The notes beneath the pieces are model-generated. The model saw only the letters and a program-made list of their open reading frames with translations. It was not told the DNA's origin and searched no databases. From the NCBI GenBank assembly GCA_036005065.1, contig DASYQW010000331.1, positions 1 to 38,450 of the forward strand: a DNA stretch of 38,450 bases, in the 5' to 3' direction. Positions within the stretch are counted from its first letter, which is position 1, and every line of letters starts with the position of its first letter. Positions 1 to 38,450 of the stretch are shown here, piece by piece. Origin of the DNA: Candidatus Methylomirabilota bacterium. Its GTDB lineage: Bacteria > Methylomirabilota > Methylomirabilia > Rokubacteriales > DASRDR01. Both the position numbers and the translations under genes were made by a program.

Positions 1-40
1 CCTTCGGACTTGCTGGGCGGTCGGGTCCGGCGATGGGACA

Positions 41-147
41 GGGCCAAGCCCCGAGCAGCCCTAGGACGCAGGGAGGAGGCGGGCCGAGGCGTATGCCGCA
101 TACGTTGAGGCCCGCCGGCGACCGAGGACGACGGGATGCGACGGGGA
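41..147. repeat. Interspersed intergenic repeat, copy 1 (hairpin at 79-115)
   Basis: This is the first of three related intergenic sequences (others at 20729-20833 and 24686-24843). The core is a hairpin with a 7-bp GCGGGCC/GGCCCGC outer stem, a conserved GA/GA internal mismatch, two G-T pairs, and CGTATGC/GCATACG around one central base. It lies 47 nt past the stop codon of the minus-strand gene ending at 163. Flanking blocks (CCTAGGACGCAGGGAGG on the left, CCGAGGACGACGGGATGCGA on the right) are also shared. Nothing else was recognised in 1-162. Its function is unknown; it could be a structured RNA element or a REP-like repeat. Confidence 0.7.
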
Positions 148-162
148 TCGGCCCGGGCCGAC

Positions 163-1434
163 TCATGCCGCGCGCCCCAGCACCAGCGCCGCGTGCCCCC
201 CACCGCGAGCCAGGGCGTGGAGCAGGACCGCGCGCGCGCCCGGCAGCGGGACGACCGGGCCGCGCGCGAACGCAAACCCCTCGCGCGCCGGCACCGCCAG
301 ATCCGGCAGGCCCGGCAGCTCGCCGCCGGCGACCGTCGCGACCGCCGCCGCGGCCACCCGGAGGCCGCCCATCCCGGCGTGCTCGCCGGCCAGCGGGGTC
401 AGCGAGGTCAGCAGCGGGCGCCGGCCGACGGCCCCGTCGAAGACGCCGGCCATGAGGTCGAGCTCGCAGGCGTCTTGGGCCGGATCGCCGGTGCCGGTGA
501 GGTATGCGGCATCCACCGCGTCCGGCCCGATGCCCGCGGCCGCGAGCGCCCGACGGACGACCGCCGGATCGCGCCGGCGCCGCGGGGGGAGCGCGTGCGG
601 CGCCGCCGGCAGGTTCCCGGATGCGATCCCGGCCAGCGTGGCGTAGACCCGCGCGCCGCGGGCGCGAGCGGCGTCGGCCGCCTCCAGCAGGAGGACGGTG
701 GCTCCCTCCCCGACGACGGTGCCGTTGGCGCGACGGTCGAACGGCCAGCAGCCCTCCGGCCCCGACCCGCGCGGTGAGATGGCCCCGAGGCGCCCGAGCT
801 CCCGGTAGAGGATCGGGCACAGGTCGTCGACGCCGCCCGCCAGCACCGCCGGGGCGCGCCCCGCCGCAATGAAGCCGGCCGCGCGCACGACCGCCAGCTC
901 CCCCGCGATGCCGGCCTGGTTCACGGTCAGCATGGGCCCCTGCGCGGCCACCGCGATCGCCGCGTGGGCGGCCATCGCGTTCATGACGGTGTTCGGAAAC
1001 GCCATCGGGGAGAGGCCCAGGGGACCGCGCGTGAGGTAGCCGAGAGCGAAGGCTTCGGAGGAACGGAAGTCCCCGTAGGCCGAGCCGAGCACGAGGCCGA
1101 GTCCCGGCAGAGTCCCGACGTCGATTCCGGCATCGGCCAGGGCGAGCCGACAGGCGACGACCGCGAGCTGGCTCGCGCGGGACAGCCGGCGCACCTCGTC
1201 AGCCGTGAGGTGGGGAGTGAGGTCCCCGACCTCGCCGCCGAGGCGGTGCGGCCCATGGCCGGTCGAGAAGGCCTGCACCGGCCGGATCGCCGGGACGCCG
1301 CGGACCAGGGCGGCCGCCAGGCTCGCCCCGCCGCCGATCCCGAGGGCGCTCACGCTCCCCACCCCGGTGATCACGACCGCGCCCGCGGCGTCCCATCGTC
1401 CGCGCGCGGCCACGTTCCCCATCGAGTCCCTCAC
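163..1434 (-). CDS. Chain-length-factor-like ketosynthase homologue (Cys replaced by Gln)
   Basis: A 423-residue thiolase-fold protein of the beta-ketoacyl synthase family. The active-site Cys position reads TVNQAG, with Gln at residue 173. This is the QAG hallmark of type II polyketide chain-length factors. The HGTGT motif has become LTGTGD, and the second His region (SLTPLAGEHAG) is also altered, so condensation activity is not expected. In KS-CLF heterodimers such a partner shapes the tunnel and sets product length. The start is GTG at 1434, 6 nt after the preceding ketosynthase's stop; an in-frame ATG at 1422 is an alternative. It is the last gene of the cassette in this window and probably partners the protein at 1441-2652. 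The exact product is unknown. Confidence 0.85.
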   Translation of the reverse strand: MRDSMGNVAARGRWDAAGAVVITGVGSVSALGIGGGASLAAALVRGVPAIRPVQAFSTGHGPHRLGGEVGDLTPHLTADEVRRLSRASQLAVVACRLALADAGIDVGTLPGLGLVLGSAYGDFRSSEAFALGYLTRGPLGLSPMAFPNTVMNAMAAHAAIAVAAQGPMLTVNQAGIAGELAVVRAAGFIAAGRAPAVLAGGVDDLCPILYRELGRLGAISPRGSGPEGCWPFDRRANGTVVGEGATVLLLEAADAARARGARVYATLAGIASGNLPAAPHALPPRRRRDPAVVRRALAAAGIGPDAVDAAYLTGTGDPAQDACELDLMAGVFDGAVGRRPLLTSLTPLAGEHAGMGGLRVAAAAVATVAGGELPGLPDLAVPAREGFAFARGPVVPLPGARAVLLHALARGGGHAALVLGRAA

Positions 1435-1440
1435 GGGCTC

Positions 1441-2652
1441 TCAGTCCTCGGCCCGCCGGCCGTCGGGAACCCGGCCGAACAGCAGCGCGGCGTTCTGGCC
1501 GCCGAACCCGAACGAGTTCGACATCGCCCACTCGAGGCGGGCCGGCCGCGCCCGGATCGGCACGCAATCGAAGGGCACCTCCGGGTCGGGCTCGGTCAGG
1601 TTCGCCGTGGGCGGCACCAGCTCGTGGACGAGCGTCAGGACGGTGGCGATCGCCTCGAGGGCTCCGGCGGCGGCCATCGTGTGCCCGATCAGCGACTTGT
1701 TGGCGCTCACCAGCACCGTGTCGGGGCCGAAGACCTTCCGGAGCGCCAGTGCTTCGGCCCGGTCGTTCTGCACGGTCCCCGTGCCATGCGCGTTCACGTA
1801 GCCCACGGCGCTGGCAGCCACGCCACCGCGCTCCAGGGCCTCGACCATGGCGCGCGCGCTCCCCTCGGCGTCGGGGTGGGGCGCGGTCGTGTGATAGGCG
1901 TCGGTCGTGAGCCCCCAGCCCCCCAACGCGGCATATGGCCGCGCGCCGCGCGCCCGAGCATGGTCGGCCTGCTCCAGCACGACGAAGCCGGCCCCCTCAC
2001 CGATCGACATGCCGCGCCGGTTCGCCGAGAAAGGCCGGCACGGCTCCGGATCGAGGAGCTTCAGGGCGTTGAACCCCATGAAGCAGATCCGGGTCAGGCC
2101 ATCGACCCCGCCGGCCAGGGCCAGCGGGACGTCCCCGGCGGCGACGAGATCGGCGGCCAACCCGATGGCGGCTGCCCCGGAGCTACAGGCGAGCACGACG
2201 GTCTCCTTCGGACCGGTGGTGTTGTAGCGCCGGGCCAGCGTCTCCGCGTGCGAGGTCGGCAGGATACTCGGAAGGGCACGCCGCAGCCGAGGATCGTCCA
2301 CGCCCTCCCGGCGGATCCGCCAGTACCAGGCCTCGGCCTCGAGCATTCCGCCTCCGATTCCCCCGACGATGACCCCGGCCGAGCGGAGAGCGGGGGGCGT
2401 GAGGCCGGCGTCCAGGACCGCCTCGTCGGCGGCGGCGAGCGCCAGACGGTCCGCCCGCGTGCGACGGGCCGATGTGCTCGGCACGGCGGCCGCCGGCACC
2501 TCGGCGGCGATCCGCGCCCGGAACCCGTCGGTCGGGAAGAGTGTGAGCGGACCGATGGCGCAACGGCCCTCGGCCAGCCCGGCCCAATAGATGGCACGCC
2601 CGCGACCGTACGGGCTCACCACGCCGACTCCGGTGACGACGACCCGGCTCAC
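1441..2652 (-). CDS. Beta-ketoacyl-[ACP] synthase (FabF/KS-alpha type), catalytically complete
   Basis: A 403-residue ketosynthase, full length for the KAS II family. It has the nucleophile in VLACSSGAA (Cys156), the first His in NAHGTGT (His289), and Lys319 and His324 in NKSLIGHTMAAAG. It would condense an acyl chain with a malonyl-ACP-type extender in the cytoplasm. The start is GTG at 2652, overlapping the stop of the acyl carrier protein gene (GTGA), so the two are probably translationally coupled. The next gene downstream is a Cys-less homologue with the CLF-type Gln, which makes a KS-CLF heterodimer the most economical reading. A stand-alone housekeeping FabF is less likely given three homologues in tandem. 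Confidence 0.9.
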   Translation of the reverse strand: MSRVVVTGVGVVSPYGRGRAIYWAGLAEGRCAIGPLTLFPTDGFRARIAAEVPAAAVPSTSARRTRADRLALAAADEAVLDAGLTPPALRSAGVIVGGIGGGMLEAEAWYWRIRREGVDDPRLRRALPSILPTSHAETLARRYNTTGPKETVVLACSSGAAAIGLAADLVAAGDVPLALAGGVDGLTRICFMGFNALKLLDPEPCRPFSANRRGMSIGEGAGFVVLEQADHARARGARPYAALGGWGLTTDAYHTTAPHPDAEGSARAMVEALERGGVAASAVGYVNAHGTGTVQNDRAEALALRKVFGPDTVLVSANKSLIGHTMAAAGALEAIATVLTLVHELVPPTANLTEPDPEVPFDCVPIRARPARLEWAMSNSFGFGGQNAALLFGRVPDGRRAED

Positions 2653-2951
2653 GACTCGGGTGCAGGCCGATCGGCCGTCGCCACGAAGCGTGCGAGCGCT
2701 CCGAGCGTCGCGAAGTGCACCTCGACCGGATCGCCTTCCTGCACGACGACCCCGAAGCGCTCTTCGAGCGCGATCGACAGCTCGATGAAGTCGAGCGAGT
2801 CGAGGCCGAGGGATCCCTCGATCCCCTTCGGCAAGGGGGTCTCGGGGGTGATCGCCGCGACGCTCTTCGGATCGAACCGGAGCCGCTTGACGATGATGTC
2901 GCGTAACTCGCCGACGATTGCCTGTTCGTCCATCTGCTCCCTCGCGTTCAT
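2649..2951 (-). CDS. Acyl carrier protein
   Basis: A 100-residue acidic acyl carrier protein. The phosphopantetheine attachment site is Ser52 in GLDSLDFIEL, followed by the usual helix-rich C-terminal half. The ATG at 2951 overlaps the stop of the preceding gene as ATGA, which favours this start; a second in-frame ATG lies at 2933. The gene sits between the two ketosynthase pairs and overlaps the following ketosynthase by 4 nt. It is therefore the likely shared carrier for the cassette rather than the primary fatty-acid ACP. A longer reading upstream would run through the preceding gene in another frame and is not supported. Confidence 0.9.
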   Translation of the reverse strand: MNAREQMDEQAIVGELRDIIVKRLRFDPKSVAAITPETPLPKGIEGSLGLDSLDFIELSIALEERFGVVVQEGDPVEVHFATLGALARFVATADRPAPES

Positions 2952-3913
2952 GGCGAGAGTCGCCAGAGCAACGCGCCGTAGTCGTTCCGCCACGCCGCCG
3001 TGAGGAGGCACGGGCCGCCGAGGGCGCGCGCCCGCGCCAGCGCCAGGCCGATCAGCGGCCCGCACGCCAGCGCCTCGCCGGGGGCCCGCACCAACGTCGG
3101 CGGCGTCGTCCCGCAACGCCGCGCGAGCGCGGCCTGCTCGGCCCGGGCCGGGCCGCCCGCCCCGGCGCAACCCGCCAGGACCCGCGGGTTCTCACCCTCC
3201 AGGACCCTGTCGAGTACCCCGGCCACGGCGGGGCCCAGGCGAGCCCGCGGCGCCACCGTGGACGCCCAGCGGAGCGGCCCGTCCTGGCCGGGCTCGAGGA
3301 GGAGGCACACCGCGCCCTCGATGATCGGCCGACTGTAGAGCCGGCGGGCGCGGTGCATGAGGTCCCAGACCTCGTGCACCGTTTCCACCGCCAGCACGAG
3401 CACGCGATCGACGACCCCCTCCCTCAGCCACCGGGCAGCATACCAGAGCGCCTGCAGCGCCGCCGGGCCGCCCCCCATCAAGTTCACGGAGGGCCCCTGG
3501 ATGCCGGCCCCGATCGTCACCTCGCCCGGAACCGCGCTGGGGGCCGTGTAGGGGAAGTGCAGCGTCGTGGAGCCTTCGTCTTCCAGGAACGCCCGGTTCG
3601 CCGCCGCGTAGGCGGTGGCGCTGGCGTACACCAGACCCGTCCGCGCGCCGGCCAGTGCCCCCGGGGCGAGCCCGGCCTCGGCCGCCGCTCCGTTCACCGC
3701 CGCGACCGCGAGGAGACATTCGCGCGTGGCGCGGCGGAAGCGCTCGCCGCTGAGCGCCGGGGTCGGCGCGGGGAGGAGCGCCGCCGGGGCCTCGGCCTCG
3801 CCAGCCGGCAGCGCACCCGGGCCCTCGCCCCAGCCGGTGAGGAGACCGACCCCGGCCACGCGCGGCGCGGGCAGGGTGGGCTCCGGAGCTCGCTCGCTCC
3901 TAGGCGGCGCCAT
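2948..3913 (-). CDS. Ketosynthase-fold protein lacking the catalytic triad
   Basis: A protein of about 321 residues that aligns weakly with beta-ketoacyl synthases but is shorter than the usual 400. The region expected to hold the nucleophile reads SVNLMGGGPAAL, without Cys. No HGTGT motif is visible, and the second His block is replaced by GEALACG. It is therefore not expected to condense substrates and may act as a structural or chain-length partner of the ketosynthase just upstream, whose 3' end it overlaps by 14 nt. The start is uncertain: ATG at 3913 follows a weak ribosome site, and an in-frame ATG at 3946 would lengthen the protein by 11 residues. Its stop overlaps the ACP start (ATGA). 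Confidence 0.75.
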   Translation of the reverse strand: MAPPRSERAPEPTLPAPRVAGVGLLTGWGEGPGALPAGEAEAPAALLPAPTPALSGERFRRATRECLLAVAAVNGAAAEAGLAPGALAGARTGLVYASATAYAAANRAFLEDEGSTTLHFPYTAPSAVPGEVTIGAGIQGPSVNLMGGGPAALQALWYAARWLREGVVDRVLVLAVETVHEVWDLMHRARRLYSRPIIEGAVCLLLEPGQDGPLRWASTVAPRARLGPAVAGVLDRVLEGENPRVLAGCAGAGGPARAEQAALARRCGTTPPTLVRAPGEALACGPLIGLALARARALGGPCLLTAAWRNDYGALLWRLSP

Positions 3914-5120
3914 GGCTCTGCAGGAGCAGCGCGGCATTGCAGCCACCGAAGCCGAGCGAGGTGGACAGGCTCAGGCGCGGGCGGTACTGGCGGGCCTCGT
4001 TCGGCACACAGTCGAGATCGCACGCCGGGTCCGGCAGGGCGAAGTTGAGCGTGGGCGGCACCTGCCCGTGCCGGCCGGCCAGCAGACACATGATGGCCTC
4101 GAGCGTGGCCGCTGCCCCCATCGTGTGGCCCAGGTGGGCCTTGATCGAGTTCACCGGGATCGTGCGCGCTCGATGGCCGAGCACGCGAATGAGCACATCG
4201 GCCTCCACGCGGTCGTTGGCCGGCGTCCCCGTCCCGTGAGCGCTCACGAAGTCGACGGCGCTCGGCTCGAGCCCGGCCTCGGCGAACGCCAGGCGGATCG
4301 CCAACTCGAGCCCCCGGCCCTCGGGGTCGGGCGCCGTGATGTGGACCCCGTCGGCCGTGCTCCCGTGTCCGAGCAGGAAGCCGAGCGGAGCCCGTCGGCC
4401 GCGCGCGGCCGCGTCGCCGGCCCGCTCGAGCACCACGATCCCCGCCCCTTCGCCGAGGAGGAGCCCGCTGCGGCGGCGATCGAACGGCCGGACCTCGTCA
4501 CGGGTCAGCGAGCGAAGGACGTTGAAGCCGCGCAGGACGAACCGGCAGAGGACGTCGACGCCCCCGGCCACCGCGACATCCGCCTGCCTCGCCCGCAACA
4601 GGTCCGCGGCCACGCCCAGGCTCGTGCCCCCCGAGGCGCACGCCGTGCACACCGTCAGCACCGGCCCCTGGACGCCGAGCCAGCGGGCGAGGTTCCAGCT
4701 CGGACCGTCGTAGAGTGACCCGACCAGGGTGCGGAGGCCGCCTTCGCCTCGAACGGCCCGGCCGGCGTCGTCGATCCCCCCCAGAGCCGTGCCGACGACC
4801 ACCGCCATGCGCGCGGGGTCCGGCTCGCCGGCCCCGAACCCGGCGCCGGCCAGCGCCTCCCGGGTCGCCTGGATCAGGAACCGCGAGGCGCGGCAGGCGG
4901 GAACGCGCCGCTCGTCGTCGCCGGCGCCCGCCGGGCGGGCCAGCTTCTTCACCTCCCCGCCCCGGGTGACCCGCTGATCGGCCACCGGGAACCGCTCGAT
5001 CTCGCCGATGCCGGAGGCGCCGGTCACGAGCCCCGTCCAGAACGCGTCGAGGTCCTGGCCGATGGGCGTGACGACCCCGGCACCGGTGACCGCGATCGGC
5101 TCGACCCCCCGCCGGCTCAC
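3900..5120 (-). CDS. Beta-ketoacyl-[ACP] synthase (FabF/KS-alpha type), catalytically complete
   Basis: A 406-residue ketosynthase and the first gene of the cassette. The nucleophile lies in TACASGGTS (Cys161), the first His in SAHGTGT (His295), and Lys327 and His332 in SIKAHLGHTMGAAA. The C-terminal glycine-rich loop (SLGFGGCNAAL) is intact. The GTG start at 5120 lacks a strong ribosome site. The downstream overlap with a triad-less homologue repeats the order active KS then inactive KS seen at 2652-163. The cassette therefore looks like two KS/partner modules sharing one ACP. No ketoreductase, dehydratase or thioesterase is seen in the window, so they would have to lie elsewhere or to the left. 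Confidence 0.9.
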   Translation of the reverse strand: MSRRGVEPIAVTGAGVVTPIGQDLDAFWTGLVTGASGIGEIERFPVADQRVTRGGEVKKLARPAGAGDDERRVPACRASRFLIQATREALAGAGFGAGEPDPARMAVVVGTALGGIDDAGRAVRGEGGLRTLVGSLYDGPSWNLARWLGVQGPVLTVCTACASGGTSLGVAADLLRARQADVAVAGGVDVLCRFVLRGFNVLRSLTRDEVRPFDRRRSGLLLGEGAGIVVLERAGDAAARGRRAPLGFLLGHGSTADGVHITAPDPEGRGLELAIRLAFAEAGLEPSAVDFVSAHGTGTPANDRVEADVLIRVLGHRARTIPVNSIKAHLGHTMGAAATLEAIMCLLAGRHGQVPPTLNFALPDPACDLDCVPNEARQYRPRLSLSTSLGFGGCNAALLLQSHGAA

Positions 5121-5164
5121 GTCGGGTCGCCCCGCATCAGCGAGTGACTCTCGACCGTCGCCTT

Positions 5165-6010
5165 CTACAGGAGGGGCGAGGTGTAGAGCCGGAACGCGCG
5201 TACGCGCCCGGGTGGGCTGTACGGCAAAGGCTCTACCCAGAAGCCGCGCGTGAGAGGGTCGAAGTGGAGACCGAGCGGGCTGGCAGGGTCATTCGGATCG
5301 TAGGCGAGGAATTCGAGGGCGCCCGACCGAAGCCGGTATTCATAGACGAGGACCGCATGGTTGAGGACGTCCGGGTCCGGGAAGTTGGTGATCATGACGG
5401 GCGCCGGCCGGCCGGCATCGAGCTCCGCCCGGAGCTGGCGGGCAACGCGCTCCTGATGGGCGGCAGCCAGCGGGAACCCGGCGCGCCAGGTCCGCCAGTG
5501 CACCATGCTCAGGATGTTGGAGCCGAACGACGCCTTGAGCGTCGCCTCGTGGGCGCGCGAAAACTCGAAGAGGCTCGGGTATCCCGGGATGACCACGCGC
5601 TCGGCGTCCGGTCGCGGCGCGGCCCACGCGGAGATGCGCATCACCTCGCCGATTCGGCGCGCGTACTCCGCCTCCGAGACCGGCGGCTCGGCCGGCGCGA
5701 AGCGCGCGAAGCGGAAGAACTGGCTCGCGGCGCGCGCCATGAGGATGCAGTAGTTGGCGAAGTCGACGTGCCGCTCCGGATGGTGCGACCGGACCAGGTT
5801 CGGGAACGCGAAGGTATCCCGTCCGACCTCGAAGGCCGGGCGATCGACCCGGTTCGCGGGGGTCGGCCCATCGAGCGCGCCCGTCGCGCAACCGGACAGG
5901 AGAAGGCCGGAGAGGATCGCCGGGACCAGCCAGGAGAAGAATCGCGGCCGGCCAGACCGGGGTCGATCGCCCCGTCCCCGACCGCGCTCCGCGGGGGTCA
6001 CACGCGCCAT
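5165..6010 (-). CDS. Papain-fold (YDPN-type) cysteine-hydrolase-like lipoprotein
   Basis: A 281-residue predicted lipoprotein. A basic N-terminus and hydrophobic stretch end in a lipobox LLLSGC (Cys41), so the mature protein should be anchored to a membrane outside the cytoplasm. The mature part has Cys88 in NYCILMARAA, His218 in LNHAVLVYEY and Asp238/Asn240 in YDPNDP. That order and spacing fit papain-like hydrolases and transglutaminase relatives. Catalysis is inferred from this pattern only. It ends 44 nt before the ketosynthase cassette on the same strand and may be co-transcribed with it. Its substrate is unknown. ATG at 6010 is chosen because the signal sequence follows it. Confidence 0.65.
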   Translation of the reverse strand: MARVTPAERGRGRGDRPRSGRPRFFSWLVPAILSGLLLSGCATGALDGPTPANRVDRPAFEVGRDTFAFPNLVRSHHPERHVDFANYCILMARAASQFFRFARFAPAEPPVSEAEYARRIGEVMRISAWAAPRPDAERVVIPGYPSLFEFSRAHEATLKASFGSNILSMVHWRTWRAGFPLAAAHQERVARQLRAELDAGRPAPVMITNFPDPDVLNHAVLVYEYRLRSGALEFLAYDPNDPASPLGLHFDPLTRGFWVEPLPYSPPGRVRAFRLYTSPLL

Positions 6011-6232
6011 CGGCCATCATTCTGAGTGTCGACCCGGGGCCTCGTCAAGGAGTTTGTCGGTTTGGCTCGCACGGGAGCGCTCACTGGTCCACGCGTCCCA
6101 CCTGAGCGTGCGGCCCGACCCCTGAGGCATTTTGCCGCAGCTCACGACCAGTTCGCCACATCCGGTCCGCGCCACCGGGTCCGCCCGCGGCGCAAGACGC
6201 CGGATTCGCGGGCCTTCACCCCGCACTCTCGG

Positions 6233-6248
6233 TGGCACCCTCCTTGCT
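6233..6248 (+). promoter_or_regulatory. Sigma-54 (-24/-12) promoter
   Basis: The sequence TGGCACCCTCCTTGCT matches the RpoN consensus TGGCACG-N4-TTGCW at all but one fixed position, with the required GG-N10-GC spacing. Transcription would start near 6258, leaving a leader of about 45 nt before the ATG at 6304 with its AGGAG ribosome site. An NtrC-family sigma-54 activator is encoded just downstream on the opposite strand (6826-8187). The rest of the 6011-6303 gap separates divergent genes; I found no clear activator-binding palindrome in it and no convincing promoter for the lipoprotein gene at 6010. Confidence 0.75.
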
Positions 6249-6303
6249 CCTTCGTCGGCGCGGTACCGCTCGCCGAAACCGCCAACCGAAAGGAGACTCG
6301 ACG

Positions 6304-6558
6304 ATGAGGACGATTCTGGGTGTCGCGCTCGCGCTGGTGCTGGCACTCTCGGTGACCGCGGTCTGGGCCGCCGAGATCGAGGGCAAGATCCAGTCGGTCG
6401 ACCCGAACGATCGCGTGGTCGTCCTCGAGGATGGTACCAAGCTCTGGCTCGCCGAAGGCCTCTCCATGGACACCCTGAAGCCGGGCGCCAAGGTGAAGGC
6501 CTCGTACGAGGAGCGGGACGGGAAGAACATCACCACCCAGTTCGAAGTCTCGGAGTAG
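6304..6558 (+). CDS. Small exported DUF1344-like protein
   Basis: An 84-residue protein with a signal peptide of about 22 residues (hydrophobic core ALALVLALSV, cleavage near VWA-AE). The mature domain is a short beta-rich unit containing EGKIQSVDPNDRVVVLEDGT, typical of the DUF1344 family of small periplasmic proteins with no assigned function. ATG 6304 is preceded by AGGAG at 6291-6295. In-frame codons upstream to 6232 cross the sigma-54 promoter and are not translated in this reading. It is the only convincing plus-strand gene here and converges on the two-component regulator. The promoter suggests control by that or another enhancer-binding protein. Confidence 0.8.
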   Translation: MRTILGVALALVLALSVTAVWAAEIEGKIQSVDPNDRVVVLEDGTKLWLAEGLSMDTLKPGAKVKASYEERDGKNITTQFEVSE

Positions 6559-6571
6559 CCTCAGCCACGGA

Positions 6572-6626
6572 GGGGCGCGCCCGGCCGTCGCGTTCTCAGT
6601 AACCGGACTCGCGGCCGGGCCGCCCC
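6572..6626 (+). terminator. Inverted repeat after the DUF1344 gene, possible terminator
   Basis: Starting 13 nt after the TAG at 6556-6558, GGGGCGCGCCCGGCCG pairs with CGGCCGGGCCGCCCC with one bulged base and a loop of about 24 nt. Only TTGCC follows, so there is no proper U-tract. Termination is plausible but not shown. Confidence 0.4.
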
Positions 6627-6759
6627 TTGCCAGCCTCAGGCCTGTCGTCGGGCGATTGAACCGGCGGCGGCCGGCCTCGAGTCGGCTCGGCGGCTAGGAG
6701 CCTGTCGGAGTAACCCGGCAGCTCGCCCCGAGCGCACGCCGCGTCGGGCAGCGGTCCGA

Positions 6760-6821
6760 GCGGCGGCTGTGCCGCCGCAACCGAGGGGGGGCATCGGGGG
6801 GGTCTTCCGAGACCCCCCCGA
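6760..6821. repeat. GC-rich multi-hairpin element 1
   Basis: Two adjacent hairpins: GCGGCGGC-TGT-GCCGCCGC (6760-6778), and a perfect 12-bp stem TCGGGGGGGTCT/AGACCCCCCCGA with loop TCCG (6794-6821). It starts 4 nt past the stop codon of the minus-strand regulator at 6826. The same layout recurs at 12907-12994, 18292-18369 and, inverted, 21799-21865. There is no U-tract on either strand. The rest of the 6559-6825 gap holds the inverted repeat at 6572-6626 and nothing else recognised. Confidence 0.6.
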
Positions 6822-6825
6822 GCGG

Positions 6826-8187
6826 CTAGCGCTCCTCGTCGGTCGGGCGCCGTTCGAGGAGTCGGTAGAGCGTGCGCCGATCGATCCCGAGGTGCTCGGC
6901 AGCGCGGGCCTTGTTTCCTCCCGCGTCATCGAGGACCTTCAACACGTACCAGCGCTTGACCTCCTCCAGTGTCATCCGGGCCGAGGGCAATCGCGGCTCC
7001 CCGCCACTGGCGGGCTGCAGCTCCGGGGGCAGAGCGTCCGGCAACAGTACCTCGGAGGACGACAGCGCCACCGCCCGCTCGACGGCGTGCTCGAGCTCCC
7101 GTACGTTGCCCGGCCACCCATAGGCTTCCAGTCTGGCCAGGGTCTCCGGGGCGAACCCCTTTACGGCCTTTCCGAGGGCCTCCGCGTATGCCCGCAGGAA
7201 ATGCTGGGCCAGGAGGGGCAGGTCCCGGATGCGCTCGCGGAGCGGCGGCACCGTGAGCGTCACCACGTTGAGACGGAAGTACAGGTCCTCCCGGAACGCG
7301 CCCTCCTCGACGCGCTTCCGGAGATCCCGATTGGTGGCCGCGATGATCCGGACGTTGATCGGGATCGGATCGTTTCCCCCGACGCGGCGGATCACGCGCT
7401 CCTGCAATGCCCGCAGGAGCTTGGCCTGGAGGGCGGGCGGGAGCTCGCCGACCTCGTCGAGGAAGCAGGTCCCGCCATCGGCCGTCTCGAGCAGGCCCCG
7501 CCGCGCCGCCAGCGCTCCGGTGAACGCGCCCCGCTCGTGGCCGAACAGCTCCGACTCGAAGAGGGACTCGGGCAGCGCCGCGCAGTCCACCACCGCGAAC
7601 GGATGGTCGGCCCGGGGGCTCGAGTAGTGGATGGCGCGGGCGACCAGCTCTTTCCCGGTCCCCGTCTCGCCCTGGATGAGGACCGTCGTGTCGAGATTGC
7701 CGACCCGAGCCACCAGCTTGTAGATCTCCACCATCGGCGGCGACTGACCGACCAGGCTGCCCACGCCGTAACGCTCCCGCAGCTCCTGGCGGTACTGCCG
7801 GTTCTCCCGGGCGAGCCGTTGCGCCTCCAGCGCGCGGCGCACCAGCATCTTGATCTCTTCCATCCGGAACGGCTTGGAGAGGTAGTCGTGAGCCCCCGAG
7901 CGGATCGCCTCGATGGCGGTCTCGATGGTCGCGAATGCCGTGAGGATGAGGACGGGCACCCCCGGCTGGATCGCCGCGAGCCGCTTGAGTACGGCGAGCC
8001 CGTCGAGGTCGGGCATCCGCAGGTCCACCAGGGCCAGATCGAAGGGCTCGGCCTGGGCCAGCCGCAGGCACTCCTCGCCACCCGCCGCCGCCCGGACCCG
8101 GTATCCCTCGCGGGTCAGGACCTCGACGAGGAGGTCGCGGGCGACGGGATCATCGTCGGCGACCAGGAGCGCAGGCGGCGCGGTCAC
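6826..8187 (-). CDS. NtrC-family sigma-54-dependent response regulator
   Basis: A 453-residue three-domain regulator. The receiver (about 1-120) has the acidic pocket Asp11-13, phospho-acceptor Asp55, Thr83 and Lys105. The AAA+ domain (about 143-375) has Walker A GETGTGKE (173-180), GAFTGA (220-225), which contacts sigma-54, and Walker B FLDE (242-245). A Fis-type helix-turn-helix lies near the end (KARAAEHLGIDRRTLYRLL). All motifs needed to drive sigma-54 open-complex formation are intact. The start is GTG at 8187, 55 nt after the histidine kinase gene, its evident partner. The DUF1344 gene with its -24/-12 promoter is the nearest candidate target. Confidence 0.95.
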   Translation of the reverse strand: MTAPPALLVADDDPVARDLLVEVLTREGYRVRAAAGGEECLRLAQAEPFDLALVDLRMPDLDGLAVLKRLAAIQPGVPVLILTAFATIETAIEAIRSGAHDYLSKPFRMEEIKMLVRRALEAQRLARENRQYRQELRERYGVGSLVGQSPPMVEIYKLVARVGNLDTTVLIQGETGTGKELVARAIHYSSPRADHPFAVVDCAALPESLFESELFGHERGAFTGALAARRGLLETADGGTCFLDEVGELPPALQAKLLRALQERVIRRVGGNDPIPINVRIIAATNRDLRKRVEEGAFREDLYFRLNVVTLTVPPLRERIRDLPLLAQHFLRAYAEALGKAVKGFAPETLARLEAYGWPGNVRELEHAVERAVALSSSEVLLPDALPPELQPASGGEPRLPSARMTLEEVKRWYVLKVLDDAGGNKARAAEHLGIDRRTLYRLLERRPTDEER

Positions 8188-8242
8188 GACGGTACCATGG
8201 GCGGTGTCGGCGCTTCCAGGCTCGGCGCTGGCACCGGGCAGG

Positions 8243-9799
8243 TCACGGCGTCACGCCGTTGGTCGGGAGCACCACTCGAAACGTGCTCCCGCCTCCTTCC
8301 TCGCTCTCGACGTCGATGCGGCCCCGGTGCTCGCGGACGATCTGGGCCGAGATGAACAGCCCCAGGCCCGTCCCCTGGCCGGATTCCTTGGTAGAGAAGA
8401 ACGGCTCGAAGATCTGCTTCCGGTGGGCCGCGGGAATGCCGCGACCGGTGTCGCGGACCTCGATCTCGGCCTCGCCTCGCTGGGGCCACGCGCGGGTGGT
8501 CACCGCCACCCGCCCGGCCGGCGGGCTCGCGTCCAGGGCATTGGTGAGGAGGTTCAGCACGACCTGCAGCAGCTCGTTCTGGTAGCCCTGCACCGTCGGG
8601 AGCGCCGGGTCGGTGTCGACCTCCAGGGCCACGCCGGCGGCGGCCAGGCCCGGCCGGATCAGCTCGGCCCCGTCGCGCACCAGGCGATTCAGGTCGACCG
8701 GAGCCAGCTCTCCCGGGGAGCGGCGGGTGAGGTCGAGGAGCCGCGCGATGATCTCGATGACCCGGGCGACCTGGGCCTCGATGATCTCGAGCCGCCGTCC
8801 GGCGTCGTTGGCGAGGAGCTCGGGCGAGAGGTCCTTGCGGAGGAGCTCCAGGTGGCCGGCCACCGAGTGGAGCGGGGTGCCGACCTCGTGGGCCACCTCG
8901 GCCATGATGCGGCCCGAGAGGGCCACCCGCTCGGCATGGCTGAGCCGCCGCTGCATCTCGAACAGGAGCTCGTTCAGGCGCTGGACCTCCTGGTAGCGCC
9001 GGTCCAGCTCGCCGGTCGCCTCCTGGATCCGCGTCCGGAGCTCGTCGTTGAACCGGTTGATCCGCGCCACCATCGCGTCGAAATGACGTGCCAGGACGCC
9101 GAACTCGTCAGCCGTGGTCAGTCCCACCCTGGTCCCCGTCTCGCCCTCGCGGACGCGCTCGATCGCCTCCAGGAACCGCCGGAGCGGCCGATCCACGACG
9201 AAGCGGACGGCCACGCCCATCAGGACCGCCATCACCACGACCGAGGCGGCGGTGAGCGCCAGGGCCCAGGCGCGAAGCCGCGCCGCCAGCCGGTCCGCCT
9301 GGGCCAGCGAGAACTTCACCGCCACCGCGCCCACCACCGCCCCCTCCAGGGTCACGGGGGCCATGACCTCCCAGTACCGCTCAGCGGTCTCGCTGATGAG
9401 GCGTGAGACGAGCCGGTCGGCCAGGACGGCCTCGACGTCCTTGCGGCTGAATGGCAGCCGGACACGAGGATGGCTGGAGGCGACGACGCGGCTGCCGCCG
9501 GGCTCGAAGGCGAGGATGTCGAGCTGCAGCACGTTCTGCCGGATCGCCAGCACGTGGTCGATCTCGGCCCGGAGGAGGTCGCCGTTCTCGAGCTCCCGCC
9601 GGTCCGCGATGGTGGCCGCCAGCTCCCGCGTGAAGATCACGGCCCGGCGGCTCAAGTCCTCTTCGACCCCTCCCCGCGAGATCGTGAGGTTCAGGGCCGT
9701 GAAACCGAACGAGACGACCAGCAGGATCAGCACGCTGAGGATGACGAGCTTGTGGCGGATGCCGAGCTCCAGACCTGATCCGCGGCCCGCGCGGGACAT
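8243..9799 (-). CDS. HAMP-domain sensor histidine kinase
   Basis: A 518-residue membrane kinase. TM1 (about 17-40) and TM2 (about 178-201) bracket a periplasmic sensor of about 135 residues. A HAMP linker (about 202-254), a coiled coil, and the HisKA dimerisation helix with His304 in MAEVAHEVGTPLHS follow. The HATPase domain has N-box Asn420 (LNLLTNALDAS), G1 DTGRGIP and G2 GTGLGL. It would autophosphorylate His304 and pass the phosphate to Asp55 of the regulator encoded next. Its ATG at 9799 comes 25 nt after the DapA-like gene's stop, so the signalling pair may be transcribed with the mutase operon and sense a related metabolite. The ligand is unknown. Confidence 0.93.
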   Translation of the reverse strand: MSRAGRGSGLELGIRHKLVILSVLILLVVSFGFTALNLTISRGGVEEDLSRRAVIFTRELAATIADRRELENGDLLRAEIDHVLAIRQNVLQLDILAFEPGGSRVVASSHPRVRLPFSRKDVEAVLADRLVSRLISETAERYWEVMAPVTLEGAVVGAVAVKFSLAQADRLAARLRAWALALTAASVVVMAVLMGVAVRFVVDRPLRRFLEAIERVREGETGTRVGLTTADEFGVLARHFDAMVARINRFNDELRTRIQEATGELDRRYQEVQRLNELLFEMQRRLSHAERVALSGRIMAEVAHEVGTPLHSVAGHLELLRKDLSPELLANDAGRRLEIIEAQVARVIEIIARLLDLTRRSPGELAPVDLNRLVRDGAELIRPGLAAAGVALEVDTDPALPTVQGYQNELLQVVLNLLTNALDASPPAGRVAVTTRAWPQRGEAEIEVRDTGRGIPAAHRKQIFEPFFSTKESGQGTGLGLFISAQIVREHRGRIDVESEEGGGSTFRVVLPTNGVTP

Positions 9800-9824
9800 G
9801 GCGGCTCCGCCCGCCGCGACGCGG

Positions 9825-10778
9825 CTACGACACCCGCCCGGGCCGGGCGAGCGGCGGGAGGCCGGCCGCCCGGAGCGCCCGGTGGATCGCCTCGCGCTCC
9901 GCGTCGCTCACCGGCGTGAGCGGCGGACGGACGTGCGCCCCCGGAATCCGGCCGAGCAGGACGAGCGCTTCTTTCATGCGGTTGTGCATGTCGACGAAGG
10001 GCGGCGCGTAGAACACGCGCACCAGCGGGTCGAGGCGGTCGTTCAGGCGCCGGGCTTCCTCCAGGTCGCCCTTCTGGCACGCCTGGAAGAGCGCGGCCTG
10101 CAGGTCGGCGGTGACGCTTCCCATGCCCGAGATCACGCCGTCCGCGCCCAGCAGGAACGAGGCCATCAGCGACATGGTGAACGACGAGAGCACGGCGACC
10201 GGCCGCCCGGTCGCCCGCAGGGCACGGAGGTTCCGCTCGTAGGCCACGATGTCGTTCGACCAGTCCTTCACCGCGGCGACCTGGGGAATCTCGGCGAGCC
10301 GGGCCAGGGTTTCCGGCGCGTACCCGATGCCCGAGGCCACGGGATACTCGAAGACGACGATGGGCAGATCGGCGCCGGCCGCGATCTCGCTCACGTGGCG
10401 CCACACCATGTCGGGCTTGAGCTGGGCGCCCCACATGAAGAGGGTGGGCGGGAAGACGAGGACGCCGGCCGCGCCGGCCGCCTTCGCGTCCCGGGCGAGC
10501 TCCACGGCCTCCTGGGTGCCGTCCGCGTACACGCCGGCGATCACGGGACACTTGCCGCCGATCTCGTCGAGCGCGAGGCGGAGCGCGTGGCGGCGCTCGT
10601 CCCGGCTCAGCGACGACACCTCGGCCGCGTGTCCGTTGGCCACGATCCCGGTGACGCCCGAGGTGTCGGCGAGCCAGCGGAGGTGGCGGCGGTAGGCGGC
10701 CTCGTCGATCGACAGGTCCGCGTTGAACGGCAGGATGTTGGCCGGCATCACGCCGGCGAAGCGCAAGGGCTCGTTCAT
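9825..10778 (-). CDS. DapA/N-acetylneuraminate-lyase superfamily aldolase
   Basis: A 317-residue TIM-barrel protein of the dihydrodipicolinate synthase family. The Schiff-base Lys171 is in VAAVKDW, and the partner Tyr145 is in VVFEYP. The GTTGE-type phosphate/carboxylate loop of true DapA reads GHAAEVSSL here, losing both threonines. A different oxo-acid substrate is therefore more likely than aspartate semialdehyde. It should catalyse a pyruvate-type aldol addition or cleavage, or a dehydration, in the cytoplasm. The ATG at 10778 overlaps the stop of the B12-domain gene (ATGA) and follows a good GAGGAG site. Its position just after a coenzyme-B12 mutase suggests a step in the same degradation route. 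Confidence 0.8.
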   Translation of the reverse strand: MNEPLRFAGVMPANILPFNADLSIDEAAYRRHLRWLADTSGVTGIVANGHAAEVSSLSRDERRHALRLALDEIGGKCPVIAGVYADGTQEAVELARDAKAAGAAGVLVFPPTLFMWGAQLKPDMVWRHVSEIAAGADLPIVVFEYPVASGIGYAPETLARLAEIPQVAAVKDWSNDIVAYERNLRALRATGRPVAVLSSFTMSLMASFLLGADGVISGMGSVTADLQAALFQACQKGDLEEARRLNDRLDPLVRVFYAPPFVDMHNRMKEALVLLGRIPGAHVRPPLTPVSDAEREAIHRALRAAGLPPLARPGRVS

Positions 10779-11179
10779 GGCTCACTCCTCAGGGTGCGAT
10801 CACGCCCGCCGCCGTCGCGGCCGACCCAGAGGGCCAGCTCGTCGAGCGGACGGCCGGGACCGAAGACGTCGGCCACGCCGAGCGCCCGGAGGGCCGGCAC
10901 CTCCTGCGGCGGGATGGTGCCGCCCACCAGGACGGGCACGCGGACCCCACGGGCGCCCAGGGCCTGGAAGACCTCGGGCAACAGATCCCGATGGCCACCC
11001 GAGAGCGTCGACAGACAGATCAGGTCCGCCGCCTCCTGGAGCGCCGACTCGGCGATCTCCTCCGGGAACTGGTTGCCGAGATAGAGGACCTCCGCCCCCA
11101 GCTCGCGCAACGTCCGCACGACGGCGACCGCGCCCCGCCAGTGGGAGTCGAGCCCGAGGATGGCGACCAGAGCCTTCAT
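10775..11179 (-). CDS. B12-binding small subunit of an acyl-CoA mutase
   Basis: A 134-residue cobalamin-binding domain. The lower-axial-ligand motif DxHxxG is at residues 11-16 (DSHWRG, His13), followed by the STLSGGH and VLVGG segments that hold the dimethylbenzimidazole tail. The size matches the separate small subunits of isobutyryl-CoA and 2-hydroxyisobutyryl-CoA mutases. It would bind adenosylcobalamin base-off and pair with the large subunit encoded 25 nt upstream. ATG 11179 is chosen because the fold begins directly there; 28 further upstream codons are not family-like. It overlaps the DapA-like gene by 4 nt. Confidence 0.9.
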   Translation of the reverse strand: MKALVAILGLDSHWRGAVAVVRTLRELGAEVLYLGNQFPEEIAESALQEAADLICLSTLSGGHRDLLPEVFQALGARGVRVPVLVGGTIPPQEVPALRALGVADVFGPGRPLDELALWVGRDGGGRDRTLRSEP

Positions 11180-11204
11180 GGAGTGAAGTCCGCGCGTGGC
11201 GGGA

Positions 11205-12881
11205 TCACACCAGCGGAAGGGTCCAGGGCCCGTAGTGGACGCGGAAGCGCTCGTGGACCTCACGGAGGGTGGCCCCCGCCTCCACCGCAGCCGTGATGGC
11301 GTCGAACGTGTTGCGGTCGCTCCTGAGCGCCTGGGCGAGCGCGTCGAGGGCTCGGGCGACGGCCTGGGTCTCCCGCGCTGCCCTGACGCGCCGGAGGCGC
11401 ACGGCCTGCCGCGCGACCGCCGAGGGCTCCGCGAACACCTCGGGGGGAGCGGGGTCGCCCTCGCTGAAGCGGTTCACCCCGACCAGCGGCAGGCGCCCAG
11501 CCTTCACGCCCGCCCGGTAGGCCTCGGCCGAAGCCGTCAGGCGGGCGTGAAGCCAGCCCGTCTCGGTCACCCGCACGATCCCGCCCCGGGCGTCGATCTC
11601 GGCGCCCAGCGCCCGGGCGCGCTCCTCCAGCTCGTCGGTCAAGCGCTCGACGAGGTAGGAGCCGCCGAGCGGGTCCACGGTCTCGGTCACGCCGGACTCG
11701 TGCTGGATGATCTGCTGGATCCGAAGCGCCAGCCGGGCCGAGCTCTCGCTCGGCAGGCAGTAGGCCTCGTCGTGAGCCGAGACATGGAGCGACTGGGCGC
11801 CTCCGAGCACGGCGGCCAGCGCCTGGTAAGCGCCCCGCACGACGTTGCCGAGCGGCTGCTGGGCGGTGAGGGTCACGCCCGAGGTCTGGACGTGGAACCG
11901 CAGGGCCCGGGCCCGCGCCGGGAGCTCTCCGAATTCTTCGCCGAGGAGACGATGCCACAGGCGGCGGGCCGCCCGGCACTTGGCGATCTCTTCGAAGAAC
12001 GTCCGGTGGGCCGAGAAGAAGAAGCTGAGGCGGGCCGCCACCCGATCCGGGGCGAGGCCCCGCCGGCGAAGCTCCCGCAGGACCGCCAGGGCATGGGCCA
12101 GACAGAGGGCGAGCTCTTCCACGGCCGTCGCCCCCGCCTCGCGGAGGTTGTAACCCACGAAGGAGATCGGGTTCCACCGCGGGAGGTGCTCGATCGCATG
12201 CTCGATCGCATCGCACTCGAGGCGGAAGGCCCCCGCTGGCGGGAGGGCGCGCGGCGCCGTCGTGACGGCGGTCTCCATGAGGAAGTCGTTCTGGCTGGTC
12301 CCGGCCAGGCGCTCGGCCGGAATGTTCCGGCGGCGCGCCATGGAGGCGTACATCGCCAGGAGGATGATGGCCATACCCGGGTTGCAGGTGACCAGCGACA
12401 CGCTGAGCGTGTCGACGGGGATCCCGGCGAACAGCACGTCCACGTCTTCGAGGCAATCCACCGCCACCCCGCCCCGGCCCGCCTCGGCCCTCGCTTCGGG
12501 GTCGTCCGAGTCGTATCCGCGGAGCGTCGGGTAGTCGAAGGTGAGCGAGAGACCGGTCGCGCCCTGGGCGAGCAGGAACCGGAAGCGCGCGTTGGTGTCC
12601 TCGGGCGTGCCGAAACCCGCCAGCGGCCGGATCGTCCAGAGCCGGCTCCGGTACATCGCCGGGTGGGCGCCGCGGGTGTACGGGGGCGCACCCGGGAAGC
12701 CGAGGTCGCGAAGGTAGTCGCGCGCGGAGCCATCGGCCGGGACGGCGAGCGGCGGGAGCGGGATCCCGGACACGGTCTCGAACCGCGGCGCCCGCTCGGG
12801 GCTCCGGGCGTGCCGCTCCCCGAGCCACCGCCGGAATTCCCGGGCGAGGTCCTGGGGTCCGTCTGGGCCTTGACGACTCAT
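11205..12881 (-). CDS. Coenzyme-B12-dependent acyl-CoA mutase, large subunit, unusual substrate residues
   Basis: A 558-residue catalytic subunit of the methylmalonyl-CoA mutase family without a B12 domain, as in isobutyryl-CoA (ICM) and 2-hydroxyisobutyryl-CoA (HCM) mutases. It has TNARFRFLLAQGATGLS, DYPTLRGYDSDD, NPISFVGYNLREAGAT and QTSGVTLTAQQPLGN. By my alignment to P. shermanii mutase, the Tyr89 position is Leu87 (WTIRPLAGF) and the Arg207 position is Thr207, neither of which fits a methylmalonyl carboxylate. ICM and HCM carry other residues there, so the substrate is open. ATG 12881 is used because the 24 upstream codons lie in an intergenic hairpin element. No MeaB-type chaperone gene was seen. 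Confidence 0.88.
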   Translation of the reverse strand: MSRQGPDGPQDLAREFRRWLGERHARSPERAPRFETVSGIPLPPLAVPADGSARDYLRDLGFPGAPPYTRGAHPAMYRSRLWTIRPLAGFGTPEDTNARFRFLLAQGATGLSLTFDYPTLRGYDSDDPEARAEAGRGGVAVDCLEDVDVLFAGIPVDTLSVSLVTCNPGMAIILLAMYASMARRRNIPAERLAGTSQNDFLMETAVTTAPRALPPAGAFRLECDAIEHAIEHLPRWNPISFVGYNLREAGATAVEELALCLAHALAVLRELRRRGLAPDRVAARLSFFFSAHRTFFEEIAKCRAARRLWHRLLGEEFGELPARARALRFHVQTSGVTLTAQQPLGNVVRGAYQALAAVLGGAQSLHVSAHDEAYCLPSESSARLALRIQQIIQHESGVTETVDPLGGSYLVERLTDELEERARALGAEIDARGGIVRVTETGWLHARLTASAEAYRAGVKAGRLPLVGVNRFSEGDPAPPEVFAEPSAVARQAVRLRRVRAARETQAVARALDALAQALRSDRNTFDAITAAVEAGATLREVHERFRVHYGPWTLPLV

Positions 12882-12906
12882 GTCGCCATGCCGTACCGGC
12901 TCGTCC

Positions 12907-12994
12907 GAGCGCTTCCGGCCGAAGCGCTCCGAGCGCGGGCTTCGCCCGCGCAACCCGGGGGGAGGTTGGGAGGGGGCCGTCGAGGCCCCCTCCC
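12907..12994. repeat. GC-rich multi-hairpin element 2
   Basis: Three hairpins in a row: GAGCGCTTC/GAAGCGCTC (12907-12929), GCGCGGGC-TTC-GCCCGCGC (12933-12951) and GGGAGGGGGCC-GTCGA-GGCCCCCTCCC (12968-12994). It fills the 118-nt gap between the PaaK-like gene (stop at 13000) and the mutase gene (start 12881). The last two hairpins match, inverted, those at 21799-21865. It may act in mRNA stabilisation, pausing or as a REP-like element. Confidence 0.65.
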
Positions 12995-12999
12995 AGGAT

Positions 13000-14277
13000 C
13001 TAATCCCACTTGCGCTGGTCCTCGATCTTCTTGGCGCCCTCGGGGATCGTGCCCGGCGGCACCACCCGGACGTCGCCCCGGAGCTTCATGACGTCGCGGA
13101 TCGCCGCCACCGTGGCCGCCTGCACGCTCTCCGCGTCGCCGGCCGCCCGCAGCTCCACGCTGAACGTCAGCACGTCCTGGTGGTCCTGGCGCGTCACCAC
13201 GACCTGATAGCGGGCCACTCCGGGGACACGCGCCGCCACCTCGTCGGCCTGTCGGGGGTGGATGAACATGCCGCGGACCTTGGTCACCTCGTCGGCGCGG
13301 CCGCGCCACCCGAGCATCCGGGGGGAGGTCCGCCCGCACGGGCACGGGGCCTCGGTGACGACCGACAGGTCACCGGTCCCGAACCGGATCATGGGGTAGG
13401 TCTTGTGGTTCACCGTGCAGACGATCTCACCCACCTCGCCGGCCGGGAGCGGCGCCCCGGTCTGGGGATCGCAGATCTCGAAGATCGCGTCCTCCATGAG
13501 ATGCATCCCGGCCGCTTCGCGGCACTCGTAGGCCACGATCCCGAGGTCGGCGGTGCCGAACGATTGACGTGTGAGGATCCCGTGTTCCTCCTGAAAGGTC
13601 CGGCGGAGCGACTCGGGCAGCGCCTCGGCGCCCACGTGGGCGACCTGAAGCGGCAGCGGCCGTCCGAGGCCCCGCTCCGTCGCCTGCTTGAGGATCGTCA
13701 CGAGAAAGGAGGGGGTCCCCACGTAACCGGTGGCCCCGAGGTCGACAATCGTCTTGACCTGGACCTCGGTGTTGCCGGGGCCGGTCGGGATGACCGTGCA
13801 GCCGAGCCGGACGAGGCCGCGGTCGATCAGGTGGGCGGCCGGCGTCAGGTGGTAGAGGAACGTGTTCACCACCACGTCGCCCGGACGGAAGCCGCCGGCG
13901 AAGCACGAGACCTCCGTCCGCCACGGGCTCCGGTCCCGGCGGTCGAACGGCTCGTAGATGGGACCGGGCGAGACGAAGATCCAGTGGAGGTCCTCGGCCG
14001 GGACGGTGCAGAAGCCGCCGAAGGGCGGGTCGGCCCGCTGGAGGTCCGGCATCGCGGCCTTTCTGATGACGGGGAGCCGGCTCAGGTCCTCCAGCGTGCG
14101 GAGGGCCGAGGGCTTGAGCTGGGACGCCTCCAGGCGGCGGCGGAGGCCCGGAGCCTTGCGCCAGGCGTGGGCGATGAGCCCCTTGAGCCACGCCTCCTGG
14201 TAGCGGCGGCGGGCCCGGACGCTCATCGTCTCACGTGTCCTGTCGTAGTAGCCCTTCAGACGCTCGCTTCGGATCAT
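13000..14277 (-). CDS. PaaK-like acyl-CoA ligase family protein with altered ATP loop
   Basis: A 425-residue member of the phenylacetate-CoA ligase branch of adenylate-forming enzymes. The C-terminal half is typical: GEIVCTVNHKTYPMIRFGTG, a PCPCGRT Cys pair, and GRADEVTKVRGMFIHP. The usual SSGTTGKP phosphate loop is replaced by SPGPIYEP (103-110), so ordinary ATP-dependent activation is uncertain. ATG 14277 overlaps the stop of the LLM oxidoreductase gene (ATGA). A ligase beside a two-subunit mutase recalls the 2-hydroxyisobutyrate pathway, where the acid is CoA-activated and then rearranged. That role is an inference. The protein may instead bind or transfer an existing acyl-CoA. Confidence 0.82.
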   Translation of the reverse strand: MIRSERLKGYYDRTRETMSVRARRRYQEAWLKGLIAHAWRKAPGLRRRLEASQLKPSALRTLEDLSRLPVIRKAAMPDLQRADPPFGGFCTVPAEDLHWIFVSPGPIYEPFDRRDRSPWRTEVSCFAGGFRPGDVVVNTFLYHLTPAAHLIDRGLVRLGCTVIPTGPGNTEVQVKTIVDLGATGYVGTPSFLVTILKQATERGLGRPLPLQVAHVGAEALPESLRRTFQEEHGILTRQSFGTADLGIVAYECREAAGMHLMEDAIFEICDPQTGAPLPAGEVGEIVCTVNHKTYPMIRFGTGDLSVVTEAPCPCGRTSPRMLGWRGRADEVTKVRGMFIHPRQADEVAARVPGVARYQVVVTRQDHQDVLTFSVELRAAGDAESVQAATVAAIRDVMKLRGDVRVVPPGTIPEGAKKIEDQRKWD

Positions 14278-15245
14278 GTCCGCTCTCCCGCTCGCCCGCC
14301 CGGCCGGCTGCTGCCGAACGCCGGCAGCACCTCTTCGGCGAAGGCGTGGAGCGCCTCCCACTCGTAGGGACCCATCCGGAGCGCGAGGTTGAGGCGCGCC
14401 ACCCCGGCGTCGCGGTACCCCGCCACCACCTCGAGCGCCTGACGGGGCGTGCCGCGAAGGAAGCCCCGCCGCCCCTTCAGGTCCGGCCCCCACTGGGCCC
14501 GGAGGAGCGTCTCCTGCCGGGCAGCCTCGCGCTCGTCGGCGCCCAGGTAGAAGCCGACGTTGGCGCTGCGGATGATGTCGGCCGGATCGCGCCCCTCCCG
14601 CCGGCACCAATCGTCGAGGACCGCGTTCTTCGCCCTCCACGCCGGCGGATCGAGGTACGGGCCATTCCACCCGTCGGCGTGGCGGGCCGCCGCTCGCAGG
14701 GTCCGCTTCTCGCCCTGGCCGCCGATCCAGATGCGCAGGCGGGACTGGAGCGGCCGGGGATTGTTCCGCGCGTCGGCGAGCTGGTAGTACCGCCCGGTGA
14801 AGCTCGAGACCTTCTGATCGAAGAGGAGGCGGAGCACCTGGGCGTATTCTTCGAGCTGGTCCTCCCGGACGTCGATGGGGGCGAAAGGAATGCCGAAGGC
14901 CCGGTACTCGACGTCGTGCCATCCGGCCCCGATGCCGCACTCCACACGGCCTCCCGACAGGTGGTCGATCGCCGTCAGAGACTTGGCGAGGAGCCCGGGG
15001 TTCCGGTAGCTGACGCAGAAGACGAGACAGCCCAGCCGGACGATTCGCGTCTCGAGGGCGGCCGCGGTCAGGGTGGCCACCCCCTCGAAGCAGTCGCCGT
15101 CTCCGCCCTGGGGCGGGGACTCCTGGAAGTGGTCGGAGACGGAGAACCAGTCGAAGCCGCGCTCGTCGGCGAAGCGCCACAGCCGGCGCAGCTCGGACAG
15201 CGGCCCCCCCAGGTGCCCCACGTGGATGCCGAACGTCATGGCCAT
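14274..15245 (-). CDS. LLM-class flavin-dependent oxidoreductase
   Basis: A 323-residue luciferase-like monooxygenase-family TIM barrel. N-terminal TFGIHVGHLGGP, SVSDHF, the LGCLVFCVSYRNPGLLAKS strand-helix and SGGRVECGIGAGWHDVEYRAFG are characteristic of the F420/FMN-binding group. It probably uses reduced F420 or FMN to oxidise or reduce a carbonyl or acyl substrate; the cofactor cannot be fixed from sequence alone. ATG 15245 lies 12 nt after the SDR gene's stop, with a second in-frame ATG at 15239. It overlaps the ligase gene. With SDR, ligase and mutase it forms a tight catabolic operon. Confidence 0.88.
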   Translation of the reverse strand: MAMTFGIHVGHLGGPLSELRRLWRFADERGFDWFSVSDHFQESPPQGGDGDCFEGVATLTAAALETRIVRLGCLVFCVSYRNPGLLAKSLTAIDHLSGGRVECGIGAGWHDVEYRAFGIPFAPIDVREDQLEEYAQVLRLLFDQKVSSFTGRYYQLADARNNPRPLQSRLRIWIGGQGEKRTLRAAARHADGWNGPYLDPPAWRAKNAVLDDWCRREGRDPADIIRSANVGFYLGADEREAARQETLLRAQWGPDLKGRRGFLRGTPRQALEVVAGYRDAGVARLNLALRMGPYEWEALHAFAEEVLPAFGSSRPGGRAGERT

Positions 15246-15257
15246 GGCATCACGCCC

Positions 15258-16022
15258 TCATCGTGTCGTCAACGTGAGGCCCGCGTCAATGACCAGCACC
15301 TGGCCGGTGACCCAGCGCGCCTCGTCGCTGGCGAGATAGACCGCCCCCCACCCCACGTCCCACCCGGTCCCTTCCGTCCCGAGCGGCGTCGCCCGCCGCC
15401 GGCGCTCGCGGGCCTCGGGGCCGAGCGCCTCGACCATCGGCGTCCACACCGTCCCGGGCGCGATCGCGTTGACCCGGATGCCCTGGGGCCCCAGCTGGAC
15501 GGCGACGCTCTGCACGAAGCCGATCACGCCGGCCTTGGCCGCCGCGTAGGCCGTGCGGCCATGACCGCGGAGCGCCGCCACCGAGGAGACGCAGATGACT
15601 GCGCCGCCGCCCCGGGCGACCAGGGCCGGCACCGCGCACCGGGTGGCCAGGAACATCGACTTGAGGTCGACGGCCAGCACGCGGTCCCACTCCTCCTCGG
15701 TCACCTCGAGAAGGTCCTTGCGCGACTCGATCCCGACGTTGTTGTGGAGGATGTCCAGGCCGCCCCAGCGCTCGACGGCGGCCGCGACCATGGCGCGGCA
15801 CGCCTCGACGCGGGTGACGTCAGCGGCGAACGCCTCCGCCTGGCCACCCTCGGCGCGGATCAGCGCGACCGTCTCGTCCGCCCGCTCGCTCTCCCGATCG
15901 ACGCAGAGGACGCGCGCGCCTTCCCGCGCGAACAGGGTCGCGGCGGCCTTGCCGTTGCCGACCCCGGGGCCGCGCGAGCCGGCGCCGGTGACGATGGCGA
16001 CTTTGCCGGCCAGCCGGCTCAT
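15258..16022 (-). CDS. Short-chain dehydrogenase/reductase
   Basis: A 254-residue classical SDR of standard length. The dinucleotide loop is TGAGSRGPGVGNG (12-24), with Asp42 at the end of the second strand, which favours NAD(H). NNVG (94-97) stands for the usual NNAG, the catalytic Ser is in CVSSVAA (146/147), and Tyr159 and Lys163 form the YxxxK motif. It should interconvert a hydroxy and an oxo group on a small or CoA-bound substrate. ATG 16022 overlaps the stop of the membrane-protein gene (ATGA). A much longer in-frame reading upstream runs through that gene and is not real. The substrate is unknown. Confidence 0.92.
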   Translation of the reverse strand: MSRLAGKVAIVTGAGSRGPGVGNGKAAATLFAREGARVLCVDRESERADETVALIRAEGGQAEAFAADVTRVEACRAMVAAAVERWGGLDILHNNVGIESRKDLLEVTEEEWDRVLAVDLKSMFLATRCAVPALVARGGGAVICVSSVAALRGHGRTAYAAAKAGVIGFVQSVAVQLGPQGIRVNAIAPGTVWTPMVEALGPEARERRRRATPLGTEGTGWDVGWGAVYLASDEARWVTGQVLVIDAGLTLTTR

Positions 16023-16552
16023 GCCCGGGATCCCGAGCCGACCCGGTAGGGCGGGCGCTGGGGAACGCCGCCCCGGATCACCGGCCAGCCGCCGACCTCG
16101 TGAAGGGCCGTCACCAGCCGGCTCACGTAGGCGGGATCCGAGCTCACGTCGATGGGCCAGCCGAAGTCTCCGGCGCGGCGGAGCTCGACCTCGTAGCCGC
16201 GGTCGCCCCCCTCGGGCCCTTCGATGAGGATCGCCTCGATCTCGTCGAAGGGCACCGCGCTCACCGGCCGGAACATGGAGCCGAGGCCGCGCCGGAAGGC
16301 GGCTTCCCGCGCCCGCCGGTCGAAGACGATCCAGTCGCGGTGGCGCGCGGCCCCGAGGCCAGCCAGGACGGCGATCACGCCCAGCGGAAGCGCGACCACA
16401 CTGCCGATCAGCGTCATCTGGCCGGCGAGGACGCCGGCCAGGACGAGCCCCCCGGCGCCGATGCCGGCCACGGCAGTCACCCACCGGGCGCCGCCGACGC
16501 GAGTCAGGAGGAGAGACCCATCGGCACGCGGCTCGATCCGCAGGTTCGCCAT
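16019..16552 (-). CDS. Two-TM membrane protein of unknown function
   Basis: A 177-residue protein I do not recognise. After a short polar N-terminus it has two adjacent hydrophobic helices (about 24-44 and 47-68) forming a hairpin in the membrane. A soluble beta-rich domain follows, including RHRDWIVFDRRAREAAFRRG and DEIEAILIEG, reminiscent of PH-like domains seen after such TM hairpins. That resemblance is only suggestive. It is the first gene of the SDR-LLM-ligase operon in this window and overlaps the SDR by 4 nt, so co-expression is very likely. ATG 16552 is used. Confidence 0.65.
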   Translation of the reverse strand: MANLRIEPRADGSLLLTRVGGARWVTAVAGIGAGGLVLAGVLAGQMTLIGSVVALPLGVIAVLAGLGAARHRDWIVFDRRAREAAFRRGLGSMFRPVSAVPFDEIEAILIEGPEGGDRGYEVELRRAGDFGWPIDVSSDPAYVSRLVTALHEVGGWPVIRGGVPQRPPYRVGSGSRA

Positions 16553-16572
16553 GCCCCTCAGTTCACCGGGCT

Positions 16573-16586
16573 GGGGCCGAGACCCG
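16573..16586. repeat. Possible fragment of the intergenic repeat
   Basis: GGGGCCGAGACCCG just upstream of the gene starting at 16552 matches the left end of repeat copies 2 and 3 (GGGCCGAGACCCGAG), which also lie shortly before start codons. The hairpin core is absent. The match is short and may be chance in GC-rich DNA. Confidence 0.3.
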
Positions 16587-16607
16587 GGGACTCGCGGCCG
16601 CGGCGCC

Positions 16608-16679
16608 TCATGCCAGCGTCCTCATCTCCGCTTTCGCCTGCTCCAGCCAGAACCCCACGTCCATCTCGCGGTACGTCGA
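16608..16679 (-). pseudogene. Possible 3' remnant of a cyclase/TPR-type ATPase gene
   Basis: On the minus strand, before a TGA at 16608-16610, the sequence reads TYREMDVGFWLEQAKAEMRT then LA-stop. This resembles the C-terminal end of large class-3 adenylate cyclase/TPR ATPase proteins (YREMDMxFWLExAEA). An in-frame stop lies directly upstream of these 23 or so codons, so only the tail survives, abutting the toxin gene's stop at 16680. The match is from memory of the family, so this is tentative. Confidence 0.4.
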
Positions 16680-17111
16680 TCATGGCAGTAGCTCGAGGGG
16701 CCGCGTAAGACGTGGACCGACGCGGATGGCGCCGAAATCGCGACGATCCGTCGTCAGTATTCGGTACACATGCCGTCGCTCAGCGACAGCGGCGACGGTC
16801 CCATCGACCAGTCCCAAGCGGAGCTTCCCAAATCTTGCGTCGAGCTCGAGGGCTCGAACGATGTCGGAAGGGAGCGGCAGCTCATATTCGTAGCGCGTTC
16901 CCGGATCAAACATCTCCGCGACCAGCTTGCGCATGGCGGCCCGGTGGTCACGCAGAAAGTAGTCCACCTCGGCCAGAACGAGGGCAGGCACGATGACGAG
17001 ACTCGCCGACGTCAGAATCTTCTCGTACTCGGGAAAGCTCGGCCGGCCGCCCTTCGTGCTCGCGAGTGCGCGCAGGAGTCCGCCAGTATCGGCAACGATC
17101 GGCGGACTCAA
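16680..17111 (-). CDS. PIN-domain (VapC-like) ribonuclease toxin
   Basis: A 143-residue PIN-domain protein. The acidic metal site is recognisable: Asp8 in IVADTGGLL, Glu48 in VLAEVDYF, Asp103 in GLVDGTVAAVAE and Asp122/125 in TTDRRDF. Family members cleave tRNA, rRNA or mRNA as toxins kept in check by an antitoxin. The TTG start at 17111 overlaps the antitoxin stop as TTGA, a coupling that explains the rare start codon. The following lines are somewhat less GC-rich than their surroundings, consistent with a mobile toxin-antitoxin module. Its stop directly abuts a probable gene remnant. Confidence 0.85.
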   Translation of the reverse strand: MSPPIVADTGGLLRALASTKGGRPSFPEYEKILTSASLVIVPALVLAEVDYFLRDHRAAMRKLVAEMFDPGTRYEYELPLPSDIVRALELDARFGKLRLGLVDGTVAAVAERRHVYRILTTDRRDFGAIRVGPRLTRPLELLP

Positions 17112-17335
17112 GGCTCGAGATCTCGGAAGAGCTCGGATTCATCCCCGAGTTTGTTGTCCGTGGACTCGAAAAGTCGCGTAGAAGGCGGGCGGCGACCGGT
17201 ATAGTAGCGCGACGCCACCACGCGCAGGCCCTTACGAATGAGGTCGGAGGCGGAGTGGCCAGCCGCCCGGGCTCTCTTCAGGGCCCGTACATCCTCTGCT
17301 TCAAGCCGAACCGTCGTCGAGATCAGCCGCGCCAT
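17108..17335 (-). CDS. Ribbon-helix-helix antitoxin
   Basis: A 75-residue protein. The N-terminal strand STTVRLEAEDV followed by two helices (RALKRARAAGHSASDLIRKGLRVV) is a ribbon-helix-helix DNA-binding domain. The C-terminal tail (RLFESTDNKLGDESELFRDL) is acidic and probably wraps the toxin. It would neutralise the PIN toxin and repress its own promoter. ATG 17335 is preferred since the domain starts there; an in-frame GTG at 17368 is possible. Two CATACA repeats 11 bp apart overlap the start codon and could be its operator. The pairing of a PIN toxin with an RHH antitoxin is well known. Confidence 0.8.
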   Translation of the reverse strand: MARLISTTVRLEAEDVRALKRARAAGHSASDLIRKGLRVVASRYYTGRRPPSTRLFESTDNKLGDESELFRDLEP

Positions 17336-17349
17336 ACATGCACCATACA
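17333..17349. promoter_or_regulatory. Possible antitoxin operator (CATACA direct repeat)
   Basis: CATACA occurs at 17333-17338 and 17344-17349, an 11-bp spacing that puts both on one helix face, as RHH dimers often require. A TATACT -10-like hexamer for the minus strand lies upstream at 17380-17385, but no good -35 was seen. The rest of 17336-17434 holds nothing else recognised. Confidence 0.3.
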
Positions 17350-17434
17350 CCAGGCGACGAAGCAACACAACCGGCTCGAAGTATACGGAACCGGATAGCC
17401 GGGATGACGCAGCACCTTCCGGCCAGCTAGTGAT

Positions 17435-18229
17435 TCAGCTCAGCCAGCGCTTGCGGCGTCGGTAGTGCTTCACGTCCCGGTACGACCGTCGCCCGCCGAC
17501 CTCGGTCAGGCCCAGATAGAACTCCTTGACGTCTTCGTTGGCCCGGAGGCTCTCGACCGGCCCGTCCAGCACGATCCGGCCGTTCTCCATGATGTAGCCA
17601 TAGGCCGCGACCTCGAGAGCGATGACGGCGTTCTGCTCGACCAGCAGGATGGTGACCTGCTCTTCCCGGTTGAGACGGCGGATGATCTCGAAGATCTCCT
17701 CCACCAGCAGCGGGGCGAGCCCCAGCGACGGCTCATCGAGCAGCATCAGGCGCGGACGCCCCATGAGCGCGCGGCCGATGGCCAGCATCTGCTGCTCGCC
17801 CCCGGAGAGGTAGCCCGCCTTGACTCGCCGGCGCTCGGCCAGCCGGGGGAAATACCCGTAGACGAGGTCGAGGCTCGACCGGACGCCACCCCGATCACGC
17901 CGGGTATGGGCCCCGGCGATCAGGTTCTCCTCGGTGGTCAGGTGCGGAAAGACGCGGCGGCCCTCCATCACCTGCGCAATGCCGAGCCGGACGACGTCGG
18001 ACGCGTTCCAGCGGTCGATCCGCCGGCCGTCGAACTCGATGGTGCCGGTATGGACCTCGCCCTCCTCGATGCGGAGGAGGCCCGAGATGGCCTTGAGCAG
18101 CGTGGACTTGCCGGCGCCGTTGGCGCCGAGGAGCGTGACGATGGTCCCGTCGGGGACTTCCAGGGAGACGCCCTTCAGCACCAGGATGATGTGCTGGTAG
18201 ATCACCTCGACGTTGCTAACTTTCAGCAT
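17435..18229 (-). CDS. livF: LIV-type ABC importer ATPase LivF (system 1)
   Basis: A 264-residue ABC ATPase. Walker A GANGAGKST (35-43), signature LSGGEQQ, Walker B LMLLDEP and the H-loop-region Gln of LLVEQN are intact. It powers uptake together with the LivG at 23839-24666. The protein is longer than a usual LivF (about 235-240). It ends in a basic tail, SYRDVKHYRRRKRWLS, shared letter for letter with the LivF of system 2. It is the last gene of system 1, 141 nt after the binding-protein gene across a multi-hairpin element. ATG 18229 is used. Confidence 0.93.
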   Translation of the reverse strand: MLKVSNVEVIYQHIILVLKGVSLEVPDGTIVTLLGANGAGKSTLLKAISGLLRIEEGEVHTGTIEFDGRRIDRWNASDVVRLGIAQVMEGRRVFPHLTTEENLIAGAHTRRDRGGVRSSLDLVYGYFPRLAERRRVKAGYLSGGEQQMLAIGRALMGRPRLMLLDEPSLGLAPLLVEEIFEIIRRLNREEQVTILLVEQNAVIALEVAAYGYIMENGRIVLDGPVESLRANEDVKEFYLGLTEVGGRRSYRDVKHYRRRKRWLS

Positions 18230-18291
18230 TCACGCGACCGTGGCCGGCACTCCCCATCCTCTCCCGCGGACAAGGGGGAGGCAGGCCCGAA

Positions 18292-18369
18292 CCGTTCGCT
18301 GAACGCGAACGGCGCGGCTTTGCCGCGAGGGCATTCTCCGGGGGGGGCTACCGCCCCCCCTCCGAGAAT
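18292..18369. repeat. GC-rich multi-hairpin element 3
   Basis: Three hairpins: CCGTTCGC/GCGAACGG (18292-18312), CGCGGC-TTT-GCCGCG (18313-18327), and a long imperfect stem with outer ATTCTC/GAGAAT and inner G7/C7 (18333-18369). It lies 1 nt past the stop of the binding-protein gene and before livF. Intercistronic hairpins behind binding-protein genes often stabilise the upstream mRNA, which would fit the excess of binding protein needed. Confidence 0.6.
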
Positions 18370-18370
18370 C

Positions 18371-19573
18371 CTAGAGGTGCGGCCCCTCGAACCAGTCCTT
18401 CACCAGCACGAACTTCCCGCCCTGTACCTTGTAGAGGCGCACCTTACGGGAGCCGGCGTGGTTGGTCGCCGTGATGGTCGTCGGAGCGATCGTCCCCTCG
18501 CCGGTGAAATCCTTGATCGACTCCATCCCCTTCTTGAAGTGCTCGCCGGTCACGGCGCTGCCCCCGGCCGCCTTGATGGCGTGCTTGGCGGCCTCGGTGA
18601 ACAGCGCCGCGTTCATGATACCGCGGACGTAGTAGATCGAGTTCATCTCCTTCGGAGGCTCCTTCCCGCCTTTCTTGTACATGTCCGCGATGTCTTTGGC
18701 GACGGGCAGCTTGGCGAGGTCCTCCGGCATGACGACGAAGTTCACGCCCATGTACCCCTCGGCGGCCGGCCCGTTCACGTTCACCTCGTCCTCGCTGAAG
18801 CCCCACACCAGGCTGATCATGGTGGCCTTCATCCCGAGCTTGGCCCGCTCCCCCACGGTCAGGGCCGGGCCCTTCCCGAACAGGTGCGAGATGACGAAGT
18901 CGGGGTTGAGACGCTGGATCTGGAGCATCTGAGAACTGGCTTCCGCGCACGGAGGCGGGCAGGCGACCTCGCCGACCAGCTCCATGTTGCCGAGCTTCTT
19001 CGGGAGCTCCCGGACGTAGTCGAGCGGGTCGCGGCCGGCCGGGTTGTCGTAGAAGAGGTAGGCGATCTTGGCCGCCCGGTTCTCCTTCCAGGCCTCCTTG
19101 ATGTACTGGTAGATGGCTGCCACCTGGGACTTGTAGGAGGCCACGCCGACGAACACGTACGGGAACTTGGTCGCGTCCTCGACGTCCGAGATGCCGAAGC
19201 CGGGGGTGAGGAGGCTGATCTTGTCCCGGTTCGCGAACGTCTTCAGGGCATCCGTGATCGGCGTCCCGTAGCTGACGACGGCCAGGTAACCCTCGGCCTT
19301 GAACTTGTTGTAGCCCTCGACCGCCTTGGGCACCGCGTACCCGTGCTCGACCTCGTTGTGCTCGATCTTGTAGCCCTCGATCCCGCCCCGCGAGTTGATC
19401 AGATCCATGTAGTCGTGGAAGCCGGGGCAGTACTTCACGCCGACCGTCTGGGTCGGCCCCAGCCGGTCACAGAAGTTGCCGATCTTGAGCACCTTGCCCT
19501 GGCTGACCCCCACCGACACCACCAGCGCGACCACCGCGACGACCACGCACGAGCCCACCAGTAAACGCTTCAT
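18371..19573 (-). CDS. LIV-type ABC importer substrate-binding protein (system 1)
   Basis: A 400-residue periplasmic binding protein of the LivJ/LivK type I fold. The signal peptide (about 1-25, hydrophobic VVVAVVALVVSVGV) lacks a lipobox. The two-lobed domain starts with VLKIGNF and ends with KVQGGKFVLVKDWFEG. Four Cys occur (FCD, YCPG, CPPPC), which may form extracytoplasmic disulfides. The ligand cannot be read from sequence; the acyl-CoA synthetase in the operon points to a carboxylic acid rather than an amino acid. ATG 19573 follows a strong GAGGAGG site. Downstream lies a multi-hairpin element. Confidence 0.92.
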   Translation of the reverse strand: MKRLLVGSCVVVAVVALVVSVGVSQGKVLKIGNFCDRLGPTQTVGVKYCPGFHDYMDLINSRGGIEGYKIEHNEVEHGYAVPKAVEGYNKFKAEGYLAVVSYGTPITDALKTFANRDKISLLTPGFGISDVEDATKFPYVFVGVASYKSQVAAIYQYIKEAWKENRAAKIAYLFYDNPAGRDPLDYVRELPKKLGNMELVGEVACPPPCAEASSQMLQIQRLNPDFVISHLFGKGPALTVGERAKLGMKATMISLVWGFSEDEVNVNGPAAEGYMGVNFVVMPEDLAKLPVAKDIADMYKKGGKEPPKEMNSIYYVRGIMNAALFTEAAKHAIKAAGGSAVTGEHFKKGMESIKDFTGEGTIAPTTITATNHAGSRKVRLYKVQGGKFVLVKDWFEGPHL

Positions 19574-19643
19574 CGCCTGTTCCTCCTCTCTGCGGACGGA
19601 GTGAGTCCGGCCACGCCGTCGTGGCCGGCTGCCTCGGTCTTCC

Positions 19644-20708
19644 TCAGTACGCGAACGGCCACAGCCGGAAATAGTCCTTGATCCGGCGCCAGATCCGGTA
19701 AAGCCCCTCCGGCTCCAGGATCAGGAATAACACGATCGCCAGGCCAAAGATGATCTCCCGGACGTAGGCGAAGTTGCCCAGGGTCCCCGGCATCCCCCAG
19801 CGCTTGAGCGCCTCCAGGGCGTCCCGGATGCCGGCCGGCATCAGGGTGATGAAGGCCGCTCCCAGGATCGAGCCGGGCACCGAGCCCAGCCCACCGATGA
19901 TGATCATGGCCAGGTAGTCGATCGACGTGTTGATGAGGAAGTGCTCGTAGCTCACGACCTGGGTGTAGTAGGCCCACATGGCTCCGGTCACCCCCGCGTA
20001 GAACGACGAGATGGCGAAGGCCAGGAGCTTGTAGCGGAAGATGTTCACGCCCATGGTCTCGGCGGCGATGTCCTGGTCCCGGATGGCCACGAAGGCCCGG
20101 CCGATATAGCTCCGGGCGAGGTTGCGGGCGGCCACCGTCGCCACCAGCGCGACCACGATGATCAGGTAGTACTTGCGCCGCTCGGTGTCCAGGACGAGCG
20201 AGCCGAGGGTGGCCGGCTCGATGACGAGCGCCCCCTGGGCTCCCTGCCCGGTGAGCCAGCCCGAGTGCAGGAGGTTCCACTCGATGATGAACTGGGCGGC
20301 CAGCGTGGCGATGGCGAGGTAGAGGCCCTTGACCCGGAGCGATGGGATCCCGAACAGGCAGCCTACCACCGCCGTGCTGAACCCCGCGGCGGGCAGCGCG
20401 AGCCAGAACGGCGCCTCGAGCCGCAGGGCGAAGAGCGCCGCGGTGTAGGCGCCGATTGCCATGAACCCGCCCTGGCCGAGCGAGATCTGGCCGGCGAACC
20501 CGACCAGGAGGTTGAGCCCGATGGCGCCGATGGAGGCGATGCCGACGAGGTTGAGGATGGAGAGGGCGTAGTCGCTGGCGGTGAGCGGCACCACGCCGAA
20601 GAGCACGACCAGGAGCGCGACGAGCCCGAAGCGGGCCAGGGGCAGCTGGTACACGGCCATGTCGGCCGCGTATGTCGTCCGGAAGACGCCGCACTCGCGC
20701 GCTAGCAC
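19644..20708 (-). CDS. livM: LIV-type ABC importer permease LivM (system 1)
   Basis: A 354-residue polytopic permease of the BPD_transp_2 family. It has the LivM motifs GLNLLVGFAGQISLGQGGFMAIGAY, GRAFVAIRDQDIAAETMG (EAA-like loop contacting the ATPases) and IIGGLGSVPGSILGAA. The N-terminal stretch RECGVFRTTYAADMAVY resembles REAGQFKTSYASDQAIF of the system 2 LivM, so it is real and supports the GTG start at 20708. It pairs with LivH. It is separated from the livH stop by 136 nt carrying repeat copy 2, and its stop precedes the binding-protein gene by 70 nt. Confidence 0.93.
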   Translation of the reverse strand: MLARECGVFRTTYAADMAVYQLPLARFGLVALLVVLFGVVPLTASDYALSILNLVGIASIGAIGLNLLVGFAGQISLGQGGFMAIGAYTAALFALRLEAPFWLALPAAGFSTAVVGCLFGIPSLRVKGLYLAIATLAAQFIIEWNLLHSGWLTGQGAQGALVIEPATLGSLVLDTERRKYYLIIVVALVATVAARNLARSYIGRAFVAIRDQDIAAETMGVNIFRYKLLAFAISSFYAGVTGAMWAYYTQVVSYEHFLINTSIDYLAMIIIGGLGSVPGSILGAAFITLMPAGIRDALEALKRWGMPGTLGNFAYVREIIFGLAIVLFLILEPEGLYRIWRRIKDYFRLWPFAY

Positions 20709-20728
20709 GGCGATTCAGTCCGATAGCC

Positions 20729-20833
20729 GGGCCGAGACCCGAGCCGCCCTGGGACGCAGGCCCGAGCCGGCCCGAGGCGTATGCAGCATACGTTGAGGGC
20801 CGGCGACGGCCGAGGACGACGGGATGCGACGGG
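20729..20833. repeat. Interspersed intergenic repeat, copy 2 (hairpin at 20766-20804)
   Basis: The hairpin has an outer stem GCCGGCCC/GGGCCGGC, then the GA/GA mismatch, two G-T pairs and CGTATGC/GCATACG around a central A. The outer stem differs from copies 1 and 3 on both sides in matching fashion. It lies 40 nt after the livH stop and before livM. The right block CCGAGGACGACGGGATGCGA is identical to copy 1. Confidence 0.7.
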
Positions 20834-20844
20834 TGTCGGCACGG

Positions 20845-21729
20845 CTACACGCGCTCGATGATCTCGCGGCCGAACAGGCCGTACGGCCGCACCATCAGCG
20901 CCACGATCAGTACCATGAAGGGCACGACGTCCTTGGCTCCGCCGCCTACCAGCGGGTCGATGTAGCCGGCCGCCAGGTTCTCCAGCACGCCCATGAGGAA
21001 GCCGCCCACCACCGCTCCCATGATGGAGTCGAGGCCCCCGAGGATCACCACCGGGAACACCTTGAGCCCGACGATCGCCAGGTACGGATCCACGCCGAGG
21101 ATGCGCCCCCAGATGACGCCGCCGAGGGCCGACACCATGCCCGCGATGGCCCAGGCCAGGGCGAGGATCGCGCGGAGGTCGATGCCCATGGCAGCCGCCG
21201 CCCGGGGGTCGTCCGACACGGCCCGCATGGCGATCCCGAAGCGGGTGCGCTGGAAGAAGTAGCCCAGCACGCCCATGCACAGGAGTGCGAGCGCGGCCGA
21301 CGCCAGGTTGATGGGCGCCAGCGGGACGCCCAGCACCCGAAACGGCGTCGACGGGACAATGGCCGGAAACCCTCGCACCTCCGCGCTCCACACCCACGGC
21401 GCCACGCCTCGCAGGATGGCGGCCAGGCCGATGGTCGCCATGATCACCGACACGACGGGGTAACCCGTCAGCGGCCGCAGGATCCCCCGCTCGACGACGA
21501 ACCCCAGCAGCGCCATCAGCCCCATCGTCACCAGGATGGCCAGCGGCAGCGGCAGCCGCACGCTCGAGAGCATCATCAGCGCGACATAACCGCCGATCAT
21601 CACCTGCTCGCCCTGCGCGAAGTTGATGACCTCGCTCGCCTTGTAGATCAGCACGAACCCCATGGCGATCAGGGTGTACAGGGCCCCGACCATGAGGCCG
21701 TTCAGGACGAGCTGGAGGAAGAACTCCAT
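20845..21729 (-). CDS. livH: LIV-type ABC importer permease LivH (system 1)
   Basis: A 294-residue polytopic permease, standard length for LivH. It has a N-terminal LQLVLNGLMVGALYTLIAMG helix, the loop GIAMRAVSDDPRAAAAMGID facing the ATPases, LGGLDSIMGAVVGGF, and the family ending RPYGLFGREIIERV. It forms the transmembrane channel with LivM. ATG 21729 directly follows a TGA at 21730-21732 that closes a duplicated copy of the synthetase 3' end. The original gene junction was therefore probably abutting before a roughly 205-bp insertion upstream. Confidence 0.93.
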   Translation of the reverse strand: MEFFLQLVLNGLMVGALYTLIAMGFVLIYKASEVINFAQGEQVMIGGYVALMMLSSVRLPLPLAILVTMGLMALLGFVVERGILRPLTGYPVVSVIMATIGLAAILRGVAPWVWSAEVRGFPAIVPSTPFRVLGVPLAPINLASAALALLCMGVLGYFFQRTRFGIAMRAVSDDPRAAAAMGIDLRAILALAWAIAGMVSALGGVIWGRILGVDPYLAIVGLKVFPVVILGGLDSIMGAVVGGFLMGVLENLAAGYIDPLVGGGAKDVVPFMVLIVALMVRPYGLFGREIIERV

Positions 21730-21735
21730 TCAGGA

Positions 21736-21796
21736 CACCGTCCGGATGGCGAGCTTGGTCTCGGTGACCGCCTTGCGCCCGTCCTGATAGGTGATC
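21736..21796 (-). pseudogene. Duplicated 3' end of the acyl-CoA synthetase gene
   Basis: This 61-bp stretch repeats 21941-22001 with two mismatches, 51 bp of it identical. On the minus strand it encodes TYQDGRKAVTETKLAIRTV then S and a stop, against the same residues then ETRSN in the present gene. Both mismatches are synonymous (ATC CGG versus ATT CGC). Its stop abuts the livH ATG, so this copy looks like the ancestral operon junction and the other like a newer 3' end. Confidence 0.75.
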
Positions 21797-21798
21797 AT

Positions 21799-21865
21799 CC
21801 TCGGCGGGGGGCTTTGCCCCCCTCCGAGGCCTCCCCCCCGAGGGTGGCGCGGGCGAAGCCCGCGC
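21799..21865. repeat. GC-rich multi-hairpin element 4 (inverted orientation)
   Basis: The stem CCTCGGCGGGGGGC-TTT-GCCCCCCTCCGAGG (21799-21829, one mismatch) is followed by GCGCGGGC-GAA-GCCCGCGC (21847-21865). The order is the reverse of element 2, so this copy is inverted. It lies inside the 144-bp segment between the two copies of the synthetase 3' end. The remainder, 21866-21922, shows nothing else recognised. Confidence 0.65.
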
Positions 21866-21922
21866 TCGGACTCCGGCCAACGGTGCGACCAATAACCCGA
21901 CGCGGTCTCGTTCGGCATCCCG

Positions 21923-23842
21923 CTAGTTGCTCCGCGTCTCCACCGTGCGAATGGCGAGCTTGGTCTCGGTGACCGCCTTGCGCCCGTCCTGATAGGTGAT
22001 CTCGGCCGTCACCGGCACCAGGGGCGCATCCTCGTACAGGGCGTCGATGATCCTGGCGTACTTCTGGCCGATCACGCGCCTCCGGACCTTCCGGGTTCGC
22101 GTCATCTCCTCGTCATCGGGGTCCAGCTCCTTGTGGAGGAGCACGTACTTGCGGATCCGGGTGGCCGCCGGCAAGTCCTGGTTGACGCGTTCCACCTCGC
22201 GGTAGACGAGGTCGTAGACCTCGGGCTTCTGGGCCAGGTCGGTGTAGGTCGTATAGGTGAGCTGCCGGCGCTCGGCCCATTTCCCGACGGTTTCCATGTC
22301 GATGTTGACCAGCGCGGCGACGTACGGGCGGTCGGGCCCGACCACCACGGCCTCCTTGACGTAGGGGCTGAACTTCAGCTTGTTCTCGAGGAACTGGGGC
22401 GCGAGAGTCGTGCCGTCGGCCAGGCGGGTGACGTCCTTCAGCCGGTCGACGACCACCAGGTGCCCGTCCTGATCGAAGAAGCCGGCGTCCCCCGAGTATA
22501 GCCAGTTGTCCCGGATGACCTCCCGGGTCGCCTCCGGGCTCTTGTAGTACCCGGCGAACATGGCCCCGCTGCGCGAGACGATCTCGCCGTCCTCGGTGAG
22601 CCGGATCTCCACCCCGGGGTACGGCAGGCCCACGGTCCCCAGCTTCACCCCGTCATCGGGCTGGCCGCAGCAAAAGGCACAGTTCTCGGTCTGCCCGTAG
22701 ATCTGCTTGAGGTTCACGCCCAGTCCCCGGTAGAAGAGGATGATCTCGTGGGCCAGCGGAGCGCCCCCGGTGAACGCGTAGCGGAGCCGCCGGGCTCCGC
22801 GCTGATCGCGCAGCGGCGCGAAGAGCAGGAGCTCGCCGACGACCCACCGGAGGCGCAACCAGGCCGAGAGGGGTCGGCCCTCCATCCGCCGGCGGGCGAC
22901 CTCCTCCCCGACCGGCATGAACCGATTGAAGACCCACCGCTTGAGGCGACTCGAATCGTCGATCTTCACCCGGATCTCGGAATAGCTGTTCTCCCAGATC
23001 CGCGGCGGGCCGATGAACAGGTGCGGCCCGATCTCCCGGAGGTTGACCAGGACGGTCTCCGGCCCCTCGGGAAAGTTGACCGTCAGCCCGCGCACCGTCC
23101 CCAGGGCGAGCGACCAGGCCGTCTCGCCCACCCAGGCGATCGGCAGATACGAGAGGAGCTCGTCCCCCTCCCGGACCTTCTCGCGGGCGAGGAACTGGTG
23201 GGCGGCGGCGATCATGGTCCGATGGGTCAGCATGGCGCCCTTGGGGAGACCGGTCGTCCCCGAGGTGTAGGCGATGAGCGCGACGTCATCCGGCCCGCCG
23301 GCGGCGATCAGCTCGTCGAAGAGGCCGGGGCGGGCCCCTTCGACCTCCCGGCCGCGCGCCTCGAGCTCGGTGAGCGGCATGAGCCAGCCGTGGTCGTAAT
23401 GCCGCAACCCCTTGGGGTCGTCGTAGAAGACACGCTCGGCCTTGGGAAGCCCGGCCCGGGCCTCGACCAGCTTGTCGACCTGCTCCTGGTCCTCGGCCAG
23501 CACGAAGCGGGCGTCCGAGTGGTCGACGACGTACTGAACTTCCCGGGCGATCGCGTCCTGGTAGATGGGAACGGGCACCGCCCCCACCGCCTGCGCCGCG
23601 AAGATCATCCAGTAGGCCTCGGGGCGGTTGTCGCTGATGATGGCGACCTTGTCGTCCCTCCGGAGCCCCAGGGCGTGAAGCCCCAGCGCGAGGGCCCGCA
23701 CGTGTCCGAGCACCTCGCCGCGCGTGTACTCGAGCCAGATGCCCTTCTCCCGCTCCCGCATGGCAGGCCGCCCCGGCTCGCTCCGGGCCCCGTCCACGAA
23801 TATCCGGATCAGCGTGGCCTCGGACGACCCGGGCTCGCTCAT
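21923..23842 (-). CDS. Long-chain-type acyl-CoA synthetase (LIV system 1)
   Basis: A 639-residue AMP-forming synthetase of the COG1022 (FadD15/FACL) type. The ATP loop is AYTSGTTGLPKG (191-202). The adenylate-binding region reads IYGQTENC, YSGDAGFFDQDG is the hinge-side motif, and TRTRKVRRRV is the C-terminal Lys region. It would convert an imported acid to acyl-CoA in the cytoplasm. ATG 23842 overlaps the livG stop (ATGA), so it is an integral operon member. A beta-like tail of about 40 residues follows the catalytic core. Its last codons are duplicated at 21736-21796, and the present end (ETRSN) may be a replacement. Chain length and substrate are unknown. Confidence 0.92.
   Translation of the reverse strand: MSEPGSSEATLIRIFVDGARSEPGRPAMREREKGIWLEYTRGEVLGHVRALALGLHALGLRRDDKVAIISDNRPEAYWMIFAAQAVGAVPVPIYQDAIAREVQYVVDHSDARFVLAEDQEQVDKLVEARAGLPKAERVFYDDPKGLRHYDHGWLMPLTELEARGREVEGARPGLFDELIAAGGPDDVALIAYTSGTTGLPKGAMLTHRTMIAAAHQFLAREKVREGDELLSYLPIAWVGETAWSLALGTVRGLTVNFPEGPETVLVNLREIGPHLFIGPPRIWENSYSEIRVKIDDSSRLKRWVFNRFMPVGEEVARRRMEGRPLSAWLRLRWVVGELLLFAPLRDQRGARRLRYAFTGGAPLAHEIILFYRGLGVNLKQIYGQTENCAFCCGQPDDGVKLGTVGLPYPGVEIRLTEDGEIVSRSGAMFAGYYKSPEATREVIRDNWLYSGDAGFFDQDGHLVVVDRLKDVTRLADGTTLAPQFLENKLKFSPYVKEAVVVGPDRPYVAALVNIDMETVGKWAERRQLTYTTYTDLAQKPEVYDLVYREVERVNQDLPAATRIRKYVLLHKELDPDDEEMTRTRKVRRRVIGQKYARIIDALYEDAPLVPVTAEITYQDGRKAVTETKLAIRTVETRSN
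21941..22001 (-). repeat. Direct repeat, partner of 21736-21796
   Basis: This is the copy that forms the present 3' end of the synthetase coding sequence. It lies 205 bp to the right of the other copy. Identity stops exactly at 22001/21796, where the left copy runs into the hairpin element. Confidence 0.75.
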
Positions 23843-24666
23843 CCGGCGGCTCCGGCGGGGACGCCCTTCGCGCCCAGGTAGGCCTTGATGACGCGCGGGT
23901 CCCCTCGGACTTCGGCCGGGCTGCCCTCGGCGATCTTCTGCCCGAGGTCGAGCACGATGACCCGCTCGGAGATGTCCATCACCACGCCCATGTCGTGCTC
24001 GATGAGCACGATGGCGATGCTCCACTCGTCGCGGACGTCGATGACGAACCGCGCCATGTCCTCCTTCTCCTCGACGTTCATCCCGCTCATGGGCTCGTCG
24101 AGCAGCAACAGCTTGGGCTGGAGCGCGAGGGCCCGTCCCAGCTCGACCCGCTTCTGGAGGCCGAGCGGCAGGGTACCCACGATCGCCTTCCGGATCGCCT
24201 CGATCTCCAGGAAGTCGATGACGTCCTCCACGGCCGCCCGATGGCGCACCTCCTCGCGGCGGCCGGGGCCCCAGTACAGCGCCGCCGCCAGCGGGTTCGA
24301 GCGGATGTGGACGTGTCGGCCCAGCATGAGGTTGTCGAGGACCGTCATCCCGCGGAAGAGGGCGATGTTCTGAAAGGTGCGGGCCATCCCGCGGCGAGCG
24401 ATCTCGGAGGCGGACAGCCCCGTGATGTCGCGGCTGTCGAAGACGATCCGCCCGGCGCTGGGCGGGAAGATGCCGCTCACGGCGTTGATCAGCGTGGTCT
24501 TGCCGGCCCCGTTGGGGCCGATCACGGAGACGATCTCGCATGGGCCGACCGTGAAGTCGACCGCGCTGACGGCCTGCACGCCGCCGAAGTGCTTCGCCAC
24601 CCCGCGGACCTCGAGCAGCGCGGCCCCTCCGCTCCCGCGCGACAGTGCCCCGCTCACCGGCAGCAC
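23839..24666 (-). CDS. livG: LIV-type ABC importer ATPase LivG (system 1)
   Basis: A 275-residue ABC ATPase. It has Walker A GPNGAGKTT, the LivG-type signature LPLGLQKRVELGRAL in place of LSGGQ, Walker B LLLLDEP with SGMNVEEKEDM after it, and switch His in LIEHDM. It pairs with LivF to drive the LivHM channel. The GTG start at 24666 gives about 17 residues before the fold, so a later start is possible. It is the first gene of system 1, with repeat copy 3 just upstream, and overlaps the synthetase gene by 4 nt. Confidence 0.92.
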   Translation of the reverse strand: MLPVSGALSRGSGGAALLEVRGVAKHFGGVQAVSAVDFTVGPCEIVSVIGPNGAGKTTLINAVSGIFPPSAGRIVFDSRDITGLSASEIARRGMARTFQNIALFRGMTVLDNLMLGRHVHIRSNPLAAALYWGPGRREEVRHRAAVEDVIDFLEIEAIRKAIVGTLPLGLQKRVELGRALALQPKLLLLDEPMSGMNVEEKEDMARFVIDVRDEWSIAIVLIEHDMGVVMDISERVIVLDLGQKIAEGSPAEVRGDPRVIKAYLGAKGVPAGAAG

Positions 24667-24685
24667 GGCGCTAGCTCACTGCGCC

Positions 24686-24843
24686 GGGCCGAGACCCGAG
24701 CAGCCCTGCCAGGGGTCGGCGCGCGTGGGGCCAAGTGACGAGCATGGCTAGGACGCAGGGAGGAGGCGGCCCGAGGCGTATGCCGCATCCGTTGAGGGCC
24801 GCCGACGACCGAGGACGACGCCAGGCGAAGTCAATTGGCCCCA
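24686..24843. repeat. Interspersed intergenic repeat, copy 3 (hairpin at 24765-24803)
   Basis: The hairpin has outer stem GGCGGCCC/GGGCCGCC, the GA/GA mismatch, two G-T pairs, and CGTATGC/GCATCCG with one mismatch. It lies 42 nt after the livF stop at 24846. Relative to copy 1 it holds about 43 extra bases between CAGCCCT and AGGACGCAGGGAGG. The TGGGGCCAAGTGA (24726-24738) and TCAATTGGCCCCA (24831-24843) form an inverted pair bounding this part. Confidence 0.68.
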
Positions 24844-24845
24844 CG

Positions 24846-25661
24846 CTAGCTCAGCCAGCGCTTGCGGCGCCTATAGTGCTTCACGTCCCGGTAGCTCTTG
24901 CGCTGCCCCACGCCGGTCAGGCCCAGGTAGAACTCCTTGACGTCCTCGTTCTCGCCGATCGTCCTGGCGTCGCCGTCCAGCACGATCCGGCCGTTTTCCA
25001 TCACATAGCCGTACCGCGCGAACCGGAGGGCCATCGCGACGTTCTGCTCCGCGAGCAGGACGGCCACTTTCTCGTCCCGGTTCAACCGATGGACGATCTC
25101 GAAAATCTCGGCGACCAGCATCGGAGCCAGCCCCATGGAGGGCTCGTCCAGCAGCATGAGACGGGGTCGCGCCATCAGGGCGCGCCCGATCGCCAGCATC
25201 TGCTGTTCGCCGCCGGAGATGTAACCGGCATCCACGTTCCGCCGTTCGGCCAGCCGCGGGAAGTACCCGTACACCCGCTCGACCGCCTGCTTCAGGGACC
25301 GGCCATTCCGACGCGTGTAGGCCCCGGTCAGGAGGTTCTCCTCTACGGTGAGGTGCTCGAAGACCCGGCGCCCCTCCATGACCTGGACGACGCCGCGGCG
25401 GACGACCTCGGCCGGGTCGCGCCGGTGAATCGCCTCTCCCAGGAGCTCGATGCTGCCCTTGGTGACGTCGCCACGCTCCGTTCGGAGCAGCCCCGAGATC
25501 GCCTTCAAGGTCGTGCTCTTCCCGGCCCCGTTGGCGCCGAGGAGCGCCACGATGCCCCCTTCGGGAACGGCCAGGGACACCCCTTTCAGGACCAGGATGA
25601 CGTGGTCGTAGATGACCTCGATGTTGTTAATCGAGAGAAGCGGTCGCGGGTTCTCGCTCAT
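24846..25661 (-). CDS. livF: LIV-type ABC importer ATPase LivF (system 2)
   Basis: A 271-residue ABC ATPase with Walker A GANGAGKST, signature ISGGEQQ, Walker B LMLLDEP and AEQN after the switch region. It is closely similar to the LivF of system 1 and ends with the same basic tail SYRDVKHYRRRKRWLS, beyond the normal LivF end. Conservation at the DNA level is also visible in the last 40 nt. It is the last gene of system 2, 114 nt after the binding-protein gene across a strong hairpin. ATG 25661 is used; the fold begins at about residue 8. Confidence 0.93.
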   Translation of the reverse strand: MSENPRPLLSINNIEVIYDHVILVLKGVSLAVPEGGIVALLGANGAGKSTTLKAISGLLRTERGDVTKGSIELLGEAIHRRDPAEVVRRGVVQVMEGRRVFEHLTVEENLLTGAYTRRNGRSLKQAVERVYGYFPRLAERRNVDAGYISGGEQQMLAIGRALMARPRLMLLDEPSMGLAPMLVAEIFEIVHRLNRDEKVAVLLAEQNVAMALRFARYGYVMENGRIVLDGDARTIGENEDVKEFYLGLTGVGQRKSYRDVKHYRRRKRWLS

Positions 25662-25696
25662 CGGTCGTCGGCCTGCCCGCTCGTCTGTCCTCGCGG

Positions 25697-25750
25697 GCCG
25701 GCGCGGGTCCCCTCGCCCCTCGGCGAGCGAGGGGACGCTCCACGCCGGCC
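25697..25750. repeat. Intercistronic hairpin behind the system 2 binding-protein gene
   Basis: An outer stem GGCCGGCG (25697-25704) pairs with CGCCGGCC (25743-25750), and an inner stem GTCCCCTCGC (25707-25716) pairs with GCGAGGGGAC (25727-25736) around a 10-nt loop. There is no U-tract. It sits between the binding-protein stop and livF, the same place as element 3 in system 1, although the sequence differs. An mRNA-stabilising or partial-terminator role is likely. Confidence 0.5.
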
Positions 25751-25775
25751 TGTTCGGTCTCCGAGTCCGCTCGCG

Positions 25776-27089
25776 TCAGCCCGCCTTCGAGCAGTCGCGC
25801 ATCTCGTACCCGAGCTTCTTCCCTTCCTGGATGGCGGCCTCTTCGATCTTCGGCCGCACGACCTCGCGCATGGTAGGAATCCAGTCCGAGACCAGGCTCC
25901 ACTTCTTGCCGTCCCATTGCTGGAAGAGGACCGGGCCGTTGCCCTCGTGGTCCTCGCAGGTCACCTTGATCGGGTGGGTAAAGCCCTTCATCCCCAGCTC
26001 CTCGAGGCGCTTCTCGGTGAGGTTCAGGTTCTCGAAGCCCCACCGGACCTGCTCCCCGGTCAACGGCTTGTTCCCGAACTTCGTCATGGCGGTACGAATC
26101 GCCTCGGCCGAGAGCATGGCATTGACGATGCCCCGGTTGTAGAGCGGGCTGCCCATCTCCTCCTTCTTGCCGCTCCCCTTGCCCTTGTCGTAGACGAACT
26201 TCACGATGTCCTGGTGCACCTTGAAGCTGGTGCCGGGGGCGTGGAAGGTCGCGCCCTTGTACCCCTTGGCGCCCTCACCGGCCGGGACGACATCCGAGTC
26301 GTTGGCCGACCACCAGTTGCCGATGAAGTGGTCCATCTTGTACCCGATCGACGCCGCTTCCTTGACGGCGACCTGGTTCATGACCCCCCAGCCGGACATG
26401 AAGATCCAGTCCGGGTTGAGCCGGCGCACCTGCAGCCAGGTCGATTTCTGCTCCTGGCCCGGATGGTCGACGGCCAGCAGCGTCAGATCGAACCCGAGCT
26501 GCTTGGACAGCGTCTCCAGGGTCGGGTTGGCCTCCTTGCCATACGGGCTGTTGTGGAAGATGTGGGCGATCTTCTTGCCCTTGAGCTTGTCCATCCCGCC
26601 TTCCTGCTGCCCGATGTACCGGATGACCGCGGAAGCCTGGCTCCAGTACGTGGTGGGGAAGCTGAAGACCCAGGGGAACCAGCGGCCGTCGGCGGCCGCC
26701 GTCATCCCATAGCCCATCGAGAAGACGACGAGCTTGTCGACCGGGGCCTTGGGAATGAGCTGATAGGTGATGCCGGTGCTGTAGGGATTGACCACCACCG
26801 GACCCTTGGCCTTCAGGCGCTCGTAGCACTCGACCCCCTGCTTGGTGTCGTACTGGGTCTCGCACTCCTCCCAGGCCAGCTTGACGCCGTTGAGGCCGCC
26901 GTCACGCTCGTTGACGAGCGAGAAGTAGTCGACGAAGCCGTTGGCGATCGGAATCCCGCTGGGGGCGTAGGGCCCGGTCCGGTAGACGAGGAGCGGGATG
27001 AAGACCTCCTTGGCCTGGGCCGACGCCACCGCCGGCGCCGCCATCACCACGATCGCCAGTAGGCCGATGATCACGCGTCGCACGCTCAT
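25776..27089 (-). CDS. LIV-type ABC importer substrate-binding protein (system 2)
   Basis: A 437-residue periplasmic binding protein. The signal peptide is about 1-25 (VIIGLLAIVVMAAPAVASAQA), with no lipobox Cys. The type I fold begins EVFIPLLVYRTGPYAP. Cys residues at EECETQ, VECYER, VTCEDH and MRDCSKAG could form two disulfides. Aromatic-rich stretches (GRWFPWVFSFPTTYW, GNWWSAND) line the probable cleft and would suit a hydrophobic acid, but this is inference. ATG 27089 follows an excellent AAAAGGAGG site. A hairpin lies between the livM stop and this start, another after its stop. Confidence 0.92.
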   Translation of the reverse strand: MSVRRVIIGLLAIVVMAAPAVASAQAKEVFIPLLVYRTGPYAPSGIPIANGFVDYFSLVNERDGGLNGVKLAWEECETQYDTKQGVECYERLKAKGPVVVNPYSTGITYQLIPKAPVDKLVVFSMGYGMTAAADGRWFPWVFSFPTTYWSQASAVIRYIGQQEGGMDKLKGKKIAHIFHNSPYGKEANPTLETLSKQLGFDLTLLAVDHPGQEQKSTWLQVRRLNPDWIFMSGWGVMNQVAVKEAASIGYKMDHFIGNWWSANDSDVVPAGEGAKGYKGATFHAPGTSFKVHQDIVKFVYDKGKGSGKKEEMGSPLYNRGIVNAMLSAEAIRTAMTKFGNKPLTGEQVRWGFENLNLTEKRLEELGMKGFTHPIKVTCEDHEGNGPVLFQQWDGKKWSLVSDWIPTMREVVRPKIEEAAIQEGKKLGYEMRDCSKAG

Positions 27090-27103
27090 GCCTGCCTCCT
27101 TTT

Positions 27104-27131
27104 CTCGAGGGGGGCTCCGGCTCCCCTCCGA
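27104..27131. repeat. GC-rich hairpin element 5 (single-hairpin form)
   Basis: An imperfect stem-loop, CTCGAGGGGGGCTC facing GCTCCCCTCCGAG, starts 4 nt after the livM stop at 27136. It resembles the G-tract hairpin of the multi-hairpin family, including the CTCCGAG edge, without the companion hairpin. It is followed by the ribosome site of the binding-protein gene. Confidence 0.45.
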
Positions 27132-27135
27132 GGGC

Positions 27136-28212
27136 TCAGTGCGGGAACGGCCACAGCCGCAGCTTCTCCTTGGTGATCTGCCAGAGTCGGGCCAGACCGT
27201 TTGGTTCGACGATGAGAAAGAAGATGATCAGGGCGCCGAACACCATGAGCTCGATCTGCTTCTGGAGGGCGACGGGGAGATCGAGCCCGACGCTTCGCGG
27301 TACCCGGGTCAGGAAGATCGGCACCAGCACGATGAAGGCGGCGCCGAGGAACGAGCCGAGGATCGAGCCGAGGCCCCCGATGATGACCATGAACAGGACG
27401 AGGAACGACAGGCCCACGTCGAAGGCGAGCGTCTCGGCGCTTCCCAGGTAGAGAAAGACCAGCTCGGCCCCGGCCACCCCGCAGTAGAACGAGCTGATGC
27501 CGAAGGCGAGCAGCTTCGTCCGAAGCGGCCTGACGCCGATGATCTCGGCCGCGATGTCGCGGTCGCGGATCGCCATCCACGATCGCCCGACCCGCCCCCG
27601 GACCAGATTCTTGGCGGCCAGGGCGAAGACGGCTACCAGGGCGAGCGCGGTCACGTAACGGGCGGAGGCTGTCGCGCCGGGACCGGTGACCATCACGCCG
27701 AACACGGTGCGCGGGGGCGCCGTGATCGTGCCCGACGAGGCGTAGTTGGAGAACCACGCCACCTTGTTGAAGAGCCAGACGAGGAAGAACTGAGCGGCCA
27801 GGGTGGCCACCGCGAGATAGAAGCCCTTGATCCGCAGACTGGGGATCCCGAACAGCAGACCGACGGCGGCCGCCACGATGCCCGCGATCAGGAACACGAT
27901 CAGGATGTTGACTCCGGGAAAGGCGGTGGTCAGCTTGAAGGCGGCGTAGGCGCCGACCGCCATGAAGCCTCCGGTGCCGAGCGAGAGCTGGCCGGCGTAG
28001 CCGGTGAGGAGGTTCAGGCCGAGGGCGGCCAGGGAATAGATGAGGAACGGGATCAGGATCGCCTGCAGCCAGTACTCGTTCGCGACCAGCGGCGGCACCA
28101 GGAAGGCCGCCAGCACCGCCAGGACGACGACCCAGCGGTCCTGGGCGATGGGAAAGATCGCCTGGTCGCTGGCGTAGCTGGTCTTGAACTGCCCCGCCTC
28201 GCGGTAGATCAC
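27136..28212 (-). CDS. livM: LIV-type ABC importer permease LivM (system 2)
   Basis: A 358-residue polytopic permease. Motifs include GLNLLTGYAGQLSLGTGGFMAVGAY, GRSWMAIRDRDIAAEIIGV (ATPase-contact loop) and IIGGLGSILGSFLGAAF, with the ending KLRLWPFPH matching RLWPFAY of system 1. The N-terminal REAGQFKTSYASDQAIF is conserved between the two systems and supports the GTG start at 28212, 4 nt after the livH stop. It forms the channel with LivH. Confidence 0.93.
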   Translation of the reverse strand: MIYREAGQFKTSYASDQAIFPIAQDRWVVVLAVLAAFLVPPLVANEYWLQAILIPFLIYSLAALGLNLLTGYAGQLSLGTGGFMAVGAYAAFKLTTAFPGVNILIVFLIAGIVAAAVGLLFGIPSLRIKGFYLAVATLAAQFFLVWLFNKVAWFSNYASSGTITAPPRTVFGVMVTGPGATASARYVTALALVAVFALAAKNLVRGRVGRSWMAIRDRDIAAEIIGVRPLRTKLLAFGISSFYCGVAGAELVFLYLGSAETLAFDVGLSFLVLFMVIIGGLGSILGSFLGAAFIVLVPIFLTRVPRSVGLDLPVALQKQIELMVFGALIIFFLIVEPNGLARLWQITKEKLRLWPFPH

Positions 28213-28216
28213 GGCT

Positions 28217-29164
28217 TCACACCCGCTCGATGATCTTTTCCCCGAACAACCCCTGCGGCCGGAACAGCAGGAAGACCAGGGCCAGCATGTACGCGAACCA
28301 GTTCTCGATGGCCCCGCCGACCAGCGGGCCCCAGTACACTTCGGCCAGCTTCTCCCCGACGCCGATGATGAGCCCGCCGCCGATGGCGCCGGCCACCGAG
28401 GTGAAGCCCCCGAGGATGAGGACGGGCAGCGACTTGAGCGCGATCAGCGACAGGCTGAACTGCACGCCGCTCTTGGCTCCCCACATGATTCCGGCCACGA
28501 TGGCCACGATGCCCGCCACCGACCAGACGATGATCCAGATGGTCTTGAGCGGGATGCCGATGGACAGGGCTGCCTCGTGATCGTCGGCCACTGCCCGGAG
28601 CGCCCGGCCGATTCGGGTCCCATGGAAGAGCACGGCCAGGATGGCCACCAGAACCGCCGCCGTCCCCGCGGCCGACAGCTCCAGCTGGTTCATCTGGATC
28701 CCGGCGACGATGAACGATCGGTCCGGGATGCCCACGTCGAGCTTCTTGACGTTGCTTCCCCAGAGCATCTCGCCGAAGCCTTCGAGGAAGAACGTCAGCC
28801 CGATGGTGGCCATGAACAGGACGATGTGCTCCTGGTTGACCAGCGGGCGCAGCACCAGCCGCTCGATGACGATCGCCAGCGCCACCATCACCGCCACCGT
28901 CAGCAGGAGCGCCAGGGCGACGGGCACCCCGCGCTCCATCAGACCGACGAGGGTGAGCGCCGCGAACAGCACCATGACCCCCTGCGCGAAGTTGAAGACC
29001 CCCGAGGCCTTGAAGATCAGCACGAAGCCGAGGGCCACCAGCGAATACATCAGGCCGGCGGCCACGCCCCCGATCAGCACCTCGGCCAGGAAGCGCGGGT
29101 TCGTCAGCATGTCGGCGAACGGCGCCACCAGGATTCCGTACACGATCTGAGTCACGTCTCCCAC
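28217..29164 (-). CDS. livH: LIV-type ABC importer permease LivH (system 2)
   Basis: A 315-residue polytopic permease. It has GGVAAGLMYSLVALGFVLIFKASGVFNFAQG split over the first helices, the ATPase-contact loop GRALRAVADDHEAALSIGI, LGGFTSVAGAIGGG, and the ending RPQGLFGEKIIERV. An extra N-terminal stretch (GDVTQIVYGILVAPFADML) precedes the usual first helix; the GTG start at 29164 would include it, and later starts are possible. It lies 30 nt after livG and 4 nt before livM. Confidence 0.92.
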   Translation of the reverse strand: MGDVTQIVYGILVAPFADMLTNPRFLAEVLIGGVAAGLMYSLVALGFVLIFKASGVFNFAQGVMVLFAALTLVGLMERGVPVALALLLTVAVMVALAIVIERLVLRPLVNQEHIVLFMATIGLTFFLEGFGEMLWGSNVKKLDVGIPDRSFIVAGIQMNQLELSAAGTAAVLVAILAVLFHGTRIGRALRAVADDHEAALSIGIPLKTIWIIVWSVAGIVAIVAGIMWGAKSGVQFSLSLIALKSLPVLILGGFTSVAGAIGGGLIIGVGEKLAEVYWGPLVGGAIENWFAYMLALVFLLFRPQGLFGEKIIERV

Positions 29165-29194
29165 TCCACGCCGCTCAGCCCGACCGCCGGGGCC

Positions 29195-29983
29195 TCAGTC
29201 ATGGGCCACGCCCAGATAGGCGTCGATGACCGCCTTGTCGGTCCGCACCTCATCGGGCGACCCGTCGGCGATCTTGCGCCCGTAGTCCAGGACCACGACC
29301 CGATCGGAGATGTCCATGACCACGCTCATGTCGTGCTCGACGAGCGCGATGGTGGTGCCGAACTCGTCGTTGACGTCGAGAATGAAGCGACACATGTCCT
29401 CCTTCTCCTCGACGTTCATGCCGGCCATCGGCTCGTCCAGCAGCAGGAGATGGGGCTCGGCGGCCAGCGCCCGGCCCAGCTCGACTCGCTTCTGCAGGCC
29501 ATACGGCAGGCGCCCGGCCGGCGTCTTTCGGATGGCCTGGATCTCCAGGAAGTCGATGATCCGCTCGACGGACGCCCGGTGCCGGAGCTCCTGCCTCCTG
29601 GCCGGGCCCCAGTACAGGGCTTCGAAGAGGATGTTGCCGTTCATCTTCAGGAGCCGCCCGGTCATGATGTTGTCGAGCACGCTCATACCCTTGAACAGGG
29701 CCACGTTCTGAAAGGTGCGGGCGATCCCCAGCGCGGCGACCTGGTGCGCCCTGAGCCGCGTCCGGTCCTTTCCCCCGAAGAGGATCCGTCCCTCGTACGG
29801 GTGATAGAACCCGCTGACCAGATTCAGCAGGGTCGTCTTCCCGGCCCCGTTGGGACCGATGATCGCCAGGATGTCCCCTTCCCCGATCGTCAGGCTGACC
29901 CGCTGGAGCGCCTGGACGGCCCCGAAGCGCACGCTGATCTCCTCCACGGCGAGGAGCGGCTCGGAGCGCGTCGCCTCGCTCAC
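29195..29983 (-). CDS. livG: LIV-type ABC importer ATPase LivG (system 2)
   Basis: A 262-residue ABC ATPase. Walker A GPNGAGKTT, signature LPYGLQKRVELGRAL, Walker B LLLLDEP with AGMNVEEKEDM, and switch His in LVEHDM are all intact and closely parallel the LivG of system 1. The GTG start at 29983 overlaps the stop of the synthetase gene (GTGA), so translation of the two is coupled. Gene order here is synthetase-livG-livH, against livG-synthetase-livH in system 1. The same set has thus been reshuffled without being lost. Confidence 0.93.
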   Translation of the reverse strand: MSEATRSEPLLAVEEISVRFGAVQALQRVSLTIGEGDILAIIGPNGAGKTTLLNLVSGFYHPYEGRILFGGKDRTRLRAHQVAALGIARTFQNVALFKGMSVLDNIMTGRLLKMNGNILFEALYWGPARRQELRHRASVERIIDFLEIQAIRKTPAGRLPYGLQKRVELGRALAAEPHLLLLDEPMAGMNVEEKEDMCRFILDVNDEFGTTIALVEHDMSVVMDISDRVVVLDYGRKIADGSPDEVRTDKAVIDAYLGVAHD

Positions 29984-31938
29984 CGTGAGCCGGCCGCCTC
30001 GAGGCTCGCCACCTCGCGGATCCGCACGTGGGCGCGGATGGTGGCGGTGCGTCCGTCCTCGTAGGTCACCTGCGCCTGGACCTCCGCGTACTCGCCGTCC
30101 GCGTAGAGCGCCTCGATCAGGGGCGCGTACTTCTGGGCGATGAATCCCCGGCGGACCTTGCGCGTGCGAGTGATTTCCTCGTCGTCCGGATCCAGCTCCT
30201 TGTGGAGGATCAGGAACCGCTTGATCCGAGCGCCTCGCAGCCGCTCGTCCTCGGCGAGGCTCGCATTCACCCGCATGACCTCCCGAGCGACCAGATCGTA
30301 GACCTCCGGCTTCTGTGACAGGTCGGTATAGCTCGTGTAGGCCAGGTCCTGCCGCTCGGCCCAGTTGCCGACCGCCACCAGGTCGATGTTGACGAGTGCC
30401 GTCACGTACGGCCGTCCCTGCCCGATGCAGACGGCCTCCCGGATGTACGGCGAGAACTTGAGCTTGTTCTCGAGATACTTGGGGGCGAAGAGCGTGCCGT
30501 CGGCCAGACGGCTCACGTCCTTGGCCCGGTCGATGATCCTCAGATGGCCGTCGTGATCGAGAAACCCCGCGTCGCCCGAGTGGATCCAGCCGTCTTCCAG
30601 CGTCTGGCGGGTCGCGTCCGGGTTCTTGTAGTAGCCTCGGAAGACGCCGGGACTCCGGTAGAGCACCTCGCCATCGGCCGAAATGCGGATTTCCACCCCG
30701 GGGAGCGGGGTGCCGACGGTGTCCAGCCGCACGTCGCCGTCCTGATGGATGGAGATCAGGGCGCTGGACTCGGTCATGCCGTAGAGCTGCTTCACGTTGA
30801 TCCCCAGCGAGCGGAAGAACACGAAGATCTCCGGTCCGATGGCCTCTCCGGCGGTATAGGCCCGGCGGATCCGCCGCAGCCCCAGGTTGTCCTTGAGCGG
30901 CCCGTACACCAGCAGGTCGCCCAGGGGATACACGAGCCGCCGCCACAGCGAGACCGGCTGGCGGGCCAGGCGGCGTCGCTCGATCTCCTGGGCCAGGCCG
31001 AGGAAAACGTGGACGAGGGTCCGCTTGGGCCAGGCGGCGTCCTCGATGCGGATCATGACGTTGGTGAGGATGCTCTCCCAGATCCGGGGCGGAGCGAAGA
31101 AGTACGTGGGGGCGATCTCCTTCAGGTCGTGGAGCACGGTGGCGGCGCTCTCCGGGCAGTTGACGGTGAACCCGGCCACGATCGACTGCGCGTACGAGAA
31201 GATGTGGTCCCCCACCCAGGCCATCGGCAGGTAGGCCAGCACGTCCTCGTCCCCGCCGATCCCTTCCCGGGCCACCGCGTGGCGAGCCGTCAGGATGAGG
31301 TTCCGGTAGGAGAGCATGGTGCCCTTGGGAGCCCCGGTGGTCCCCGAGGTGTAGCAGATGATCGCCAGGTCGTCGGCGGCTCCCTTGGCGATCTCGGCGT
31401 CGAAGTACGCGGGATTGTCCAGGGCGAACTTCCGGCCGAGGTCCCGGAGCTGGTCGAGGCTCATCAGGAACGGCTCGGTGTAGCTCCGGAGTCCCCGCGG
31501 ATCGTCGTAGATGATGTATTGGAGACGCGGACACTTCGCCTTGACGTGGAGGAGCTTGTCGACCTGCTCCTGGTCCTCCACCACGGCGAACCGTATGTCG
31601 GCGTGATCGACGATGTAGGCGAGCTCCTTCTCGACCGAGTCCTGATACAGCGGGACCGCCACGCCTCCGAGCGACTGAGTGGCCGCCACGCCCCAGTAGA
31701 GCTGGGGCCGGTTGTCGCCGACGATGGCCGTCTTGTCGCCCCGCGCCAGCCCGAGGGCCGCCAGGCCGAGGCCGATGAGCCGGGCCTGCTCGAAGTAATC
31801 GGGCCAGGTGTACGACTGCCAGATCCCGAGGTCCTTCTCGCGGATCGCCACCTTTCCAGGCATCCGTTGCGCGTTCGACTCGATCAGCTTCGGAAACGTG
31901 TCGAGTCGCCGGTCCAGATCGTCGAGGAGCGTGCTCAT
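29980..31938 (-). CDS. Long-chain-type acyl-CoA synthetase (LIV system 2)
   Basis: A 652-residue AMP-forming synthetase of the same subfamily as the one at 21923-23842. The ATP loop is CYTSGTTGAPKG (195-206), with LYGMTESS, HSGDAGFLDHDG and the C-terminal TRTRKVRRGF. It ends with the beta-like tail VTYEDGRTATIRAHVRIREV, the counterpart of the tail duplicated in system 1. It would trap the substrate brought in by system 2 as a CoA thioester. ATG 31938 lies 31 nt after the CoA-transferase beta gene. The substrate is unknown. Confidence 0.92.
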   Translation of the reverse strand: MSTLLDDLDRRLDTFPKLIESNAQRMPGKVAIREKDLGIWQSYTWPDYFEQARLIGLGLAALGLARGDKTAIVGDNRPQLYWGVAATQSLGGVAVPLYQDSVEKELAYIVDHADIRFAVVEDQEQVDKLLHVKAKCPRLQYIIYDDPRGLRSYTEPFLMSLDQLRDLGRKFALDNPAYFDAEIAKGAADDLAIICYTSGTTGAPKGTMLSYRNLILTARHAVAREGIGGDEDVLAYLPMAWVGDHIFSYAQSIVAGFTVNCPESAATVLHDLKEIAPTYFFAPPRIWESILTNVMIRIEDAAWPKRTLVHVFLGLAQEIERRRLARQPVSLWRRLVYPLGDLLVYGPLKDNLGLRRIRRAYTAGEAIGPEIFVFFRSLGINVKQLYGMTESSALISIHQDGDVRLDTVGTPLPGVEIRISADGEVLYRSPGVFRGYYKNPDATRQTLEDGWIHSGDAGFLDHDGHLRIIDRAKDVSRLADGTLFAPKYLENKLKFSPYIREAVCIGQGRPYVTALVNIDLVAVGNWAERQDLAYTSYTDLSQKPEVYDLVAREVMRVNASLAEDERLRGARIKRFLILHKELDPDDEEITRTRKVRRGFIAQKYAPLIEALYADGEYAEVQAQVTYEDGRTATIRAHVRIREVASLEAAGSR

Positions 31939-31969
31939 CGAGGGCCGGTGGCCTCCGGCTGCCTGACAC

Positions 31970-32773
31970 TCACGGCCGGCCGAGGACGGTGCGCGCGGGA
32001 TCGATCTCCTCGCGCAGGATCCCGAGCTCCCGGTCGGTGGGCGGAGGCAGCGTCTCCACCCGGTCGGCCACCAGCGGCGTGAGCTCCATCTCGGCCAGCA
32101 CCGACTCGACGGTGAGCCCGTCCAGGATGCCGACGAGCGTCATCTTCCGGGTCGCGTCGTCGAAGCCGAAGCACGCCCGGGAGGTCACCACCCGCCAGGG
32201 CCCCGTCCCCGCCGGCAGCCCCGCCCGCTCCCGGGCGCCCGAACTCCCGTCGAGATAGCCCGGGGAGGTGACGAAGTCGACCCGCGGCACGAACCGCCGC
32301 CGCTCGTGAAGCATGATCACGATGGTCCGCCAGCAGTACGAGGCCACCTCGTTCGCCCCGCCCGAGCCCGGGAAGCGCTTCTTCGGATGGTGCCAGTCCT
32401 CGCCGAGCATGGTCGAGTTGATGTTCCCGTACAGATCGATCTGGGTCGCCCCCAGGACGCCATAGTCGATCAGGCCGAGCTGGGCCTGGGCGAAGATCGT
32501 GTTCATGTTGGTCCAGGCGATCGACCGGTAACAGTTCGACGGGCCCCCCATCGTGTTGCGGACGAAGGGAGTCAGGGGGGTCGGGCCGATGGCCCCGAAC
32601 TCGAAGACCTGCACGAGCTGGGGCGCCTGGATGCGCTGGGCCAGGATGGCGGCGATCTGGGGCATGCCGAACCCGATGAAGGCGGTCTTCTGGTCCTCCA
32701 GCAGGCGCGCGCACTGGGCGATCATGAATTCCGCTTCGGTGAACGTGCGCGCGGTCGTCGGGGTGGTGCTCAC
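31970..32773 (-). CDS. Class I CoA-transferase, beta subunit (glutaconate CoA-transferase type)
   Basis: A 267-residue beta subunit. The likely catalytic glutamate is Glu58 in VFEFGAIGPTP, which matches the YEAGxIGP context in glutaconate CoA-transferase beta chains, where a glutamyl-CoA thioester forms. Other family features are GFGMPQIAAILAQ, GVLGATQIDLYGNINST and PGSGGANEVASY. Relatives include the ring-opening IpdB-type hydrolases of steroid breakdown, so hydrolysis is an alternative to transfer. The GTG start at 32773 overlaps the alpha-subunit stop (GTGA). The pair heads the system 2 operon and may activate or release the imported acid. Confidence 0.87.
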   Translation of the reverse strand: MSTTPTTARTFTEAEFMIAQCARLLEDQKTAFIGFGMPQIAAILAQRIQAPQLVQVFEFGAIGPTPLTPFVRNTMGGPSNCYRSIAWTNMNTIFAQAQLGLIDYGVLGATQIDLYGNINSTMLGEDWHHPKKRFPGSGGANEVASYCWRTIVIMLHERRRFVPRVDFVTSPGYLDGSSGARERAGLPAGTGPWRVVTSRACFGFDDATRKMTLVGILDGLTVESVLAEMELTPLVADRVETLPPPTDRELGILREEIDPARTVLGRP

Positions 32774-33750
32774 GGCGAGTAGCCCTCTTTGATCGTCGCC
32801 TGGCGGCGAAGCGCGCTCAAGCGCCGGAGCCCGACTCGCTGCTCGAGCATCTCCTCGTGAGACCCCACCGAGTAGACGTACTTCTCGAGATACTCGCCGA
32901 GCCGCCCCTGGCGCTCGAGGCCGAAATACTCCCCGAAGTGCTCGAAGTCCATCTCGTAGACGCCCGGCAGCCCTCCGGGGTAGGCGCCGAAGGGCGCGTA
33001 CACCACGGCATCGACCAGGTAATAGGGAATCGTCGTCCGGCCCGGGTCCTTGCGGATGTCGTCGTGGTCGATGATCTCGTCCGTCGAGACGATGACCTTG
33101 CGCGAGGCCATCGCGGTCTCCAGCGGCTGGACGCCCGGCCCGAAGCAGCGCGCGTTCCCATGGACGTCGGCCTGGTGCACGTGGACCAGGCCGACGTCGG
33201 GGTTGACCGCCGGCACCAGGGCGATCGGCTTCCCGGTGAACGGGTCGCTGATCACCTTCGCGCCCGAGTACCGGAGCGTGTCCGTGCCGAGGAGCGCCCG
33301 GGTGGGGATGAACGGCACGCCCATGGCCCCGGCCAGGTGGCGGAGCGTCAGCGTCCCGTTGGTCCACTCGGTCACCTGCACCTCGCCGCGTTCCACCGCC
33401 TTGTTGAGGGTCTCGCCGAGTCCCATGAACCCCACGTCGATCCGGCTGATGACGCCCGCGGCCGCCAGCAGCGTGGACTCCATCAGCGTGAACTTCGCGC
33501 AATACCAGAGGTTGCGGCGCCGCTGCCGGATGACCTCGCGGATCAGGACGAGCGGGCCCCGGGTGTAGGAGGAGAAGTCGAACGAGACATAGTCGCCGTC
33601 GGCGACCAGCCGGGTCACCGCCTCGGAGGCCGTCGTGGTCTTGTCCACGAAGTCCCGGCGCTTGTGGTCGCGCATCCAGGTCCGGAGCGTGTCCGGGTCC
33701 TGGAGGCGATACTCGCCCACGCCCGCGGCGAGGAGTTCGATGTCAGGCAA
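32770..33750 (-). CDS. Class I CoA-transferase, alpha subunit (glutaconate CoA-transferase type)
   Basis: A 326-residue alpha subunit of the GctA/IpdA kind. It has ADGDYVSFDFSSYTRGPLVL, ERGEVQVTEWTNGTLTLRHL, GVPFIPTRALLGTD and ALVPAVNPDVGLVHVHQADV with HGNAR, which shape the CoA site. The start is TTG at 33750, supported by GGAG 8-11 nt upstream. The nearby ATG at 33757 is out of frame and soon stops, and an internal ATG at 33675 is the alternative. It overlaps the beta subunit gene by 4 nt. A sigma-70-like promoter lies about 110 nt upstream. Confidence 0.87.
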   Translation of the reverse strand: MPDIELLAAGVGEYRLQDPDTLRTWMRDHKRRDFVDKTTTASEAVTRLVADGDYVSFDFSSYTRGPLVLIREVIRQRRRNLWYCAKFTLMESTLLAAAGVISRIDVGFMGLGETLNKAVERGEVQVTEWTNGTLTLRHLAGAMGVPFIPTRALLGTDTLRYSGAKVISDPFTGKPIALVPAVNPDVGLVHVHQADVHGNARCFGPGVQPLETAMASRKVIVSTDEIIDHDDIRKDPGRTTIPYYLVDAVVYAPFGAYPGGLPGVYEMDFEHFGEYFGLERQGRLGEYLEKYVYSVGSHEEMLEQRVGLRRLSALRRQATIKEGYSP

Positions 33751-33858
33751 GGCTCATGCTCCGGGGCACAGACGCCCCGGCCGCGACACCGGCGGTTGGC
33801 TTCGCGTCACGCTGGGTAGAGCCGGGTTGTGCCCTCAGGAATTCGCGCAGGTAACCGG

Positions 33859-33888
33859 AGTGTAGCGGACCGGCCGAGCGCCTGTCAA
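33859..33888 (-). promoter_or_regulatory. Sigma-70-like promoter for the CoA-transferase/LIV system 2 operon
   Basis: On the minus strand, TTGACA (33888-33883) is followed after 18 nt by TACACT (33864-33859), with 6/6 and 4/6 matches. It sits in the 183-nt gap between the phasin-like gene and the TTG start at 33750, giving a leader of about 100 nt. A perfect -35 is rare by chance in such GC-rich DNA. Nothing else was recognised in the gap. Confidence 0.5.
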
Positions 33889-33933
33889 GCAGGACGCGGA
33901 CTTACGCGCCACTCCCGGCGGGGCCCGGGGGCC

Positions 33934-34386
33934 TCAGCCCTTTCGCTCCGGCGGCTGCCAGAGTCGCTGCCAGGCCGCCAGGCTCTCCTGCATCGTCCGC
34001 TGAAAGGCCTCCGCCTGCTTCCGCATCTCGGCGCTCCCGGCCTCGCCGGCCGGGCTGGCGGCGGTGGCGGCCTCCAGCGTCTTCTTCCAGTTCTCGGCCC
34101 AGGCCTCCAGCGGGTTCGGCGCCGGCCGCGAGGAGGGCCCGGCCGTCGACGCCTCCAGAGCGCGCCGGCACTCGCGCTCCCAGAGCTCGAATCCCTGCTC
34201 GATCGCCGTCACGAAGCCGTCCTTGCTCATCCGGGCCAGGCGCAGCCACTGCTCGGCCAGGCGGCGGTAGGCCTCGCCGTCCTGCCGGGGCAGCCCTTCG
34301 AGCGCCCGGGTCATGACCGAGAGCGCGCTGGTATAGGCATCCGTCAGCTGGCGGAGGGTGTCGGCGAGGTTCGGCAGCGTGTCCAC
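33934..34386 (-). CDS. Phasin/PhaE-like helical protein
   Basis: A 150-residue soluble, almost wholly alpha-helical protein with amphipathic stretches (TLRQLTDAYTSALSVMTRAL, MRKQAEAFQRTMQESLAAWQ), a Pro/Ala-rich break near residues 82-92, and many Trp in NPLEAWAENWKK and WQRLWQPP. This pattern resembles phasins or the PhaE subunit of polyhydroxyalkanoate synthase, but no definitive motif is present. It starts with GTG at 34386, immediately after the synthetase stop codon. It may coat storage granules fed by the CoA thioesters made in this operon. No PHA synthase gene is in the window. Confidence 0.5.
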   Translation of the reverse strand: MDTLPNLADTLRQLTDAYTSALSVMTRALEGLPRQDGEAYRRLAEQWLRLARMSKDGFVTAIEQGFELWERECRRALEASTAGPSSRPAPNPLEAWAENWKKTLEAATAASPAGEAGSAEMRKQAEAFQRTMQESLAAWQRLWQPPERKG

Positions 34387-36033
34387 TCAGCTCACCTCCT
34401 TGGCCCGCTCCCGCAGCAGGTACTTCTGGATCTTCCCGGTCGAGGTCTTCGGCAGCGGTCCGAACACGACGTGCTTGGGCACCTTGTAGCGCGCCAGGTT
34501 GGCGCGGCACCACTGGATCAGGTCCGCCGCCACGACCGGGCCGGCGTCCGGCTTGAGCGTGACGAAGGCACAGGGCGTCTCGCCCCACGTCGCGTCGGGC
34601 CTGGCCACGACCGCGGCCTCCATCACGGCCGGGTGATGGTACAGCGCCTCCTCGACCTCGATCGAGGAGATGTTCTCGCCCCCCGAGATGATGATGTCCT
34701 TCGAGCGGTCCTTGAGCTCGACGTAGCCGTCGGGATGCCAGACCGCCAGATCGCCGGTGTGGAACCAGCCGCCGCGGAAGGCCTCGGCGGTGGCCGCCGG
34801 ATTCTTGAGGTACCCCTTCATCACGGTGTTCCCGCGGAGCATGACCTCGCCCATCGTCCGGGCGTCCCGGGGCACCGGGGCCATCGTCTCGGGGTCGGCC
34901 ACCATCAGCCCCTCGAGGGTCGGGTACCGGACGCCCTGTCGGGCCATGAGCGCCGCCCGCTCCGGGAGCGCCAGCCCATCCCATGGCTCCTGCCAGGCGC
35001 AGAGGGTCGCCGGGCCAAAGCTCTCGGTGAGGCCGTAGAGGTGGGTGACGCGAAACCCCATGGACTCCATCGCCGCGATCACCGCCGACGGCGGAGCGGC
35101 GCCGCCCGTCGCCATCTCCACGAGGTGGTCGAACCTCACCTTCACCGCGGCCGGCGCGTGGATGAGCATGGTCAGGACGATGGGCGCCCCGCAGAGATGC
35201 GTGACGCCGTGCCGCGCGATGGCCGGGAAGATCCGGGCCGGGTCGACCCGCCGGAGGCACACGTGGGTGGCGCCGGCCGCCGTCACCGCCCAGGTGTAGG
35301 TCCAGCCGCTGCAGTGAAACATGGGCAGCGTCCAGAGGTAGACCGAGCGCGGGGACAGCCCGAAGGCGAGCGCGTTGCCGAGGGCGTTCAGATAGGCGCC
35401 GCGGTGGTGGTAGACGACCCCCTTGGGGTTCCCGGTGGTGCCCGAGGTGTAGAGGAGGCAGATGGCCTGCCACTCGTCGGCCGGAGGCTGCCAGTCGAAG
35501 GCGGGATCGCCCTCCAGGAGAAAGGCCTCGTAGTCCTTCTCTCCCAGGAGCTTGCCGCCCCTGGGCTCGGCATGGAGCGGATCGTCGATGTCGATGACCG
35601 GGATCTGCCGGCCGAGGCGGACCAGCGCGTCCGCAACGGTGTCGGAGAATTCCGTGTCGGTGACGAGAAACCTGGCCTCGCCGTGCTCGAGGATGAAGGC
35701 GATGGAGCCGGCGTCGAGCCGGTAGTTGAGGGCGTTGAGCACGCCGCCCGCCATCGGGACGCCGTAGTGCGCCTCGAGCAGGGCCGGGACGTTCGGGGCC
35801 ATCACCGCGACCGCGTCGCCGGCGCCGATCCCGCGCCGGACCAGGGCCGAGGCGAGGCGCCGGCAGCGGGCGTAGAACTCGGCATAGGTGAACGTCCGGT
35901 CGCCGTGGATGACGGCGGGCTTGTCCGGGTAGACCGCGGCGGCCCGGGCCAGAAACGACAGCGGGGTGAGAGGGGCGTAGTTGGCCGGTCCCCGGTCGAG
36001 GTCGCGCTCGAAGGCCCTCACGGCGCCACTCAC
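34387..36033 (-). CDS. Medium-chain-type acyl-CoA synthetase (LIV system 3)
   Basis: A 548-residue AMP-forming synthetase of the shorter FadD/AlkK-like kind (COG0318), distinct from the two long-chain-type ones. The ATP loop is LYTSGTTGNPKG (194-205). The adenylate region is LYGLTESFG, followed by HTGDLAVWHPDGY, DRSKDIIISGGENIS and the catalytic Lys534 in PKTSTGKIQK. It would activate an imported carboxylate in the cytoplasm. The GTG start at 36033 overlaps the stop of the LivM-binding-protein fusion gene (GTGA), and translation coupling supports a direct link between uptake and activation. Confidence 0.92.
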   Translation of the reverse strand: MSGAVRAFERDLDRGPANYAPLTPLSFLARAAAVYPDKPAVIHGDRTFTYAEFYARCRRLASALVRRGIGAGDAVAVMAPNVPALLEAHYGVPMAGGVLNALNYRLDAGSIAFILEHGEARFLVTDTEFSDTVADALVRLGRQIPVIDIDDPLHAEPRGGKLLGEKDYEAFLLEGDPAFDWQPPADEWQAICLLYTSGTTGNPKGVVYHHRGAYLNALGNALAFGLSPRSVYLWTLPMFHCSGWTYTWAVTAAGATHVCLRRVDPARIFPAIARHGVTHLCGAPIVLTMLIHAPAAVKVRFDHLVEMATGGAAPPSAVIAAMESMGFRVTHLYGLTESFGPATLCAWQEPWDGLALPERAALMARQGVRYPTLEGLMVADPETMAPVPRDARTMGEVMLRGNTVMKGYLKNPAATAEAFRGGWFHTGDLAVWHPDGYVELKDRSKDIIISGGENISSIEVEEALYHHPAVMEAAVVARPDATWGETPCAFVTLKPDAGPVVAADLIQWCRANLARYKVPKHVVFGPLPKTSTGKIQKYLLRERAKEVS

Positions 36034-38255
36034 CGCACCGCCGGCGTCCCCGCCCCCGGGGCGCTCCGCGGCGCCGCCGCGTGCTCCGGCGCCCGCCCGC
36101 GGATCTCCCGCACCTCGGCCTCCGAGCGCCAGACCTGGTCGCCCGGGATGTAGGTCGCGTCCCGCCAGATGGCGAAGTCCGGGAAGCGCTCGTCCCACGC
36201 CACCACCCCGATGTAGGAGCCGACGTTGGCCTGGTGATCCACCGGGCGGATGAAGCGTCCGGGACCCTGGAGCGAGTCCAGCTCGAGGCCTTCGAGGGCG
36301 TCGACGAGCTTTTCGGTGTCGAACGTCTCGACCCGGCGCACCGCCTTGGCCCAGGCCATGACGGCGTCGTACGCGTTCATCGCCCATGCCGAGGGATAAC
36401 GGTTGGTCGCCGCGCCGTACCGGTGGAGGAAGTCCTCGAAGCGCGGGCTCGGCCAGAGCTTCCGGATGACGTGAAACGGCCCGCGCTCGTAGCCGACCAC
36501 GCCCTCCACCGCGTCTGGCCCGAGGGCCTGGAGCGTCTCCACGTCGTAGAGGGCCGCGAACGGGACCTTCGTGAAGAACTCGACCGCTCGGCCCTGCCGG
36601 GTGAAGGCGGCGAGATCCGCCCCGAACAGGTTACTGTAGACCGCGTCGGGCCGGGCTTCGAGGATGTCGGTCAGGTAGGTGGCGAAGTCCTGCGCCCCCG
36701 CCTTGGGCCACAGCCGCGCGACGATCTCCACGTCAGGCCGGTGCTCCCGGAGCCGGCGCTCGAAGGCCTCCGCCTGGGTGTGCCCCAGCTCGTAGTCCGG
36801 GCCCAGAATGACGTAGCGGCGGTAGGGCTGCCTGGCCATGTAGAGCGCCATCGCACTCCCTTCGATGAAGGTGTTCGCCACCACCGAGAAGATGTACCGG
36901 TGCCCGCCCTCCACGAAGGCCCGCTCCGTGTTGGCGGTGTGGGAGATCAGGATCGTCCTGGTCTCCCGGGCCACCTCCGACATCGCCAGCAGGACGTCGC
37001 TTCCGACCGGGCCCAGGAGCAGTGCGGCCTCGTCGTCCACGATGACCTCCCGGGTCGCCCGCGCGCCGGCGGCCGCCTTGCCGCCGTCGTCGCGGACGAT
37101 CAGGTCGATCCGGTGGCCCAGCAGGCCGCCGGCGGCGTTCAAGTCGGCGACGGCGAGCCGGGCCCCCTCGATCCCGGCCAGCCCGAGGAGGGCCCAGGGC
37201 CCGGTGGCGCTCGACACCATGCCGACCTTGATCGTCCGCGGCGGTTGGGCGGGCTCCACCACGAACGTCAGGTTGACCCGGAGCGGCTTGTCGACGAGGC
37301 GAGCCAGCTCGCCCACGATGCCGCGGCGGAAGGTCAGGACGCAGACGACGAAGATGGCCCCCTGGACCACCGTCACCCACGCCCCGAGCTGGGCCAGGTA
37401 GTTCTCCAGCGCGATCACGATGAAGGCGCCCACGGCCGGTCCGTAGACGGTCCCCAGGCCGCCCAGGAGCGTCATCAGCACGACCTCGCCCGACATCGTC
37501 CAGTGGACGTCGGTGAGCGACGCGAGCTGGAAGACGAGGGCCTTGGTCGCCCCCGCGAGCCCCGACAGGGTGGCGGACAGGACGAACGCGATCAGCTTGT
37601 AGTGCTCCGCGCGGAAGCCCAGCGACACCGCGCGCGGCTCGTTCTCACGGATGGCCTTGAGCACCTGACCGAACGGCGAATGGATCGCCCGGTAGAGCAC
37701 GAGGAAGCCGATCAGGAAGATCGCGAGCACGACGAAGTACATCGTGTACGTCTGGCGGAGATCGAGCACGCCGAACATCGTGCCCCGCGGCACCGCCTGG
37801 ATGCCGTCCTCGCCGCCCGTGAACCGCGACTGGATCGCGAAGAAGAACACCATCTGGGCGAAGGCCAGCGTGATGTTGGCGAAGTAGATCCCGCGGCTCC
37901 GGATGGTCAGCGCGCCGATCACGAGGCCGAGCAGCCCCGCCACCGCCGTTCCGGAGAGGATTGCCAGCTCCGGCGGCGAGCCCCAGACCTTGGCGGCGTG
38001 CGCGGAGACGTAGCCGGCCGCGCCCAGGAAGGCCGCGTGGCCGAACGAGAGCAGCCCCACGTAACCGATCAGGAGATTGAACGCGCAGGCGAACAGCGCG
38101 AAGCAGAGCGCCTTCATGAGGAAGATCGGGTAGACGAAGAACGGCGCGACGACGAGCACCCCCACCATGATCGCGAACGCGATGACCTGATGCCGCGGAA
38201 CCGCCGTCGCCACCAGCCGGGACGCGGCCTCGACGTACTCCGCCGCCGTCGCCAT
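36030..38255 (-). CDS. LivM permease fused to a LIV-type substrate-binding domain
   Basis: A 741-residue fusion. Residues 1-320 are a full LivM permease: NLLIGYVGLLSFGHAAFLGA, FGQVLKAIRENEPRAVSLGF and LLGGLGTVYGPAVGAF, then a last helix WVTVVQGAIFVVCVLTF followed by RRGIVGELARL. A 20-residue linker leads straight into a type I binding-protein fold (about 342-735) starting TIKVGMVSSATGPWALLG. No signal peptide or further membrane helix separates them. With the basic segment after the last helix, simple topology rules place the binding domain in the cytoplasm, contrary to its usual site. The reading frame is open throughout, so this is a real fusion or an assembly error. ATG 38255 follows the livH stop. 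Confidence 0.85.
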   Translation of the reverse strand: MATAAEYVEAASRLVATAVPRHQVIAFAIMVGVLVVAPFFVYPIFLMKALCFALFACAFNLLIGYVGLLSFGHAAFLGAAGYVSAHAAKVWGSPPELAILSGTAVAGLLGLVIGALTIRSRGIYFANITLAFAQMVFFFAIQSRFTGGEDGIQAVPRGTMFGVLDLRQTYTMYFVVLAIFLIGFLVLYRAIHSPFGQVLKAIRENEPRAVSLGFRAEHYKLIAFVLSATLSGLAGATKALVFQLASLTDVHWTMSGEVVLMTLLGGLGTVYGPAVGAFIVIALENYLAQLGAWVTVVQGAIFVVCVLTFRRGIVGELARLVDKPLRVNLTFVVEPAQPPRTIKVGMVSSATGPWALLGLAGIEGARLAVADLNAAGGLLGHRIDLIVRDDGGKAAAGARATREVIVDDEAALLLGPVGSDVLLAMSEVARETRTILISHTANTERAFVEGGHRYIFSVVANTFIEGSAMALYMARQPYRRYVILGPDYELGHTQAEAFERRLREHRPDVEIVARLWPKAGAQDFATYLTDILEARPDAVYSNLFGADLAAFTRQGRAVEFFTKVPFAALYDVETLQALGPDAVEGVVGYERGPFHVIRKLWPSPRFEDFLHRYGAATNRYPSAWAMNAYDAVMAWAKAVRRVETFDTEKLVDALEGLELDSLQGPGRFIRPVDHQANVGSYIGVVAWDERFPDFAIWRDATYIPGDQVWRSEAEVREIRGRAPEHAAAPRSAPGAGTPAVR

Positions 38256-38450
38256 CTACGCCGTACGGCCGAAGAGGCCGGCCGGTCTGACGAGGAGGAC
38301 CAGGGCCATGATCACGAAGATGACGGTGTTCGAGGCCTCGGGATAGAAGACCTTGGTGAAGCCCTCCACCACACCGAGCGCGAAGCCGGTCACGATCGAG
38401 CCCATGATCGAGCCCAGGCCTCCGATCACGACGACCGCGAAGACGACGAT
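38256..38450 (-). CDS. livH: LIV-type ABC importer permease LivH, C-terminal part (system 3)
   Basis: The window edge cuts this gene; 64 codons plus TAG (38256-38258) remain. They read as a LivH C-terminus: VVIGGLGSIMGSIVTGFALG, a helix ending IFVIMALVLLVRP, and AGLFGRTA. The stop abuts the ATG of the LivM fusion gene, giving the usual livH-livM order. The livG and livF of this system should lie to the right. Confidence 0.88.
   Translation of the reverse strand: MVVFAVVVIGGLGSIMGSIVTGFALGVVEGFTKVFYPEASNTVIFVIMALVLLVRPAGLFGRTA

Follow-up and report, generated by a model that had tools for sequence, protein, structure and literature searches.

The window, i.e. the whole 38,450-nt stretch of DNA analysed here (Candidatus Methylomirabilota bacterium, GCA_036005065.1, contig DASYQW010000331.1), contains three similar hairpins, each behind a minus-strand stop codon, which raises the question of what has been repeated at these places and whether its folded form matters as RNA or as DNA. 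Alignment with more copies revealed that each hairpin is the central ~37 nt of a palindromic element of ~120 bp, continued on the far side from the stop codon by a tail of usually 20-40 nt. The features of the three copies are:

38-157, minus strand: copy 1, complete palindromic element of 120 bp (117.3 bits with the covariance model)
79-115: central hairpin of copy 1
1-37: tail of copy 1, reaching the contig end
163-165, minus strand: stop codon TGA of the ketoacyl-synthase-like gene (163-1434), directly preceding copy 1 on the gene strand
20726-20845, minus strand: copy 2, whole element (covariance model match, 116.5 bits)
20845-21729 and 19644-20708: two branched-chain amino-acid transporter permease genes (both PF02653) forming the host junction of copy 2
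20845-20847, minus strand: stop codon TAG of the permease gene upstream of copy 2
24725-24844, minus strand: copy 3, whole element (covariance model match, 116.4 bits), between two ABC ATPase genes of a branched-chain amino-acid transporter (both PF00005)
24846-24848, minus strand: stop codon TAG of the ATPase gene upstream of copy 3
24844-24853: direct repeat CGCTAGCTCA on the stop-codon side of copy 3, including the stop codon (score 10)
24669-24678: direct repeat CGCTAGCTCA on the far side of copy 3
24683-24708, minus strand: one-arm remnant of a further copy beside copy 3 (26 bases, 96% identity to the element end)

The sequence-only reading had placed the hairpins (79-115, 20766-20804 and 24765-24803) and their stems correctly except for one base: the 3' side of the inner stem of copy 3, read as GCATACG, is GCATCCG. 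It also proposed a constant position, and the stop-to-hairpin distances are indeed 47, 40 and 42 nt, but the true constant is the ~0-8 nt between the stop codon and the end of the element, because the element inserts or survives at stop codons. In copy 2, the first base of the element is the last base of the upstream permease stop codon. The outer stem of copy 3 is strongly diverged with pairing retained, and the arm remnant next to this copy reads as a nested or tandem insertion.

Copy number, range and pairing

Using a single copy as DNA query, we found 40 places in the draft genome of the window at E <= 1e-15, many more than chance would give. A covariance model built from 31 copies gave 62 matches at E <= 0.01 in the same genome, including a few reverse-strand matches of the same near-palindromic copies, and the total for this 120-position model is ~60; the element is therefore multicopy, and it is non-coding and under ~200 bp. 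At the order level, the model matches 50 of 60 genomes, with up to ~55 matches per genome; at the phylum level it matches 62 of 95, many genomes being without the element. All genomes compared are drafts. A collection of named genomes gave nothing when scanned with the core word of the genome of the window; with the core word of its relatives, 32 stretches were found, all from Candidatus Rokubacteria/Rokuibacteriota. Viral contigs, phages and plasmids provided no convincing relative (one 35-nt plasmid match is near chance level). Rfam has no match at the gathering score in the window and none at E <= 1 in six loci, and none of the papers listed in our literature searches describes a repeat of this kind from Rokubacteria or Methylomirabilota. 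Thus the search of this genome and its relatives, which the sequence-only reading had proposed, recovered many more copies, placed non-randomly and with paired outer stems; neither a lack of further copies, nor random placement, nor unpaired outer stems was observed.

Among the 31 copies, 97.4% of the cells are occupied by standard pairs and 18 pairs changed on both sides. The covariation score of 0.343 was reached in none of 500 shuffles, which gave 0.089, and sliding the columns by 1-3 positions gives at most 0.053. The end stem, a terminal inverted repeat, is paired in 97.1% of cells. Close to the ends, a 4-bp stem and the stem adjacent to it are highly variable in sequence with complementarity kept, one-sided changes being almost absent; beyond the hairpin stems that had been described as different and still paired, the outer stems of the 120-bp element covary as well.

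This pairing does not look like that of an RNA. Read on the gene strand, 105 copies have 17 G-U (0.5%) and 44 A-C among 3672 cells, after exclusion of one pair in which a T-G wobble is conserved. For comparison, the acceptor and T stems of 50 tRNAs belonging to this order have 25 G-U (4.2%) and no A-C among 600 cells. Since the counts for the element come from related copies, shared ancestry is a caveat. Although folding energy is more stable for the plus strand of the window, the G-U counts give no clear support for RNA on either strand. The near absence of G-U points to pairing at the DNA level: we infer that the Watson-Crick complementarity of DNA, as a hairpin, a cruciform or coupled arms, is maintained rather than a wobble-tolerant mRNA fold. 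Selection on either a folded RNA or a folded DNA form had been suggested, and it is the DNA option that is favored. Strong covariation can thus mark DNA pairing instead of a new RNA.

Insertion behind stop codons

Of 102 copies, 80 start at most 9 nt from the stop codon of a sense ORF (-9 to +1), a placement seen for 3.2% of random positions; 9 copies have the mirror-image antisense arrangement. Selection against other insertions could account for part of this bias. Copies are also present inside essential operons, at the rplL/rpoB, rpsS/rplV and acpP/fabF junctions, and the host genes are ordinary operon genes unrelated to each other. The element has early stop codons of its own (TAA/TGA at about +13), in copies of the relatives its AG turns a preceding T into TAG, and the best-conserved tails have a GAAGG stretch resembling a ribosome-binding site ahead of the next start codon. 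One copy of the genome of the window (L015, C50:25211-25330) lies within the beginning of a permease gene, together with a duplication of 38 nt, and its tail seems to provide a ribosome-binding site and a start codon anew (GGTAAGGAATGCAAATAGCG).

We sought the flanks of thirteen insertions of the G033 genome, from a genus of the same order other than that of the window, in two congeners and aligned ten sites. At all ten the element is absent from at least one congener: four sites are empty in both (L053, L110, L116 and L119), three are empty in the one congener aligned (L107, L034 and L125), two are occupied in just one of the two congeners (L113 and L122), and one is empty in one congener and has unrelated sequence in the other (L120). 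At the L107 site, a truncated copy (L186) is present in the second congener, so this insertion is partly shared.

Direct repeats of 10-38 nt flank many copies, with the upstream stop codon inside the repeat and often the downstream start codon too (TGATG or ATGA junctions). A direct-repeat score of at least 13 was obtained for 17 of the 48 copies of the genome of the window, while the maximum among 318 controls is 12. Where the duplicated stretch ends in T (L035, L055 and L126), the original target was T^GA, and T plus the AG of the element now forms TAG. Empty sites could in principle result from loss, but the direct repeats argue for insertion. The element is mobile. The proposal of a new structured element agrees with the absence of Rfam matches; it missed that the element is interspersed and mobile, as its target duplications and empty sites indicate.

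Matching gene junctions are occupied across genera or families in three cases: L031 (copy 2 of the window) and L115 (G033), L035 (G039) and L123 (G033), and L003 (genome of the window) and L130 (G037). These are either old shared insertions or the same target used repeatedly. Two copies of the genome of the window, L065 (C143) and L021 (C179), have an identical downstream gene start and different upstream genes near a contig end, a result of rearrangement at the repeat, strain variation or assembly error.

About 15 truncated copies retain the end adjoining the upstream stop codon and one (L276) retains only the opposite end, a polarity of limited weight, as the copies are few and the two half patterns used to find them differ in sensitivity. 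The truncated copy L201 has 70 nt and a 13-nt duplication, and L272 has an internal deletion together with duplications. Some truncations are later deletions, because the site orthologous to L186 holds a full-length copy (L107). The beginning of a second copy follows the duplicated stop in L016, L022, L025, L029 and L135, and at G015:C98 (L060, 1417-1854) three related, diverged units are arranged head-to-tail with a period of 145 and 97% matches.

Composite copies were also observed. L194, L198, L105 and L200, from the genome of the window, are chimeric: a different G+C-rich hairpin repeat (GGCGCGCCTCGGACGGCGGGGCCCCAGCCCCGCGACGTCCTGCGGCGCGC) stands in place of their second half and probably represents a second repeat family in this genome. 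The truncated copy is followed in L274, L275, L200, L268 and L189 by a hairpin-rich stretch (GCTCCGAGCGGCGGCTTCGCCGCCGC or GCGCGGGCTTTGCCCGCGC) and then a long perfect stem such as GGGGGGTCTTACGAG; the stretch looks like another dispersed repeat or a terminator. Among the relatives, small hairpins (CACCCACCTTCGGTGGGTACCCG), sometimes more than one, are inserted in the second half of L166, L176, L055, L190, L191 and L193. The central hairpin is replaced by a longer one in L184, L185 and L187.

How the element may move

We consider it probable that this is a non-autonomous mobile palindromic DNA element, MITE- or REP-like, of Rokubacteria and their phylum. An enzyme acting in trans would recognize the folded DNA, hairpin or cruciform, and such recognition would keep the arms Watson-Crick complementary. 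Insertion at a stop codon would be tolerated since the stop codon upstream, and in many cases the start codon downstream, is regenerated by the duplication, and the stop codons and GAAGG stretch of the element itself would keep the neighboring genes expressed. Copies would then be intercistronic hairpins in operon mRNAs and may have a secondary effect on expression.

Several points stand against this reading: besides the possible selection behind the stop-codon bias and the shared ancestry of the counted copies, the moving enzyme was not found in our searches, a variable duplication length is unusual for DNA transposases, and one-sided truncation is explained more simply by a target-primed route. 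Reverse transcriptases (PF00078) are present in 21 of 59 genomes and Y1 transposases (PF01797) in 11 of 59, neither being correlated with copy number. PF00078 was not found in the copy-rich drafts G033, G037 and G002, nor PF01797 in the genome of the window (G000) or G033, and half-element searches for an autonomous partner returned truncated or variant copies only. The only reverse transcriptase close to a copy, at ~0.4 kb in G026 (L204), was considered as partner and rejected, being group II intron-like by sequence; its proximity looks fortuitous.

The target-primed route is that of a SINE-like retroelement, in which an RNA of the window plus strand, antisense to the neighboring genes, would be reverse transcribed in trans at the target, giving variable target duplications, one precise end and truncation at the other. 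Eukaryotic SINEs have variable target duplications and one-sided truncation and rely on a trans-acting machine. The first two features may be shared by our element, with its duplications of 10-38 nt, its ~15 truncated copies that keep the would-be RNA 3' end against one that keeps the other, and the 13-nt duplication of the truncated L201, and the third would be shared if an enzyme acts in trans; the more stable fold of the plus strand also fits. It differs from SINEs in being G-U poor whichever strand is read and in its bacterial host. Furthermore, the copy-rich drafts gave no reverse transcriptase, the single one of the genome of the window is group II intron-like by sequence, and L186, as a later deletion, means that not every truncation is primary. 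We hold this origin to be unlikely. The same grade applies to the speculative idea of a stop-codon-specific bacterial short interspersed element, possibly spreading by a target-primed RNA intermediate, whose own stops and ribosome-binding site would make operon insertions harmless.

A cis-acting mRNA element between operon genes, controlling mRNA processing or translation and for which mobile spread would no longer be relevant, is likewise unlikely. The strict place behind stop codons, the sense orientation and the strong covariation would suit it. There are also precedents, as REPs of Escherichia coli up to 15 nt from the stop codon were reported to lower translation (PMC12306157) and ERIC acts orientation-dependently in mRNAs (PMC2229807), and by analogy a secondary effect of the element on translation is plausible. 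However, G-U pairs are nearly absent, the sites are mostly unshared between congeners, the host genes are unrelated and many genomes have no copies.

We regard as very unlikely a REP/REPIN-type element moved as single-stranded DNA by a RAYT (Y1 tyrosine transposase). The element is palindromic, extragenic, multicopy and downstream of genes, with DNA-like pairing, but the Y1 transposase has no match in the genome of the window or G033, target duplications are present whereas larger ones are reportedly not made by IS200/IS605 elements (PMC2817692), and inspection by eye of the 31-copy alignment and flanks gave no consistent GTAG tag at the hairpin foot. An ordinary intrinsic transcription terminator, suggested by stable hairpins right behind genes, can be dismissed, since the copies have no T tract or terminator-like match, are found within operons (e.g. 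rplL/rpoB and rpsS/rplV) and share homology over 120 bp.

Relation to known repeats

Integron attC sites are imperfect palindromes that immediately follow stop codons in sense orientation and conserve their structure more than their sequence. The element resembles them in size, palindromic form, sense orientation and place, but has no RYYYAAC/GTTRRRY core sites (by eye), is found in ordinary operons instead of cassette arrays and is flanked by target duplications.

ERIC, Correia/NEMIS, RUP and YPAL are bacterial MITEs or small mobile sequences, and ERIC, Correia and RUP are mostly A+T-rich with 5'-TA ends (PMC2229807). As in bacterial MITEs, the element is ~100-200 bp, multicopy, non-autonomous and mostly intergenic, with a long stem-loop and target duplication; judging from its operon position, it would also be transcribed with its neighbors. 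Unlike them, it is G+C-rich, has no 5'-TA ends, generates duplications of variable instead of short and fixed length, and is anchored at stop codons.

REPs have 20-40 bp and GTAG or CGTC tags, the CGTC-tagged ones having no known transposase (PMC3733652), as is the case for our element. REPs/REPINs are, like it, extragenic palindromes mainly downstream of genes in which structure is kept while sequence varies (PMC3733652, PMC2817692). It differs from them by its 120 bp, its target duplications, the absence of a consistent GTAG tag and the several carrier genomes without a Y1 transposase.

Among described bacterial MITEs and REPs, this phylum-wide family of mobile palindromes is unusual in two features, the anchoring at stop codons and the variable-length target duplications, by which the stop and start codons of neighboring genes in an operon are rebuilt. 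It offers a test case for a mobile class still without a known moving enzyme. If the proposed mechanism is true, a selfish element colonizes essential operons without breaking them.

What the first reader, a model, noticed from the sequence alone, without database searches (positions are those of the whole stretch)
163..5120. Two ketosynthase/inactive-partner pairs around a single ACP: an unusual type II PKS-like cassette
The gene order is active KS, triad-less KS-fold, ACP, active KS, CLF-like (Gln173 in QAG). All four junctions are overlapping or nearly so. Type II polyketide, aryl polyene and highly reducing systems use KS-CLF heterodimers, but two pairs with one ACP and no ketoreductase, dehydratase or cyclase alongside does not match a layout I know. 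It may make an iterated or two-stage chain.
Basis: partly seen in the sequence, partly recalled or inferred. Interest (0 to 1): 0.75.

Follow-up and report, generated by a model that had tools for sequence, protein, structure and literature searches.

The report
Rokubacterial double ketosynthase–partner lipid operon
A group of uncultured soil bacteria carries a conserved operon that seems to build a fatty or polyketide chain on one carrier protein with two condensing enzymes, each next to its own inactive partner, probably as part of an envelope glycolipid whose chemistry is unknown.

Summary
On the minus strand, 5120-163, five genes with near-zero junctions encode an active ketosynthase (KS1), a shortened inactive KS-fold protein (KS2), an ACP, a second active KS (KS3) and a full-length inactive partner (CLF4). 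It is not chance: the same order occurs in most Rokubacteriales MAGs that carry it, over 25 complete loci. KS1 and KS3 are separate clades apart from housekeeping FabF, nearest to the aryl-polyene KS ApeO. KS2's predicted fold best matches the chain-length factors of ishigamide and actinorhodin synthases. CLF4 lacks every catalytic residue; the 'Gln173' mark is not conserved and not at the nucleophile column. In one distant genome the two pairs lie on different contigs. The window is a whole contig that ends in a dispersed repeat just after CLF4. Relatives continue with GT2, FAD oxidoreductase, MacB/Lol-type ABC exporter, ArnE- and ArnT-like proteins and HpnJ; the window's genome has most of these on another contig. 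Best reading: a dissociated synthase for the acyl part of an exported glycolipid, with two KS-CLF-like pairs on one ACP, related to aryl-polyene/xanthomonadin clusters but not a member. Pairing, product and order of action are inferred.

The parts
5165..6010 (-). LPP: predicted lipoprotein with invariant Cys88, His218 and Asp238 (papain-like or acyltransferase-like triad possible); first gene of the cassette
   Evidence: Orthologues lie just upstream in nearly all complete loci; invariant C/H/D; model pLDDT 80, only weak Foldseek hits, several to cysteine-protease folds; no Pfam or NCBIfam family
3900..5120 (-). KS1: active beta-ketoacyl-ACP synthase
   Evidence: Pfam both KS domains; Cys-His-Lys-His kept; own clade grouping with KS3 and ApeO, apart from FabF
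2948..3913 (-). KS2: shortened, catalytically dead KS-fold protein, CLF-like
   Evidence: Pfam N domain only; Gly at the nucleophile column; AlphaFold pLDDT 81, best Foldseek hits ishigamide and actinorhodin CLF
2649..2951 (-). ACP with LDSL phosphopantetheine site
   Evidence: Pfam PP-binding; LDSL invariant in the window and 16 relatives
1441..2652 (-). KS3: second active beta-ketoacyl-ACP synthase
   Evidence: Pfam; catalytic residues kept in all relatives; own clade with ApeO nearby
163..1434 (-). CLF4: full-length KS-fold protein lacking the catalytic residues (ATG start possible at 1422)
   Evidence: Pfam and NCBIfam; residues lost; set with the CLFs apart from the active KSs (97/84); PDB hits include 9s5h_C and 1tqy_B
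1..162 (.). Dispersed repeat, about 40 or more copies in the genome, at which the contig ends

Best explanation
A dissociated (type II) acyl/polyketide synthase that makes the chain of an exported envelope glycolipid. Shown: two active KSs, two dead KS-fold partners, one ACP, and fixed order with an LpxL-type acyltransferase (in many loci), GT2, FAD oxidoreductase, MacB/Lol-type ABC exporter, ArnE/EamA- and ArnT-like proteins. Inferred: KS1 pairs with KS2 and KS3 with CLF4; both pairs extend chains on the one ACP, with the partner shaping the pocket and limiting length; keto reduction and dehydration are borrowed from FabG/FabZ (as NodE/NodF do, from general knowledge) or, in this genome, from a FabG-like enzyme on contig C137; the LpxL-type enzyme moves the chain to a lipid; GT2 makes a polyprenyl-phosphate sugar that the ArnE-like protein flips and the ArnT-like protein transfers; the ABC exporter and lipoproteins carry the product outward. 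That KS1-KS2 works early and KS3-CLF4 late is a guess.
For: Order and sequence are conserved across the order. KS1 and KS3 are not FabF. KS2 fold is closest to ishigamide/actinorhodin CLF, and its N-terminal half groups with a Streptomyces CLF (L121 cluster) and 9s5h_C (SH-aLRT 87). In G099, LpxL-KS1-KS2 (L089) and ACP-KS3-CLF4-GT2-FAD-rSAM (L145) lie on different contigs. Downstream families. GT2, FAD and LpxL resemble those of aryl-polyene clusters. The window's genome has GT2, FAD, LpxL, MacB, ABC ATPase, FabG-like SDR, HpnL and HpnJ on C137.
Against: No heterodimer could be modelled. No product is known. KR/DH in trans is an assumption. In the window's genome the two halves are on different contigs, and C137 does not directly continue C331 (another gene's 3' end precedes GT2). 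One genome (L048/L073) lacks the ACP between KS2 and KS3. Several loci, the window included, lack the LpxL gene beside LPP.
Confidence: 0.55

Rival explanations
1. An aryl-polyene/xanthomonadin-type pigment cluster: KS1-KS2 acts like ApeO-ApeC and KS3-CLF4 takes the place of ApeR, giving a polyene pigment lipid.
For: KS1/KS3 group with ApeO (88/91). ACP best matches APE ACPs (37% to Cupriavidus). FAD enzyme 37% over 407 aa to the one in the Azospirillum cluster; GT2 and LpxL also related. A halogenase is also listed in the arcuflavin cluster (PMC3949708).
Against: No aryl starter enzyme, dedicated KR/DH, second ACP, LolA or MMPL exporter in the Rokubacterial loci read. KS2 is not detectably ApeC (hhalign probability 0.5%).
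Confidence: 0.2
2. A specialised fatty-acid elongation set, as NodE/NodF or rhizobial very-long-chain systems, making one unusual saturated or long acyl chain with housekeeping KR/DH/ER; the dead partners only stabilise the KSs.
For: No KR/DH in the operon; LpxL-type acyltransferase beside it; KS1 has 39% identity to a NodE-type KS.
Against: Two distinct dead partners are kept across the order; KS1/KS3 do not group with NodE or FabF in the tree.
Confidence: 0.2
3. A classical aromatic (poly-beta-keto) type II PKS with KR/cyclases elsewhere.
For: Minimal KS-CLF-ACP logic; unreduced chains need no KR/DH.
Against: No cyclase or aromatase in any locus read; KSs do not group with the aromatic KS; neighbours are envelope-lipid enzymes.
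Confidence: 0.05

Closest known systems
Aryl polyene (APE)/xanthomonadin clusters (E. coli CFT073, Azospirillum, Cupriavidus, Pseudoalteromonas; ApeO-ApeC, ApeR)
   Same: Active KS with a half-size dead partner, ACP, GT2, LpxL-type acyltransferase, FAD oxidoreductase in some; KS1/KS3 nearest ApeO
   Different: Second KS has its own full-length dead partner; no KR, DH, aryl starter, second ACP, LolA or MMPL; ABC exporter and ArnE/ArnT-like genes instead; KS2 not detectably ApeC
Highly reducing type II PKS (ishigamide KS-CLF; PDB 6KXD-F)
   Same: KS-CLF pairing; KS2 fold closest to the ishigamide CLF chains
   Different: One KS-CLF pair there; KR/DH encoded in the cluster (from general knowledge); soluble product, not an envelope lipid operon
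PDB 9s5h/9s5i KS pair (source organism not identified here)
   Same: Best solved match of KS1 (6e-81) and second of KS3; chain C is the second-best match of CLF4
   Different: Distant in the tree; source and function not established here
Dialkylresorcinol (dar) part of the arcuflavin cluster, Azoarcus BH72
   Same: KS, ACP, ABC permease and ATPase, BtrH-like cysteine-peptidase protein (PMC3949708)
   Different: No DarA or DarB seen among the genes of the loci read
NodE/NodF
   Same: KS plus ACP without own KR/DH
   Different: No partner proteins; single KS

Membership tests
Type II PKS KS-CLF minimal system | Active KS next to catalytically dead KS-fold partner | tested here: met
   two such pairs
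Type II PKS KS-CLF minimal system | Partner homologous to known CLFs | tested here: inconclusive
   KS2 by fold and weakly by tree; CLF4 falls with CLFs at 97/84 but stands alone in the N-half tree
Type II PKS KS-CLF minimal system | KS and CLF form a heterodimer | not testable with these tools
   only single chains can be modelled
Type II PKS KS-CLF minimal system | Cognate ACP | tested here: met
Aryl polyene / xanthomonadin cluster | ApeO-like KS | tested here: inconclusive
   KS1 and KS3 group with ApeO at 88/91, not a starred branch
Aryl polyene / xanthomonadin cluster | ApeC-type half-size CLF | tested here: not met
   hhalign KS2 v ApeC probability 0.5%; separate in tree
Aryl polyene / xanthomonadin cluster | Dedicated KR and DH, aryl starter enzyme, two ACPs, LolA/MMPL export | tested here: not met
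   absent from the Rokubacterial loci read; an SDR sits upstream in three loci and a FabG-like SDR on C137
Dialkylresorcinol / flexirubin | DarA aromatase and DarB cyclase | tested here: not met
   none among the annotated genes of L040; not searched genome-wide
Housekeeping FabF | Groups with FabF and passes the FabF equivalog cut-off | tested here: not met
   TIGR03150 346 and 321 bits against a cut-off of 494; tree

The most novel reading that the evidence does not exclude
A previously undescribed relay synthase in which two obligate KS-CLF heterodimers of different ancestry work in turn on one ACP to build the chain of a new glycolipid class characteristic of Rokubacteria, coupled by the operon to ArnT-like glycosylation and ABC export next to hopanoid genes.
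Probability: 0.3. Interest if true: 0.75.

Novelty: new variant of a known kind. Interest (0 to 1): 0.55.

Why it matters
Known KS-CLF systems use one heterodimer, or one heterodimer plus a homodimeric KS as in aryl polyenes. Two KS/dead-partner pairs on one ACP, kept across an uncultivated order found in soil and groundwater, would give a natural test of how chain length and stages are divided between KS-CLF pairs, and points to an uncharacterised envelope lipid of Rokubacteria.

Tried and rejected
KSQ-type decarboxylase reading of CLF4: Gln173 is misaligned and not conserved. KS2 as ApeC: no profile match. Joining C331 to C137 through the shared repeat: another gene's 3' end lies before GT2, so adjacency is not claimed. 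LPP identity: no family, weak fold hits only. KS2 relatives outside the group: plasmid search gave only two partial Streptomyces KS hits; the genome scan gave Rokubacteria, one MAG labelled Proteobacteria and a marginal Elusimicrobia hit (short patterns, so distant relatives can be missed). Three further genomes of G099's order had no KS2. Papers: 9S5H not found; no description of this layout seen in the paper searches (titles and abstracts, and the full text of a few).

Full report
What is there. The window is the whole contig C331 of a 5.6-Mb draft genome. Its relatives in the same order are named Candidatus Rokubacteria/Rokuibacteriota. On the minus strand lie LPP (6010-5165), KS1 (5120-3900), KS2 (3913-2948), ACP (2951-2649), KS3 (2652-1441) and CLF4 (1434-163). 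The junctions from KS1 on are 14-, 4- and 4-nt overlaps and a 6-nt gap. Pfam and NCBIfam give KS domains and a PP-binding domain; KS1 and KS3 fall well below the FabF equivalog cut-off.

Active and dead. On an alignment with E. coli FabF, KS1 and KS3 keep Cys164, His304, Lys336 and His341 in every relative that reaches those columns. KS2 has Gly in place of Cys and a reduced C-terminal half (most often 250-300 aa in relatives, about 320 here). CLF4 has lost Cys, His and Lys. Gln173 lies two columns before the nucleophile and is replaced by Val, Ala or Leu in most relatives. A His near the second-His motif is conserved in the CLF4 family (17 of 17) but is Tyr in the G099 protein; its role is open.

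Conservation. KS2 homologues occur in 45 of 99 relatives, all in the same order. In 36 loci from named genomes, KS1-KS2-ACP-KS3-CLF4 is complete and co-directional in about 28; most of the others are cut by contig ends. One genome (L048/L073) has KS2 running straight into KS3 without the ACP. Where contigs are long enough, the operon usually continues GT2, FAD oxidoreductase (CmlS/geranylgeranyl-reductase superfamily; fused to GT2 in L045 and L046), MacB-type permease, ABC ATPase, a 135-aa protein, an ArnE-like EamA protein, an ArnT-like PMT protein and HpnJ; some loci lack one or other of these. An LpxL-type acyltransferase lies between LPP and KS1 in many loci.

The missing flank. The first 162 nt of the window are a repeat with about 40 or more copies in the genome. 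The same genome carries GT2 and FAD (51-56% identity to those of L046), LpxL, MacB, a second FAD enzyme, ABC ATPase, a FabG-like SDR, HpnL and HpnJ on C137. C137 also ends near a copy of the repeat, but another gene's 3' end lies upstream of GT2, so the two contigs are not shown to be adjacent.

Pairs. In G099, a MAG labelled Proteobacteria, LpxL-KS1-KS2 sits on one contig (KS1 63% identical) and ACP-KS3-CLF4-GT2-FAD-rSAM on another (KS3 60%, CLF4 about 50%). This natural split supports the two adjacent pairs as units. It is not proof of heterodimers.

Ancestry. In a maximum-likelihood tree, KS1, KS3 and CLF4 are each one fully supported clade. KS1 and KS3 group with ApeO (88/91), apart from FabF, which groups with this genome's own FabF. 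KS2's N-terminal half groups with a Streptomyces CLF from a KS-CLF cluster (L121) and 9s5h_C (SH-aLRT 87, long branches). Its AlphaFold model (pLDDT 81) has ishigamide CLF as its top three PDB hits and actinorhodin CLF as fourth; many other KS structures follow closely, so this is a lean, not a proof. It shows no profile similarity to ApeC, although both are shortened partners; ApeC keeps one thiolase fold (PMC8358021). KS2 and CLF4 do not group with each other, so they are not a recent duplication.

Function. GT2, the FAD enzyme, LpxL and the ACP are each similar to aryl-polyene cluster proteins among those compared. ABC genes with a cysteine-peptidase-like protein are found in the dialkylresorcinol part of the arcuflavin cluster (PMC3949708); LPP has an invariant Cys, His and Asp that could serve such a role. 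Taken together the operon most likely builds an acyl or polyketide chain for an exported glycolipid. Reduction in trans by FabG/FabZ follows the NodE/NodF precedent (general knowledge), not evidence here.

Verdict. A real, conserved and apparently undescribed variant of KS-CLF type II systems; product and stage order are open.

Noticed in passing
window 1-165, 20729-20844, 24728-24841: Dispersed repeat of about 165 bp with about 40 or more copies in the genome; a contig end and further copies inside the window.
   Followed up: partly
L037 10713-13514 (G000:C333): A second KS-ACP-KS set in the same genome, directly upstream of several sensor/hybrid histidine kinases.
   Followed up: partly
L048 9994-11960 / L073: Cassette without the ACP gene: KS2 overlaps KS3 directly.
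   Followed up: no
L046 13384-15744; L045 4774-7104: GT2 and FAD oxidoreductase fused in one protein.
   Followed up: no
window 10775-16552: Operon with B12-binding and methylmalonyl-CoA mutase-like proteins, AMP-ligase, luciferase-like monooxygenase and SDR.
   Followed up: no
window 17435-38450: Several branched-chain-type ABC transporter sets interleaved with AMP-binding enzymes.
   Followed up: no
window 5165-6010: Lipoprotein family with invariant Cys, His and Asp and no Pfam family.
   Followed up: partly
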